Shown: positions 1 to 64,000 of the stretch, piece by piece
Layout of the letters: each line of letters begins with the position of its first letter
Numbering within the stretch: the first letter of the stretch is position 1
Assembly: GCA_949710005.1 (NCBI GenBank)
Contig: OX453287.1
Span: 2,554,305 to 2,618,304, forward strand
Reading direction: 5' to 3'
Length of the DNA: 64,000 bases
Source of the DNA: Ricordea florida
Taxonomy: Eukaryota; Cnidaria; Anthozoa; Corallimorpharia; Ricordeidae
Notes under the pieces: model-generated
What the model saw: only the letters and a program-made list of their open reading frames with translations
Database searches by the model: none
Told to the model about the DNA's origin: nothing
Program-made: the position numbers and the translations under genes

Positions 1-957
1 CAAACTTGCTTTGAATAGGAAAGCAATCTGTAAATGCTGTACAGTATCATAAAAAATTAATTCTCTATACTGATCACATGCACGTGTATTTGTCATTGTC
101 ACTGATCTCCACTGTATGAATGGCACACACCACACACTCTGGAGTTATTAAACATTGTTAATCACAGTATAAACCTTGTGGCTTTGTCCAATACACCCTA
201 AAACCTTGTTTGTTTGATAGCTTTTCCTGAAACAGTTGTTTTTCAGCATGTGACTAATCCTTGTAATAGATACTGGTTTTGAGAGTATTGGTAACAATGA
301 ATGATTGTGTCAGTAACAAGTTATTTTGAAGGATAGGTCTCGTGTATTTACCCACCACAAGTCCCCAACCACGTAACACACGTTAAATTATTCAATGCTC
401 CATTCAGTTACATCAATAATAGAATATACCATTCAATTACATACAGGGTACTCGTGGTGGGTATATACAATCATGAGATCTCTGCCTGCAAAGGGAAACA
501 ATTACGTACAGTGGGACTTATAGTGGGTATATATGTTGTAGTTCAATTTTATCCTTGGTTCAAATTTTGTTTTCATTTTTTCAAACTCATTATCATCAAA
601 TAACCGTAACCAAAACAAAAGAAAACAAAATTTGAATCAAAGATAAAATTGAACCACAACATATACATGAAATCTCTGCCCAAGCACAATCTCCTTTCCG
701 TTACTTTTTAAAGGCAGTAGGGTCCACTAAGGAGATTGTGTATCGTAATATTCAAGTGTTCACCAGCTTATTATGACAGGGTGTTCATTAGGCATCAGAG
801 ATCAGGAGAATTCTCCGGTCAAATGTAGATGGCCTGAGCTAGTTTTAAATTCAGACATGGAGCGCTTTCAAATCTTCTCCTGTTACTTTACACAATTCTC
901 CCGCTACTACAATTCTTATTGAAAACCCTGTTATGGATTTGTATATTTTGTACTCAG
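1..957 (+). other. KCMF1 intron (3' part), non-coding
   Basis: This stretch lies upstream of the first recognisable KCMF1 exon and ends in an AG acceptor at 956-957. I see no coding exon in it. The earlier KCMF1 exons (ZZ and C2H2 zinc fingers in the family) must lie before the window. It contains one foldback MITE at 529-666. Confidence 0.6.
529..666. mobile_element. Foldback MITE, family A copy 1
   Basis: The left arm begins ATGTTGTAGTTCAATTTTAT and its reverse complement closes the element near 660, with a short AT-rich centre. The same element recurs at 3598-3735, which shows a dispersed family. There is no coding capacity. The flanks are TATA-like, so a short AT target duplication is possible but ambiguous. 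Confidence 0.8.
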
Positions 958-1059
958 GTGTGCCCAGTGTGTGCGGCTTTACCAGGAGGTGATCCTAATC
1001 ATGTTACAGATGACTTTGCAGCCCATCTAACTCTAGAGCACAGAGCACCTCGGGAAATC
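958..1059 (+). CDS. KCMF1: KCMF1 exon (Di19-type zinc-binding segment)
   Basis: The exon opens after an AG acceptor at 956-957 and reads VCPVCAALPGGDPNHV, then DDFAAHLTLEHRAPREI. This is nearly identical to the segment of animal KCMF1 that follows its C2H2 finger. The CPVC pair and the downstream histidines are the zinc ligands of the Di19-like domain. KCMF1 is known as an E3 ubiquitin ligase that works with UBR4 in N-degron and stress-related protein turnover. The exon ends on a whole codon (ATC), directly followed by ATATCCTTT, the consensus 5' splice site of a U12-type intron. A conventional GT donor in the right phase is absent, and reading on reaches a TAA at 1087. Confidence 0.93.
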
Positions 1060-1589
1060 ATATCCTTTCTGCAGTCTGGCTTATCAATATAAGTAGCCTC
1101 TGATAGAAGATCTGAAATGAAAACTATCATATGCAGGGATGTCAAGAGTATTTTGCATAACAAGTAGAGTGTTAGACAGTAGATAGGAGGGGGGGCTGTG
1201 TTGTTGATTTGTTTCTTTGGGGGGGGGTGAACATCAACAAACCCCACAAACTGAAGCCAGTGCAAACATTAAATGAGCCAGCAATATCGCCAGTCAGTGG
1301 CTTTTTTTTGACAGCCCTGCTTGTAAAAATTGAAAATGGTTCTTATGAGTTATGTTTTCTGTGGGCTCGGTCATTCAATATTAAATCACTGCCCTGTAGT
1401 TAGTTTTTGTATTGGTATTTCACTTTGGACAAATGAGGTATGGAAAGAAAAAGACTTTTTTCTTGGTACCAGTTGGTGGTCTTTCTTTCATCAGCACTTT
1501 TGACTGTGTGGATTGTCTGTGCTCTTACATTGTAACTTCTTTATGGATGTTAATTTTTCACTAAGTTTTTGCCTTAATTTTCACACTAC
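1060..1589 (+). other. Probable U12-type AT-AC intron in KCMF1
   Basis: The intron starts ATATCCTTT (1060-1068) and ends CACTAC (AC at 1588-1589). A branch-point-like GCCTTAAT sits at 1571-1578, with its second A 12 nt from the 3' end, the usual spacing for minor-spliceosome introns. Joining at these points gives HRAPREI followed by EEPAAARHVRR, which aligns without a gap to the family pattern (HRAPRDL, then DESSGVRHVRR in vertebrates). No GT-AG pair gives such a join. A G-rich run lies at 1189-1228. Confidence 0.85.
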
Positions 1590-2041
1590 GAAGAACCTGC
1601 TGCTGCTAGACACGTTAGGCGTATATTTCACCCTGCTGTGGGCGGTGGTCGTCCCAGACCACCTCGACCAAGAGTAGGCAATATGCACTTTGGGGGGTCT
1701 GGGGGAGGTAGTGGTGTTACTTCGTCCTCTTCGTCCTCGTCCACCTCTAGACACGAGAGCATGGACCCTATAGCCGAACTTTTATCTCAGTTGTCCGGCG
1801 TTCGGCGTGTCGCACAGCAATCCCAGCCTCCCATGCAGTCACAATTACAACTGTTACAACAACAGCTACAGTTGGAGCGACAACAAGTGCAGCAGACGAG
1901 AGAACGGCTTGAAAGACTACCAGCACGTCGGCAAATGGCAGCAGCAGCGGCAGCGGCTGCGGCCAGCAACGCTTCAACAACCACTGCAACAAGCTCACAA
2001 GACAACAGCAGTTCTGCTGCATCTTCATTCCTCTTAGCTAG
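1590..2041 (+). CDS. KCMF1: KCMF1 exon (central region)
   Basis: The exon begins GAA GAA after the AC terminus of the preceding intron. It carries ARHVRRIFHPA, then a Gly/Pro/Arg stretch, NMHFGG, a Ser run, and the family hallmark SMDPIAELLSQLSGVRR. A Gln-rich predicted coiled coil follows (LQLLQQQLQLERQQVQQ), then nine alanines and a Ser/Thr-rich segment ending SSFLLAR. These landmarks occur in the same order in vertebrate KCMF1. The GT donor is at 2042-2043; the last codon (AGG, Arg) is split with two bases here and one in the next exon. The poly-Gln, poly-Ala and poly-Ser runs are low complexity and may vary in length between individuals. Confidence 0.93.
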
Positions 2042-2173
2042 GTTTGTTTAAAGGATCTTTACCATGATCACCACTATCTGGTCGAGCGTGCTCGTCACTC
2101 ATAGTCACTAATTAATTACTATTAACTCTTATATTATCTCTCAGTTAGTACGCGCGCTGTGATTGGTCAATGT

Positions 2174-2203
2174 AGCGGGCCGTAATTCACTGTACGGCCC
2201 GCT
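2174..2203. repeat. 10-bp inverted repeat
   Basis: AGCGGGCCGT and ACGGCCCGCT are exact reverse complements separated by 10 bases. It follows a GATTGGTCAA motif. It may be the end of an old transposon; function unknown. Confidence 0.7.
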
Positions 2204-2258
2204 AAATTCAAAAGTTTCTTTTGAGATATAAGAATTATCTTGCAAACCTCGTTTTCTC

Positions 2259-2352
2259 GGTCCGTACTGTAAGTTACGGATCCTCGTCTTTTCCGCTTGG
2301 GCCATAAATCCGAGCGGGAAAAAACGAGGATCCGTAACTTACAGTACGGACC
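2259..2352. repeat. 28-bp-arm inverted repeat (foldback)
   Basis: The arms at 2259-2286 and 2325-2352 (from GGTCCGTACTGTAAG to CTTACAGTACGGACC) are exact reverse complements around a loop of about 38 bp, itself partly self-complementary. It is probably a small foldback MITE sitting in the KCMF1 intron. Confidence 0.8.
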
Positions 2353-2525
2353 TCGAACTCGGTTAGTAGCAGGTATGTAAAAGTACAGACAAGAGAAAGC
2401 GAGAGTTGTTTTCCAGATAGGTAAATAGTCAACAATGAATAAATCGATAGATTTTTCATTAGTTCCTTGATCAACTTCATATTGTTGTATTATCGCATGA
2501 CTGGATGGTTTCCTCTCATTCTCAG

Positions 2526-2862
2526 GGCCACTGAACCGTGCCTGTCCGAGTCAGAACAGGAAAGCCTGGAAATGGAGCGTGCTGATCGAAGCCGGTTTGT
2601 CCAGGATCTGATTCTCTCAACTCTGGGACCAGCATTGTTTAGAAAAAGACCACGCGTCATTCCCCCGGAAACGGAGCTCTCGGAATTCTCAAGGCTAATG
2701 CTTCAGGAAGACATCAGAAGTCAGGGAGGTGGAGGCGGGATTGTGGGTGGGGAGGGTATGAGGGCAGAAGCCCAGTACTGTGAAGCTTTCGAACAAGACA
2801 ATACTGTACAAGATATTGAAGTAATATCACTAGAAACAGAGGAAGAGGAGAAAGACTCCTAG
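2526..2862 (+). CDS. KCMF1: KCMF1 terminal coding exon
   Basis: The AG acceptor is at 2524-2525; the first base completes the split Arg codon. The exon encodes TEPCLSESEQESLEMERADR, then SRFVQDLILSTLGP, matching the KCMF1 block that in vertebrates reads SETERQSMESERADRS and FVQELLLSTL. The remaining ~75 residues are lineage-specific: a basic RKRPR patch, a Gly-rich run and an acidic tail (LETEEEEKDS) before TAG at 2860-2862. The tail does not resemble the vertebrate C-terminus, which is expected since that end is poorly conserved. Confidence 0.93.
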
Positions 2863-3210
2863 CGTCCTATAACAGGGGGGACACGTTGGAATGAATTTTG
2901 CCCTGTGTTGAGGGGCATGAATGGATTTAGCGATGCTACTGTTACATGTAGTCGCTGTTTGAGGTCGATCGATTTCAGTCGTTATGATAAACTGATTCCC
3001 TTTAACGGAGCACCGCTGTCATGTCAGGCTACTCAACTCTGCCGCTGACCAAAGATTGAGCCGGTATAATGCGTCCCTTGTGATGCGTTCTTGCATTCCG
3101 CAGTAATGTGGGCATTGGTTCGTCTGGCCTGAAGCAACCCATGTGTAGTGTAATGGCACCACGCCTTAACGTGTAATTGGAGACATAAGTAGGTAGAGTC
3201 GGAAAATAAA
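2863..3210 (+). other. Probable KCMF1 3' UTR
   Basis: The sequence after the stop codon has no further coding signal. AATAAA at 3205-3210 is the first canonical polyadenylation signal downstream and is a plausible end for the transcript. The exact cleavage site cannot be seen. Confidence 0.45.
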
Positions 3211-5380
3211 TTTTAATGAGGACGTGTACACTGCCTCGCGTAAACCCGTGTTCGTTTGTAAAGAAAATGCTCTTAAACTCGTGCGTGTTCAAATTGTATT
3301 GCGATATGCGTCAATTAGTCAGCTAAGCTCTTTGCTCCGAATGGTGACCAATATGCAACAACTTCTCTTAACCATATCAATGAATTGTCAAGTAGATAGT
3401 GAGAATTGAGAAAATTATCAACGCTAAGATTTCGAATCGATTTAACATCAAATTCTCCAGACTAACATGAAAGGTGGTATATGAGACTCGCTAATGACAA
3501 TTTCTTCTTGGATCATCTACAGTTCCTTTTTCGAAAAGTGGTGGAGAGGTAGTTGAGTGCGTTCACCAAACCATTTCATTCACCCGAGTGATCAAAATAT
3601 ATGTTGTAGTTCAATTTTATCCTTGGTTTTAATTTTATTTTCCTTTGTTTCAAACTGGTTATCATACATTACCATACCAGAAAACAAAGGAAAATAAAAT
3701 TTGAACCAAGGAAAAAATTGAACTACAACATATACACATAATATCCTATACGCCTCAGAATCCTTTTTCAGAATCGCATTACTTTTTTTAATTGTAGAAA
3801 ACAAAAGAACTATCAGACACGTTTATACATTCAACTCTCTCCTAAGGACCGCAATATTCCAAGCGACAACTTCCCTGAAGTGACCACCTTGCAAAGAATC
3901 GTTCTCCTTCTCAGTCAAGCACTGTTTCAAAAACTCTCCCATAAGCGACCATTTCTAAAATTTCTTTTAATCGACCGCGACCACTTTCGAAATCTGAAAA
4001 TTGTCAAATTCTTTTCTTTTGAATCTCCGCTAAGCGACCAACCGAAATCCTTGCGTAACTCTGACGTCTCAAAGTTCAGTTTTTACCACAGCGTTGACAG
4101 GTGTTTTATACAAACTGTGAGAATACTGATGCAAATGAATATATGAAAGACCATATATTTGAACTGCGGATTAATATGTAATGACATTAATTGATCATCA
4201 CAGTTATGCGCACAACTTAAGCAGCTGTGAAATTAAAGCCTGAAAAAAAAAAAATGAGAATACTGCTAGATGGAGCTAACCTAACTGTCGTTGACGTTTG
4301 TTGTGGGTCGTGGGTGGAAAAAAAAGGAAAAAATAAGACAAAAATATTCGGTATACTCGGCAAACGTTGTTAAGCCACTCCACCATCTCCTCTGGGGTAG
4401 GGAGAAAAAAAGACCTTAAAAACGTTGCGAAAGTGCGTTATTTATGATCGAAACCAACCGAACTTCTTTAGCAAATTTTGTTATCGACAACAGTTGGAAA
4501 AATGATGAGTCATTTTTTAACTCAAAACAGCGAGGGACTACAATTACGGTTCTCAAAACTCCATCGGGTACACCCTTATTACCAAATAATGAACGCGAGC
4601 TTCGTATCATATGTCTAAACAATATGGTGAAAGGGTTTTATTATTTCAAGACTAAAAGAAAAGTACAGAAAATGAAACAAGAAATTTAAGGGAATCCTTA
4701 ATTGTTTCAGCTCTAGCCGTCGAATAGTTTAAATCATAAGCTTACACAACTTAAGTTGGATAAGATTATGGTTTTTATAAACGTCTAATTTCACGTGAAT
4801 GAATCCGGTGAAAAGCAGATTTTTTGGTCTGTCTGAGTGCAAAGCATACGATGCACAGCTGGTTTCTCTGCCACTGCTAGTGGAGGAAGATTGGTCTTCA
4901 GCCTGCATACCAGAGCAATCCATCACGGAAAAAAATAGTTCAACTATCGAAACCGTCTTCAACTGAGATCAGTGAACTTCATTAGAAATTTCTAATTGTG
5001 CTAGCTTTTCACGAGGCATATTGAATATTGTTACATATCTACAACCCCTGGATATGAGCAAGCGCGCGCTCAGATATATTGGTTCCCTGCTCATATACCA
5101 TGAGTTAAGGATGGACAAATACTGCTTTTTACCACAATTGCCCCTAATCTAGCAATCTGATTGGCTAGTTTGCCGTTGTCGATAAGAGTCTAGACAACGC
5201 TGCTCGCATCAATTTGTAACGCAAAGCAATAGCCAATCAGAAACGCTCATCATTTTGGGGAATAAACCAATCAGATTGTAAGAAAGTTATAGACATCGCT
5301 TACTCTTTCTTTGTGTCACGATCTTGGTCACGCTCTGAAAAAAAATAAACATTTTCTTTCACGTTGATAATGTGGTAAAA
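3211..5380. other. Intergenic, no gene seen
   Basis: No supported gene. It holds MITE family A copy 2 (3598-3735) and a stretch at 3870-4060 with repeated GCGACCA words, which looks like a decayed interspersed repeat. AT-rich sequence follows, and then CCAATCAG and CTGATTGG words in opposite orientation at 5155-5275. Confidence 0.5.
3598..3735. mobile_element. Foldback MITE, family A copy 2
   Basis: Same termini and arm sequence as the element at 529-666, with a diverged centre. The arms run from ATGTTGTAGTTCAATTTTAT to its reverse complement near 3730. Confidence 0.8.
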
Positions 5381-5568
5381 AACAAATCGAATGTGGTTTA
5401 GCGTTATCTGCACTCTTAACGACAACAATACGCGTCATCACAGTGGTCAAAATTTGTCGTGGATTCACTCGGCTGCGCCTCGTGAGTCCACAACAGTTTG
5501 ACCACTGTGATGACGCGTAATCGTTGTCGATAAGAGTACAGACAACGCTAAACCACATTCGATTTGTT
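5381..5568. mobile_element. Long-arm foldback MITE
   Basis: The left arm starts AACAAATCGAATGTGGTTTA and the right arm ends with its reverse complement at 5568. The arms are about 80 bp, nearly perfect, around a centre that is itself palindromic (GGATTCAC...GTGAGTCC). The arms include GTCATCACAGTGGTCAAA. There is no ORF. A diverged piece with GTTGTCGATAAGAGTCTAGA sits just upstream at 5175-5200. Confidence 0.8.
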
Positions 5569-6104
5569 AAATTTCAATTTCATATAGATATACCTAGTAC
5601 GATCAGTGACGTTATTCTCCGAAATCGATATCGATACTGTGACGTCATTGATTCAAATGGTACGTCACGTGATCTGTTTGACCAAATACGAGGTTATCTC
5701 GTACTGTTATTGATGGTTGTTCTTTAGTACTCTACAGCTGCATTATCAGCACAACCAAACAAGTGAAAAAGTTATGAACAAGAACACCAGTTTGGCACAT
5801 ATATTCAGTAGTACCTTGGGATTCAAACTGAATAACACAGGAAAAGCTATTTTTAAAGAAACCCAACAAATTGAGATCGCTTTTAGGTTGGGATTAACCT
5901 GTTCTGCGGTTTAAGGGTGGCAACCCATAAGCCTTGGTATGTAAACCAGTGGTTATTTTTTTTGACAGAAAGATAGTCAAATTGATCTTAATTGATCTTC
6001 ATTTTTATCTTTTCTATAATGTATGTTAAATAAACTAAATTTCTAACTTTTAGGATTTCTTATCTTCATCTTTTCTCTTGCACTCCACGATGATATAGGG
6101 AAGT

Positions 6105-6385
6105 GGCCGACGGGTGAAGCAGGGGGTTGCTGTAGATAGGGTGCCAGGGGGTGCGGATACGGTGAGAGAGTTCTGTGGATACGATGAGAGGATGTTGCGG
6201 ATAGATTTAAGGAGGTGTGGATAGGGCGATGGGGTGCTGCGGATAGGGTGAGGGGGTGCTGCGGATAGGGCGATGGGGTGCTGCGGATAGGGCGATGGGG
6301 TGCTGCGGATAGGGTGAGGGGTTGCTGCGGATAGATTAAGGAAGTGTTGTGGATAGAACGAGGGGGTGCTGCGGATACGGTTGAC
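6105..6385. repeat. G-rich minisatellite, ~24-bp unit
   Basis: Imperfect tandem units of the form GGGGTGCTGCGGATAGGG recur about ten times, with GATGGGG and GTGAGGG variants between them. The most regular part is 6225-6330. The reading frames inside it are repeat artefacts. Confidence 0.85.
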
Positions 6386-6906
6386 TTAGTGGTTTGTTTT
6401 CGGAAAGCTGTTTTGTTCCAAGCGAACAAGTGCGCCCTTCTCACAATTGAACGGTTGGACCCTGTATTATCATGTAATCATGCAATTTACGACCGGCTTA
6501 AACCGCCAATCCCAACGTTGGACACTCGGATATCTAAATACCGTCCCAGTCGACACTCTACTCATTTGACTCTGTTGATGACTTCCGCTCAGGTTGTCAG
6601 GCAACGTACGTCAGGTTGTCCGGCAACGTCACAATCAGTTCTTCTCAGAACTACCTAGCGGACGATCTTTAGTTCCAAAAGTAACAAAGCTAATCACGCG
6701 AAAGTTTTTGTTTTCATAAAATAAAGAATGGTTGGTGTTTTCCATAAAATAAAGAGAGGTCGGTGTTACCTGAGCTTTCTATGTAGGCAGGTCATTCCAA
6801 TATGTAGAATTTAATTCTTGCAAGGGTTTTTTGTTATGCATCCACTGTGATCCTTAAGAGGAGCACCTTATTCTCTTTCTATTTTCATCACGAAATATTT
6901 TCTTTC

Positions 6907-6974
6907 CTCTACCCCTCCCCCCAAAAGAGGACGTTACTGCGTCTTCCTTCGGGGGGTGGGGGGGGGGTGGGGAT
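6907..6974. repeat. C-run/G-run foldback
   Basis: CTACCCCTCCCCCC at the left pairs with the GGGGTGGGG run at the right, around GAGGACGTTACTGCGTCTTC. It is a low-complexity hairpin, perhaps the remains of a MITE with G-run termini. Confidence 0.5.
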
Positions 6975-8165
6975 AAAAGCCAATCCGAATGCATTCTCGT
7001 GTTAGGCGGGAGATTTTTCATGCAAATATTGTGAAATTAATTATTCATGCTGCTTTTCACTTTCACTGCCATCCACAGGAGCACGAGGTCGACGGAAGGT
7101 TTCTTTAACGCTTATTTTCCTTCTGCAAGCCTGTAAATTGCCTTGTTTTGAAAGGAAACTTTCAAGACAAAGACACGTTGTGCAAAGCTCTTCAAAATTT
7201 TGATGCTGATACGATAAAAAAGTCATCCGATAGGGGACGAATGAAGACAGCATATGGCAACATATTCTACTTGGTTTCCTCCCACGGTAAGCAGAAATTT
7301 TGTATTTAGGCTTCTTCCTTTCAAAAATGCTTATGATGGAAGTGGAAACGTAACAGTTTCTAGAGTCCACTTTGTGGAATATTTTAAAACAAGCGAAAAC
7401 GATATGGAACTGGTCTTCGATCGCTGTCAGTTTAACTTGTGGTGAACTGGTCGTCATAGCGTCTTTATCGAACGGGTTTGAAATCGTGTAATTGCAGAAA
7501 AAGTCAACTGAGCTTTTCATATAGTGATTAGAAACCTTTTTTCACTTTTCATGGCAGTTGAACTTGGTAAGGGCTCAACCATTTTCCTACCCTGAGGGTT
7601 TTCGTTCACAAACCTTTACCTTTGATTAAGTCTTTTGAACCGGTATATTTTTTCAGTTGCTAATAAATAATGCTTATTTCCACAGTCCAATCCAGACCAG
7701 TTTAGAACTTAAGTTTGTTTGGCAAAGAATACGTTCTTGGCAGAGGTGAGTTTTGCTTCTTTCTTCTAATATTTCACTATTATGTTTTTATTCAGTTTGT
7801 CCTTTATTTTCTTTGTCCTACGTCAATCGTGAACGTGACAGGTTTTTGCACCGAGGATGAGCCGAAATAGGTCGCGCAATGTGGAAAAATTCCAGATAAT
7901 TTGGAATAAACTCCCAAGGGGAACGGCATTACCTATATCACTGGCTGCTTTTAAAAATGCAATTTCAAACGTTTATTAACTCTCCATTTTCTAAAATATA
8001 TTTAGAGCGGTCTAAAATGCTCAGTATTGAGCGACAGACCTAAATAGTAAATATAAAAAAATGTTTTGCTTAGCCATTCCCTAAGACATGCCGAAAAAAA
8101 AATTCATAAAAGAAGTATGAAAGAGTAAAAAAGGAATAATGATGGCAAATCGTGGAACAAATCTT

Positions 8166-8308
8166 GGCAAGATTTCCTCACCGGTCCCTACTTCATTATG
8201 CATGCACCAGATGAATTGTTCACATGTAAACATTTTTTGTTATTGCAGAATGAAACAATATGCCTACATCAAGCATAATAAAGTAGGGACCTGTGCGGAA
8301 ATCATTCC
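8166..8308. mobile_element. MITE family B copy 1
   Basis: The termini read GGCAAGATTTCC...GGTCCCTACTTC and the reverse complement GAAGTAGGGACC...GGAAATCATTCC. The internal sequence includes GCATGCACCAGATGAATTG. Three other copies lie at 8961-9113, 15864-15997 and 59919-60071. Confidence 0.85.
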
Positions 8309-8960
8309 CAAATCTTTCCCTCGTTTGTTTTAAATAGTATTTCTTGTTTGAAGAACACTTCTAACTCTAGTCATTTATACATGCGTCATATTAAGTCTCC
8401 ATTTTTTTTCACATCACCAGATAACTGATATTTTACCGCGGACACGTGTTCAAGACAAACATCATGCAGTGGACGGAAGCATTGGATTTCAATTAAATGG
8501 TAAGATTGAAAACACTTAATTTGTTTTCAAATATACAGCATCGTTTTTTCACACCTATAAATGCATTTGCAAAAGGACTTGGTTTACTATTGAATAACTT
8601 GAGTAGAGATCAAAATAATTGGTTCTAGTTATGCGTTTTTGATTTGCACAGAGAAAGTGAGATCCTTTTTATATGTAATTTTCATAACAGTTCAAGACAA
8701 GCCCTACAGCAGAGGGCACTTACATGATCATGAGCCAGAGGAGAACAAAAACAAAAAACAAAAAAATTATATGAAAAACTGTTCTATTTTATGGTGCTAG
8801 GTAACTTTTGTTGTGCTGCAGTAGACCCTGCATACACAAGTATGGTTTTAACCAAGTGTGCTTTCTCCTCTAGTTTAACAAAGTACGTTGCTGTGGGGCT
8901 TATTCTAAAACTGGCGGTGACATTACTTATCTCAGGATAAAGAATTAATAGAGTGAATTT
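8309..8960. other. Intergenic, nothing recognised
   Basis: AT-rich sequence with no coding signal or clear repeat, lying between two copies of MITE family B. Confidence 0.5.
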
Positions 8961-9113
8961 GGCAAGATTTCCGCACAGGTCCCTACTTCATTATGCATGC
9001 AGCAGATGAATTGTTTAGGGTAATGCACATGTAAACATTTCTTGTTATTGCTGAATGAAACAGTATGGCTACAGCATGCATAATGAAGTAGGGACCTTTG
9101 CGGAAATCATTCC
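8961..9113. mobile_element. MITE family B copy 2
   Basis: Starts GGCAAGATTTCCGCACAGG and ends GCGGAAATCATTCC. The centre shares GCAGATGAATTGTTTAGGG with the copy at 59919 in the opposite orientation. Confidence 0.85.
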
Positions 9114-9474
9114 GTGAATTTTCTCATTCATGAAACTGGCTCGTTTTTCAGTCCTTTGGTTGTAAATTTTCAAGAAAAATTTCGCATCCTAACTAGATCA
9201 CCTGTGGCCTTTTTAATTTTTTCCAAACTTATTGCAGGCCCCTACGCCCTAGTTTCTGTGATACCTTAAATTCAAACATACCCCCAGCTAAAATTTGGAG
9301 CAAGAAAATCCCAGAGGTGGAACTCTAACCGAAAAAATTAATTCCCAAGGGAAACAGTTTCTCTTTGTCAAACTTTGTATGCGAATTTGTGGTGTCACCA
9401 TAAACAAAGGATGCCTATTATTCACAATACAACGATATTATTAAGAACCGTGAGACAAAACGTTGTTGACTTAA

Positions 9475-9757
9475 GGGACGGACCATTAGAATAGTGATGG
9501 GGGGGGGGGGTGAGGAATTTTCAGCTTGCACGAATTTTTTTTTCGCTCACTGCTTGTGTAGGAATTTTTTTTTCAGGTGAACCCCTCTGCACGAATTTTT
9601 TTTACTACGTGTGAAAATGTCACAATTGGACCTTCCTTCTGCATGAATTTTTTTTACCTTCTTTGCATGAATTTGTTTTCTTGGCATTTTCCCTGGCATG
9701 AATTTTTTTTGTTTTTTTTTTTTTCCCACCCCCATCACTTTTCTAATGATCCGTCCC
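9475..9757. mobile_element. MITE family C copy 1 (PIF/Harbinger-like)
   Basis: The terminal inverted repeats begin GGGACGGACCATTAGAA and end TTCTAATGATCCGTCCC. It is flanked on both sides by TAA (9472-9474 and 9758-9760), a three-base TWA target duplication typical of PIF/Harbinger. The interior is a series of TGCATGAATTTTTTTT-like pieces with G and C runs and no transposase. Confidence 0.85.
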
Positions 9758-9760
9758 TAA

Positions 9761-10804
9761 TTTGCTTTGTCATATTTATTTCAGGGCTCACGTGAAAATG
9801 TGCTCTCCACCAAAGACAGGAGTCATGGCGTTCTCTGCTTGTCACAGACAAGAATCTAGTTAGTGGCTTCTAAGGTAGAAATTTTTATTGAACGTGAAGA
9901 CGTTTGTAATATTGAAAGAGGAACTTAAGCAAACCATGACGCCAGTTAAGGCTGTTTATCTAAGACGCGGCCAATGAGTAATCTACAACACCCGTTAAAC
10001 TGTATAGCGGTGTCACACGCATGAAACAAAGAACCCGATCATTACAATGTTTACTTCATTCGCAAGACTGTCGTGCGCATATCAATTGGCCCACCACACA
10101 ACTATAACAAATTGCAAACGGTATCGTTCAAAATATTACTTGCAACATCTTCATAGTCATAGAAGACGAAAATCTTAAGAGCAAGAGTTTGAACACCGTT
10201 TCCCCCAATTCAGTCCCTGGTTAGTTCGGATAGTTTGTGGAATCAACCGCGAAAAACTTTGCAAAACGTAAACTAGCAGTTTAAATGACGTTTTCATGTA
10301 CGTCGGTGTTGTAGATCTTAAAGTCCCTATTGCAATTCTGAAAGCCTCAAGGGGGACAATGGAATTCGCGGAAGGATTTCAGAAACTATTTAAGCAAGAT
10401 ATATTCTGGCGCAGAAAAATTGTAGTGCCCTAAAAACAGCTGGCATTGGATACAAAACTAGTCCTTTAGCCAAAACGTAGTTTGCTTGCATTTAATGTTC
10501 TCGTTACTGCGGCCAAATCACAGCTCTAGGATCCTTAAGTCAGAGAATCAGTAAGGAGAATTCAAAGAAAACTCTTGAGGCTTACTTAAAGGTGTGTCAC
10601 GTGAGTGTACCAAAAACGCGCGATAAACTTGAGTTGCACAATGTTTGTCTTTTTCTCACTCTATCGTCTTTGGTTGAGCGTGAAGAACACAAAGAAAACA
10701 AATGAAACTTACTGAGGAAATAACACTAACAGAATTGTCAAATTGCAAAATTTAATTCATTGGCTGTATAGTAACACAAGCTATGCTTACTTAAGTATAG
10801 CACA
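9761..10804. other. Intergenic, nothing recognised
   Basis: No gene, hairpin or tandem repeat that I can support in this stretch. Confidence 0.5.
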
Positions 10805-13330
10805 CTCCAGTTTCTTTCCGTAAAATGATCGCTTTGCATGGTTTGATCCACAGATGAAAGAGTTGGAACCACACTGTATACGGAGTAAAACAAACAGCAC
10901 TACAGTACCGTACTGTTCCTCTGCTTTTCAAAGCGAGGTCACAGTACATTCTTAGATCCACAGATGAAAAAGGTAGAAGTACACAGTATACTATACTAGA
11001 GTACAAACGACACTGCATTACGTTTCCAAAAAAAAAAATAGTCACACGGCATGGTTTGATCCACAGATGAAAAAGGTAGAATCACACTGTATAGTAAAAA
11101 AAACAGTAGCACAGTACAGTACTGTTCAGTAGCTTTCCAAAGAATGGTCACACTGCATGGTTTGATCCACAGATGAAAAAGATAGAACCACACTGTATAG
11201 TAAAACAAACAGTACCACAGTACAGTACTGTTCAGTAGCTTTACAAAGAATGGTCACACTGCATGGTTTGATCAACAGATGAAAAAGTTAGAACCACACT
11301 GTGTAGTAAAACAAACAGTAGCACAGTACAGTACTGTTAAGTAGCTTTACAAAGAATGGTCACACTGCATGGTTTGATCCACAGATGAAAAAGGTAGAAC
11401 CACACTGTATAGTAAAAAAAACAGTAGCACAGTACAGTACTGTTAAGTAGCTTTACAAAGAATGGTCACACTGCATGGTTCGATCCACAGATGAAAAAGG
11501 TAGAATCACACTATATAGTAAAAAAAACAGTACCACAGTACAGTACTGTTCAGTAGCTGTACAAAGAATGGTCACACTGCATGGTTTGATCCACAGATGA
11601 AAAAGGTAGAATCACACTGTATAGTAAAAAAAACAGTAGCAAAGTACAGTACTGTTCAGTAGCTTTACAAAGAATGGTCACACTGCATGGTTTGATCCAC
11701 AGATGAAAAAGGTAGAATCACACTGTATAGTAAAAAAAACAGTAGCACAGTACAGTACTGTTCAGTAGCTTTACAAAGAATGGTCACACTGCATGGTTTG
11801 ATCCACAGATGAAAAAGTTAGAATCACACTGTATAGTAAAACAAACAGTAGCACAGTACAGTACTGTTCAGTAGCTTTCCAAAGAATAGTCACACTGCAT
11901 GGTTTGATCCACAGATGAAAAAGGTAGAACCACACTGTATAGTAAAAAAAACAGTAGCACAGTACAGTATTGTTAAGTAGCTTTACAAAGAATGGTCGCA
12001 CTGCATGGTTTGATCCACAGATGAAAAAGATAGAACCACACTGTATAGTAAAACAAACAGTACCACAGTACAGTACTGTTCAGTAGCTTTACAAAGAATG
12101 GTCACACTGCATGGTTTGATCCACAGATGAAAAAGATAGAATCACACTGTATAGTAAAAAAAACAGTAGCACAGTACAGTACTGTTAAGTAGCTTTACAA
12201 AGAATGGTCACACTGCATGGTTTGATCCACAGATGAAAAAGATAGAACCACACTGTGTAGTAAAACAAACAGTAGCACAGTACAGTACTGTTCAGTAGCT
12301 TTACAAAGAATGGTCACACTGCATGGTTTCATCCACAGATGAAAAAGATAGAACCACACTGTGTAGTAAAACAAACAGTAGCACAGTACAGTACTGTTCA
12401 GTAGCTTTACAAAGAATGGTCACACTGCATGGTTTGATCCACAGATGAAAAAGATAGAACCACACTGTGTAGTAAAACAAACAGTAGCACAGTACAGTAC
12501 TGTTCAGTAGCTTTACAAAGAATGGTCACACTGCATGGTTTGATCCACAGATGAAAAAGATAGAACCACACTGTATAGTAAAACAAACAGTAGCACAGTA
12601 CAGTACTGTTCAGTAGCTTTACAAAGAATGGTCACACTGCATGGTTTGATCCACAGATGAAAAAGATAGAACCACACTGTATAGTAAAACAAACAGTAGC
12701 ACAGTACAGTACTGTTCAGTAGCTTTACAAAGAATGGTCACACTGCATGGTTTGATCCACAGATGAAAAAGATAGAACCACACTGTGTAGTAAAACAAAC
12801 AGTAGCACAGTACAGTACTGTTCAGTAGCTTTACAAAGAATGGTCACACTGCATGGTTTGATCCACAGATGAAAAAGATAGAACCACACTGTGTAGTAAA
12901 ACAAACAGTAGCACAGTACAGTACTGTTCAGTAGCTTTACAAAGAATGGTCTCACTGCATGGTTTGATCCACAGATGAAAAAGATAGAACCACACTGTAT
13001 AGTAAAACAAACAGTAGCACAGTACAGTACTGTTCAGTAGCTTTACAAAGAATGGTCACACTGCATGGTTTGATCCACAGATGAAAAAGATAGAACCACA
13101 CTGTGTAGTAAAACAAACAGTAGCACAGTACAGTACTGTTCAGTAGCTTTACAAAGAATGGTCATGGCACATGCTTAGATCCACAAATGCACAGATGAAA
13201 AAGCTAGAAGTACACAGTATACTTAACTAGAGTACAAACGACATCACAGTATATTTCCAGACAATAGACACACTGCACGATTTGATCCACAGATGAAGAA
13301 GTTAGAACCACACTGTATAGTAAAGTAGGG
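10805..13330. repeat. 106-bp satellite array, ~23 units
   Basis: Tandem units of 106 bp; a landmark such as CACACTGCATGGTTTGATCC recurs at 11255, 11361, 11467 and so on. Central units (about 11250-13150) are nearly identical, while both ends are diverged and carry indels (for example ATTCTTAGATCCACAGATG near 10950 and 13170). Each unit contains ACAGTAC-A-GTACTGT, a 7-bp inverted repeat with a one-base centre. Antisense open frames here are by-products of the repeat. A diverged relative lies at 27380-27720. Confidence 0.95.
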
Positions 13331-13332
13331 CA

Positions 13333-13367
<35 letters not shown>

Positions 13368-13369
13368 AC
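13327..13369. repeat. CA microsatellite followed by poly-A
   Basis: A (CA)n run passes directly into a run of more than 20 A residues, at the diverged right edge of the satellite array. Confidence 0.9.
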
Positions 13370-13399
13370 AGAACATTACATTACTGTTCAGTGGCTCTC

Positions 13400-14240
13400 G
13401 AATAAATGGTGACAATTCGTTGAAGGATAGAAAAAGTTTAAAGCACGCCTTTTTAATAAAGCACTTGCCGTACCACAGTCTTACCAACAGTCTCTGGGGC
13501 GGAGAGCTTCATTGTGCAACTCAATGTGGGAATGGTATATTCAGTTCTGCTAGCTATTAATTAAACGTTTTTACGTACCTTATTTTACTGTAGATATAAC
13601 TCATTGTGCAGAGCTTAAAAGAAATCACGGCGGGAACCTAACACCATTTTGTCGAAAAACAACTCAATTCAGATTTTGGTTATTTCACTTGACTGGCATA
13701 TTAATCGTCATACCAAAACTAAGGAAGATTGTTTTCGCCAAAATAGCGGCTCACTACATTAACAAGCTCCGATTCGTTTCGTTTACTGGCCTTTTCTCAA
13801 TACGGCGACCGCTTGTGATTTCGTAAGTTCTGATTTCCATTTGTGACATCCACTGGGTCCTTCCACGTTTTCAGAAGTATTTCCACTCAATATGATAGAT
13901 TAGTGAAGAATCATTTAGTATGTCGCTTAGTATATTGCGCAGTGTTTACTAGCCGGTTTTATGGCGCTTTTTTCGGCAAATTGGCAAATGTTTACACACT
14001 TGATGTCGCAAGAAACATCATGTGCAGCGAGGAAGAATCCATTGCAGTTGTACTCTTAGAAGTAATCTAAGATGGAAGCTTAAATTCGTTTACTGGCCAA
14101 GATAAATTTCAATTTAAGCTGGAGTATTCTCGAAAAACTAAATTAGGAGGAAACACAAACAACACATAGTGTTGAAATTGAAGATTTGGGCATAACAAAC
14201 TCTGGTGTAAATTGAGAATCTACTTGGCAGGGAGACGAAG
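13400..14240. other. Intergenic, nothing recognised
   Basis: No supported gene. A 75-codon frame at 13843-14070 has no recognisable motif. Confidence 0.45.
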
Positions 14241-14935
14241 TAAAGCCTCTCATTTCTTAATAGACTTTGTTATGAAACGTGCAAGCTTTGTTTTTTTTTT
14301 CTGCGAGCCAAGTTAAACCTCAATTTATGCTTGAGTACGTACTTGAAGGCAAACACAGAACTTCAGTAAAGAAATACTCCAGTGTTAATCGAGAATTTTG
14401 CTGGGCAGGCTGGGAAAGCAAAGTTTGGTGTCGTAGCTTAGAATTCTAGGCGCGATGGAAGCTTCACTTTGTTTGTGAGTCAAGCCAAATCTAAATTTAC
14501 ACTGGAGTGTGGTCGAAAGATCACTTGTCGGGCACCGTCAACAAACTCCGGTGTAAATTAAGAATTTCACTTGGCAAGTAGCGAAATAAAGCTTCTCATC
14601 GTATTGTAGACTTATTAACGTGAAGTGCAAGCTTCACTTTGTTTTGCGAGCCAAGTTAAACCTCAATGTCGGCCGGAGTACTTGAAGTCAAACACAGAAC
14701 TTCAAGATAAAAGTAAATTCACCGGCGTAAATTGAGAATTAATTTTGGCGAGCAGACGAAAAGGAATACGTCATCGCATTGCAGAGTAATGTAAAGTGCA
14801 AGCTTTGCTTTGTTTGCGAGCCAAGTTAAACCTTAATTCATGCTGGAGTGTTGGCGGCAACAAAAATACCAGCGTGAATTGAGGATTTGACTTGGCTTGC
14901 AAACAAAGCAACGCTTGTCACTTTACATTATTCAG
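14240..14935. repeat. Diverged ~190-bp repeats, direct and inverted
   Basis: The phrase GCAAGCTT...TTTG..GCGAGCCAAGTTAAACC recurs near 14278, 14458 (diverged), 14628 and 14800. An inverted version follows at 14870-14925 (GACTTGGCTTGCAAACAAAGC). Between them, GTGTAAATTGAGAATT is also repeated. It looks like an old complex repeat or nested MITEs. Confidence 0.7.
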
Positions 14936-15099
14936 TAGCTTTGTAACTGGGACGAATAAGAACAAGTATAACACAAGCGATGTAAATCAGTTTCTTTATT
15001 CACTCTTGTAAACAAGTGCTTAGAAATACATGAGATGCAAATAAAGAAATGAAAGAGAAAATAACCTGCCTTTTAATGAGCATCACCTTCTCTAATTTT

Positions 15100-15275
15100 T
15101 TTAAAAAAAAACGGCGCATGCGTATCTGGCACGCCGTATTTTTTTCCTAAGTCTTTTGGCGGGAAAATTGCCAACATTTGAACAGGGGTCACCCTAGAAA
15201 ATAAAAAAAAAACTTGGCGCATGCGTATTTGGCGCCCTTTGGCGGGAAAATTAGGCCATTTTGAACAGGGAGCTG
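15100..15275. repeat. Direct repeat pair
   Basis: GGCGCATGCGTAT followed by CTTTTGGCGGGAAAATT and TTGAACAGGG occurs twice, at about 15113-15186 and 15216-15270. Confidence 0.7.
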
Positions 15276-15863
15276 CTGGAAAGACTCGTTATGCAAATAG
15301 AGAAACGAGACTGGAAGTAGGAGAGTGCAAATATTAAACCAGTGCGTTATTTAAATATTCGCGCATGTGCAGAAGGGCAAAATAGAGACTATTTTCGAAC
15401 AAATTTCTGGTTTATGCGTACTAGAGCAAAAGCGAGAATGTTTTTGAATTAGGCCTTTACCGCCTCAAACGCAACGCTGGTGCACTGGTTTAACGTTTAC
15501 AAACTCTGTTCTGGTTCAACAATCTTTATTTGCTTCAACTGTGTACAGTCAGGTTAGATTTCCTCAGTTCTTTGGCTTGGCTCTCTTGCTTTTACTAATT
15601 TCATATGAACAAGGCCTGAAAAAGTAATATAAACATACAACAATTAGACACAGTGACCATCAGCAAAATAATGATACCGCTTATGCTACGATTGCATGTT
15701 TTGAACTTCAAATTTATATTTGCCACGCGCTTAATGTTTCTGTCAGTGAGAGGCAAGCTTCTCACAGTTCAGACATCTGAATATGAAATATTCTAGCTGC
15801 CTCCATTTGTGCAAACTATCGCTTGTGGATATAACTGTGGCCGTACTACTATGAAGAGAGGAA
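15276..15863. other. Intergenic, nothing recognised
   Basis: AT-rich sequence without a supported gene or repeat. Confidence 0.45.
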
Positions 15864-15997
15864 GGAATGATTTCCGCACAGGTCCCTACTTCATTATGCA
15901 AGCTGTAGCCGTACAAGAAATGTTTGCACGCGCACTTCCCAAGACAATACAACTACAGCATGGATAATGAAGTAGGGACCTGTGCGGAAATCATTCC
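15864..15997. mobile_element. MITE family B copy 3
   Basis: This is the cleanest copy: the first ~34 bases (GGAATGATTTCCGCACAGG...) and the last ~34 are perfect reverse complements. The centre is shortened and diverged relative to the other copies. It abuts the left edge of the segmental duplication. Confidence 0.9.
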
Positions 15998-18249
15998 GAA
16001 AGATTCTCAAGTGAACTCGGTTGTGTCAACGTTGTCAAATTTGAGCGGTTTTCAAATGAAATAAATAAATGAATGAAATTCCTACAACCGGATTTTTTTT
16101 TTTCTGAACATTTCAGATTGTGCTTTTTGAATTCAGTGTATGTGGGGTTTAAAACCTGAATCCGCTCTGCTTAAAAATCGCTCGTATCTCAGTTAAGAAT
16201 AAAAGATTGAAGCAGCATTAGAACGGGACACTTTTGTCTTTGAATGAGAATTGCTCTAAAATTAATCAGGAGACAATGCCGTGAGTTTAGTCACCTTGCA
16301 GCCAAATTTCATATTCCTAGGATATGAAACGAAAAGTTGCTGTGAATTGATCTCGTCCATTGTGAAAAATATTGTAATATATATTAATAAACAAATTCTT
16401 CTGTAATGCGGATAAATACACTAGCTTCTACTGTAGGAAGTTGGGAGTAGAAAGACCTGTTACTGTAATGGACTGTATTGGTAAAATAAACCGGTTAACT
16501 GCGTGATATGAATTGTGAAGATGCTAAGAAGAATTTATATTATCACATTTTCCACGATGAACAACAACCCATTCCTTATCATTCCAAGTTCAGTTGGAGA
16601 CTCTTGATTTAAAAATGATCAACAGTTGCTGCGCAAGCGATAATACTAATATCGTAGCAGTTGCTAACAATATGCCGCAATTTCACTGTAACTGTCTGCC
16701 ATATCTTCCAAGTCAAGAATGTTCTACTTTAGTAACACTGTAACATTGATATGGACGAGAACTTGCATAATACGAAGAATTTGGTACAGTGACAATTATT
16801 GTCATGAGAAATATCCATCGGTTGTACAGCAACGAAGACACAAATAATGAATGCAATACAGTTACCTATCAAGCAGATATCACAAACTTACATTCCTCAT
16901 TAGCTCCGTTCGATTTAGACTGGCCTTCATCAGTCGTGTGTTCTCCACTTCATCAAATAAAACGTTCCCAAATCCAGGTTTGGCAAAACAATAAAATCCA
17001 TGAAACGGTCTACGGGCAACCTCCCATTAAAGCAGCGATTTTCCACTCTAAATCGTTGCTATATTTGACTAGCATGATAACGACAAACATTCATCGTTCG
17101 AAGCTTTCCTTCCCTTCCAACGTGGCCAAAACGAAGGTGACAAATCAAAGATGAATAAATTACATTTGCATAAAATAATTGCATTACAAAATAGCGATAT
17201 CATAACGACATACGTAGGTTCAAAATTGTTTTTGATGGTTGCGGATATCTGGGGATTTTAAAACGCTTTCTGATAATAAAAGGAAATAAATTGTTTTGTA
17301 AGCAGATAGAAATTTTTGGTTTTAAGGCATTGTATTCAGTTTAAGATAACTTAAAAAAAAACACGTTTATACTACTTTAATATTGCAAACTGAACGTGTT
17401 TGCTAGTTGAATTGTACCATTCCCCATGAATTTCTCAAAATGTTTATGCTAACAGCTGGTTCAGATTAAGGCAAATATCGCGTCATCTCGTCTACAGCGT
17501 AATCGTTGCATTCATTTTTCAGTGAGCATATTTATAGTCGTGTTGAATTGGAAAATTTGGATAGGGAACCGCGGGAACTGTGATATGCAGAAAGGAGAAA
17601 TTCTATCTTCCCATAGAGAAGATGAAAAGCGAAGGCCCCGGTAGAACCTGTTTCACTGCTGTTGCACTGCGCATGCGTACCTACCAGGTTGTCATCATGT
17701 TGTAAGGAGGTGTTTTGCTCAAGGTTAACTTAGAGAAAAAATTACTTCACAGAGGAGGGGGTCAAAGGCAACCCAGGACCTCCCTTCTTCTCCTCGCCCA
17801 CCCCTTCCCCCGTAGTTACGCCCCTGCTGGGGATACTCAGTAGGTATTGTGGGAAACTTACTAAAGATAATAGCCCGGGATTTTCACAGATCCATGAATT
17901 GTAAGCAAGATAAATGAATGAAGACTTACTGCTTTTGATTGGGCTTTTTGCACCGTTTTTATTTAATTGTAAACCGTCAAATTATCTCCAACTAAAAAAA
18001 ATGCGGCGAAAATGTCACTGCTTAATATTTAACAAAACGTTTTCACACACAGGTTTCACGGTGTAAAAGTAATTCGAGAGCATTCATCGATAAATACGGT
18101 TCAGAAAATGGAACTCAGTGTTAAAGAATAAACAATTGTAGCGGACGTTTATGTCGAAGGAAAGTAAAACAAAGACGAAAATATTGCAATTTTGCATTAG
18201 TCGCTGTGATTTTAATAGTTTAAAGCTGCCGCAAATTTTCCTCGTGTTT

Positions 18250-18600
18250 ATGTGTCCGATACTGTATGCCATATATGACTTTCAGTCTTCCTGTTTGACC
18301 TGTTTAAATATTGCATGCCATATATGACTTTATATGAATGTCCCTGTTAAATATTGAATGCCATATATGACTAATTCATGACTGTTTCTCTGTTAAATAA
18401 TTCATAACATATATGACTTCATTTTAGTCTCCCTGTAAAACATTGAATGCCATATATATGACTTAATCCATGCCTATTTCTCTGGTAAATATTGTACGTT
18501 ATATATAACATAATTCATGTCTGTTTCTCAGTATGTTAAACTTATGTGCCATGTATGACTTCATGTCAGTCTTTCTGTTGAATATTGCATGCAAGATAGC
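18250..18600. repeat. ~50-bp minisatellite (left copy)
   Basis: Imperfect units contain TTGAATGCCATATATGACTT followed by T/C-rich words such as AGTCTCCCTGTTAAAT or CATGACTGTTTCTCTG. There are about seven units. The same array is at 61725-62145 inside the other copy of the duplication. Confidence 0.85.
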
Positions 18601-18735
18601 TCCGACAAATCACTGATTCACAACTACCTATATCACGCTGACAAATTTAACGCAAATTGATTCTGGACGAATGGGTGGCATTAAGCCTGAGGCAAGGTGT
18701 GAATCATGAATGATGAATCACAACGTTTGGGTTTA

Positions 18736-19017
18736 GGGACGGACCATTAGAAAAGTGATGGGGGGGGGGGGGTGGGAAAAAAAAAATTCATGCAAGGGAA
18801 AATGCCAAGAAAAAAAATTCATGCAAAGAAGAAGGTAAAAAAAAATTCGTGCAGAAGGAAGGTCCAATTGTGACTTTTTCACACGTAGTAAAAAAATTCG
18901 TGCAGAGGGATTCACCTGAAAAAAAAAATTTCCTGCACAAGCAGTGAGCGAAAAAAAAAATCGTGCAAGCTGAAAATTCCCCACCCCCCCCCCATCACTT
19001 TTCTAATGGTCCGTCCC
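18736..19017. mobile_element. MITE family C copy 2, with its empty site in the window
   Basis: Termini are GGGACGGACCATTAGAAAAG and its reverse complement, flanked by TTA at 18733-18735 and 19018-19020. The homologous site in the other duplication copy (62291-62300, GTTTAATTGA) lacks the element and has a single TTA. That directly shows insertion with a 3-bp TTA duplication. The interior is in the opposite orientation to copy 1 at 9475. Confidence 0.93.
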
Positions 19018-19043
19018 TTAATTGAGGTATTTATTTCATGCAA

Positions 19044-21414
19044 GTCCCAAGTCCAAAGTCCCAAATATAGTACTTTCTGCATTGAAAAATGGTAACATTA
19101 GGCCAAGTAGTCACGAATTGTTTCCAATTTAGTTTTCTATATATAAACCTTTTAACCTGCGAATTTGGAACAAGAGAAAGTGAGGCCAGGTCTTTCGTCA
19201 TTTTCTCTTGTTCGAGATCATGGCTATAGAACCTGTGGTTTGTGGTACAGTTGTCCTTTAGTCAATTTATTATGACTCAAAGGCGTCAGGGCTTCTGCAG
19301 GGGTAATACTGTTTTAGTAACAGATGATGAGACCGATGACTGGCAGTGGATAAAAATAGGCTCGCAATGCGTGCATGTGGCTACCGAAGAACTGATTTGT
19401 GCGAGGAAATAGTAAGGATGGTTTCAACTTGTTGATGGTCATCTTTCAAGGACAACAGAAATAACTGAAAAAGAACTGAACCCAATTCGGGCTGAAAAAT
19501 CGCAGGTAGCTTATACGACACACCCAGCCACCCACCCACCCAAATTCTTAGACTATCTGCCCCCCTGAGAACGTACATGTGCGCGTACAAGGATCGAACT
19601 GAACTGCAGACGATTTTCAGAGATTTCTCGAAATAACGCTCAGACGTAGCTAAGTATCAAATGTGCATCAATCAAGGAAGCAGATACCGAGGCTTGAGTT
19701 CCGGGGCTATGAAATTACCATCACGTTATTTCCTTATTATACAGACACAAAGGGAAAATTAATTGCAAGCAGAAAGTTAACTTGAGCTGGCATTAAGACA
19801 TTATGCTCCGGATGTAATTCCAGCCAAAAAGGTGGAGTATTCAAATACAAGGATAAAGAGATTCAGATTAACATATTGTTATTAAACCCAAACAACATTA
19901 TAATCAATTTGCGAGGAATTAACTCGATCAATTTTCATCACATGTGACTTTGATTTGAGATTTTTGTTGATCTGTGAGCCGTCCAAGAGAGATTACTGCT
20001 TGGTGTGTCCATCTAAGCTTTCTGTGACAATGCTGAAGCGATACAGTCGATACTTCGCTCTCTCGACACTGCAGGCAGCTGGCACCTCAACTCGGTCAGA
20101 TTTCACTCGATGCGAAGTGCCCACCAAGAGTCTGATTTATTTCCGTTGCCGGAAGTGGCTCGGTATGTGATCTGACCACGAACTTATCCGATGACAATTG
20201 TGGGCTCCTGTCAATGAGTAAATTCGTGATCATTGTCCCCTTCAAAGTTAGAGACTCAGCTCGTCCAAGTGTGAACAATAACAGCACTTTGAGGGCACTG
20301 ACAATTTTTCACGTCGCCAGTATCTCACTCTATGCTCACAAGCGAGATTTACAGGTATGCCAATCTTAATTCACTGATCGACTGAATTCTCAGGAAGTCA
20401 AAATATTTCATTTCCTCTTTGCTCTTCTTCTTGGATTTTGAAACGTGGCCTGGAGCGCTTATTATTTGAATGGAATTTTCGGTGCATGTTTTGCGACAAA
20501 TGGTACTGTACTTTTTCTCGTGAAGGAAACGGAGCGGATTCATCTGTACCATTTGATCCGAACTTTCGCACGCCAGTAAGCTGGGGTCTAGTCCTGCGCT
20601 ACTTAGCTCAAAAGCGCGAACCGTCAAAACAAATGAAAAACATAACTAAAACAACCAAAACTTAAATCCTTCACACCTGGGGTGCGATAGGTGTGTTGGA
20701 GGAACTGGAAGAGATTTGGCGAGGAGAACAAGCAGTTTTTGCATTGATAAACTTGCAACACTTGATCATGATCATTCGCGATATCCGCCATGCTGTCTTC
20801 TCACAAATATCATCGTGAAGAACCTGGCACTGGTATTGTCAAATGGTACAGAAATTTTCGGATGTTCCAGTACAACCGAGAAAAAGGTAATACCTTGGAA
20901 GTATTACTTTTCAGTTTTCCGAAAACATTCCACCGGAATAGACCGTTCCATTTGAACTTTTACCGGAATTTTCAGTTTTTCCGTACAAATGGTAAGTGTC
21001 CCTGTTTTCGAGAGACGGAGCTTCGTAACGCGCTACGGGGACGTTTACACGTCGTGTAATTTACTCCAAAAGAAGCGGTCGGCCACAACAAAGTTTCGAA
21101 GTGAATGATGTTCAATAGAAGTTAAGTAAACAGCTAAGAACGTGACATTTGAAGATACCGATGTATTCATTAATTATGTGGATTCTTTAGTGAGTCAGTA
21201 TTGAGCTTATCTTGCCGCGGCAGGGTTTAGTCCTGTTGCGCTATTACTTTACGAAGAGGCAAGGGAGCTATCAGTCGGATTAACTTCCTCATTTACCATG
21301 TTAGCTTGACCAAGCTGTGATCTGAATGCTGTTTTTGAGGCGACAAATTGACTGAATTAAGATCACTAGGGAGTGTCAAGGAACTTTAAGGACAAAGGAA
21401 ACCACATCGTACCA
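19044..21414. other. Upstream region of the FGFR-like gene, no exon recognised
   Basis: No earlier coding exon is visible. The 20440-21000 part contains phrases such as AAATGGTAC and TTTTCGG in both orientations and looks like decayed interspersed repeats. The promoter and 5' UTR of the FGFR-like gene presumably lie somewhere in the last few hundred bases, but I see no convincing TATA box. Confidence 0.4.
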
Positions 21415-21490
21415 ATGTTTCAACTTATGGAAACGGTGCTGTTTATTTCTACTGCCCTGTTGCTGATGCGTGATGCCGAGCCGTGTTCAG
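21415..21490 (+). CDS. FGFR: FGFR-like exon 1: signal peptide
   Basis: The ATG at 21415 opens a 25-codon exon: MFQLMETVLFISTALLLM, then RDAEPCS, ending in one base (G) before the donor GTAAAA at 21491. A hydrophobic core (VLFISTALLLM) followed by small and polar residues is a typical secretory signal peptide. Phase 1 at the donor matches the phase-1 start of the D1 exon 5.3 kb downstream, and the combination is what an Ig-receptor needs. A second in-frame ATG lies four codons in (21427); both leave the hydrophobic core intact. Assignment to this gene is inferred from phase, strand and content; another small exon may lie in between. Confidence 0.72.
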
Positions 21491-24400
21491 GTAAAAGCGA
21501 CCTCGATTTTTGTTTATAAATATAAACCCCGTGTTCGTTTGGAAAGTCGTTATCTCAAAAACGTGTGATAAAGAATTGCGCAAAACGGAAGAGTCATTTT
21601 GCTCAGGAGAGTCGATTTCAACATTGTGTGGCTATGAGCTGGGAATATAAATGACATTGCGTTTGTAGATCGACAGTAGCTGTTTTGATTTCTTTGGCTG
21701 TCGGAGTGAATTTGGCCATGATTTTAATGCCATGACCTGCGTGGTGTTCCCTCGTGTTGCATACACGCTAAAATACCCCCCATCAGTTAACCGCTATTTA
21801 ATAAGGACCGATTCGGCGTCTTTTTACGAGTTTTATCCGACACTTATGACTAACTATCAAAATATGGGCGCTCTCCATTCGACGAAATTTTCGAAAATTT
21901 CGGGTGGGAATCGAATAGAACTGGATCTTTTCCGGAAATGATTTTCGAAAATTTAGGACAGTCTTTTCAGTGTTCCCGAAAAGTGGAAATTTCGGTATTT
22001 TCGAAATTTCTCGTGTTCCATTCAAAAGCTTCTAGTCGGACATTTCTCCAGTCTCCTCGAGTGCATGACTTACTCTTTGGAAGAGAAGAAAACAAAATTC
22101 CGACTGTGAATTCGAAAGAACCGTTTCTTGCATGAAACCACTTATACGGTTCCGACTTCTCCTCATGAAGCGCGAAACTGCAGCCAGTAAGGGTATTTCG
22201 TTTTCATCATCGAACTAGAGCGATTTGGAAATGAAATCGGGATCATCGCAATCGGTTGCTGCGTAAATTTTTAAGTCACCCGCCATTTTGAACACATGCG
22301 ATAAGCGGCATCAAGAAACCTGGGGCAAAAACTGACCACGTGACGGCAGAGAATAAGCTCGCTCCATTCGACACCGAAATTTCCGAAAATTTTAAAACGG
22401 AAAAGTTTTGGTGAATGGATAGCACTCTATGTTACCTTTTTTGAAAGCGGCTTTCGCGACTTTACCCTTGTTTAAAGCTTTTATAATGGAAATTTTGTTC
22501 AACATGCATCTCTCGTTAGAGTCCATTAAACATAATTTAGATCACGTCGCTTATAGCTAAAGTAACGGCAAATAAGTTTTCAGAAATCTAAATCTAAACT
22601 GCCCTCAAGGTTGAAAACTTACATATTACTATTTCGGTTTCCCACTCCCTTGTAATGATTGTTATCAGTCGAAGTTTCGCTCACTGTGACATATGTACTA
22701 GGCTCTGCAATCACAATACACTTCATAGTTCATAACACAAGCTGTCCCCGTGAGTAAACGAAACGCATTTCTAAGAAGCGTTTGATCCTTAATGGTGTAG
22801 CTTAAATTTCAACTTGTCCGTATGCAATTTACGACAGCAAAGTGTCAGTTTGGTTTGCTTTATGTAAGAGTCAAATTTACGGTCACAATCTTTCCATTTT
22901 ATATTCCGCTGACAAAAACAAATCATAAACTGTGAGGGTCGTTTCTAAGATAGAAATGTTAAAGTGGCTGGAGTGTAATTTTAAAAAAGGCAATTATGAA
23001 GAGTACAATGGAATGTTAAATTGACTCTGAAAGTAATACCCGAGCGCGTTGTTCAGCGACTTTGTTGAAAATGACTCGCTTTAGTGGTCATTTGACAGCT
23101 CTAAACTAATTGTTTTGCTTTTTTCTCCTATTGCACATCGTTAGTCAAGTGACAGGAAATCTTGTTGGTCATTAATTTGATGCGTCAAATATTTACCTGG
23201 TTTGTTAGGTGAAATACAGTGCATGCATTGTTCTAGCTATCTCGTCTGTTTTCGCTGTGGCGGAACTCCCACCGCTTCACCTTTTAACGCGTGTATAGGA
23301 TCGAAGTTTAACATTACCTATTTTTGTTTCGCAGTTCATCTTTATAGTGTACTGTTTTCAAGTTTTGTTACGTATAAACTTCAATTGTTTTCTAGTGTGT
23401 AACTCAATACAAAGACTATAGCTGATGGTATTGTCTTGTCTAAAGGAAGTGCCATGGCGGCATAGAAATAAGAGTGTTGCACATTAAAGTTTTATCGAAC
23501 GTTTGGCGAGCCTTTTTCTTCATGAATTTGTATGCTTGCCAGTCTTTCGCTTCTGCAGCCACACTGTTGGAGCGTGATTACTAATCGACAGTTCAAGAAA
23601 GGCGGTCATGCCTATCTCGGATTTCTATAGTCTCCTTCGCAGCCGTTATTAGGGTCGTCACGCAACGCTCCTCCCCACTAGTTAGTGGGGAGGAGCGTTG
23701 CGTGACGACCCTAATAACGACTGCGAAGGAGACTAGGATTTCTATAGCCTACATCGACTTTTTATACACACTTTTAGCTGGGTCCTGGGCCCAGGTTTTG
23801 TCCACACCCCTTTTAGCTGACAGCCATTGTAGACATTTGAGTTTTGCATCAAACGCATTTGCTCGACCTTTCTCTTATTGACGATTGACGAATTCATGCC
23901 TTGTATTCTAATGTCCTCTTATCGCTTCAACTCAGAATGCGTGAATAAGCCTCGATTAAACTGTTTTGGCTAACTTACCTAGTAAGGTTTTGCCTGGTAG
24001 ACCTTCGCATCAGTAAACGCCTCTCAAACTGAACAAAGCGAAATGCTGTCTAGGAAAACAGGCTCCCTCTTCGATATGAGAATAATGAAGCATTGATATG
24101 GACATTCTCATCCATGTCAAGTGAAAAATATTTTCCTTGTTATTTATCCAGTGGGAAAGTTAAAAAATTGCCGAAGGCAGATCAGTCATGACCTGATCAA
24201 TATGACAGTCCAATATTCAGCTCTTACAACTGCCGTTGTTCTTATTTCATTTCCGTTTACCGGAACTGCTTTGTACCTCAACTGGGTCATATATTTTGTG
24301 TACAAAAAATGGACCTTAGAAAGTCTTTCTGTTTTGAATTATAAAAGTTTCATAATAGCGGTGATGGCTAAGGTCAAGTCAAGCTTGCTCGAGCGCATCG

Positions 24401-27400
24401 CTGTGGAGCACATTATACCCATTGCAAATGCAACCTTACTGGCTCCTTATCTATATAATTAACTATGTAGAAAGTTGAGAGGTTGTTTTTTAGCCTGCGA
24501 ACAGGCTCCCGGTTGGTTTTAGAGCGAGCTAGCCGAGTGTAGTTTAGGGCGAGCGGGACGAGCCGAGAGCGGTCTGGTGACGAGGGAGTGAATTCGCTTC
24601 GCTCGCGGATTCACGCTCCGACTCCCATTCGCTTCGCTCACGGAATCACGCTTTCGCTCGCAAATTTTTTTTTTGCCCTCGCTGGGAGCCTGTTCGCAGG
24701 CTATTGTTTTTTTGCTGGCTATCCTTTGCGAGACCGCACACTATTTGAGAGGGTCAGCGGTGTTCCATATCATATAAGAGGTGAAAAATCTCGATTTTTC
24801 GGATGTCAGATTCGGGGCATGCGCAGTTTGGCGTTTTCGTTGTGTGACGTCACAATCAATTCTTCTGCATGTTTCAACACACTTCACGTCTTGCTGGCGG
24901 TTGACAAGTTCGGAAGAGTTGAAAAGTAAGGGTTTTTCCTTATTTCGATTGCCTACATCTTTCTAAATGCCCGGGGAACAGGAGCCCATCGTGATGGGCT
25001 CCTGCCGGGGAAGTGTTCATCAAGGTCACGTTCAGTTCAGTTTAGTGATGAATCATGAGTACTACGGGAATATCCAGAGGATCTTGAACTAACCTAATTT
25101 TCTGCTTATCCCTCCTCTATTCCAAACCACTTCCCCTCGCCAGCACTTACTTTCACATTGAAATTTCTAGTTATAGTCTATATTCGTATGGTGCGTGTCG
25201 TGTTGTTTACGCCTCCATGAACGTACAGGCTCTTCTAAGGCTGAAAAGGCATTAGGCCCAGTCCGGGAAAACCTCGAGCTCTCTCCTCCCAGATTTCTTC
25301 CCTAGTAAAGTATAATTTGCTCTAGCACCTTACGCTGGAATATAGAGGTTCTTCTAGCACGGATCATGATTACTCGGACTAAGCGAGAGCTAGACAGTTA
25401 AGCCGAGCGTGGAGCAGACCTCGAGCTCTCTCCTGTCTTTTCACTTTCCCATCAAAACATGTGTTCAGTTTGAGCGAGGAATATAAAGAAAACCTCCAGC
25501 GCTCAAGATATTGGCAACTATAATATTGGTAGCTCAGAATTGGACCACGTTCTTTATTCGCTGGCCTCAATTTGAAAAATTACCCATGTTTTAATAACGC
25601 GAACTCAGTTCCGCTCGGAAATTAATTAGATGGCTTAAGTTAAAGCAGGAAGAGAGGTTGACTTGTACAACGAAACAAAAAAAAGCAGCTTGTTAGGATT
25701 CAGTAAACCTTTTCATTTGAGTCACATTTTTAGCAATTGGTTAGTGAATATTGCTAGCAATCGGAACGCGAAATAGTGACCCAAGCCATGCCTGGAACAG
25801 GTACCGACTTACGACAAAATAAACCAAAAAAGAGAGCTTAGAATGCGCTGCAGTTTTTCAGTTTTAACTTTTGATTTATTGGTCCACTAGATTGTATTTA
25901 GGTTCTTCAAAGCCATAAAAAGAAGAGTCATTCAAACTTGCACGTAACGAAAATTTTTGAGATCTGACTTGAGCTTTCCTCTGTGGTCTAACCAGTTAAT
26001 TATTAAACCACTGGAATATAGAGTAAATTCCTTTAAAAAAACCGGAATCCCAAGATAGTTTTTAAAAGATTATTCCAATTTGCTTCATTTATACTTTTCA
26101 TTGACAGCTTATTTTCAATGCAGATCTGCTGAACGAGCACTGTTCTTCATTCATTTTTCCTTAATGCTCATTAAGGCGATATTACAATTAAGCACTTAAT
26201 CATTGGCTAAAAGAAAAAAAAAGCGAGATTTGCGTTCGTCAGAAGGTAAATTTGAGAATTTTTATGTGTCAAGACACACAAGGAACTGTTCATTTTTTAC
26301 GAGGGAGGAGGCTGGCGTGATTCGGGGAACCATTTAAAAATTGTATCACCCCCCTCAACTTGCCAATTTTTTTGACATGCCCCCCCCTTGAAGCAGCGAT
26401 TTCATTGGTGGGCTCCTGGTAAAACATTATATCATTTAAAATTATTGCAAAAATATTTCAGGCGACCCTAATTTTTAGGATGGCCCCCTTGAAAGCCGTT
26501 TTTTTCCCCATGGTCCCCCAACCCCCACCGACCCCCCCCCCCCCCCCTTTCCTGTAAAAAAATGAATGTCCCCAAAATCGCTCCATGGCGACCCGCTCTA
26601 CCCCGGCAGCCACAACGACTCTAGGTTCTCAAAAGCATTTCTCCTTAGCGAATGGTATACGTTTCTGTAATAAGCGAGTTTGGGGAATTCGGTGTTAGGC
26701 CTTAAAGATATACCTGTGGTATGGTAAGGAGAAGTCAAAGAGTGATCAGTTTTTAGAGTGGGTGTATAAGGAGTTTATCTACCTTTTTGTAGTTCCCGTC
26801 ATTCGTAAGAGTTTCAAAACTATCTTGGACGTTCCCCAAGGACACAAAATCAGACTTCCTTGCCTAGTTAGGGATCCTGGTAAAGATAAAACACTCTCGT
26901 ATCGCTGGGACAAGAACAACGAAACACTATACCCAGGCAGCCATCCCCGCATGAAGGTGAAGATTTACAGATACCTGAAGATCAAGGACACACGTAAGGA
27001 GGACACTGGCAAGTACACTTGTGTGGTGACCAACAAGTGCGGAACCAGAAAATTTACATTAGACCTCTATATCAACGGTGAGTATGCAGCATCAATAAAA
27101 CACTGCTTGTTTGTCGCCATCTTGATTCCTGGTGTGTCGAGTAGGACCTGGGGTTAGAAACAAACTACGTTCTCCTCAGGTCTCGCTCGTCATAGTGATC
27201 AAGTTGGCATTCGACCAGACAACCCCCCAAAAAACATTATAAAGTGAGGAGTCTAAATTAAGAGAACGTTTATAAAATTACCCCTCCACTCGACTAAAAT
27301 TACTCCTCCACCCTTTAAACCCCGACTCCCACAGCGAATACACTTGTTGCTGGAGTCGGGGTTTGAAGGGTCAAATTAGTTCGTTTGATCCACAGCTGAG

Positions 27401-28265
27401 AAAGTTAGGTCCACTTTGTATTGTAGAACAAACGGTATCATAGCACTTTTCACTTTTCTTTTCTTTTAGCTGCATGGTTTGATAAACAGATGAAAAAGTA
27501 AGGACCTCACTGAAAAGCAAAACAAACATTACCACAGTACAGTACCCGTTCAGTAGTTTTTCATAAAGTGGTCACACTGCACGTTTGATACACAGATGAA
27601 AAAGATAGAACCACACTGTATAGTAAAACAAATAGTACCTCAGTACAGTACTGTTCAGTAGCTTTTCAGAGTGGTCACACTGCATAATTTGATCCAAGGA
27701 TGAAAAAAGTAAACCCACACCTATACTCAACCAATTTTTCTGAAGTTAGAAGCTCTTTCTATTTTCTAGGTCCAACAAGGCATCAGGAAAACAAATCGGC
27801 AATAGGTAAGATAAGAAAGCCCTCTTAGAGTACAATATACGGTGTGAAAGTGCACACATCCATAACCATAGCGGAGTGTTTTCAATGAAATTGGAGTTGT
27901 TTGCTATACGATAAAACACATGAATTAGGTGTTTTTTATAGCTTAATAACAATATTAAGATGGAGAAAATAAAGGTACAAAAACTAGCCGTGTTGGATCC
28001 GATATCCAAACACGTAACAGAGCTTGATTTTCTGTGTGTTTCTTTTCTGCTTAATCGATAAGTTAACGAGTTTCTTGTTTTAATAATATAGAGGGCAAAA
28101 TTACTGAATGCTGATTGGTCAATGGAAACAGTATTTTTCTTATAAATTTTGCTTGCGAAGAGGGCAAAATTACTCGCTTACGATTGGACCTCAGGTTGCA
28201 TAGCAACAGCCTATGCTATCTAGAAGTTGTTGCTAAAATTCATTTGTTGCAATGGCGTCTCGTTG

Positions 28266-28298
<33 letters not shown>

Positions 28299-28511
28299 TA
28301 AGGACAAGAGCGAAAATTAAAACAAGAAGAAAAGCACGGAGTACTGGAAGAACGTTTTGAAATAGTAAGCGAATAAAAGAACCTTCCAAGCAAATTTAAA
28401 AGAGTACGACCTAGGGCTTCGGATTAGTGACTGATTCATCAAGAGCGCAGTAATTCAGTAATTCCCCCTTGATTTCATTAACATGTAATCGCAATGGGCC
28501 ATGTAAAATTG

Positions 28512-28546
<35 letters not shown>

Positions 28547-31500
28547 CAATTTCAGCAACTTCTAAAAGCACGCGTGATATTTATCATTAATTTTAAAACG
28601 CCACACCTGAAACAAGGGTCAGTAAGACCTTTTTCATTACAGTCACGTCTTCCTCGAAATACCATTTTCCTTTTGGTATTTTATTAGCCCCTCTGAGATT
28701 TACGACAAGGAAAGACATACTGGATCGAAATCTCATCGCCATACCCGTCGGCAACTCAGTAAAACTGGACTGTTCAGCGAAGGGCTATCCACATCCCACT
28801 GTAAAATGGTACAAGGACGGAGTGTTATTCACACAGAGGAAAAATGCAAGGCTTTATTTGGGCACCCAGACAACTGTTTTAAGTATGAAAGACGTTGTAC
28901 CGAGTGATAGTGGGATGTATATGTGCAATGTCAGCAACCCTTATGGATGGATCAACCATTCCTACATGATTGATGTACATGGTAAGCAGAGACCGTTAAT
29001 TCTCTTTAAAAGCTTATACTCTAAATGCCAGATAAGAGAGCTAACTCGGTAAATTTTAAGTGCTGCAGATCACTTTCTGAAATTCTCAATGAGTTTCAGT
29101 CCTAGTATTGCTATGAGAAAATCAAAAACAGGTCTAGAAAAACGTTTTCAGAACTAAGTTGGAATCGAATCCACGATATCCGGAACAGACCTCCCTTTGG
29201 TCTCACTACAGGCCGATCGGGGAAAACAAAGGCGGCCTGATATTTGCAAGTGAACGCACGTTTGGTGGTGACATGTCTTACTTATCAGCCACTTGGACAA
29301 ACTAAGCGCCTTGACAGTCGTCAGCTTCTAAATGAAATGTCTACTTCGCACTGTCTTTCCTACAAGCTAGCTTTTGAAGAGCATTTTTGGGCGCAAAAGG
29401 ATATCTGTCTTTCTCTGCGTCTTTTCTGCTTATTGACTGTCGTGTTGATTCTTGTTTTCTCCTGTAGAACGAGTTCGTGCCAAGCCTGTGGTGCTGCCCA
29501 TGGAAAACGTTACTGTGTCAGAAGGCGATAATGCCACCATGTTGTGTAAGGCTTTAAGTGATTCCATGCCTCGCTTTCAATGGTTACGTTGGTTTCCATG
29601 GCGTTCAAGCGACTCCAGAAACGGCAGTCAGATTGAAAGTCCGCACTACGAAGTCATCAAACAAACCGAGCAGGACCCAAACGGGCGCCTCGTCCTACCA
29701 AAGAGTAACAAGAAATTTGATTTTCATGGCGTCAAGTTAACTCTTACTAATGTTACGAAAAAGGACGAAGGAAAATACACTTGCATTGTGGGAAATGCTG
29801 TTGGTTACGCTGTACAAGAAGCTTACCTCAAAGTTACATTGATTTCAGGTATGAGAATAGTTAACTGTTTCGTGACCATGGGTTTAGACACATAGAAATC
29901 ACGGCAAGGTGTCCACAAAAGACGTTGTCAGAAAAAAAACTTGACATTTCCCTTAGGAATTTCGCGACAATAGCGCTTGAACCCGCTGTGATAGGTCGAG
30001 AGTGGATGCCGAGAAATTCGGCTCAGTTTTCGGTACAATATAGCCAGCGGTTTCTAACAGAAGGTACGCTATATAAACTGCTAGATTGTGTCTTAAAGAA
30101 AAAAATCTGTCTAGGCTGTACAAGATACAGCAACGAGCTACCAAGTACATTTATGAGCAATAAATCGAGCATTAGCTGTGCAGAGTTAAAATTTGATTCA
30201 CTATAAAAAATTCAATGTAACTTTGCTTTTTAAAAATTAATATATTAATAAGAAAGTAATTAATAAATGCTATTACTGTCTGAAACCAAAGAGATAAAAT
30301 ATTCTGACAAAGTTGTTAAAAGTATCTAGATTTACCAGTGTTTTAGATGTCTAAAATGTTCTAATTTGTGCCTCAAAATACTGGATAATGAGTCTCAGAG
30401 AGTCTCGAAATTCAAAATTTTCTTGGGCGGCACGTCCCCAGACCACCCTAGAGGGCAAGCCATGTCATGCTTGCTTTGGCTGTTTCGCAATATTTTGCTG
30501 TACTGCGCCTTTCGCCATATCACGCCCCATGTGATTACCTTTACTAAATGCCACACCTGAAACACGGGTCAGTAAGACCTTTTTCATTACAGTCACGTCT
30601 TCCTCGAAATACCATTTTTCTTTTGGTATTTTATTAGCCCCTCTGAGATTTACGACAAGGAAAGACATACTGGATCGAAATCTCATCGCCATACCCGTCG
30701 GCAACTCGGTAAAACTGGACTGTTCAGCGAAGGGCTATCCACATCCCACTGTAAAATGGTACAAGGACGGAGTGTTATTCACACAGAGGAAAAATGGAAA
30801 GCTTTATTTGGGCACCAGGACAACTATTTTAAGTATGAAAGACGTTGTACCGAGTGATAGTGGGATGTATATGTGCAATGTCAGCAACCCTTATGGATGG
30901 ATCAACCATTCCTACATGATTGATGTACATGGTAAGCAGAGACCGTTAATTCTCTTTAAAAGCTTATACCGTCTAAATGCCAGATAAGAGAGCTAACTCG
31001 GTAAATTTTAAGTGCTGCAGATCACTTTCTGAAATTCTCAATGAGTTTCAGTCCTAGTATTGCTATGAGAAAATCAAAAACAGGTCTAGAAAAACGTTTT
31101 CAGAACTAAGTTGGAATCGAATCCACGATATCCGGAACAGACCTCCCTTTGGTCTCACTACAGGCCGATCGGGGAAAACAAAGGCGGCCTGATATTTGCA
31201 AGTGAACGCACGTTTGGTGGTGACATGTCTTACTTATCAGCCACTTGGACAAACTAAGCGCCTTGACAGTCGTCAGCTTCTAAATGAAATGTCTACTTCG
31301 CACTGTCTTTCCTACAAGCTAGCTTTTGAAGAGCATTTTTGGGCGCAAAAGGATATCTGTCTTTCTCTGCGTCTTTTCTGCTTATTGACTGTCGTGTTGA
31401 TTCTTGTTTTCTCCTGTAGAACGAGTTCGTGCCAAGCCTGTGGTGCTGCCCATGGAAAACGTTACTGTGTCAGAAGGCGATAATGCCACCATGTTGTGTA

Positions 31501-34500
31501 AGGCTTTAAGTGATTCCATGCCTCGCTTTCAATGGTTACGTTGGTTTCCATGGCGTTCAAGCGACTCCAGAAACGGCAGTCAGATTGAAAGTCCGCACTA
31601 CGAAGTCATCAAACAAACCGAGCAGGACCCAAACGGGCGCCTCGTCCTACCAAAGAGTAACAAGAAATTTGATTTTCATGGCGTCAAGTTAACTCTTACT
31701 AATGTTACGAAAAAGGACGAAGGAAAATACACTTGCATTGTGGGAAATGCTGTTGGTTACGCTGTACAAGAAGCTTACCTCAAAGTTACATTGATTTCAG
31801 GTATGAGAATAGTTAACTGTTTCGTGACCATGGGTTTAGACACATAGAAATCACGGCAAGGTGTCCACAAAAGACGTTGTCAGAAAAAAAACTTGACATT
31901 TCCCTTAGGAATTTCGCGACAATAGCGCTTGAACCCGCTGCGATAGGTCGAGAGTGGATGCCGAGAAATTCGGCTCAGTTTTCGGTACAATATAGCCAGC
32001 GGTTTCTAACAGAAGGTACGCTATATAAACTGCTAGATTGTGTCTTAAAGAAAAAAATCTGTCTAGGCTGTACAAGATACAGCAACGAGCTACCAAGTAC
32101 ATTTATGAGCAATAAATCGAGCATTAGCTGTGCAGAGTTAAAATTTGATTCACTATAAAAAATTCAATGTAACTTTGCTTTTTAAAAATTAATATATTAA
32201 TAAGAAAGTAATTAATAAATGCTATTACTGTCTGAAACCAAAGAGATAAAATATTCTGACAAAGTTGTTAAAAGTATCTAGATTTACCAGTGTTTTAGAT
32301 GTCTAAAATGTTCTAATTTGTGCCTCAAAATACTGGATAATGAGTCTCAGAGAGTCTCGAAATTCAAAATTTTCTTGGGCGGCACGTCCCCAGACCACCC
32401 TAGAGGGCAAGCCATGTCATGCTTGCTTTGGCTGTTTCGCAATATTTTGCTGTACTGCGCCTTTCGCCATATCACGCCCCATGTGATTACCTTTACTAAA
32501 TGCCACACCTGAAACACGGGTCAGTAAGACCTTTTTCATTACAGTCACGTCTTCCTCGAAATACCATTTTTCTTTTGGTATTTTATTAGCCCCTCTGAGA
32601 TTTACGACAAGGAAAGACATACTGGATCGAAATCTCATCGCCATACCCGTCGGCAACTCGGTAAAACTGGACTGTTCAGCGAAGGGCTATCCACATCCCA
32701 CTGTAAAATGGTACAAGGACGGAGTGTTATTCACACAGAGGAAAAATGGAAAGCTTTATTTGGGCACCAGGACAACTATTTTAAGTATGAAAGACGTTGT
32801 ACCGAGTGATAGTGGGATGTATATGTGCAATGTCAGCAACCCTTATGGATGGATCAACCATTCCTACATGATTGATGTACATGGTAAGCAGAGACCGTTA
32901 ATTCTCTTTAAAAGCTTATACCGTCTAAATGCCAGATAAGAGAGCTAACTCGGTAAATTTTAAGTGCTGCAGATCACTTTCTGAAATTCTCAATGAGTTT
33001 CAGTCCTAGTATTGCTATGAGAAAATCAAAAACAGGTCTAGAAAAACGTTTTCAGAACTAAGTTGGAATCGAATCCACGATATCCGGAACAGACCTCCCT
33101 TTGGTCTCACTACAGGCCGATCGGGGAAAACAAAGGCGGCCTGATATTTGCAAGTGAACGCACGTTTGGTGGTGACATGTCTTACTTATCAGCCACTTAG
33201 ACAAACTAAGCGCCTTGACAGTCGTCAGCTTCTAAATGAAATGTCTACTTCGCACTGTCTTTCCTACAAGCTAGCTTTTGAAGAGCATTTTTGGGCGCAA
33301 AAGGATATCTGTCTTTCTCTGCGTCTTTTCTGCTTATTGACTGTCGTGTTGATTCTTGTTTTCTCCTGTAGAACGAGTTCGTGCCAAGCCTGTGGTGCTG
33401 CCCATGGAAAACGTTACTGTGTCAGAAGGCGATAATGCCACCATGTTGTGTAAGGCTTTAAGTGATTCCATGCCTCGCTTTCAATGGTTACGTTGGTTTC
33501 CATGGCGTTCAAGCGACTCCAGAAACGGCAGTCAGATTGAAAGTCCGCACTACGAAGTCATCAAACAAACCGAGCAGGACCCAAACGGGCGCCTCGTCCT
33601 ACCAAAGAGTAACAAGAAATTTGATTTTCATGGCGTCAAGTTAACTCTTACTAATGTTACGAAAAAGGACGAAGGAAAATACACTTGCATTGTGGGAAAT
33701 GCTGTTGGTTACGCTGTACAAGAAGCTTACCTCAAAGTTACATTGATTTCAGGTATGAGAATAGTTAACTGTTTCGTGACCATGGGTTTAGACACATAGA
33801 AATCACGGCAAGGTGTCCACAAAAGACGTTGTCAGAAAAAAAACTTGACATTTCCCTTAGGAATTTCGCGACAATAGCGCTTGAACCCGCTGTGATAGGT
33901 CGAGAGTGGATGCCGAGAAATTCGGCTCAGTTTTCGGTACAATATAGCCAGCGGTTTCTAACAGAAGGTACGCTATATAAACTGCTAGATTGTGTCTTAA
34001 AGAAAAAAATCTGTCTAGGCTGTACAAGATACAGCAACGAGCTACCAAGTACATTTATGAGCAATAAATCGAGCATTAGCTGTGCAGAGTTAAAATTTGA
34101 TTCACTATAAAAAATTCAATGTAACTTTGCTTTTTAAAAATTAATATATTAATAAGAAAGTAATTAATAAATGCTATTACTGTCTGAAACCAAAGAGATA
34201 AAATATTCTGACAAAGTTGTTAAAAGTATCTAGATTTACCAGTGTTTTAGATGTCTAAAATGTTCTAATTTGTGCCTCAAAATACTGGATAATGAGTCTC
34301 AGAGAGTCTCGAAATTCAAAATTTTCTTGGGCGGCACGTCCCCAGACCACCCTAGAGGGCAAGCCATGTCATGCTTGCTTTGGCTGTTTCGCAATATTTT
34401 GCTGTACTGCGCCTTTCGCCATATCACGCCCCATGTGATTACCTTTACTAAATGCCACACCTGAAACACGGGTCAGTAAGACCTTTTTCATTACAGTCAC

Positions 34501-37500
34501 GTCTTCCTCGAAATACCATTTTTCTTTTGGTATTTTATTAGCCCCTCTGAGATTTACGACAAGGAAAGACATACTGGATCGAAATCTCATCGCCATACCC
34601 GTCGGCAACTCGGTAAAACTGGACTGTTCAGCGAAGGGCTATCCACATCCCACTGTAAAATGGTACAAGGACGGAGTGTTATTCACACAGAGGAAAAATG
34701 GAAAGCTTTATTTGGGCACCAGGACAACTATTTTAAGTATGAAAGACGTTGTACCGAGTGATAGTGGGATGTATATGTGCAATGTCAGCAACCCTTATGG
34801 ATGGATCAACCATTCCTACATGATTGATGTACATGGTAAGCAGAGACCGTTAATTCTCTTTAAAAGCTTATACCGTCTAAATGCCAGATAAGAGAGCTAA
34901 CTCGGTAAATTTTAAGTGCTGCAGATCACTTTCTGAAATTCTCAATGAGTTTCAGTCCTAGTATTGCTATGAGAAAATCAAAAACAGGTCTAGAAAAACG
35001 TTTTCAGAACTAAGTTGGAATCGAATCCACGATATCCGGAACAGACCTCCCTTTGGTCTCACTACAGGCCGATCGGGGAAAACAAAGGCGGCCTGATATT
35101 TGCAAGTGAACGCACGTTTGGTGGTGACATGTCTTACTTATCAGCCACTTGGACAAACTAAGCGCCTTGACAGTCGTCAGCTTCTAAATGAAATGTCTAC
35201 TTCGCACTGTCTTTCCTACAAGCTAGCTTTTGAAGAGCATTTTTGGGCGCAAAAGGATATCTGTCTTTCTCTGCGTCTTTTCTGCTTATTGACTGTCGTG
35301 TTGATTCTTGTTTTCTCCTGTAGAACGAGTTCGTGCCAAGCCTGTGGTGCTGCCCATGGAAAACGTTACTGTGTCAGAAGGCGATAATGCCACCATGTTG
35401 TGTAAGGCTTTAAGTGATTCCATGCCTCGCTTTCAATGGTTACGTTGGTTTCCATGGCGTTCAAGCGACTCCAGAAACGGCAGTCAGATTGAAAGTCCGC
35501 ACTACGAAGTCATCAAACAAACCGAGCAGGACCCAAACGGGCGCCTCGTCCTACCAAAGAGTAACAAGAAATTTGATTTTCATGGCGTCAAGTTAACTCT
35601 TACTAATGTTACGAAAAAGGACGAAGGAAAATACACTTGCATTGTGGGAAATGCTGTTGGTTACGCTGTACAAGAAGCTTACCTCAAAGTTACATTGATT
35701 TCAGGTATGAGAATAGTTAACTGTTTCGTGACCATGGGTTTAGACACATAGAAATCACGGCAAGGTGTCCACAAAAGACGTTGTCAGAAAAAAAACTTGA
35801 CATTTCCCTTAGGAATTTCGCGACAATAGCGCTTGAACCCGCTGCGATAGGTCGAGAGTGGATGCCGAGAAATTCGGCTCAGTTTTCGGTACAATATAGC
35901 CAGCGGTTTCTAACAGAAGGTACGCTATATAAACTGCTAGATTGTGTCTTAAAGAAAAAAATCTGTCTAGGCTGTACAAGATACAGCAACGAGCTACCAA
36001 GTACATTTATGAGCAATAAATCGAGCATTAGCTGTGCAGAGTTAAAATTTGATTCACTATAAAAAATTCAATGTAACTTTGCTTTTTAAAAATTAATATA
36101 TTAATAAGAAAGTAATTAATAAATGCTATTACTGTCTGAAACCAAAGAGATAAAATATTCTGACAAAGTTGTTAAAAGTATCTAGATTTACCAGTGTTTT
36201 AGATGTCTAAAATGTTCTAATTTGTGCCTCAAAATACTGGATAATGAGTCTCAGAGAGTCTCGAAATTCAAAATTTTCTTGGGCGGCACGTCCCCAGACC
36301 ACCCTAGAGGGCAAGCCATGTCATGCTTGCTTTGGCTGTTTCGCAATATTTTGCTGTACTGCGCCTTTCGCCATATCACGCCCCATGTGATTACCTTTAC
36401 TAAATGCCACACCTGAAACACGGGTCAGTAAGACCTTTTTCATTACAGTCACGTCTTCCTCGAAATACCATTTTTCTTTTGGTATTTTATTAGCCCCTCT
36501 GAGATTTACGACAAGGAAAGACATACTGGATCGAAATCTCATCGCCATACCCGTCGGCAACTCGGTAAAACTGGACTGTTCAGCGAAGGGCTATCCACAT
36601 CCCACTGTAAAATGGTACAAGGACGGAGTGTTATTCACACAGAGGAAAAATGGAAAGCTTTATTTGGGCACCAGGACAACTATTTTAAGTATGAAAGACG
36701 TTGTACCGAGTGATAGTGGGATGTATATGTGCAATGTCAGCAACCCTTATGGATGGATCAACCATTCCTACATGATTGATGTACATGGTAAGCAGAGACC
36801 GTTAATTCTCTTTAAAAGCTTATACCGTCTAAATGCCAGATAAGAGAGCTAACTCGGTAAATTTTAAGTGCTGCAGATCACTTTCTGAAATTCTCAATGA
36901 GTTTCAGTCCTAGTATTGCTATGAGAAAATCAAAAACAGGTCTAGAAAAACGTTTTCAGAACTAAGTTGGAATCGAATCCACGATATCCGGAACAGACCT
37001 CCCTTTGGTCTCACTACAGGCCGATCGGGGAAAACAAAGGCGGCCTGATATTTGCAAGTGAACGCACGTTTGGTGGTGACATGTCTTACTTATCAGCCAC
37101 TTAGACAAACTAAGCGCCTTGACAGTCGTCAGCTTCTAAATGAAATGTCTACTTCGCACTGTCTTTCCTACAAGCTAGCTTTTGAAGAGCATTTTTGGGC
37201 GCAAAAGGATATCTGTCTTTCTCTGCGTCTTTTCTGCTTATTGACTGTCGTGTTGATTCTTGTTTTCTCCTGTAGAACGAGTTCGTGCCAAGCCTGTGGT
37301 GCTGCCCATGGAAAACGTTACTGTGTCAGAAGGCGATAATGCCACCATGTTGTGTAAGGCTTTAAGTGATTCCATGCCTCGCTTTCAATGGTTACGTTGG
37401 TTTCCATGGCGTTCAAGCGACTCCAGAAACGGCAGTCAGATTGAAAGTCCGCACTACGAAGTCATCAAACAAACCGAGCAGGACCCAAACGGGCGCCTCG

Positions 37501-40500
37501 TCCTACCAAAGAGTAACAAGAAATTTGATTTTCATGGCGTCAAGTTAACTCTTACTAATGTTACGAAAAAGGACGAAGGAAAATACACTTGCATTGTGGG
37601 AAATGCTGTTGGTTACGCTGTACAAGAAGCTTACCTCAAAGTTACATTGATTTCAGGTATGAGAATAGTTAACTGTTTCGTGACCATGGGTTTAGACACA
37701 TAGAAATCACGGCAAGGTGTCCACAAAAGACGTTGTCAGAAAAAAAACTTGACATTTCCCTTAGGAATTTCGCGACAATAGCGCTTGAACCCGCTGCGAT
37801 AGGTCGAGAGTGGATGCCGAGAAATTCGGCTCAGTTTTCGGTACAATATAGCCAGCGGTTTCTAACAGAAGGTACGCTATATAAACTGCTAGATTGTGTC
37901 TTAAAGAAAAAAATCTGTCTAGGCTGTACAAGATACAGCAACGAGCTACCAAGTACATTTATGAGCAATAAATCGAGCATTAGCTGTGCAGAGTTAAAAT
38001 TTGATTCACTATAAAAAATTCAATGTAACTTTGCTTTTTAAAAATTAATATATTAATAAGAAAGTAATTAATAAATGCTATTACTGTCTGAAACCAAAGA
38101 GATAAAATATTCTGACAAAGTTGTTAAAAGTATCTAGATTTACCAGTGTTTTAGATGTCTAAAATGTTCTAATTTGTGCCTCAAAATACTGGATAATGAG
38201 TCTCAGAGAGTCTCGAAATTCAAAATTTTCTTGGGCGGCACGTCCCCAGACCACCCTAGAGGGCAAGCCATGTCATGCTTGCTTTGGCTGTTTCGCAATA
38301 TTTTGCTGTACTGCGCCTTTCGCCATATCACGCCCCATGTGATTACCTTTACTAAATGCCACACCTGAAACACGGGTCAGTAAGACCTTTTTCATTACAG
38401 TCACGTCTTCCTCGAAATACCATTTTTCTTTTGGTATTTTATTAGCCCCTCTGAGATTTACGACAAGGAAAGACATACTGGATCGAAATCTCATCGCCAT
38501 ACCCGTCGGCAACTCGGTAAAACTGGACTGTTCAGCGAAGGGCTATCCACATCCCACTGTAAAATGGTACAAGGACGGAGTGTTATTCACACAGAGGAAA
38601 AATGGAAAGCTTTATTTGGGCACCAGGACAACTATTTTAAGTATGAAAGACGTTGTACCGAGTGATAGTGGGATGTATATGTGCAATGTCAGCAACCCTT
38701 ATGGATGGATCAACCATTCCTACATGATTGATGTACATGGTAAGCAGAGACCGTTAATTCTCTTTAAAAGCTTATACCGTCTAAATGCCAGATAAGAGAG
38801 CTAACTCGGTAAATTTTAAGTGCTGCAGATCACTTTCTGAAATTCTCAATGAGTTTCAGTCCTAGTATTGCTATGAGAAAATCAAAAACAGGTCTAGAAA
38901 AACGTTTTCAGAACTAAGTTGGAATCGAATCCACGATATCCGGAACAGACCTCCCTTTGGTCTCACTACAGGCCGATCGGGGAAAACAAAGGCGGCCTGA
39001 TATTTGCAAGTGAACGCACGTTTGGTGGTGACATGTCTTACTTATCAGCCACTTAGACAAACTAAGCGCCTTGACAGTCGTCAGCTTCTAAATGAAATGT
39101 CTACTTCGCACTGTCTTTCCTACAAGCTAGCTTTTGAAGAGCATTTTTGGGCGCAAAAGGATATCTGTCTTTCTCTGCGTCTTTTCTGCTTATTGACTGT
39201 CGTGTTGATTCTTGTTTTCTCCTGTAGAACGAGTTCGTGCCAAGCCTGTGGTGCTGCCCATGGAAAACGTTACTGTGTCAGAAGGCGATAATGCCACCAT
39301 GTTGTGTAAGGCTTTAAGTGATTCCATGCCTCGCTTTCAATGGTTACGTTGGTTTCCATGGCGTTCAAGCGACTCCAGAAACGGCAGTCAGATTGAAAGT
39401 CCGCACTACGAAGTCATCAAACAAACCGAGCAGGACCCAAACGGGCGCCTCGTCCTACCAAAGAGTAACAAGAAATTTGATTTTCATGGCGTCAAGTTAA
39501 CTCTTACTAATGTTACGAAAAAGGACGAAGGAAAATACACTTGCATTGTGGGAAATGCTGTTGGTTACGCTGTACAAGAAGCTTACCTCAAAGTTACATT
39601 GATTTCAGGTATGAGAATAGTTAACTGTTTCGTGACCATGGGTTTAGACACATAGAAATCACGGCAAGGTGTCCACAAAAGACGTTGTCAGAAAAAAAAC
39701 TTGACATTTCCCTTAGGAATTTCGCGACAATAGCGCTTGAACCCGCTGCGATAGGTCGAGAGTGGATGCCGAGAAATTCGGCTCAGTTTTCGGTACAATA
39801 TAGCCAGCGGTTTCTAACAGAAGGTACGCTATATAAACTGCTAGATTGTGTCTTAAAGAAAAAAATCTGTCTAGGCTGTACAAGATACAGCAACGAGCTA
39901 CCAAGTACATTTATGAGCAATAAATCGAGCATTAGCTGTGCAGAGTTAAAATTTGATTCACTATAAAAAATTCAATGTAACTTTGCTTTTTAAAAATTAA
40001 TATATTAATAAGAAAGTAATTAATAAATGCTATTACTGTCTGAAACCAAAGAGATAAAATATTCTGACAAAGTTGTTAAAAGTATCTAGATTTACCAGTG
40101 TTTTAGATGTCTAAAATGTTCTAATTTGTGCCTCAAAATACTGGATAATGAGTCTCAGAGAGTCTCGAAATTCAAAATTTTCTTGGGCGGCACGTCCCCA
40201 GACCACCCTAGAGGGCAAGCCATGTCATGCTTGCTTTGGCTGTTTCGCAATATTTTGCTGTACTGCGCCTTTCGCCATATCACGCCCCATGTGATTACCT
40301 TTACTAAATGCCACACCTGAAACACGGGTCAGTAAGACCTTTTTCATTACAGTCACGTCTTCCTCGAAATACCATTTTTCTTTTGGTATTTTATTAGCCC
40401 CTCTGAGATTTACGACAAGGAAAGACATACTGGATCGAAATCTCATCGCCATACCCGTCGGCAACTCGGTAAAACTGGACTGTTCAGCGAAGGGCTATCC

Positions 40501-43500
40501 ACATCCCACTGTAAAATGGTACAAGGACGGAGTGTTATTCACACAGAGGAAAAATGGAAAGCTTTATTTGGGCACCAGGACAACTATTTTAAGTATGAAA
40601 GACGTTGTACCGAGTGATAGTGGGATGTATATGTGCAATGTCAGCAACCCTTATGGATGGATCAACCATTCCTACATGATTGATGTACATGGTAAGCAGA
40701 GACCGTTAATTCTCTTTAAAAGCTTATACCGTCTAAATGCCAGATAAGAGAGCTAACTCGGTAAATTTTAAGTGCTGCAGATCACTTTCTGAAATTCTCA
40801 ATGAGTTTCAGTCCTAGTATTGCTATGAGAAAATCAAAAACAGGTCTAGAAAAACGTTTTCAGAACTAAGTTGGAATCGAATCCACGATATCCGGAACAG
40901 ACCTCCCTTTGGTCTCACTACAGGCCGATCGGGGAAAACAAAGGCGGCCTGATATTTGCAAGTGAACGCACGTTTGGTGGTGACATGTCTTACTTATCAG
41001 CCACTTAGACAAACTAAGCGCCTTGACAGTCGTCAGCTTCTAAATGAAATGTCTACTTCGCACTGTCTTTCCTACAAGCTAGCTTTTGAAGAGCATTTTT
41101 GGGCGCAAAAGGATATCTGTCTTTCTCTGCGTCTTTTCTGCTTATTGACTGTCGTGTTGATTCTTGTTTTCTCCTGTAGAACGAGTTCGTGCCAAGCCTG
41201 TGGTGCTGCCCATGGAAAACGTTACTGTGTCAGAAGGCGATAATGCCACCATGTTGTGTAAGGCTTTAAGTGATTCCATGCCTCGCTTTCAATGGTTACG
41301 TTGGTTTCCATGGCGTTCAAGCGACTCCAGAAACGGCAGTCAGATTGAAAGTCCGCACTACGAAGTCATCAAACAAACCGAGCAGGACCCAAACGGGCGC
41401 CTCGTCCTACCAAAGAGTAACAAGAAATTTGATTTTCATGGCGTCAAGTTAACTCTTACTAATGTTACGAAAAAGGACGAAGGAAAATACACTTGCATTG
41501 TGGGAAATGCTGTTGGTTACGCTGTACAAGAAGCTTACCTCAAAGTTACATTGATTTCAGGTATGAGAATAGTTAACTGTTTCGTGACCATGGGTTTAGA
41601 CACATAGAAATCACGGCAAGGTGTCCACAAAAGACGTTGTCAGAAAAAAAACTTGACATTTCCCTTAGGAATTTCGCGACAATAGCGCTTGAACCCGCTG
41701 CGATAGGTCGAGAGTGGATGCCGAGAAATTCGGCTCAGTTTTCGGTACAATATAGCCAGCGGTTTCTAACAGAAGGTACGCTATATAAACTGCTAGATTG
41801 TGTCTTAAAGAAAAAAATCTGTCTAGGCTGTACAAGATACAGCAACGAGCTACCAAGTACATTTATGAGCAATAAATCGAGCATTAGCTGTGCAGAGTTA
41901 AAATTTGATTCACTATAAAAAATTCAATGTAACTTTGCTTTTTAAAAATTAATATATTAATAAGAAAGTAATTAATAAATGCTATTACTGTCTGAAACCA
42001 AAGAGATAAAATATTCTGACAAAGTTGTTAAAAGTATCTAGATTTACCAGTGTTTTAGATGTCTAAAATGTTCTAATTTGTGCCTCAAAATACTGGATAA
42101 TGAGTCTCAGAGAGTCTCGAAATTCAAAATTTTCTTGGGCGGCACGTCCCCAGACCACCCTAGAGGGCAAGCCATGTCATGCTTGCTTTGGCTGTTTCGC
42201 AATATTTTGCTGTACTGCGCCTTTCGCCATATCACGCCCCATGTGATTACCTTTACTAAATGCCACACCTGAAACACGGGTCAGTAAGACCTTTTTCATT
42301 ACAGTCACGTCTTCCTCGAAATACCATTTTTCTTTTGGTATTTTATTAGCCCCTCTGAGATTTACGACAAGGAAAGACATACTGGATCGAAATCTCATCG
42401 CCATACCCGTCGGCAACTCGGTAAAACTGGACTGTTCAGCGAAGGGCTATCCACATCCCACTGTAAAATGGTACAAGGACGGAGTGTTATTCACACAGAG
42501 GAAAAATGGAAAGCTTTATTTGGGCACCAGGACAACTATTTTAAGTATGAAAGACGTTGTACCGAGTGATAGTGGGATGTATATGTGCAATGTCAGCAAC
42601 CCTTATGGATGGATCAACCATTCCTACATGATTGATGTACATGGTAAGCAGAGACCGTTAATTCTCTTTAAAAGCTTATACCGTCTAAATGCCAGATAAG
42701 AGAGCTAACTCGGTAAATTTTAAGTGCTGCAGATCACTTTCTGAAATTCTCAATGAGTTTCAGTCCTAGTATTGCTATGAGAAAATCAAAAACAGGTCTA
42801 GAAAAACGTTTTCAGAACTAAGTTGGAATCGAATCCACGATATCCGGAACAGACCTCCCTTTGGTCTCACTACAGGCCGATCGGGGAAAACAAAGGCGGC
42901 CTGATATTTGCAAGTGAACGCACGTTTGGTGGTGACATGTCTTACTTATCAGCCACTTAGACAAACTAAGCGCCTTGACAGTCGTCAGCTTCTAAATGAA
43001 ATGTCTACTTCGCACTGTCTTTCCTACAAGCTAGCTTTTGAAGAGCATTTTTGGGCGCAAAAGGATATCTGTCTTTCTCTGCGTCTTTTCTGCTTATTGA
43101 CTGTCGTGTTGATTCTTGTTTTCTCCTGTAGAACGAGTTCGTGCCAAGCCTGTGGTGCTGCCCATGGAAAACGTTACTGTGTCAGAAGGCGATAATGCCA
43201 CCATGTTGTGTAAGGCTTTAAGTGATTCCATGCCTCGCTTTCAATGGTTACGTTGGTTTCCATGGCGTTCAAGCGACTCCAGAAACGGCAGTCAGATTGA
43301 AAGTCCGCACTACGAAGTCATCAAACAAACCGAGCAGGACCCAAACGGGCGCCTCGTCCTACCAAAGAGTAACAAGAAATTTGATTTTCATGGCGTCAAG
43401 TTAACTCTTACTAATGTTACGAAAAAGGACGAAGGAAAATACACTTGCATTGTGGGAAATGCTGTTGGTTACGCTGTACAAGAAGCTTACCTCAAAGTTA

Positions 43501-46500
43501 CATTGATTTCAGGTATGAGAATAGTTAACTGTTTCGTGACCATGGGTTTAGACACATAGAAATCACGGCAAGGTGTCCACAAAAGACGTTGTCAGAAAAA
43601 AAACTTGACATTTCCCTTAGGAATTTCGCGACAATAGCGCTTGAACCCGCTGCGATAGGTCGAGAGTGGATGCCGAGAAATTCGGCTCAGTTTTCGGTAC
43701 AATATAGCCAGCGGTTTCTAACAGAAGGTACGCTATATAAACTGCTAGATTGTGTCTTAAAGAAAAAAATCTGTCTAGGCTGTACAAGATACAGCAACGA
43801 GCTACCAAGTACATTTATGAGCAATAAATCGAGCATTAGCTGTGCAGAGTTAAAATTTGATTCACTATAAAAAATTCAATGTAACTTTGCTTTTTAAAAA
43901 TTAATATATTAATAAGAAAGTAATTAATAAATGCTATTACTGTCTGAAACCAAAGAGATAAAATATTCTGACAAAGTTGTTAAAAGTATCTAGATTTACC
44001 AGTGTTTTAGATGTCTAAAATGTTCTAATTTGTGCCTCAAAATACTGGATAATGAGTCTCAGAGAGTCTCGAAATTCAAAATTTTCTTGGGCGGCACGTC
44101 CCCAGACCACCCTAGAGAGCAAGCCATGTCATGCTTGCTTTGGCTGTTTCGCAATATTTTGCTGTACTGCGCCTTTCGCCATATCACGCCCCATGTGATT
44201 ACCTTTACTAAATGCCACACCTGAAACACGGGTCAGTAAGACCTTTTTCATTACAGTCACGTCTTCCTCGAAATACCATTTTTCTTTTGGTATTTTATTA
44301 GCCCCTCTGAGATTTACGACAAGGAAAGACATACTGGATCGAAATCTCATCGCCATACCCGTCGGCAACTCGGTAAAACTGGACTGTTCAGCGAAGGGCT
44401 ATCCACATCCCACTGTAAAATGGTACAAGGACGGAGTGTTATTCACACAGAGGAAAAATGGAAAGCTTTATTTGGGCACCAGGACAACTATTTTAAGTAT
44501 GAAAGACGTTGTACCGAGTGATAGTGGGATGTATATGTGCAATGTCAGCAACCCTTATGGATGGATCAACCATTCCTACATGATTGATGTACATGGTAAG
44601 CAGAGACCGTTAATTCTCTTTAAAAGCTTATACCGTCTAAATGCCAGATAAGAGAGCTAACTCGGTAAATTTTAAGTGCTGCAGATCACTTTCTGAAATT
44701 CTCAATGAGTTTCAGTCCTAGTATTGCTATGAGAAAATCAAAAACAGGTCTAGAAAAACGTTTTCAGAACTAAGTTGGAATCGAATCCACGATATCCGGA
44801 ACAGACCTCCCTTTGGTCTCACTACAGGCCGATCGGGGAAAACAAAGGCGGCCTGATATTTGCAAGTGAACGCACGTTTGGTGGTGACATGTCTTACTTA
44901 TCAGCCACTTAGACAAACTAAGCGCCTTGACAGTCGTCAGCTTCTAAATGAAATGTCTACTTCGCACTGTCTTTCCTACAAGCTAGCTTTTGAAGAGCAT
45001 TTTTGGGCGCAAAAGGATATCTGTCTTTCTCTGCGTCTTTTCTGCTTATTGACTGTCGTGTTGATTCTTGTTTTCTCCTGTAGAACGAGTTCGTGCCAAG
45101 CCTGTGGTGCTGCCCATGGAAAACGTTACTGTGTCAGAAGGCGATAATGCCACCATGTTGTGTAAGGCTTTAAGTGATTCCATGCCTCGCTTTCAATGGT
45201 TACGTTGGTTTCCATGGCGTTCAAGCGACTCCAGAAACGGCAGTCAGATTGAAAGTCCGCACTACGAAGTCATCAAACAAACCGAGCAGGACCCAAACGG
45301 GCGCCTCGTCCTACCAAAGAGTAACAAGAAATTTGATTTTCATGGCGTCAAGTTAACTCTTACTAATGTTACGAAAAAGGACGAAGGAAAATACACTTGC
45401 ATTGTGGGAAATGCTGTTGGTTACGCTGTACAAGAAGCTTACCTCAAAGTTACATTGATTTCAGGTATGAGAATAGTTAACTGTTTCGTGACCATGGGTT
45501 TAGACACATAGAAATCACGGCAAGGTGTCCACAAAAGACGTTGTCAGAAAAAAAACTTGACATTTCCCTTAGGAATTTCGCGACAATAGCGCTTGAACCC
45601 GCTGCGATAGGTCGAGAGTGGATGCCGAGAAATTCGGCTCAGTTTTCGGTACAATATAGCCAGCGGTTTCTAACAGAAGGTACGCTATATAAACTGCTAG
45701 ATTGTGTCTTAAAGAAAAAAATCTGTCTAGGCTGTACAAGATACAGCAACGAGCTACCAAGTACATTTATGAGCAATAAATCGAGCATTAGCTGTGCAGA
45801 GTTAAAATTTGATTCACTATAAAAAATTCAATGTAACTTTGCTTTTTAAAAATTAATATATTAATAAGAAAGTAATTAATAAATGCTATTACTGTCTGAA
45901 ACCAAAGAGATAAAATATTCTGACAAAGTTGTTAAAAGTATCTAGATTTACCAGTGTTTTAGATGTCTAAAATGTTCTAATTTGTGCCTCAAAATACTGG
46001 ATAATGAGTCTCAGAGAGTCTCGAAATTCAAAATTTTCTTGGGCGGCACGTCCCCAGACCACCCTAGAGGGCAAGCCATGTCATGCTTGCTTTGGCTGTT
46101 TCGCAATATTTTGCTGTACTGCGCCTTTCGCCATATCACGCCCCATGTGATTACCTTTACTAAATGCCACACCTGAAACACGGGTCAGTAAGACCTTTTT
46201 CATTACAGTCACGTCTTCCTCGAAATACCATTTTTCTTTTGGTATTTTATTAGCCCCTCTGAGATTTACGACAAGGAAAGACATACTGGATCGAAATCTC
46301 ATCGCCATACCCGTCGGCAACTCGGTAAAACTGGACTGTTCAGCGAAGGGCTATCCACATCCCACTGTAAAATGGTACAAGGACGGAGTGTTATTCACAC
46401 AGAGGAAAAATGGAAAGCTTTATTTGGGCACCAGGACAACTATTTTAAGTATGAAAGACGTTGTACCGAGTGATAGTGGGATGTATATGTGCAATGTCAG

Positions 46501-49500
46501 CAACCCTTATGGATGGATCAACCATTCCTACATGATTGATGTACATGGTAAGCAGAGACCGTTAATTCTCTTTAAAAGCTTATACCGTCTAAATGCCAGA
46601 TAAGAGAGCTAACTCGGTAAATTTTAAGTGCTGCAGATCACTTTCTGAAATTCTCAATGAGTTTCAGTCCTAGTATTGCTATGAGAAAATCAAAAACAGG
46701 TCTAGAAAAACGTTTTCAGAACTAAGTTGGAATCGAATCCACGATATCCGGAACAGACCTCCCTTTGGTCTCACTACAGGCCGATCGGGGAAAACAAAGG
46801 CGGCCTGATATTTGCAAGTGAACGCACGTTTGGTGGTGACATGTCTTACTTATCAGCCACTTAGACAAACTAAGCGCCTTGACAGTCGTCAGCTTCTAAA
46901 TGAAATGTCTACTTCGCACTGTCTTTCCTACAAGCTAGCTTTTGAAGAGCATTTTTGGGCGCAAAAGGATATCTGTCTTTCTCTGCGTCTTTTCTGCTTA
47001 TTGACTGTCGTGTTGATTCTTGTTTTCTCCTGTAGAACGAGTTCGTGCCAAGCCTGTGGTGCTGCCCATGGAAAACGTTACTGTGTCAGAAGGCGATAAT
47101 ACCACCATGTTGTGTAAGGCTTTAAGTGATTCCATGCCTCGCTTTCAATGGTTACGTTGGTTTCCATGGCGTTCAAGCGACTCCAGAAACGGCAGTCAGA
47201 TTGAAAGTCCGCACTACGAAGTCATCAAACAAACCGAGCAGGACCCAAACGGGCGCCTCGTCCTACCAAAGAGTAACAAGAAATTTGATTTTCATGGCGT
47301 CAAGTTAACTCTTACTAATGTTACGAAAAAGGACGAAGGAAAATACACTTGCATTGTGGGAAATGCTGTTGGTTACGCTGTACAAGAAGCTTACCTCAAA
47401 GTTACATTGATTTCAGGTATGAGAATAGTTAACTGTTTCGTGACCATGGGTTTAGACACATAGAAATCACGGCAAGGTGTCCACAAAAGACGTTGTCAGA
47501 AAAAAAACTTGACATTTCCCTTAGGAATTTCGCGACAATAGCGCTTGAACCCGCTCCGATAGGTCGAGAGTGGATGCCGAGAAATTCGGCTCAGTTTTCG
47601 GTACAATATAGCCAGCGGTTTCTAACAGAAGGTACGCTATATAAACTGCTAGATTGTGTCTTAAAGAAAAAAATCTGTCTAGGCTGTACAAGATACAGCA
47701 ACGAGCTACCAAGTACATTTATGAGCAATAAATCGAGCATTAGCTGTGCAGAGTTAAAATTTGATTCACTATAAAAAATTCAATGTAACTTTGCTTTTTA
47801 AAAATTAATATATTAATAAGAAAGTAATTAATAAATGCTATTACTGTCTGAAACCAAAGAGATAAAATATTCTGACAAAGTTGTTAAAAGTATCTAGATT
47901 TACCAGTGTTTTAGATGTCTAAAATGTTCTAATTTGTGCCTCAAAATACTGGATAATGAGTCTCAGAGAGTCTCGAAATTCAAAATTTTCTTGGGCGGCA
48001 CGTCCCCAGACCACCCTAGAGGGCAAGCCATGTCATGCTTGCTTTGGCTGTTTCGCAATATTTTGCTGTACTGCGCCTTTCGCCATATCACGCCCCATGT
48101 GATTACCTTTACTAAATGCCACACCTGAAACACGGGTCAGTAAGACCTTTTTCATTACAGTCACGTCTTCCTCGAAATACCATTTTTCTTTTGGTATTTT
48201 ATTAGCCCCTCTGAGATTTACGACAAGGAAAGACATACTGGATCGAAATCTCATCGCCATACCCGTCGGCAACTCGGTAAAACTGGACTGTTCAGCGAAG
48301 GGCTATCCACATCCCACTGTAAAATGGTACAAGGACGGAGTGTTATTCACACAGAGGAAAAATGGAAAGCTTTATTTGGGCACCAGGACAACTATTTTAA
48401 GTATGAAAGACGTTGTACCGAGTGATAGTGGGATGTATATGTGCAATGTCAGCAACCCTTATGGATGGATCAACCATTCCTACATGATTGATGTACATGG
48501 TAAGCAGAGACCGTTAATTCTCTTTAAAAGCTTATACCGTCTAAATGCCAGATAAGAGAGCTAACTCGGTAAATTTTAAGTGCTGCAGATCACTTTCTGA
48601 AATTCTCAATGAGTTTCAGTCCTAGTATTGCTATGAGAAAATCAAAAACAGGTCTAGAAAAACGTTTTCAGAACTAAGTTGGAATCGAATCCACGATATC
48701 CGGAACAGACCTCCCTTTGGTCTCACTACAGGCCGATCGGGGAAAACAAAGGCGGCCTGATATTTGCAAGTGAACGCACGTTTGGTGGTGACATGTCTTA
48801 CTTATCAGCCACTTAGACAAACTAAGCGCCTTGACAGTCGTCAGCTTCTAAATGAAATGTCTACTTCGCACTGTCTTTCCTACAAGCTAGCTTTTGAAGA
48901 GCATTTTTGGGCGCAAAAGGATATCTGTCTTTCTCTGCGTCTTTTCTGCTTATTGACTGTCGTGTTGATTCTTGTTTTCTCCTGTAGAACGAGTTCGTGC
49001 CAAGCCTGTGGTGCTGCCCATGGAAAACGTTACTGTGTCAGAAGGCGATAATACCACCATGTTGTGTAAGGCTTTAAGTGATTCCATGCCTCGCTTTCAA
49101 TGGTTACGTTGGTTTCCATGGCGTTCAAGCGACTCCAGAAACGGCAGTCAGATTGAAAGTCCGCACTACGAAGTCATCAAACAAACCGAGCAGGACCCAA
49201 ACGGGCGCCTCGTCCTACCAAAGAGTAACAAGAAATTTGATTTTCATGGCGTCAAGTTAACTCTTACTAATGTTACGAAAAAGGACGAAGGAAAATACAC
49301 TTGCATTGTGGGAAATGCTGTTGGTTACGCTGTACAAGAAGCTTACCTCAAAGTTACATTGATTTCAGGTATGAGAATAGTTAACTGTTTCGTGACCATG
49401 GGTTTAGACACATAGAAATCACGGCAAGGTGTCCACAAAAGACGTTGTCAGAAAAAAAACTTGACATTTCCCTTAGGAATTTCGCGACAATAGCGCTTGA

Positions 49501-52500
49501 ACCCGCTGCGATAGGTCGAGAGTGGATGCCGAGAAATTCGGCTCAGTTTTCGGTACAATATAGCCAGCGGTTTCTAACAGAAGGTACGCTATATAAACTG
49601 CTAGATTGTGTCTTAAAGAAAAAAATCTGTCTAGGCTGTACAAGATACAGCAACGAGCTACCAAGTACATTTATGAGCAATAAATCGAGCATTAGCTGTG
49701 CAGAGTTAAAATTTGATTCACTATAAAAAATTCAATGTAACTTTGCTTTTTAAAAATTAATATATTAATAAGAAAGTAATTAATAAATGCTATTACTGTC
49801 TGAAACCAAAGAGATAAAATATTCTGACAAAGTTGTTAAAAGTATCTAGATTTACCAGTGTTTTAGATGTCTAAAATGTTCTAATTTGTGCCTCAAAATA
49901 CTGGATAATGAGTCTCAGAGAGTCTCGAAATTCAAAATTTTCTTGGGCGGCACGTCCCCAGACCACCCTAGAGGGCAAGCCATGTCATGCTTGCTTTGGC
50001 TGTTTCGCAATATTTTGCTGTACTGCGCCTTTCGCCATATCACGCCCCATGTGATTACCTTTACTAAATGCCACACCTGAAACACGGGTCAGTAAGACCT
50101 TTTTCATTACAGTCACGTCTTCCTCGAAATACCATTTTTCTTTTGGTATTTTATTAGCCCCTCTGAGATTTACGACAAGGAAAGACATACTGGATCGAAA
50201 TCTCATCGCCATACCCGTCGGCAACTCGGTAAAACTGGACTGTTCAGCGAAGGGCTATCCACATCCCACTGTAAAATGGTACAAGGACGGAGTGTTATTC
50301 ACACAGAGGAAAAATGGAAAGCTTTATTTGGGCACCAGGACAACTATTTTAAGTATGAAAGACGTTGTACCGAGTGATAGTGGGATGTATATGTGCAATG
50401 TCAGCAACCCTTATGGATGGATCAACCATTCCTACATGATTGATGTACATGGTAAGCAGAGACCGTTAATTCTCTTTAAAAGCTTATACCGTCTAAATGC
50501 CAGATAAGAGAGCTAACTCGGTAAATTTTAAGTGCTGCAGATCACTTTCTGAAATTCTCAATGAGTTTCAGTCCTAGTATTGCTATGAGAAAATCAAAAA
50601 CAGGTCTAGAAAAACGTTTTCAGAACTAAGTTGGAATCGAATCCACGATATCCGGAACAGACCTCCCTTTGGTCTCACTACAGGCCGATCGGGGAAAACA
50701 AAGGCGGCCTGATATTTGCAAGTGAACGCACGTTTGGTGGTGACATGTCTTACTTATCAGCCACTTAGACAAACTAAGCGCCTTGACAGTCGTCAGCTTC
50801 TAAATGAAATGTCTACTTCGCACTGTCTTTCCTACAAGCTAGCTTTTGAAGAGCATTTTTGGGCGCAAAAGGATATCTGTCTTTCTCTGCGTCTTTTCTG
50901 CTTATTGACTGTCGTGTTGATTCTTGTTTTCTCCTGTAGAACGAGTTCGTGCCAAGCCTGTGGTGCTGCCCATGGAAAACGTTACTGTGTCAGAAGGCGA
51001 TAATGCCACCATGTTGTGTAAGGCTTTAAGTGATTCCATGCCTCGCTTTCAATGGTTACGTTGGTTTCCATGGCGTTCAAGCGACTCCAGAAACGGCAGT
51101 CAGATTGAAAGTCCGCACTACGAAGTCATCAAACAAACCGAGCAGGACCCAAACGGGCGCCTCGTCCTACCAAAGAGTAACAAGAAATTTGATTTTCATG
51201 GCGTCAAGTTAACTCTTACTAATGTTACGAAAAAGGACGAAGGAAAATACACTTGCATTGTGGGAAATGCTGTTGGTTACGCTGTACAAGAAGCTTACCT
51301 CAAAGTTACATTGATTTCAGGTATGAGAATAGTTAACTGTTTCGTGACCATGGGTTTAGACACATAGAAATCACGGCAAGGTGTCCACAAAAGACGTTGT
51401 CAGAAAAAAAACTTGACATTTCCCTTAGGAATTTCGCGACAATAGCGCTTGAACCCGCTGCGATAGGTCGAGAGTGGATGCCGAGAAATTCGGCTCAGTT
51501 ATCGGTACAATATAGCCAGCGGTTTCTAACAGAAGGTACGCTATATAAACTGCTAGATTGTGTCTTAAAGAAAAAAATCTGTCTAGGCTGTACAAGATAC
51601 AGCAACGAGCTACCAAGTACATTTATGAGCAATAAATCGAGCATTAGCTGTGCAGAGTTAAAATTTGATTCACTATAAAAAATTCAATGTAACTTTGCTT
51701 TTTAAAAATTAATATATTAATAAGAAAGTAATTAATAAATGCTATTACTGTCTGAAACCAAAGAGATAAAATATTCTGACAAAGTTGTTAAAAGTATCTA
51801 GATTTACCAGTGTTTTAGATGTCTAAAATGTTCTAATTTGTGCCTCAAAATACTGGATAATGAGTCTCAGAGAGTCTCGAAATTCAAAATTTTCTTGGGC
51901 GGCACGTCCCCAGACCACCCTAGAGGGCAAGCCATGTCATGCTTGCTTTGGCTGTTTCGCAATATTTTGCTGTACTGCGCCTTTCGCCATATCACGCCCC
52001 ATGTGATTACCTTTACTAAATGCCACACCTGAAACACGGGTCAGTAAGACCTTTTTCATTACAGTCACGTCTTCCTCGAAATACCATTTTTCTTTTGGTA
52101 TTTTATTAGCCCCTCTGAGATTTACGACAAGGAAAGACATACTGGATCGAAATCTCATCGCCATACCCGTCGGCAACTCGGTAAAACTGGACTGTTCAGC
52201 GAAGGGCTATCCACATCCCACTGTAAAATGGTACAAGGACGGAGTGTTATTCACACAGAGGAAAAATGGAAAGCTTTATTTGGGCACCAGGACAACTATT
52301 TTAAGTATGAAAGACGTTGTACCGAGTGATAGTGGGATGTATATGTGCAATGTCAGCAACCCTTATGGATGGATCAACCATTCCTACATGATTGATGTAC
52401 ATGGTAAGCAGAGACCGTTAATTCTCTTTAAAAGCTTATACCGTCTAAATGCCAGATAAGAGAGCTAACTCGGTAAATTTTAAGTGCTGCAGATCACTTT

Positions 52501-55500
52501 CTGAAATTCTCAATGAGTTTCAGTCCTAGTATTGCTATGAGAAAATCAAAAACAGGTCTAGAAAAACGTTTTCAGAACTAAGTTGGAATCGAATCCACGA
52601 TATCCGGAACAGACCTCCCTTTGGTCTCACTACAGGCCGATCGGGGAAAACAAAGGCGGCCTGATATTTGCAAGTGAACGCACGTTTGGTGGTGACATGT
52701 CTTACTTATCAGCCACTTAGACAAACTAAGCGCCTTGACAGTCGTCAGCTTCTAAATGAAATGTCTACTTCGCACTGTCTTTCCTACAAGCTAGCTTTTG
52801 AAGAGCATTTTTGGGCGCAAAAGGATATCTGTCTTTCTCTGCGTCTTTTCTGCTTATTGACTGTCGTGTTGATTCTTGTTTTCTCCTGTAGAACGAGTTC
52901 GTGCCAAGCCTGTGGTGCTGCCCATGGAAAACGTTACTGTGTCAGAAGGCGATAATACCACCATGTTGTGTAAGGCTTTAAGTGATTCCATGCCTCGCTT
53001 TCAATGGTTACGTTGGTTTCCATGGCGTTCAAGCGACTCCAGAAACGGCAGTCAGATTGAAAGTCCGCACTACGAAGTCATCAAACAAACCGAGCAGGAC
53101 CCAAACGGGCGCCTCGTCCTACCAAAGAGTAACAAGAAATTTGATTTTCATGGCGTCAAGTTAACTCTTACTAATGTTACGAAAAAGGACGAAGGAAAAT
53201 ACACTTGCATTGTGGGAAATGCTGTTGGTTACGCTGTACAAGAAGCTTACCTCAAAGTTACATTGATTTCAGGTATGAGAATAGTTAACTGTTTCGTGAC
53301 CATGGGTTTAGACACATAGAAATCACGGCAAGGTGTCCACAAAAGACGTTGTCAGAAAAAAAACTTGACATTTCCCTTAGGAATTTCGCGACAATAGCGC
53401 TTGAACCCGCTCCGATAGGTCGAGAGTGGATGCCGAGAAATTCGGCTCAGTTTTCGGTACAATATAGCCAGCGGTTTCTAACAGAAGGTACGCTATATAA
53501 ACTGCTAGATTGTGTCTTAAAGAAAAAAATCTGTCTAGGCTGTACAAGATACAGCAACGAGCTACCAAGTACATTTATGAGCAATAAATCGAGCATTAGC
53601 TGTGCAGAGTTAAAATTTGATTCACTATAAAAAATTCAATGTAACTTTGCTTTTTAAAAATTAATATATTAATAAGAAAGTAATTAATAAATGCTATTAC
53701 TGTCTGAAACCAAAGAGATAAAATATTCTGACAAAGTTGTTAAAAGTATCTAGATTTACCAGTGTTTTAGATGTCTAAAATGTTCTAATTTGTGCCTCAA
53801 AATACTGGATAATGAGTCTCAGAGAGTCTCGAAATTCAAAATTTTCTTGGGCGGCACGTCCCCAGACCACCCTAGAGGGCAAGCCATGTCATGCTTGCTT
53901 TGGCTGTTTCGCAATATTTTGCTGTACTGCGCCTTTCGCCATATCACGCCCCATGTGATTACCTTTACTAAATGCCACACCTGAAACACGGGTCAGTAAG
54001 ACCTTTTTCATTACAGTCACGTCTTCCTCGAAATACCATTTTTCTTTTGGTATTTTATTAGCCCCTCTGAGATTTACGACAAGGAAAGACATACTGGATC
54101 GAAATCTCATCGCCATACCCGTCGGCAACTCGGTAAAACTGGACTGTTCAGCGAAGGGCTATCCACATCCCACTGTAAAATGGTACAAGGACGGAGTGTT
54201 ATTCACACAGAGGAAAAATGGAAAGCTTTATTTGGGCACCAGGACAACTATTTTAAGTATGAAAGACGTTGTACCGAGTGATAGTGGGATGTATATGTGC
54301 AATGTCAGCAACCCTTATGGATGGATCAACCATTCCTACATGATTGATGTACATGGTAAGCAGAGACCGTTAATTCTCTTTAAAAGCTTATACCGTCTAA
54401 ATGCCAGATAAGAGAGCTAACTCGGTAAATTTTAAGTGCTGCAGATCACTTTCTGAAATTCTCAATGAGTTTCAGTCCTAGTATTGCTATGAGAAAATCA
54501 AAAACAGGTCTAGAAAAACGTTTTCAGAACTAAGTTGGAATCGAATCCACGATATCCGGAACAGACCTCCCTTTGGTCTCACTACAGGCCGATCGGGGAA
54601 AACAAAGGCGGCCTGATATTTGCAAGTGAACGCACGTTTGGTGGTGACATGTCTTACTTATCAGCCACTTAGACAAACTAAGCGCCTTGACAGTCGTCAG
54701 CTTCTAAATGAAATGTCTACTTCGCACTGTCTTTCCTACAAGCTAGCTTTTGAAGAGCATTTTTGGGCGCAAAAGGATATCTGTCTTTCTCTGCGTCTTT
54801 TCTGCTTATTGACTGTCGTGTTGATTCTTGTTTTCTCCTGTAGAACGAGTTCGTGCCAAGCCTGTGGTGCTGCCCATGGAAAACGTTACTGTGTCAGAAG
54901 GCGATAATACCACCATGTTGTGTAAGGCTTTAAGTGATTCCATGCCTCGCTTTCAATGGTTACGTTGGTTTCCATGGCGTTCAAGCGACTCCAGAAACGG
55001 CAGTCAGATTGAAAGTCCGCACTACGAAGTCATCAAACAAACCGAGCAGGACCCAAACGGGCGCCTCGTCCTACCAAAGAGTAACAAGAAATTTGATTTT
55101 CATGGCGTCAAGTTAACTCTTACTAATGTTACGAAAAAGGACGAAGGAAAATACACTTGCATTGTGGGAAATGCTGTTGGTTACGCTGTACAAGAAGCTT
55201 ACCTCAAAGTTACATTGATTTCAGGTATGAGAATAGTTAACTGTTTCGTGACCATGGGTTTAGACACATAGAAATCACGGCAAGGTGTCCACAAAAGACG
55301 TTGTCAGAAAAAAAACTTGACATTTCCCTTAGGAATTTCGCGACAATAGCGCTTGAACCCGCTGCGATAGGTCGAGAGTGGATGCCGAGAAATTCGGCTC
55401 AGTTTTCGGTACAATATAGCCAGCGGTTTCTAACAGAAGGTACGCTATATAAACTGCTAGATTGTGTCTTAAAGAAAAAAATCTGTCTAGGCTGTACAAG

Positions 55501-58500
55501 ATACAGCAACGAGCTACCAAGTACATTTATGAGCAATAAATCGAGCATTAGCTGTGCAGAGTTAAAATTTGATTCACTATAAAAAATTCAATGTAACTTT
55601 GCTTTTTAAAAATTAATATATTAATAAGAAAGTAATTAATAAATGCTATTACTGTCTGAAACCAAAGAGATAAAATATTCTGACAAAGTTGTTAAAAGTA
55701 TCTAGATTTACCAGTGTTTTAGATGTCTAAAATGTTCTAATTTGTGCCTCAAAATACTGGATAATGAGTCTCAGAGAGTCTCGAAATTCAAAATTTTCTT
55801 GGGCGGCACGTCCCCAGACCACCCTAGAGGGCAAGCCATGTCATGCTTGCTTTGGCTGTTTCGCAATATTTTGCTGTACTGCGCCTTTCGCCATATCACG
55901 CCCCATGTGATTACCTTTACTAAATGCCACACCTGAAACACGGGTCAGTAAGACCTTTTTCATTACAGTCACGTCTTCCTCGAAATACCATTTTTCTTTT
56001 GGTATTTTATTAGCCCCTCTGAGATTTACGACAAGGAAAGACATACTGGATCGAAATCTCATCGCCATACCCGTCGGCAACTCGGTAAAACTGGACTGTT
56101 CAGCGAAGGGCTATCCACATCCCACTGTAAAATGGTACAAGGACGGAGTGTTATTCACACAGAGGAAAAATGGAAAGCTTTATTTGGGCACCAGGACAAC
56201 TATTTTAAGTATGAAAGACGTTGTACCGAGTGATAGTGGGATGTATATGTGCAATGTCAGCAACCCTTATGGATGGATCAACCATTCCTACATGATTGAT
56301 GTACATGGTAAGCAGAGACCGTTAATTCTCTTTAAAAGCTTATACCGTCTAAATGCCAGATAAGAGAGCTAACTCGGTAAATTTTAAGTGCTGCAGATCA
56401 CTTTCTGAAATTCTCAATGAGTTTCAGTCCTAGTATTGCTATGAGAAAATCAAAAACAGGTCTAGAAAAACGTTTTCAGAACTAAGTTGGAATCGAATCC
56501 ACGATATCCGGAACAGACCTCCCTTTGGTCTCACTACAGGCCGATCGGGGAAAACAAAGGCGGCCTGATATTTGCAAGTGAACGCACGTTTGGTGGTGAC
56601 ATGTCTTACTTATCAGCCACTTAGACAAACTAAGCGCCTTGACAGTCGTCAGCTTCTAAATGAAATGTCTACTTCGCACTGTCTTTCCTACAAGCTAGCT
56701 TTTGAAGAGCATTTTTGGGCGCAAAAGGATATCTGTCTTTCTCTGCGTCTTTTCTGCTTATTGACTGTCGTGTTGATTCTTGTTTTCTCCTGTAGAACGA
56801 GTTCGTGCCAAGCCTGTGGTGCTGCCCATGGAAAACGTTACTGTGTCAGAAGGCGATAATGCCACCATGTTGTGTAAGGCTTTAAGTGATTCCATGCCTC
56901 GCTTTCAATGGTTACGTTGGTTTCCATGGCGTTCAAGCGACTCCAGAAACGGCAGTCAGATTGAAAGTCCGCACTACGAAGTCATCAAACAAACCGAGCA
57001 GGACCCAAACGGGCGCCTCGTCCTACCAAAGAGTAACAAGAAATTTGATTTTCATGGCGTCAAGTTAACTCTTACTAATGTTACGAAAAAGGACGAAGGA
57101 AAATACACTTGCATTGTGGGAAATGCTGTTGGTTACGCTGTACAAGAAGCTTACCTCAAAGTTACATTGATTTCAGGTATGAGAATAGTTAACTGTTTCG
57201 TGACCATGGGTTTAGACACATAGAAATCACGGCAAGGTGTCCACAAAAGACGTTGTCAGAAAAAAAACTTGACATTTCCCTTAGGAATTTCGCGACAATA
57301 GCGCTTGAACCCGCTGCGATAGGTCGAGAGTGGATGCCGAGAAATTCGGCTCAGTTATCGGTACAATATAGCCAGCGGTTTCTAACAGAAGGTACGCTAT
57401 ATAAACTGCTAGATTGTGTCTTAAAGAAAAAAATCTGTCTAGGCTGTACAAGATACAGCAACGAGCTACCAAGTACATTTATGAGCAATAAATCGAGCAT
57501 TAGCTGTGCAGAGTTAAAATTTGATTCACTATAAAAAATTCAATGTAACTTTGCTTTTTAAAAATTAATATATTAATAAGAAAGTAATTAATAAATGCTA
57601 TTACTGTCTGAAACCAAAGAGATAAAATATTCTGACAAAGTTGTTAAAAGTATCTAGATTTACCAGTGTTTTAGATGTCTAAAATGTTCTAATTTGTGCC
57701 TCAAAATACTGGATAATGAGTCTCAGAGAGTCTCGAAATTCAAAATTTTCTTGGGCGGCACGTCCCCAGACCACCCTAGAGGGCAAGCCATGTCATGCTT
57801 GCTTTGGCTGTTTCGCAATATTTTGCTGTACTGCGCCTTTCGCCATATCACGCCCCATGTGATTACCTTTACTAAATGCCACACCTGAAACACGGGTCAG
57901 TAAGACCTTTTTCATTACAGTCACGTCTTCCTCGAAATACCATTTTTCTTTTGGTATTTTATTAGCCCCTCTGAGATTTACGACAAGGAAAGACATACTG
58001 GATCGAAATCTCATCGCCATACCCGTCGGCAACTCGGTAAAACTGGACTGTTCAGCGAAGGGCTATCCACATCCCACTGTAAAATGGTACAAGGACGGAG
58101 TGTTATTCACACAGAGGAAAAATGGAAAGCTTTATTTGGGCACCAGGACAACTATTTTAAGTATGAAAGACGTTGTACCGAGTGATAGTGGGATGTATAT
58201 GTGCAATGTCAGCAACCCTTATGGATGGATCAACCATTCCTACATGATTGATGTACATGGTAAGCAGAGACCGTTAATTCTCTTTAAAAGCTTATACCGT
58301 CTAAATGCCAGATAAGAGAGCTAACTCGGTAAATTTTAAGTGCTGCAGATCACTTTCTGAAATTCTCAATGAGTTTCAGTCCTAGTATTGCTATGAGAAA
58401 ATCAAAAACAGGTCTAGAAAAACGTTTTCAGAACTAAGTTGGAATCGAATCCACGATATCCGGAACAGACCTCCCTTTGGTCTCACTACAGGCCGATCGG

Positions 58501-59128
58501 GGAAAACAAAGGCGGCCTGATATTTGCAAGTGAACGCACGTTTGGTGGTGACATGTCTTACTTATCAGCCACTTAGACAAACTAAGCGCCTTGACAGTCG
58601 TCAGCTTCTAAATGAAATGTCTACTTCGCACTGTCTTTCCTACAAGCTAGCTTTTGAAGAGCATTTTTGGGCGCAAAAGGATATCTGTCTTTCTCTGCGT
58701 CTTTTCTGCTTATTGACTGTCGTGTTGATTCTTATTTTCTCCTGTAGAACGAGTTCGTGCCAAGCCTGTGGTGCTGCCCATGGAAAACGTTACTGTGTCA
58801 GAAGGCGATAATGCCACCATGTTGTGTAAGGCTTTAAGTGATTCCATGCCTCGCTTTCAATGGTTACGTTGGTTTCCATGGCGTTCAAGCGACTCCAGAA
58901 ACGGCAGTCAGATTGAAAGTCCGCACTACGAAGTCATCAAACAAACCGAGCAGGACCCAAACGGGCACCTCGTCCTACCAAAGAGTAACAAGAAATTTGA
59001 TTTTCATGGCGTCAAGTTAACTCTTACTAATGTTACGAAAAAGGACGAAGGAAAATACACTTGCATTGTGGGAAATGCTGTTGGTTACGCTGTACAAGAA
59101 ACTTACCTCAAAGTTACATTGATTTCAG
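21415..59128 (+). CDS. FGFR: FGF-receptor-like gene, extracellular exons (3' partial)
   Basis: Visible order: signal-peptide exon (21415-21490), Ig D1 exon (26793-27077), 36-nt linker exon (27770-27805), then 16 alternating D2 and D3 exons in a tandem array. All internal exons begin and end in phase 1, so they join in frame in any number. FGFRs bind FGF and heparan sulfate through D2-D3 and signal through a cytoplasmic tyrosine kinase. D2 here has the FGFR signature VVPSDSGMY plus NPYGWINHSYMIDV, and D3 has FQW, TNVTKKDEGKYTC and GNAVGYAVQEAYL. No transmembrane or kinase exon is present up to 64000. The gene therefore either continues beyond the window or ends as a secreted form (FGFRL1-like or a soluble decoy). 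The span given runs from start codon to last supported exon and is not one continuous frame. Confidence 0.85.
21860..22430. repeat. Decayed interspersed repeats with TTCGAAAAT words
   Basis: CCATTCGACGAAATTTTCG near 21877 is echoed by CTCGTGTTCCATTC near 22010 and by CCATTCGACACCGAAATT at 22365. It suggests an old foldback element and a second fragment of the same kind. Boundaries are uncertain. Confidence 0.45.
23628..23735. repeat. Near-perfect 53-bp-arm palindrome
   Basis: The arms at 23628-23680 and 23683-23735 are reverse complements with a single mismatch (CAGCCG against CGACTG) and only two bases (GT) between them. The 12-base direct repeat GGATTTCTATAG flanks it (23619-23630 and 23736-23747), as expected for a target duplication. 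It is probably a compact foldback element; the DNA could extrude a cruciform. Confidence 0.92.
24491..24703. mobile_element. Foldback MITE with TAGCCTGCGAACAGG termini
   Basis: The left end TAGCCTGCGAACAGGCTCCC and the right end GGGAGCCTGTTCGCAGGCTA are exact reverse complements. The interior is GC-rich, with GCGAGCGGGACGAGCC and repeated ATTCGCTTCGCTC words, unlike its AT-rich surroundings. Confidence 0.88.
24979..25004. repeat. 12-bp-arm hairpin
   Basis: CAGGAGCCCATC and GATGGGCTCCTG are exact reverse complements around GT. Confidence 0.8.
26345..26555. repeat. C-run-rich low-complexity sequence
   Basis: Several C runs of 6-18 bases alternate with GACATGCCCCCC, GATGGCCCCC and similar words. 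It looks like a decayed repeat and is prone to sequencing error. Confidence 0.6.
26793..27077 (+). CDS. FGFR: FGFR-like exon: Ig domain D1
   Basis: Acceptor TTTTTGTAG ends at 26792 and the donor GTGAGT starts at 27078; the exon is phase 1-1 and encodes 95 residues. It forms one I-set Ig domain: Cys24 (RLPCLV), Trp39 (YRWDKN), then the Asp71-x-Gly-x-Tyr-x-Cys77 motif (DTGKYTCVV). The opening PQGHKIRLPC resembles the start of D1 in FGFRs. D1 is known to be autoinhibitory and dispensable for FGF binding. The frame stays open past the donor into intron sequence until 27157, but the donor is strong and the Ig fold is complete before it. The closing strand is TRKFTLDLYIN. Confidence 0.9.
27311..27370. 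repeat. 19-bp-arm hairpin
   Basis: CCCTTTAAACCCCGACTCC and GGAGTCGGGGTTTGAAGGG are reverse complements with one mismatch, around 22 bases. Confidence 0.8.
27380..27720. repeat. Diverged copy of the 106-bp satellite in an FGFR-like intron
   Basis: About three units with TTTGATCCACAG, GATGAAAAAG, AGAACCACACTGTATAGT and CAGTACAGTACTGTTCAG, clearly the same family as 10805-13330, in the same orientation and more diverged. Confidence 0.88.
27770..27805 (+). CDS. FGFR: FGFR-like linker micro-exon
   Basis: Acceptor ATTTTCTAG ends at 27769; donor GTAAGA starts at 27806. The 36-nt exon is phase 1-1 and encodes G-PTRHQENKSAI. It sits where FGFRs have the D1-D2 linker. The vertebrate linker carries an acidic box; this segment is polar but not acidic. 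The splice sites are good and the phase fits, but a 12-residue exon cannot be proven by sequence alone. Skipping it would also keep the frame. Confidence 0.6.
   Translation, partial: VQQGIRKTNRQ
27806..28687 (+). other. FGFR-like intron before the array
   Basis: It contains a relict of a KIAA1958/Crypton-like gene (28252-28434). The homology shared with array units begins at 28601 (CCACACCTGAAAC). Confidence 0.7.
28252..28434 (+). pseudogene. Relict N-terminus of a KIAA1958/Crypton-like gene
   Basis: From the ATG at 28252 the frame reads MASRCEIVDEEYIEEFKDKS, then after a stop KKKSTEYWKNVLK, and after two more stops FQANLKEYDLGL. The pattern (a short acidic start, K-K-S-T, W-K-N-V, then F-Q-A-N-L-x-E-Y) is the N-terminus of the KIAA1958-like/DUF3504 tyrosine-recombinase relatives that are abundant in coral genomes. 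Stops at 28318, 28363 and 28366 break it, and nothing of the family follows 28434. It is a decayed fragment inside an intron. The family call is from memory of its typical N-terminus. Confidence 0.5.
28688..28981 (+). CDS. FGFR: FGFR-like D2 exon, copy 1
   Basis: Acceptor TTTTATTAG ends at 28687 and donor GTAAGC starts at 28982; phase 1-1, 98 residues. Ig landmarks are Cys29 (KLDCSAKG), Trp41 (VKWYKDG) and Asp74-x-Gly-x-Tyr-x-Cys80 (SDSGMYMC). VVPSD and NPYGWINHSYMIDV match the FGFR D2 signature (VVPSDxGNYTC, then YGSINHTYxLDV in vertebrates). D2 carries heparin- and FGF-binding surfaces in known FGFRs. Sequons are NVS and NHS. This copy differs from all later ones at four residues: Ala54, Arg55, Gln61 and Val64 in place of Gly, Lys, Arg and Ile. 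Confidence 0.93.
28982..29467 (+). other. D2-D3 intron of unit 1 (repeated in every unit)
   Basis: A GT-AG intron whose acceptor tract ends TTTTCTCCTGTAG. On the minus strand, 29150-29225 carries a tRNA-like pol III promoter pattern (B-box-like GATTCGATTCC, an A-box-like TAGTGAGACC upstream and a T run downstream). It may be an old SINE; I do not call a tRNA gene. Open frames in this intron are chance. Confidence 0.6.
29468..29848 (+). CDS. FGFR: FGFR-like D3 exon, copy 1
   Basis: Acceptor CTCCTGTAG ends at 29467; donor GTATGA starts at 29849; phase 1-1, 127 residues. It encodes a whole Ig domain: Cys27 (TMLCKALSD), Trp39 (RFQWLRW), Asp100-x-Gly-x-Tyr-x-Cys106 (DEGKYTCIV), then GNAVGYAVQEAYLKV. 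This parallels FGFR D3 (VCKVYSD, IQWIKH, RNVTFEDAGEYTC, GNSIGISFHSAWLTV). Vertebrate FGFRs split D3 between a constant exon and alternative IIIb/IIIc exons; here one exon encodes it all. The segment between Trp39 and Asp100 is longer than in vertebrates (WFPWRSSDSRNGS and KSNKKFDFHG). There are several N-glycosylation sequons (NVT, NAT, NGS, NVT). Confidence 0.93.
29849..30637 (+). other. Spacer intron between units (repeated 15 times)
   Basis: It links D3 of one unit to D2 of the next, with donor GTATGA and acceptor TTATTAG. About 650 bp of it (roughly 29895-30550) has no counterpart left of copy 1 or right of copy 16. No exon is seen in it. Confidence 0.8.
30638..31800 (+). CDS. FGFR: FGFR-like D2+D3 cassette, copy 2
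   Basis: D2 exon 30638-30931, D3 exon 31420-31800, same splice sites and phases as copy 1. D2 has the Gly54-Lys55-Arg61-Ile64 version found in all later copies. D3 is identical to copy 1. Intron marker CACTTGGAC; following spacer marker GCTGCGAT. Confidence 0.92.
32590..33752 (+). CDS. FGFR: FGFR-like D2+D3 cassette, copy 3
   Basis: D2 exon 32590-32883, D3 exon 33372-33752. Protein identical to copy 2. Intron marker CACTTAGAC; the following spacer has GCTGTGAT, shared only with the spacer after copy 1. Confidence 0.92.
34542..35704 (+). CDS. FGFR: FGFR-like D2+D3 cassette, copy 4
   Basis: D2 exon 34542-34835, D3 exon 35324-35704. Protein identical to copy 2. Intron marker CACTTGGAC, shared with copies 1 and 2; spacer marker GCTGCGAT. 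Confidence 0.92.
36494..37656 (+). CDS. FGFR: FGFR-like D2+D3 cassette, copy 5
   Basis: D2 exon 36494-36787, D3 exon 37276-37656. Protein identical to copy 2. Intron marker CACTTAGAC, as in all later copies; spacer GCTGCGAT. Confidence 0.92.
38446..39608 (+). CDS. FGFR: FGFR-like D2+D3 cassette, copy 6
   Basis: D2 exon 38446-38739, D3 exon 39228-39608. No difference from copy 5 seen at the marker sites. Confidence 0.92.
40398..41560 (+). CDS. FGFR: FGFR-like D2+D3 cassette, copy 7
   Basis: D2 exon 40398-40691, D3 exon 41180-41560. No difference from copy 5 seen at the marker sites. Confidence 0.92.
42350..43512 (+). CDS. FGFR: FGFR-like D2+D3 cassette, copy 8
   Basis: D2 exon 42350-42643, D3 exon 43132-43512. 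Exons as copy 5. The spacer that follows has a private change, CCTAGAGAGCAAG in place of CCTAGAGGGCAAG (near 44111). Confidence 0.92.
44302..45464 (+). CDS. FGFR: FGFR-like D2+D3 cassette, copy 9
   Basis: D2 exon 44302-44595, D3 exon 45084-45464. No difference from copy 5 seen at the marker sites. Confidence 0.92.
46254..47416 (+). CDS. FGFR: FGFR-like D2+D3 cassette, copy 10
   Basis: D2 exon 46254-46547, D3 exon 47036-47416. D3 has Thr23 in place of Ala (DNTTM), which keeps the glycosylation sequon. The spacer has GCTCCGAT, shared only with the spacer after copy 13. Confidence 0.92.
48206..49368 (+). CDS. FGFR: FGFR-like D2+D3 cassette, copy 11
   Basis: D2 exon 48206-48499, D3 exon 48988-49368. 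D3 has Thr23; the spacer has GCTGCGAT. Same combination as copy 14. Confidence 0.92.
50158..51320 (+). CDS. FGFR: FGFR-like D2+D3 cassette, copy 12
   Basis: D2 exon 50158-50451, D3 exon 50940-51320. D3 has Ala23; the spacer has CAGTTATCGG in place of CAGTTTTCGG. Same combination as copy 15. Confidence 0.92.
52110..53272 (+). CDS. FGFR: FGFR-like D2+D3 cassette, copy 13
   Basis: D2 exon 52110-52403, D3 exon 52892-53272. D3 has Thr23; the spacer has GCTCCGAT, matching copy 10. Confidence 0.92.
54062..55224 (+). CDS. FGFR: FGFR-like D2+D3 cassette, copy 14
   Basis: D2 exon 54062-54355, D3 exon 54844-55224. D3 has Thr23; the spacer has GCTGCGAT, matching copy 11. Confidence 0.92.
56014..57176 (+). 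CDS. FGFR: FGFR-like D2+D3 cassette, copy 15
   Basis: D2 exon 56014-56307, D3 exon 56796-57176. D3 has Ala23; the spacer has CAGTTATCGG, matching copy 12. This is the last unit with a full spacer after it. Confidence 0.92.
57966..59128 (+). CDS. FGFR: FGFR-like D2+D3 cassette, copy 16 (last)
   Basis: D2 exon 57966-58259, D3 exon 58748-59128. D2 is identical to copies 2-15. D3 has two private changes, Arg74 to His (NGHLVLP) and Ala119 to Thr (VQETYLK). The acceptor tract has CTTATTTTCTCC in place of CTTGTTTTCTCC. The donor GTATGA is intact at 59129, so splicing to a further phase-1 exon is expected; similarity to the array ends about 45 bases later. Confidence 0.92.
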
Positions 59129-59288
59129 GTATGAGAATAGTTAACTGTTTTGTGACAATGGGTTTAGACAGATGGATTTCAGTGTTTTCAAAATCAACCG
59201 TCCGTGCCCTCGCATCCAACGGCAAATTTTCGATTTGCGATGCCAACTTTGCGTTGGGAAGATAATAAAATGAATAAAACTTTTGATA

Positions 59289-59480
59289 AAAGAAAGGGTA
59301 AACGCAGCAGTTTTGCAACCATCGAGTTATGGACGCACTTGGGTTGTTTGCTAAGCAGTCGAGAAGCTAGAAATGCTCTCGGCTGCGCTTCGGGCATCTC
59401 TTTTGCTTCTTTCGTGATTAGCAACCTCCCGCGTGCCTCCATAACTCGATGGTTGGCCGCTGCACGTTTACCATTTCTTC
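59289..59480. mobile_element. Foldback MITE right of the array
   Basis: GGTAAACG-CAGC...CAACCATCGAGTTATGG on the left is mirrored by CCATAACTCGATGGTTGG...GCACGTTTACC on the right. The arms are ~45 bp with some mismatches. There is no ORF of note. Confidence 0.75.
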
Positions 59481-59573
59481 ATTAGTACACGGCCTTTTGT
59501 GTATTGCCGTTCCCTGTTCTGTTTTTGGTCCCGTGAACTAGAGGTGTCATCGTTTTCTTCTTCTTTCTCCTAG

Positions 59574-59617
59574 GGACGTCTTCAAATAAAGTGGATGGCA
59601 CTTTAAACACTGTTTGA
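59574..59617 (+). CDS. Candidate short terminal exon after the last D3 (secreted form)
   Basis: A strong pyrimidine-rich acceptor (TTTCTTCTTCTTTCTCCTAG ends at 59573) is followed in phase 1 by G-TSSNKVDGTLNTV and TGA at 59615. Joined to D3 copy 16 it would end the protein without a membrane anchor. A second acceptor at 59681 (TTTTTTTTGTTAG) opens another short phase-1 frame ending in TGA. Both are short enough to be chance, so this is a candidate only. Confidence 0.2.
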
Positions 59618-59918
59618 TAGAGTATACACAACACAGAGCGATGTGTTAGTATTGACTACGGCCTTTCCTTTTTTTTGTTAGGGACTAAAAGCTTATTTCG
59701 ACTGTTGGCATTTTGTTGGAGCCAAAGAGATCCAGCACAGCTTAGAATTACTTTGTGAATTCTTGTGAGGCACGAAAAAAACAAACAAACAAATAAACAA
59801 AAAAAAAAGGAAAGACATTTTGCCGAAAGGCGGCGAAAGATTCCTAAGTGAACTCAGCTATGTCAACGTTGTCAAATTAGAAATAAATAAATGAAATAAA
59901 TAAATGAATAGAATTCCT

Positions 59919-60071
59919 GGAATGATTTCCGCACAGGTTACTACTTTATTATGCATGCTGTAGCCATACTTTTTCATTCTACAATAACAAGAAATGTTTA
60001 CATGTGCATTACCCAAAACAATTCATCTGCTGCATGCATAATGAAGCAGGGACCTGCGCGGAAATCTTGCC
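59919..60071. mobile_element. MITE family B copy 4
   Basis: Starts GGAATGATTTCCGCACAGG and ends GCGGAAATCTTGCC. The centre shares the GCAGATGAATTG word with copies 1 and 2 in reverse orientation. Confidence 0.85.
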
Positions 60072-61106
60072 AATTGATCTCGTCTATTTTAAAAAATATT
60101 TTTATATTAATAAACAAATTCTACTGTAATGAGATAAATACACCAGCTTCTACTGTAGGAAGTTAGGAGTAAAAAGACCTGTTACTGTAATGGACTGTAT
60201 TGGTAAAATAAACCGGTTAACTGCGTGATATGAATTGTGAAGATGCGAAGAAGAATTTATAATATCATCACATTTTCGATGATGAACAACAACCCATTCC
60301 TTAACATGCTAAGTTCAGCTGGAGACTCGGCTTGATTTAAAAATGATCAACAGTTGCTGCGCAAGCGATAATACTTGGCGAGTATCGTAGCAGCCGCTAA
60401 CAAAATGCCGCAATTTCACTGTAACTGTCTGCCATATCTTCCAAGTCAAGAAGGTTCTACTTTAGTTACACTGTAACATTGATATGGACGAGAACTTGCA
60501 TAATGCGAAGAATTTGGTACAGTGACAATTATTGTCATGAGAAATATCCATCGGTTGTACAGCAACGAAGACACAAATAATGAATGCAATACAGTTACCT
60601 ATTAAGCAGATATCACAAACTTACATTCCTCATTATGCTCCGTTCGATTTAGGGGGCTTCAACAGTCGTGTGTTCACCACTTCATCAAATAAAACGTTCC
60701 CCAAATCCAGGTTTGGCAAAAAAATAAAATCCATGAAACGGTCTACGGGCAACCTCCCCTTAAAGCAGCGATTTTCCACTCTAAATCGTTGCTATATTTG
60801 AGTAGTATGATATCGGCAAACATTCATCGTTCGAAGCTTTCCTTCCCTTCCAACGTGGCCAAAACGAAGGTGACAAATCAAAGATGAATAAATTAAATTT
60901 ACTTAAAATAATTGCATTACAAGTTAACAGTATCATAACGTAGGTTCAAAATTGTTTTTTATAGGTTGCGGATATCTGGGGATTTTAAAACGCTTTCTGA
61001 TAACAAAAGGAAATAAATTGTTTTGTAAGCATTAACAAATTTTTGGTTTTAAGGTATTGTATTCAGTTTAACTTAAAAATAGATACGTTTATACTCCCTT
61101 AATTAA

Positions 61107-61330
61107 GGGACGGACCATTAGAAAAGTGCTCACTGCTTGTGGTCAACCCCTCTGCACGAATTTTTTTTTACTACGTGTGAAAAAGTCGCAATTGGACCTT
61201 CCTTCTGCATGAATTTTTTTTTACCTTCTTCTTTGCATGAATTTTTTTTCTTGGCATTTTCCCTTGCATGAATTTTTATTTTGTTTTTTCCCCACCCCCC
61301 CCCCCCATCACTTTTCTAATGGTCCATCCC
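61107..61330. mobile_element. MITE family C copy 3
   Basis: The left terminus GGGACGGACCATTAGAAAAG passes directly into GTGCTCACTGCTTGTGG, so the left G-run segment is deleted. The right terminus is CTTTTCTAATGGTCCATCCC. It is flanked by TAA on the left and TTA on the right, so a clean target duplication is not seen here. Confidence 0.85.
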
Positions 61331-61724
61331 TTACTAAAGATAGCAGCCCCGGGATTTTCACAGGTCCATGAATTGTAAGCAAGATAATTGAATGAAGATT
61401 TACTGCTTTGGGTTGGGCTTTTTGCACCGTTTTTATTTAATTGTAAACCGTCAAATTATCTCCAACTGAAAAAATGCGGCGAAAATGTCATTGCTTAATA
61501 TTTAACAAAATGTTTTCACACACAGGTTTCACGGTGTAAAAGTAATTCGAGAGCATTCATCGATAAATACAGTTCAGAAAATGGAACTCAGTGAAGAAAC
61601 AATAGTAGCGGACGTTTATGTCGAAGGAAAGTGAAACCTGAAAGACGAAAATATTGCAATTTTGCATTAGTCGCTGTGATTTTAATTACTCAACGCTACC
61701 GTAAATTATCCTCGTGTTTATGTC

Positions 61725-62145
61725 TCCGATACTGTATGCTATATATGACTTTTAGTCTCCCTGTTTGACCTGTTTAAATATTGCATGCCATATATGACTT
61801 CACTTAAGTCTCCCTGTTAAATATTAAATGCCTATATGACTTAATTCATGTCTGTTTCTCTAAATATTGCATGCCACATATGACTTCATATCAGTCTCCC
61901 TGTTAAATATTGAATGCCATATATGACTAATTCATGACTGTTTCTCTGTTAAATAATTCATGCCATATATGACTTCATTTTCAAGGGTCTCCCTGTAAAA
62001 TATTGAATGCCATATACATGACTTAATCCATGCCTGTTTCTCTGCTAAATATTGTACGTCATATATAACAAAATTCATGTCTGTTTCTCTGTTAAACTTA
62101 CGTGCCATGTATGACTTCATGTCAGTCTTCCTGTTGAATATTGCA
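61725..62145. repeat. ~50-bp minisatellite (right copy)
   Basis: Same ATTGAATGCCATATATGACT-type units as 18250-18600, with more units (about eight to nine). Confidence 0.85.
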
Positions 62146-62319
62146 TGCGAGATAGCTCCGACAAATCACTGACTGATTCACAACTACCTATATCACGCTG
62201 ACAAATTTAAGGCAAATTGATTCTGGACGAGTGGGTGGCATGAAGCCTGAGCCAAGGTGTGAATCAGGAATGATGAATCACAACCTGTGCGTTTAATTGA
62301 GATATTTATTTCATGCAAA

Positions 62320-63543
62320 CGGAGTACAAGCACCGCCGGTGGTCGGAGACAGTGAATTTCATAATGGTCCATAATAAACAATAGAACAAGAAAGAACCTG
62401 AGAAATAAACGCAGGATCGAAAACATTTGAGTGATTCGGGAAATCACTTGAAGTACTTTGGATCCCCCCTGAGTAGTGAGTAGTCCGCCGGGCTATGGAT
62501 TAATATTCAGTTTGCGTACACACGGCGAGTGTCTCACGTTTCTCTGAATTGTATCAGAAATCCATCACGTGCACGTTCTAGCTGATAAAAGCGCGAGATA
62601 CTAAAAGCCGACTGACTTACGGAGCAACTTGAATTTGCGCTGGAAGTATTCAGAAGTCTAAGTTGCGTACCTTACTCAATAAAGGTGAGTCAATAGCCAA
62701 ACATTTTGTAAACAAAATTTTAAAGTTTGACATTCCAGGCCGGTATATTGTGTGGAAAATGCTAAAAGAAAACCGCAAAATGGCCTAGCATGGCAAGGTG
62801 TTTAGTACTTCCGCTTAGCCGCTTACAAAAACAAAGGGAATAACTGTACGCTAACCCTCTATTCACTGTCCTTGCTAAATCTTCCACATGTATTAACAGC
62901 TCTCTGGTTATCCATCCTTGTTTTGAAACGTGAATATAGATTTGGTTAGATAAACAACGAAATTTCAAAATTTTCCGGAATTTTCTCAAATCAAAGACGT
63001 TTCCGGATATAGCAGCTACACATACTCAACACAGGAAACATATTTTTCAATCGTGCAAGTCTTAAACAAACTGAACGAATACAGCTTCTGTGGCCGTAGA
63101 CCTAAATCAATAAACTTAGTCATTTCCAACGTGCACATGTTTCTTAAAAAAACCAGAAACGTTTTGGTTCAACCCACAAGGAAGTTTTAACAAAAGCTGT
63201 TCCTGCCCAGAAGCCGGAAAGGCTTTCTTCCCTTAACTTGATAGACATGCCAAAACTTATTGGCATGCTTGATGACATCTTTTGTAAGGTGGGTGCTTCG
63301 GATTTTCGGCACGAAGTAGTTTTCGGACCTATGTTTTTTAAAAAAAAACTGAATGATGTCGTTGCTATATTGCCTAGAGGGTCCCTACCAAAAATAACTC
63401 CTGCTTTCAGTCTAGTAAATTGTATACATTGCTGTTCAGAAAAAATTCACCAATCAGTGGATAGGGTTGGTCTTCCTTTAGCACATTTTTGTTGATACCT
63501 TGGTTTTAGTGTTACAATTTTAAACTTTGTGACATCCAAGTAA
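62320..63543. other. Intergenic or intronic, nothing recognised
   Basis: No exon of a transmembrane or kinase domain is visible. An 85-codon frame at 63238-63495 has no motif that I know. Confidence 0.45.
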
Positions 63544-63853
63544 CAGGGTCTGGAAGGGGCGGTCCTGATTCCGCATTCCCGCTTCTTTTTCGAGAGAATC
63601 CAGCGTCCCGCGCTTTTTTCATTGCTATCCCTGATTCGCTTTCGCTGCTGGTTCGTTTATTTGGATCGTGAAGATTTCCCCAATTCCCGATAGACAGACA
63701 AAAAATCACGTATCTCGTGCAAAAATGTTTGAAAATCCCGCTTCCCGAAGAGCAGTCAATTCAAGAATCCCGTCAATAAATTTTGAGTTTTCCCGAATCA
63801 CACACCATATTTTGATGAAATCCAGGATCCCAGGAATACCCTTCCAGACCCTG
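63544..63853. mobile_element. Non-autonomous DNA transposon, hAT-like ends
   Basis: The left end CAGGGTCTGGAAGGGG and the right end CCCTTCCAGACCCTG are inverted repeats. AAGTAA flanks both sides (63538-63543 and 63854-63859). The interior repeats words like TCCCG and AATCCCG. CAGGG termini suggest hAT, but hAT usually makes an 8-bp duplication and only 6 bp match here. Confidence 0.75.
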
Positions 63854-63859
63854 AAGTAA

Positions 63860-64000
63860 GAGAAATTGTCAAACTAACTTTGAAACAATATCAACGAACG
63901 TCACTGATACAGTAAGAAACGTCGAGAACTTGTTCATATGATTGAAAAGCCACATGCACGCTGGCAACCTCGTTCCCAGGGTCTCTCGTCTTCCCACCCC
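63860..64000. other. Window end, nothing recognised
   Basis: Short tail without a feature that I can support. Confidence 0.4.

What the first reader, a model, noticed from the sequence alone, without database searches (positions are those of the whole stretch)
28601..59172. Sixteen tandem FGFR D2-D3 exon cassettes in one receptor gene
Seen: 16 D2 and 16 D3 exons at a fixed 1,952-bp period, all open, all with intact AG acceptors and GT donors, downstream of a single signal-peptide exon and a single D1 exon. Known: FGFRs have three Ig domains, and D2-D3 form the ligand-binding unit. Inference: the gene could make a giant multi-Ig receptor (225 residues per cassette, ~3,600 from the array), use one cassette per transcript, or act as a decoy. 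I know of no described FGFR with such an array.
Basis: partly seen in the sequence, partly recalled or inferred. Interest (0 to 1): 0.92.

Follow-up and report, generated by a model that had tools for sequence, protein, structure and literature searches.

The report
Kinase-less FGF-receptor gene, sixteen-fold repeated
In what looks like a coral or close relative, a copy of a growth-factor-receptor gene has lost its signalling half and carries its ligand-binding part sixteen times over in near-identical copies, so it may make a giant soluble decoy, or it may be a decaying duplicate.

Summary
The array is real in the assembly: 16 D2 and 16 D3 exons, all open, all with AG/GT sites, phase 1, D3 period exactly 1,952 bp, internal units about 99.9% identical. 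Just beyond it (about 9-26 kb past copy 16) lies an apparently complete, single-cassette FGFR gene (B) with transmembrane and kinase exons. The array gene (A) is an upstream tandem duplicate of B, by the simplest history truncated at birth inside the kinase, which then lost its transmembrane and first kinase exons. The one kinase exon found in it carries a stop codon. So it is not a signalling receptor. The best reading is a coding VNTR on a catalytically dead duplicate, built like LPA beside plasminogen, that could yield a secreted multi-D2-D3 FGF-binding protein. No RNA could be examined, and the selection evidence is mixed. A three-cassette Acropora protein and a two-cassette Exaiptasia one, both kinase-less and filed as hemicentins, show serial joining in gene models; trees make these separate events. 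I found no description in print in the searches run. Copy number is unverified by reads.

The parts
16345..29897 (+). 5' half of array gene A, homologous to the 5' half of the downstream FGFR gene B (60,072-77,119 on the window scale; B continues past the window end)
   Evidence: blastn self-comparison, blocks of 72-96% identity in order, with gaps between them
21415..21490 (+). Signal-peptide exon of gene A (MFQLMETVLFISTALLLMRDAEPCS, phase 1)
   Evidence: hydrophobic start found in both A and B, donor GT
26793..27077 (+). D1 (Ig I) exon of gene A
   Evidence: open, AG/GT, phase 1; 90.7% identical to D1 of B over the 97 residues compared; Pfam Ig domains
27770..27805 (+). 36-nt box exon between D1 and D2 (PTRHQENKSAI)
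   Evidence: AG/GT, phase 1, conserved in B; matches the FGFRL1 exon order of PMC2754479 (passages)
28586..59176 (+). Tandem array: 15.67 units of 1,952 bp, 16 D2 + 16 D3 exons
28688..28981 (+). D2 exon of copy 1, the most divergent D2
   Evidence: 8 differences in 441 aligned bp of the copy-1 left part
29468..29848 (+). D3 exon of copy 1
29904..30459 (+). Interspersed repeat inside each inter-cassette intron (units 1-15)
   Evidence: 42 rows, 15 of them the array; the other 27 rows are 25 separate places at 78-96% identity, on many contigs; 40 of 62 candidates were scored, so a lower bound
30458..30525 (+). 68 bp from the kinase K4-K5 intron (94% to B 80,903-80,970), indicating that the kinase-side deletion preceded amplification
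46166..52021 (+). Copies 10-12, identical unit by unit to copies 13-15 (a three-unit duplication)
   Evidence: unit classes [10,13], [11,14], [12,15]
58748..59128 (+). D3 exon of copy 16 (last)
   Evidence: differs from the common cassette at R->H and A->T
59129..59265 (+). Possible terminal read-through: past the copy-16 donor the frame ends at 59,263-59,265, with AATAAA at 59,264 and 59,273
   Evidence: A[AT]TAAA is not enriched in the unit (2 found, 2.9 expected from mononucleotide shuffles), so this is only a possibility
59286..59824 (+). Remnant of the kinase region, homologous to B 81,328-81,867
   Evidence: 90.4% identity
59574..59644 (+). Broken kinase exon [22 protein letters not shown] (B: [23 protein letters not shown])
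   Evidence: 7 of 71 bases differ, in-frame stop
59834..64000 (+). Start of the second duplicated segment (gene B side; B exons lie beyond the window)
   Evidence: 59,834-59,918 matches 15,997-16,083 (81.6%) and follows directly on A's tail: read as the tandem-duplication junction

Best explanation
Shown by sequence comparison: gene A is a tandem duplicate of FGFR gene B; A has B's 5' half through D3 and a scrap of B's kinase region, no TM exon found, and a 1,952-bp unit with D2+D3 repeated to 16 near-identical copies. Simplest history (inferred): the duplicated segment ended in the intron after kinase exon K5, so A never had a full kinase; a deletion then removed TM to K4 and a mobile-element-like repeat inserted in the intron after D3; the D2+D3 pair was amplified recently, in blocks of one to three units. 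Function (inferred): A is transcribed from the duplicated FGFR upstream region, the symmetric phase-1 exons are joined in series, and the product, ending at or soon after the last D3, is a secreted protein with up to 33 Ig domains (1 D1 + 32) that binds FGF and competes with B. Its copy number should vary between individuals, as in the LPA kringle VNTR. My split: origin about 0.9; expressed serial secreted product about 0.45.
For: Gene B with SP, D1, D2, D3, TM and kinase through K6 joins to 701 codons without a stop, and further kinase C-lobe exons follow. A/B homology runs in order from about 16.0 kb to D3, and from the kinase tail to the start of B. Kinase remnant exon: 7 of 71 bases changed, with a stop. 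In A's ecto exons (copy 1) 35 of 1,072 bases differ from B with 0 indels, against 309 of 4,267 bases and 37 indels in eight non-coding stretches chosen as alignable; chance of no frameshift and no stop on the A branch under neutrality 0.009. An Acropora millepora protein (P0005, 674 aa) has three D2-D3 cassettes in series (the first cut short at its start) and no kinase; an Exaiptasia protein (P0012, 785 aa) has two. Kinase-less FGFR paralogues are listed for Oculina, Pocillopora, Stylophora and Porites. Aiptasia is reported to have 30 FGFR gene models against three in Nematostella (PMC4772690, passages).
Against: No RNA or protein from this species was available. Pairwise Ka/Ks of A and B is 0.52-0.56 overall and 1.04 for SP+D1+box. 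Of 25 residue differences, 14 fall on A, 6 on B and 5 are undecided by majority of 14 relatives; four A changes (and one B change) hit residues invariant in those 14: relaxed constraint on A. Gene conversion from B could also have kept A open. No TM exon and no clear terminal exon was found; one weak TM-like candidate at 62,819 has no homology support. The units are too alike (six variable sites, one exonic) for the amplification itself to show selection.
Confidence: 0.45

Rival explanations
1. Gene A is a non-functional, decaying duplicate whose D2-D3 segment happened to expand as a neutral minisatellite-like VNTR; open frames persist because the expansion is very young and copied an intact unit.
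For: Units 2-15 differ by 0.078%, about 90-fold less than A from B in non-coding DNA (7.2%), so one intact unit explains all 16. Kinase remnant is broken. SP+D1+box Ka/Ks is 1.04; A took 14 of 20 polarised residue changes and has no identified 3' end.
Against: SP, D1, box, D2 and D3 of A have no indel or stop since the split (P about 0.009 for no frameshift and no stop if neutral), and D2+D3 Ka/Ks is 0.36. Related serial cassettes sit in gene models of other anthozoans.
Confidence: 0.33
2. The copy number is an assembly artefact: a shorter array was inflated by walking a repeat loop more than once.
For: Copies 10-12 equal 13-15 exactly, copies 2 and 4 are identical, and copies 5, 6, 7 and 9 are identical, a pattern a graph loop would also give. 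Reads could not be examined.
Against: Units 2-15 fall into seven distinct types; with the two distinct end units that needs at least nine units if the variants are real. The longest exact internal repeat is 7,232 bp, within the span of common long reads (read length recalled; the technology of this assembly is unknown). Multi-unit unequal exchange gives the same pattern.
Confidence: 0.12
3. A reads through into B: transcripts skip B's first exon and join the array to B's D1-D2-D3-TM-kinase, giving a membrane receptor with a giant ectodomain.
For: The A and B ecto exons are phase 1, so copy-16 D3 to B D1 keeps frame; B's SP exon is a first exon and would be skipped. Distance 14.8 kb.
Against: B has its own SP exon and duplicated upstream DNA; no transcript evidence; the broken kinase exon and several polyadenylation-like hexamers lie between.
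Confidence: 0.05
4. One cassette per transcript (mutually exclusive use).
For: In the four of copies 1-15 that I translated past the donor (1, 2, 8, 15), retained intron ends in a stop within about 45 nt (GMRIVNCFVTMGLDT*), so a copy could in principle be terminal.
Against: Cassettes are nearly identical, so choice makes almost no diversity; docking or selector sequences were not sought; the Acropora and Exaiptasia models join cassettes in series.
Confidence: 0.05

Closest known systems
LPA (apolipoprotein(a)) kringle IV-2 repeat beside plasminogen
   Same: Duplicate of a catalytic gene that flanks it; catalytic half inactivated; a two-exon binding module amplified in tandem copies, with a secreted product (PMC7613587, passages; PMC11462820, abstract start: 5.6 kb per unit, 1-40 units).
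   Different: Different domains and pathway; here the catalytic half is mostly deleted rather than mutated; copy-number polymorphism and expression are unknown.
FGFRL1 / kinase-less FGFR-like genes of anthozoans
   Same: SP, IgI, box, IgII, IgIII exons, phase 1, no kinase; decoy role proposed (PMC2754479, passages). That paper places Nematostella FGFRL1 with the same species' FGFRb; here kinase-less paralogues also group near their own species' FGFRs where both were held, as in Oculina.
   Different: Those listed have one D2-D3; by eye most end in a TM with a short tail (P0014-P0016, P0023, P0024), others in LDLa-like repeats (P0013) or TIR (P0025) (Pfam accessions, module names recalled). A has 16 D2-D3 and no TM found.
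Acropora millepora P0005 'hemicentin-1-like' and Exaiptasia P0012 'Hemicentin-2'
   Same: FGFR D2-D3 cassettes in series, no kinase.
   Different: Three and two cassettes; separate origin by tree; named hemicentin by the annotators.
FGFR expansion in Aiptasia (Exaiptasia)
   Same: 30 FGFR gene models reported against three in Nematostella, with a scaffold holding seven of them together with FGFs (PMC4772690, passages).
   Different: Gene-level expansion; the passages seen do not mention cassette arrays or kinase loss.
Dscam-type exon arrays (recalled)
   Same: Arrays of Ig exons in one gene.
   Different: Dscam exons are diverse and mutually exclusive; these are near-identical and symmetric in phase.

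Membership tests
FGFR (receptor tyrosine kinase) | FGFR-type D1, box, D2, D3 ectodomain exons | tested here: met
FGFR (receptor tyrosine kinase) | Transmembrane segment and tyrosine kinase in the same gene | tested here: not met
   Not found in A; one broken kinase exon left; both are present in neighbour B
FGFRL1-like kinase-less receptor | Three-Ig exon order with phase-1 junctions, no kinase | tested here: met
FGFRL1-like kinase-less receptor | Sixth exon with TM and short tail | tested here: not met
   No homologous tail for A in the 264-kb region, while the TM piece of P0001 did find B's TM exon; none in the genome for one tail (no positive control); an acceptor/hydropathy scan of 59.1-68.5 kb (phase 1, pyrimidine tract 65% or more) gave 14 candidates, one weakly TM-like without homology
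LPA-type coding VNTR on a dead duplicate | Tandem duplicate next to an intact catalytic parent | tested here: met
LPA-type coding VNTR on a dead duplicate | Catalytic part disabled | tested here: met
LPA-type coding VNTR on a dead duplicate | Frame-neutral multi-exon module in near-identical tandem copies | tested here: met
LPA-type coding VNTR on a dead duplicate | Copy-number polymorphism and secreted product | not testable with these tools
   One assembly only; no RNA, protein or population data
Dscam-type mutually exclusive exon array | Diverse alternative exons | tested here: not met
   Units 2-15 differ at six sites; 16 cassettes, 4 sequences

The most novel reading that the evidence does not exclude
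Anthozoans repeatedly turn kinase-less copies of an FGFR gene into secreted strings of D2-D3 units, and in this species the string is a hypervariable coding VNTR of about 16 near-identical cassettes: a natural multivalent FGF trap whose valency is set by copy number.
Probability: 0.27. Interest if true: 0.87.

Novelty: new variant of a known kind. Interest (0 to 1): 0.62.

Why it matters
It would be an invertebrate parallel to LPA and plasminogen, in a core developmental pathway: a dead enzyme duplicate with an amplified binding module. It gives a directly testable case of receptor-ligand valency set by copy number. It also suggests that anthozoan FGFR loci give rise to kinase-less paralogues that annotation files as hemicentin or FGFRL1. 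If A proves silent, it is still a clear example of how a coding VNTR starts.

Tried and rejected
A TM/tail exon for A was sought with pieces of ten anthozoan proteins over the 264-kb region (the TM piece of P0001 found B's TM exon and nothing in A), with one tail over the genome (no positive control) and by an acceptor/hydropathy scan: nothing convincing. Another close array elsewhere in the genome: the cassette search gave 138 matches, those of 85% identity or more all in A or B, the rest 44% or less; it scored 150 of 666 candidates, so counts are lower bounds. Naming the species failed: the paper search for the assembly size gave 0 papers; the best full-length protein match is Oculina patagonica, 66% over 99%. 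Literature on FGFR cassette arrays. From these I looked at passages of PMC2754479, PMC12360431 (FGFR-like genes named in expression clusters, nothing on their structure in the passages shown) and PMC4772690 (FGFR expansion in Aiptasia); the rest I saw as listings only; (FGFR, cnidaria, hemicentin) gave 0. An LPA search was made for comparison. Pfam on two upstream ORFs gave nothing. A plasmid-collection search with one unit gave no match.
Full report
Setting. The window is C16:2,554,305-2,618,304 of an unnamed 537.8-Mb genome in 48 contigs. The FGFR protein of gene B is closest to those of stony corals (Oculina 66%, Montipora 62% over the full query); full-length anemone FGFRs are at 53% (Exaiptasia, Actinia), and a partial Nematostella protein is at 60% over 79% of the query. 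The host is probably a coral or close relative; the species is unknown. Coordinates past 64,000 continue the window scale over the following loci.

Observation. The 1,952-bp period stands alone (95.4% self-identity against 29.4% for the next of the offsets 1,500-2,599). Repeat homology covers 28,586-59,176. All 16 D2 (294 nt) and all 16 D3 (381 nt) are open with AG/GT, phase 1 on both sides. The copy-1 D2 lies 1,950, not 1,952, before the copy-2 D2. The exon search used fixed splice contexts, so uniform splice sites are partly built into the match; that it succeeded for 32 of 32 exons is the finding.

Youth of the array. Units 2-15 vary at six positions (one in D3, five non-coding) and average 1.52 differences per unit pair, 0.078%. 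A and B differ by 7.2% in eight non-coding stretches, so the array's internal spread is about 90 times smaller than the split of the two genes. Copies 10-12 match 13-15 unit for unit, copies 2 and 4 are identical, and so are 5, 6, 7 and 9: growth by multi-unit exchange, or an assembly loop. The longest exact internal repeat, over shifts of whole units, is 7,232 bp.

The neighbour. Gene B lies at about 68.5-84.8 kb (SP 68,513-68,588; D1 73,970-74,254; box 75,053-75,088; D2 75,971-76,264; D3 76,690-77,070; TM plus first kinase part 77,166-77,687; K2 to K6 78,946-82,102), with C-lobe exons at 83,150-83,257 and 83,632-83,736 by tblastn and a tail exon to about 84.8 kb by reading. It has one D2-D3 and a kinase with HRDLAARN and DFG motifs. 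It is the only FGFR-type kinase found in the 264 kb examined, apart from A's broken exon.

How A was made. A's 5' part and B's 5' part are homologous in order from about 16.0 kb and 59.8 kb. A's tail 59,286-59,824 equals B 81,328-81,867, and B-side upstream homology to A begins at 59,834, directly behind it. The simplest history is a tandem duplication whose right end fell in the intron after K5, so A lacked the end of the kinase from birth. The inter-cassette intron holds 49 bp of the D3-TM intron, then an interspersed repeat of about 556 bp (25 places outside the array at 78-96%, a lower bound), then 68 bp of B's K4-K5 intron, then the D2 upstream sequence. So the TM-to-K4 deletion came before the amplification of units 1-15. 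Copy 16 lacks the repeat and joins by about 110 bp of unassigned sequence to the kinase remnant. The remnant exon carries a stop.

Is A kept by selection? Mixed. For: no indel and no stop in 1,072 exonic bases (35 substitutions, copy 1 against B) against 37 indels (25 not a multiple of three) and 309 substitutions in 4,267 aligned non-coding bases from eight stretches that I chose as alignable; Fisher P 4.6e-7 for substitutions; probability 0.0096 of no indel, 0.043 of no frameshift, 0.20 of no stop, 0.009 for the last two together on a neutral A branch. The kinase remnant exon, with 7 of 71 changed, evolves faster than the ecto exons (P 0.012). Against: pairwise Ka/Ks 0.52-0.56, SP+D1+box 1.04, D2+D3 0.36; residue changes 14 on A, 6 on B, 5 undecided by majority among 14 relatives that I picked from P0001-P0024; the D2-D3 tree gives B a zero-length end branch and A a stem of 0.052. 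Changes P135L, V227I, H266R and N278S in A hit positions invariant in those 14, and so does G98A in B; N278S removes an N-x-S motif. B's own constraint and gene conversion confound the pairwise figures.

Relatives. Three protein searches returned 57, 43 and 56 proteins. P0005 of Acropora millepora, named hemicentin-1-like, is three D2-D3 cassettes in a row (the first cut short at its start) without a kinase and, by eye, without a TM; P0012 of Exaiptasia, named Hemicentin-2, has two after other Ig domains. P0012 and the Exaiptasia FGFR P0007 come from contigs of the same length (711,861), as do the Oculina FGFR and its kinase-less paralogues (46,518,285) and two Stylophora proteins (172,518); this suggests, not proves, shared contigs. 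Aiptasia is reported to hold 30 FGFR models against three in Nematostella, with a scaffold of elevated diversity carrying seven (PMC4772690, passages). In a tree of 31 cassettes the window's array groups with its own B (100/100), Acropora's with an unnamed FGFR near Montipora (100/99), and Exaiptasia's first cassette with its own FGFR (91/78); Exaiptasia's second cassette sits on a very long branch (1.06). Holding A with Acropora, A with Exaiptasia, or Acropora with Exaiptasia together is rejected; the groups were named after the tree was seen, and the long branch weakens the two Exaiptasia tests. Separate origin is the plain reading; within-species gene conversion could imitate it.

Mechanism. 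Shown: anatomy, and homology to B. Inferred from exon symmetry and from the serial joins in the two gene models: series splicing. Inferred from the missing TM: secretion. Much of the 5 kb upstream of A's start is duplicated with B, so a promoter is likely but unproven. The ligand step rests on FGFR family knowledge; binding was not tested, and I did not test conservation of FGF-contact residues.

Known or new. The passages on LPA (PMC7613587) describe a plasminogen duplicate, flanked by plasminogen, protease inactivated, with a two-exon kringle repeated in a coding CNV. The plan matches except for expression and polymorphism, which I could not test. FGFRL1 passages (PMC2754479) give the phase-1 exon plan and the decoy proposal. 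I found no account of FGFR D2-D3 arrays in the searches run (passages of three papers, otherwise listings; the held library omits most subscription papers).

Noticed in passing
10,835-13,164: Minisatellite of 22 copies of a 106-bp unit (93% matches), with diverged relatives in the D1-box introns of both A (27,365-27,734) and B (about 74.5-75.0 kb).
   Followed up: partly
1,578-2,862: Two open stretches that by recall resemble the C-terminal part of the ubiquitin ligase KCMF1, so a gene end may lie there; Pfam found no family.
   Followed up: partly
G000 C16:2,783,700-2,789,100 (L025-L026): A more distant FGFR-like gene with D1, D2 and D3 exons (about 31-37% identity) and no kinase exon found in the 264 kb examined; further FGFR-like Ig hits to 2.925 Mb suggest a cluster.
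   Followed up: partly
G000, many contigs: A protein-kinase domain in 37 rows of one and the same score, mostly in a 298-aa frame (once in a 3,589-aa frame), as if carried by a mobile element; also eight near-equal rows in 645-768-aa frames. 140 of 1,466 candidates were scored.
   Followed up: no
G000 C15:6.94-7.48 Mb, C1:41.08-41.37 Mb, C7:4.29-4.36 Mb, C2:16.65-16.69 Mb: Clusters of Ig-domain hits to the cassette query, C15 with repeated 385-aa frames and C2 with frames up to 1,521 aa: possible tandem Ig families.
   Followed up: no
protein P0025 (Stylophora pistillata): An FGFR D2-D3 unit followed by a TIR domain in one gene model; fusion or misannotation not resolved.
   Followed up: no
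62,819-62,949: Weak TM-like open stretch behind a pyrimidine-rich acceptor (42 aa, best 19-residue hydropathy 1.77), no homology support.
   Followed up: partly
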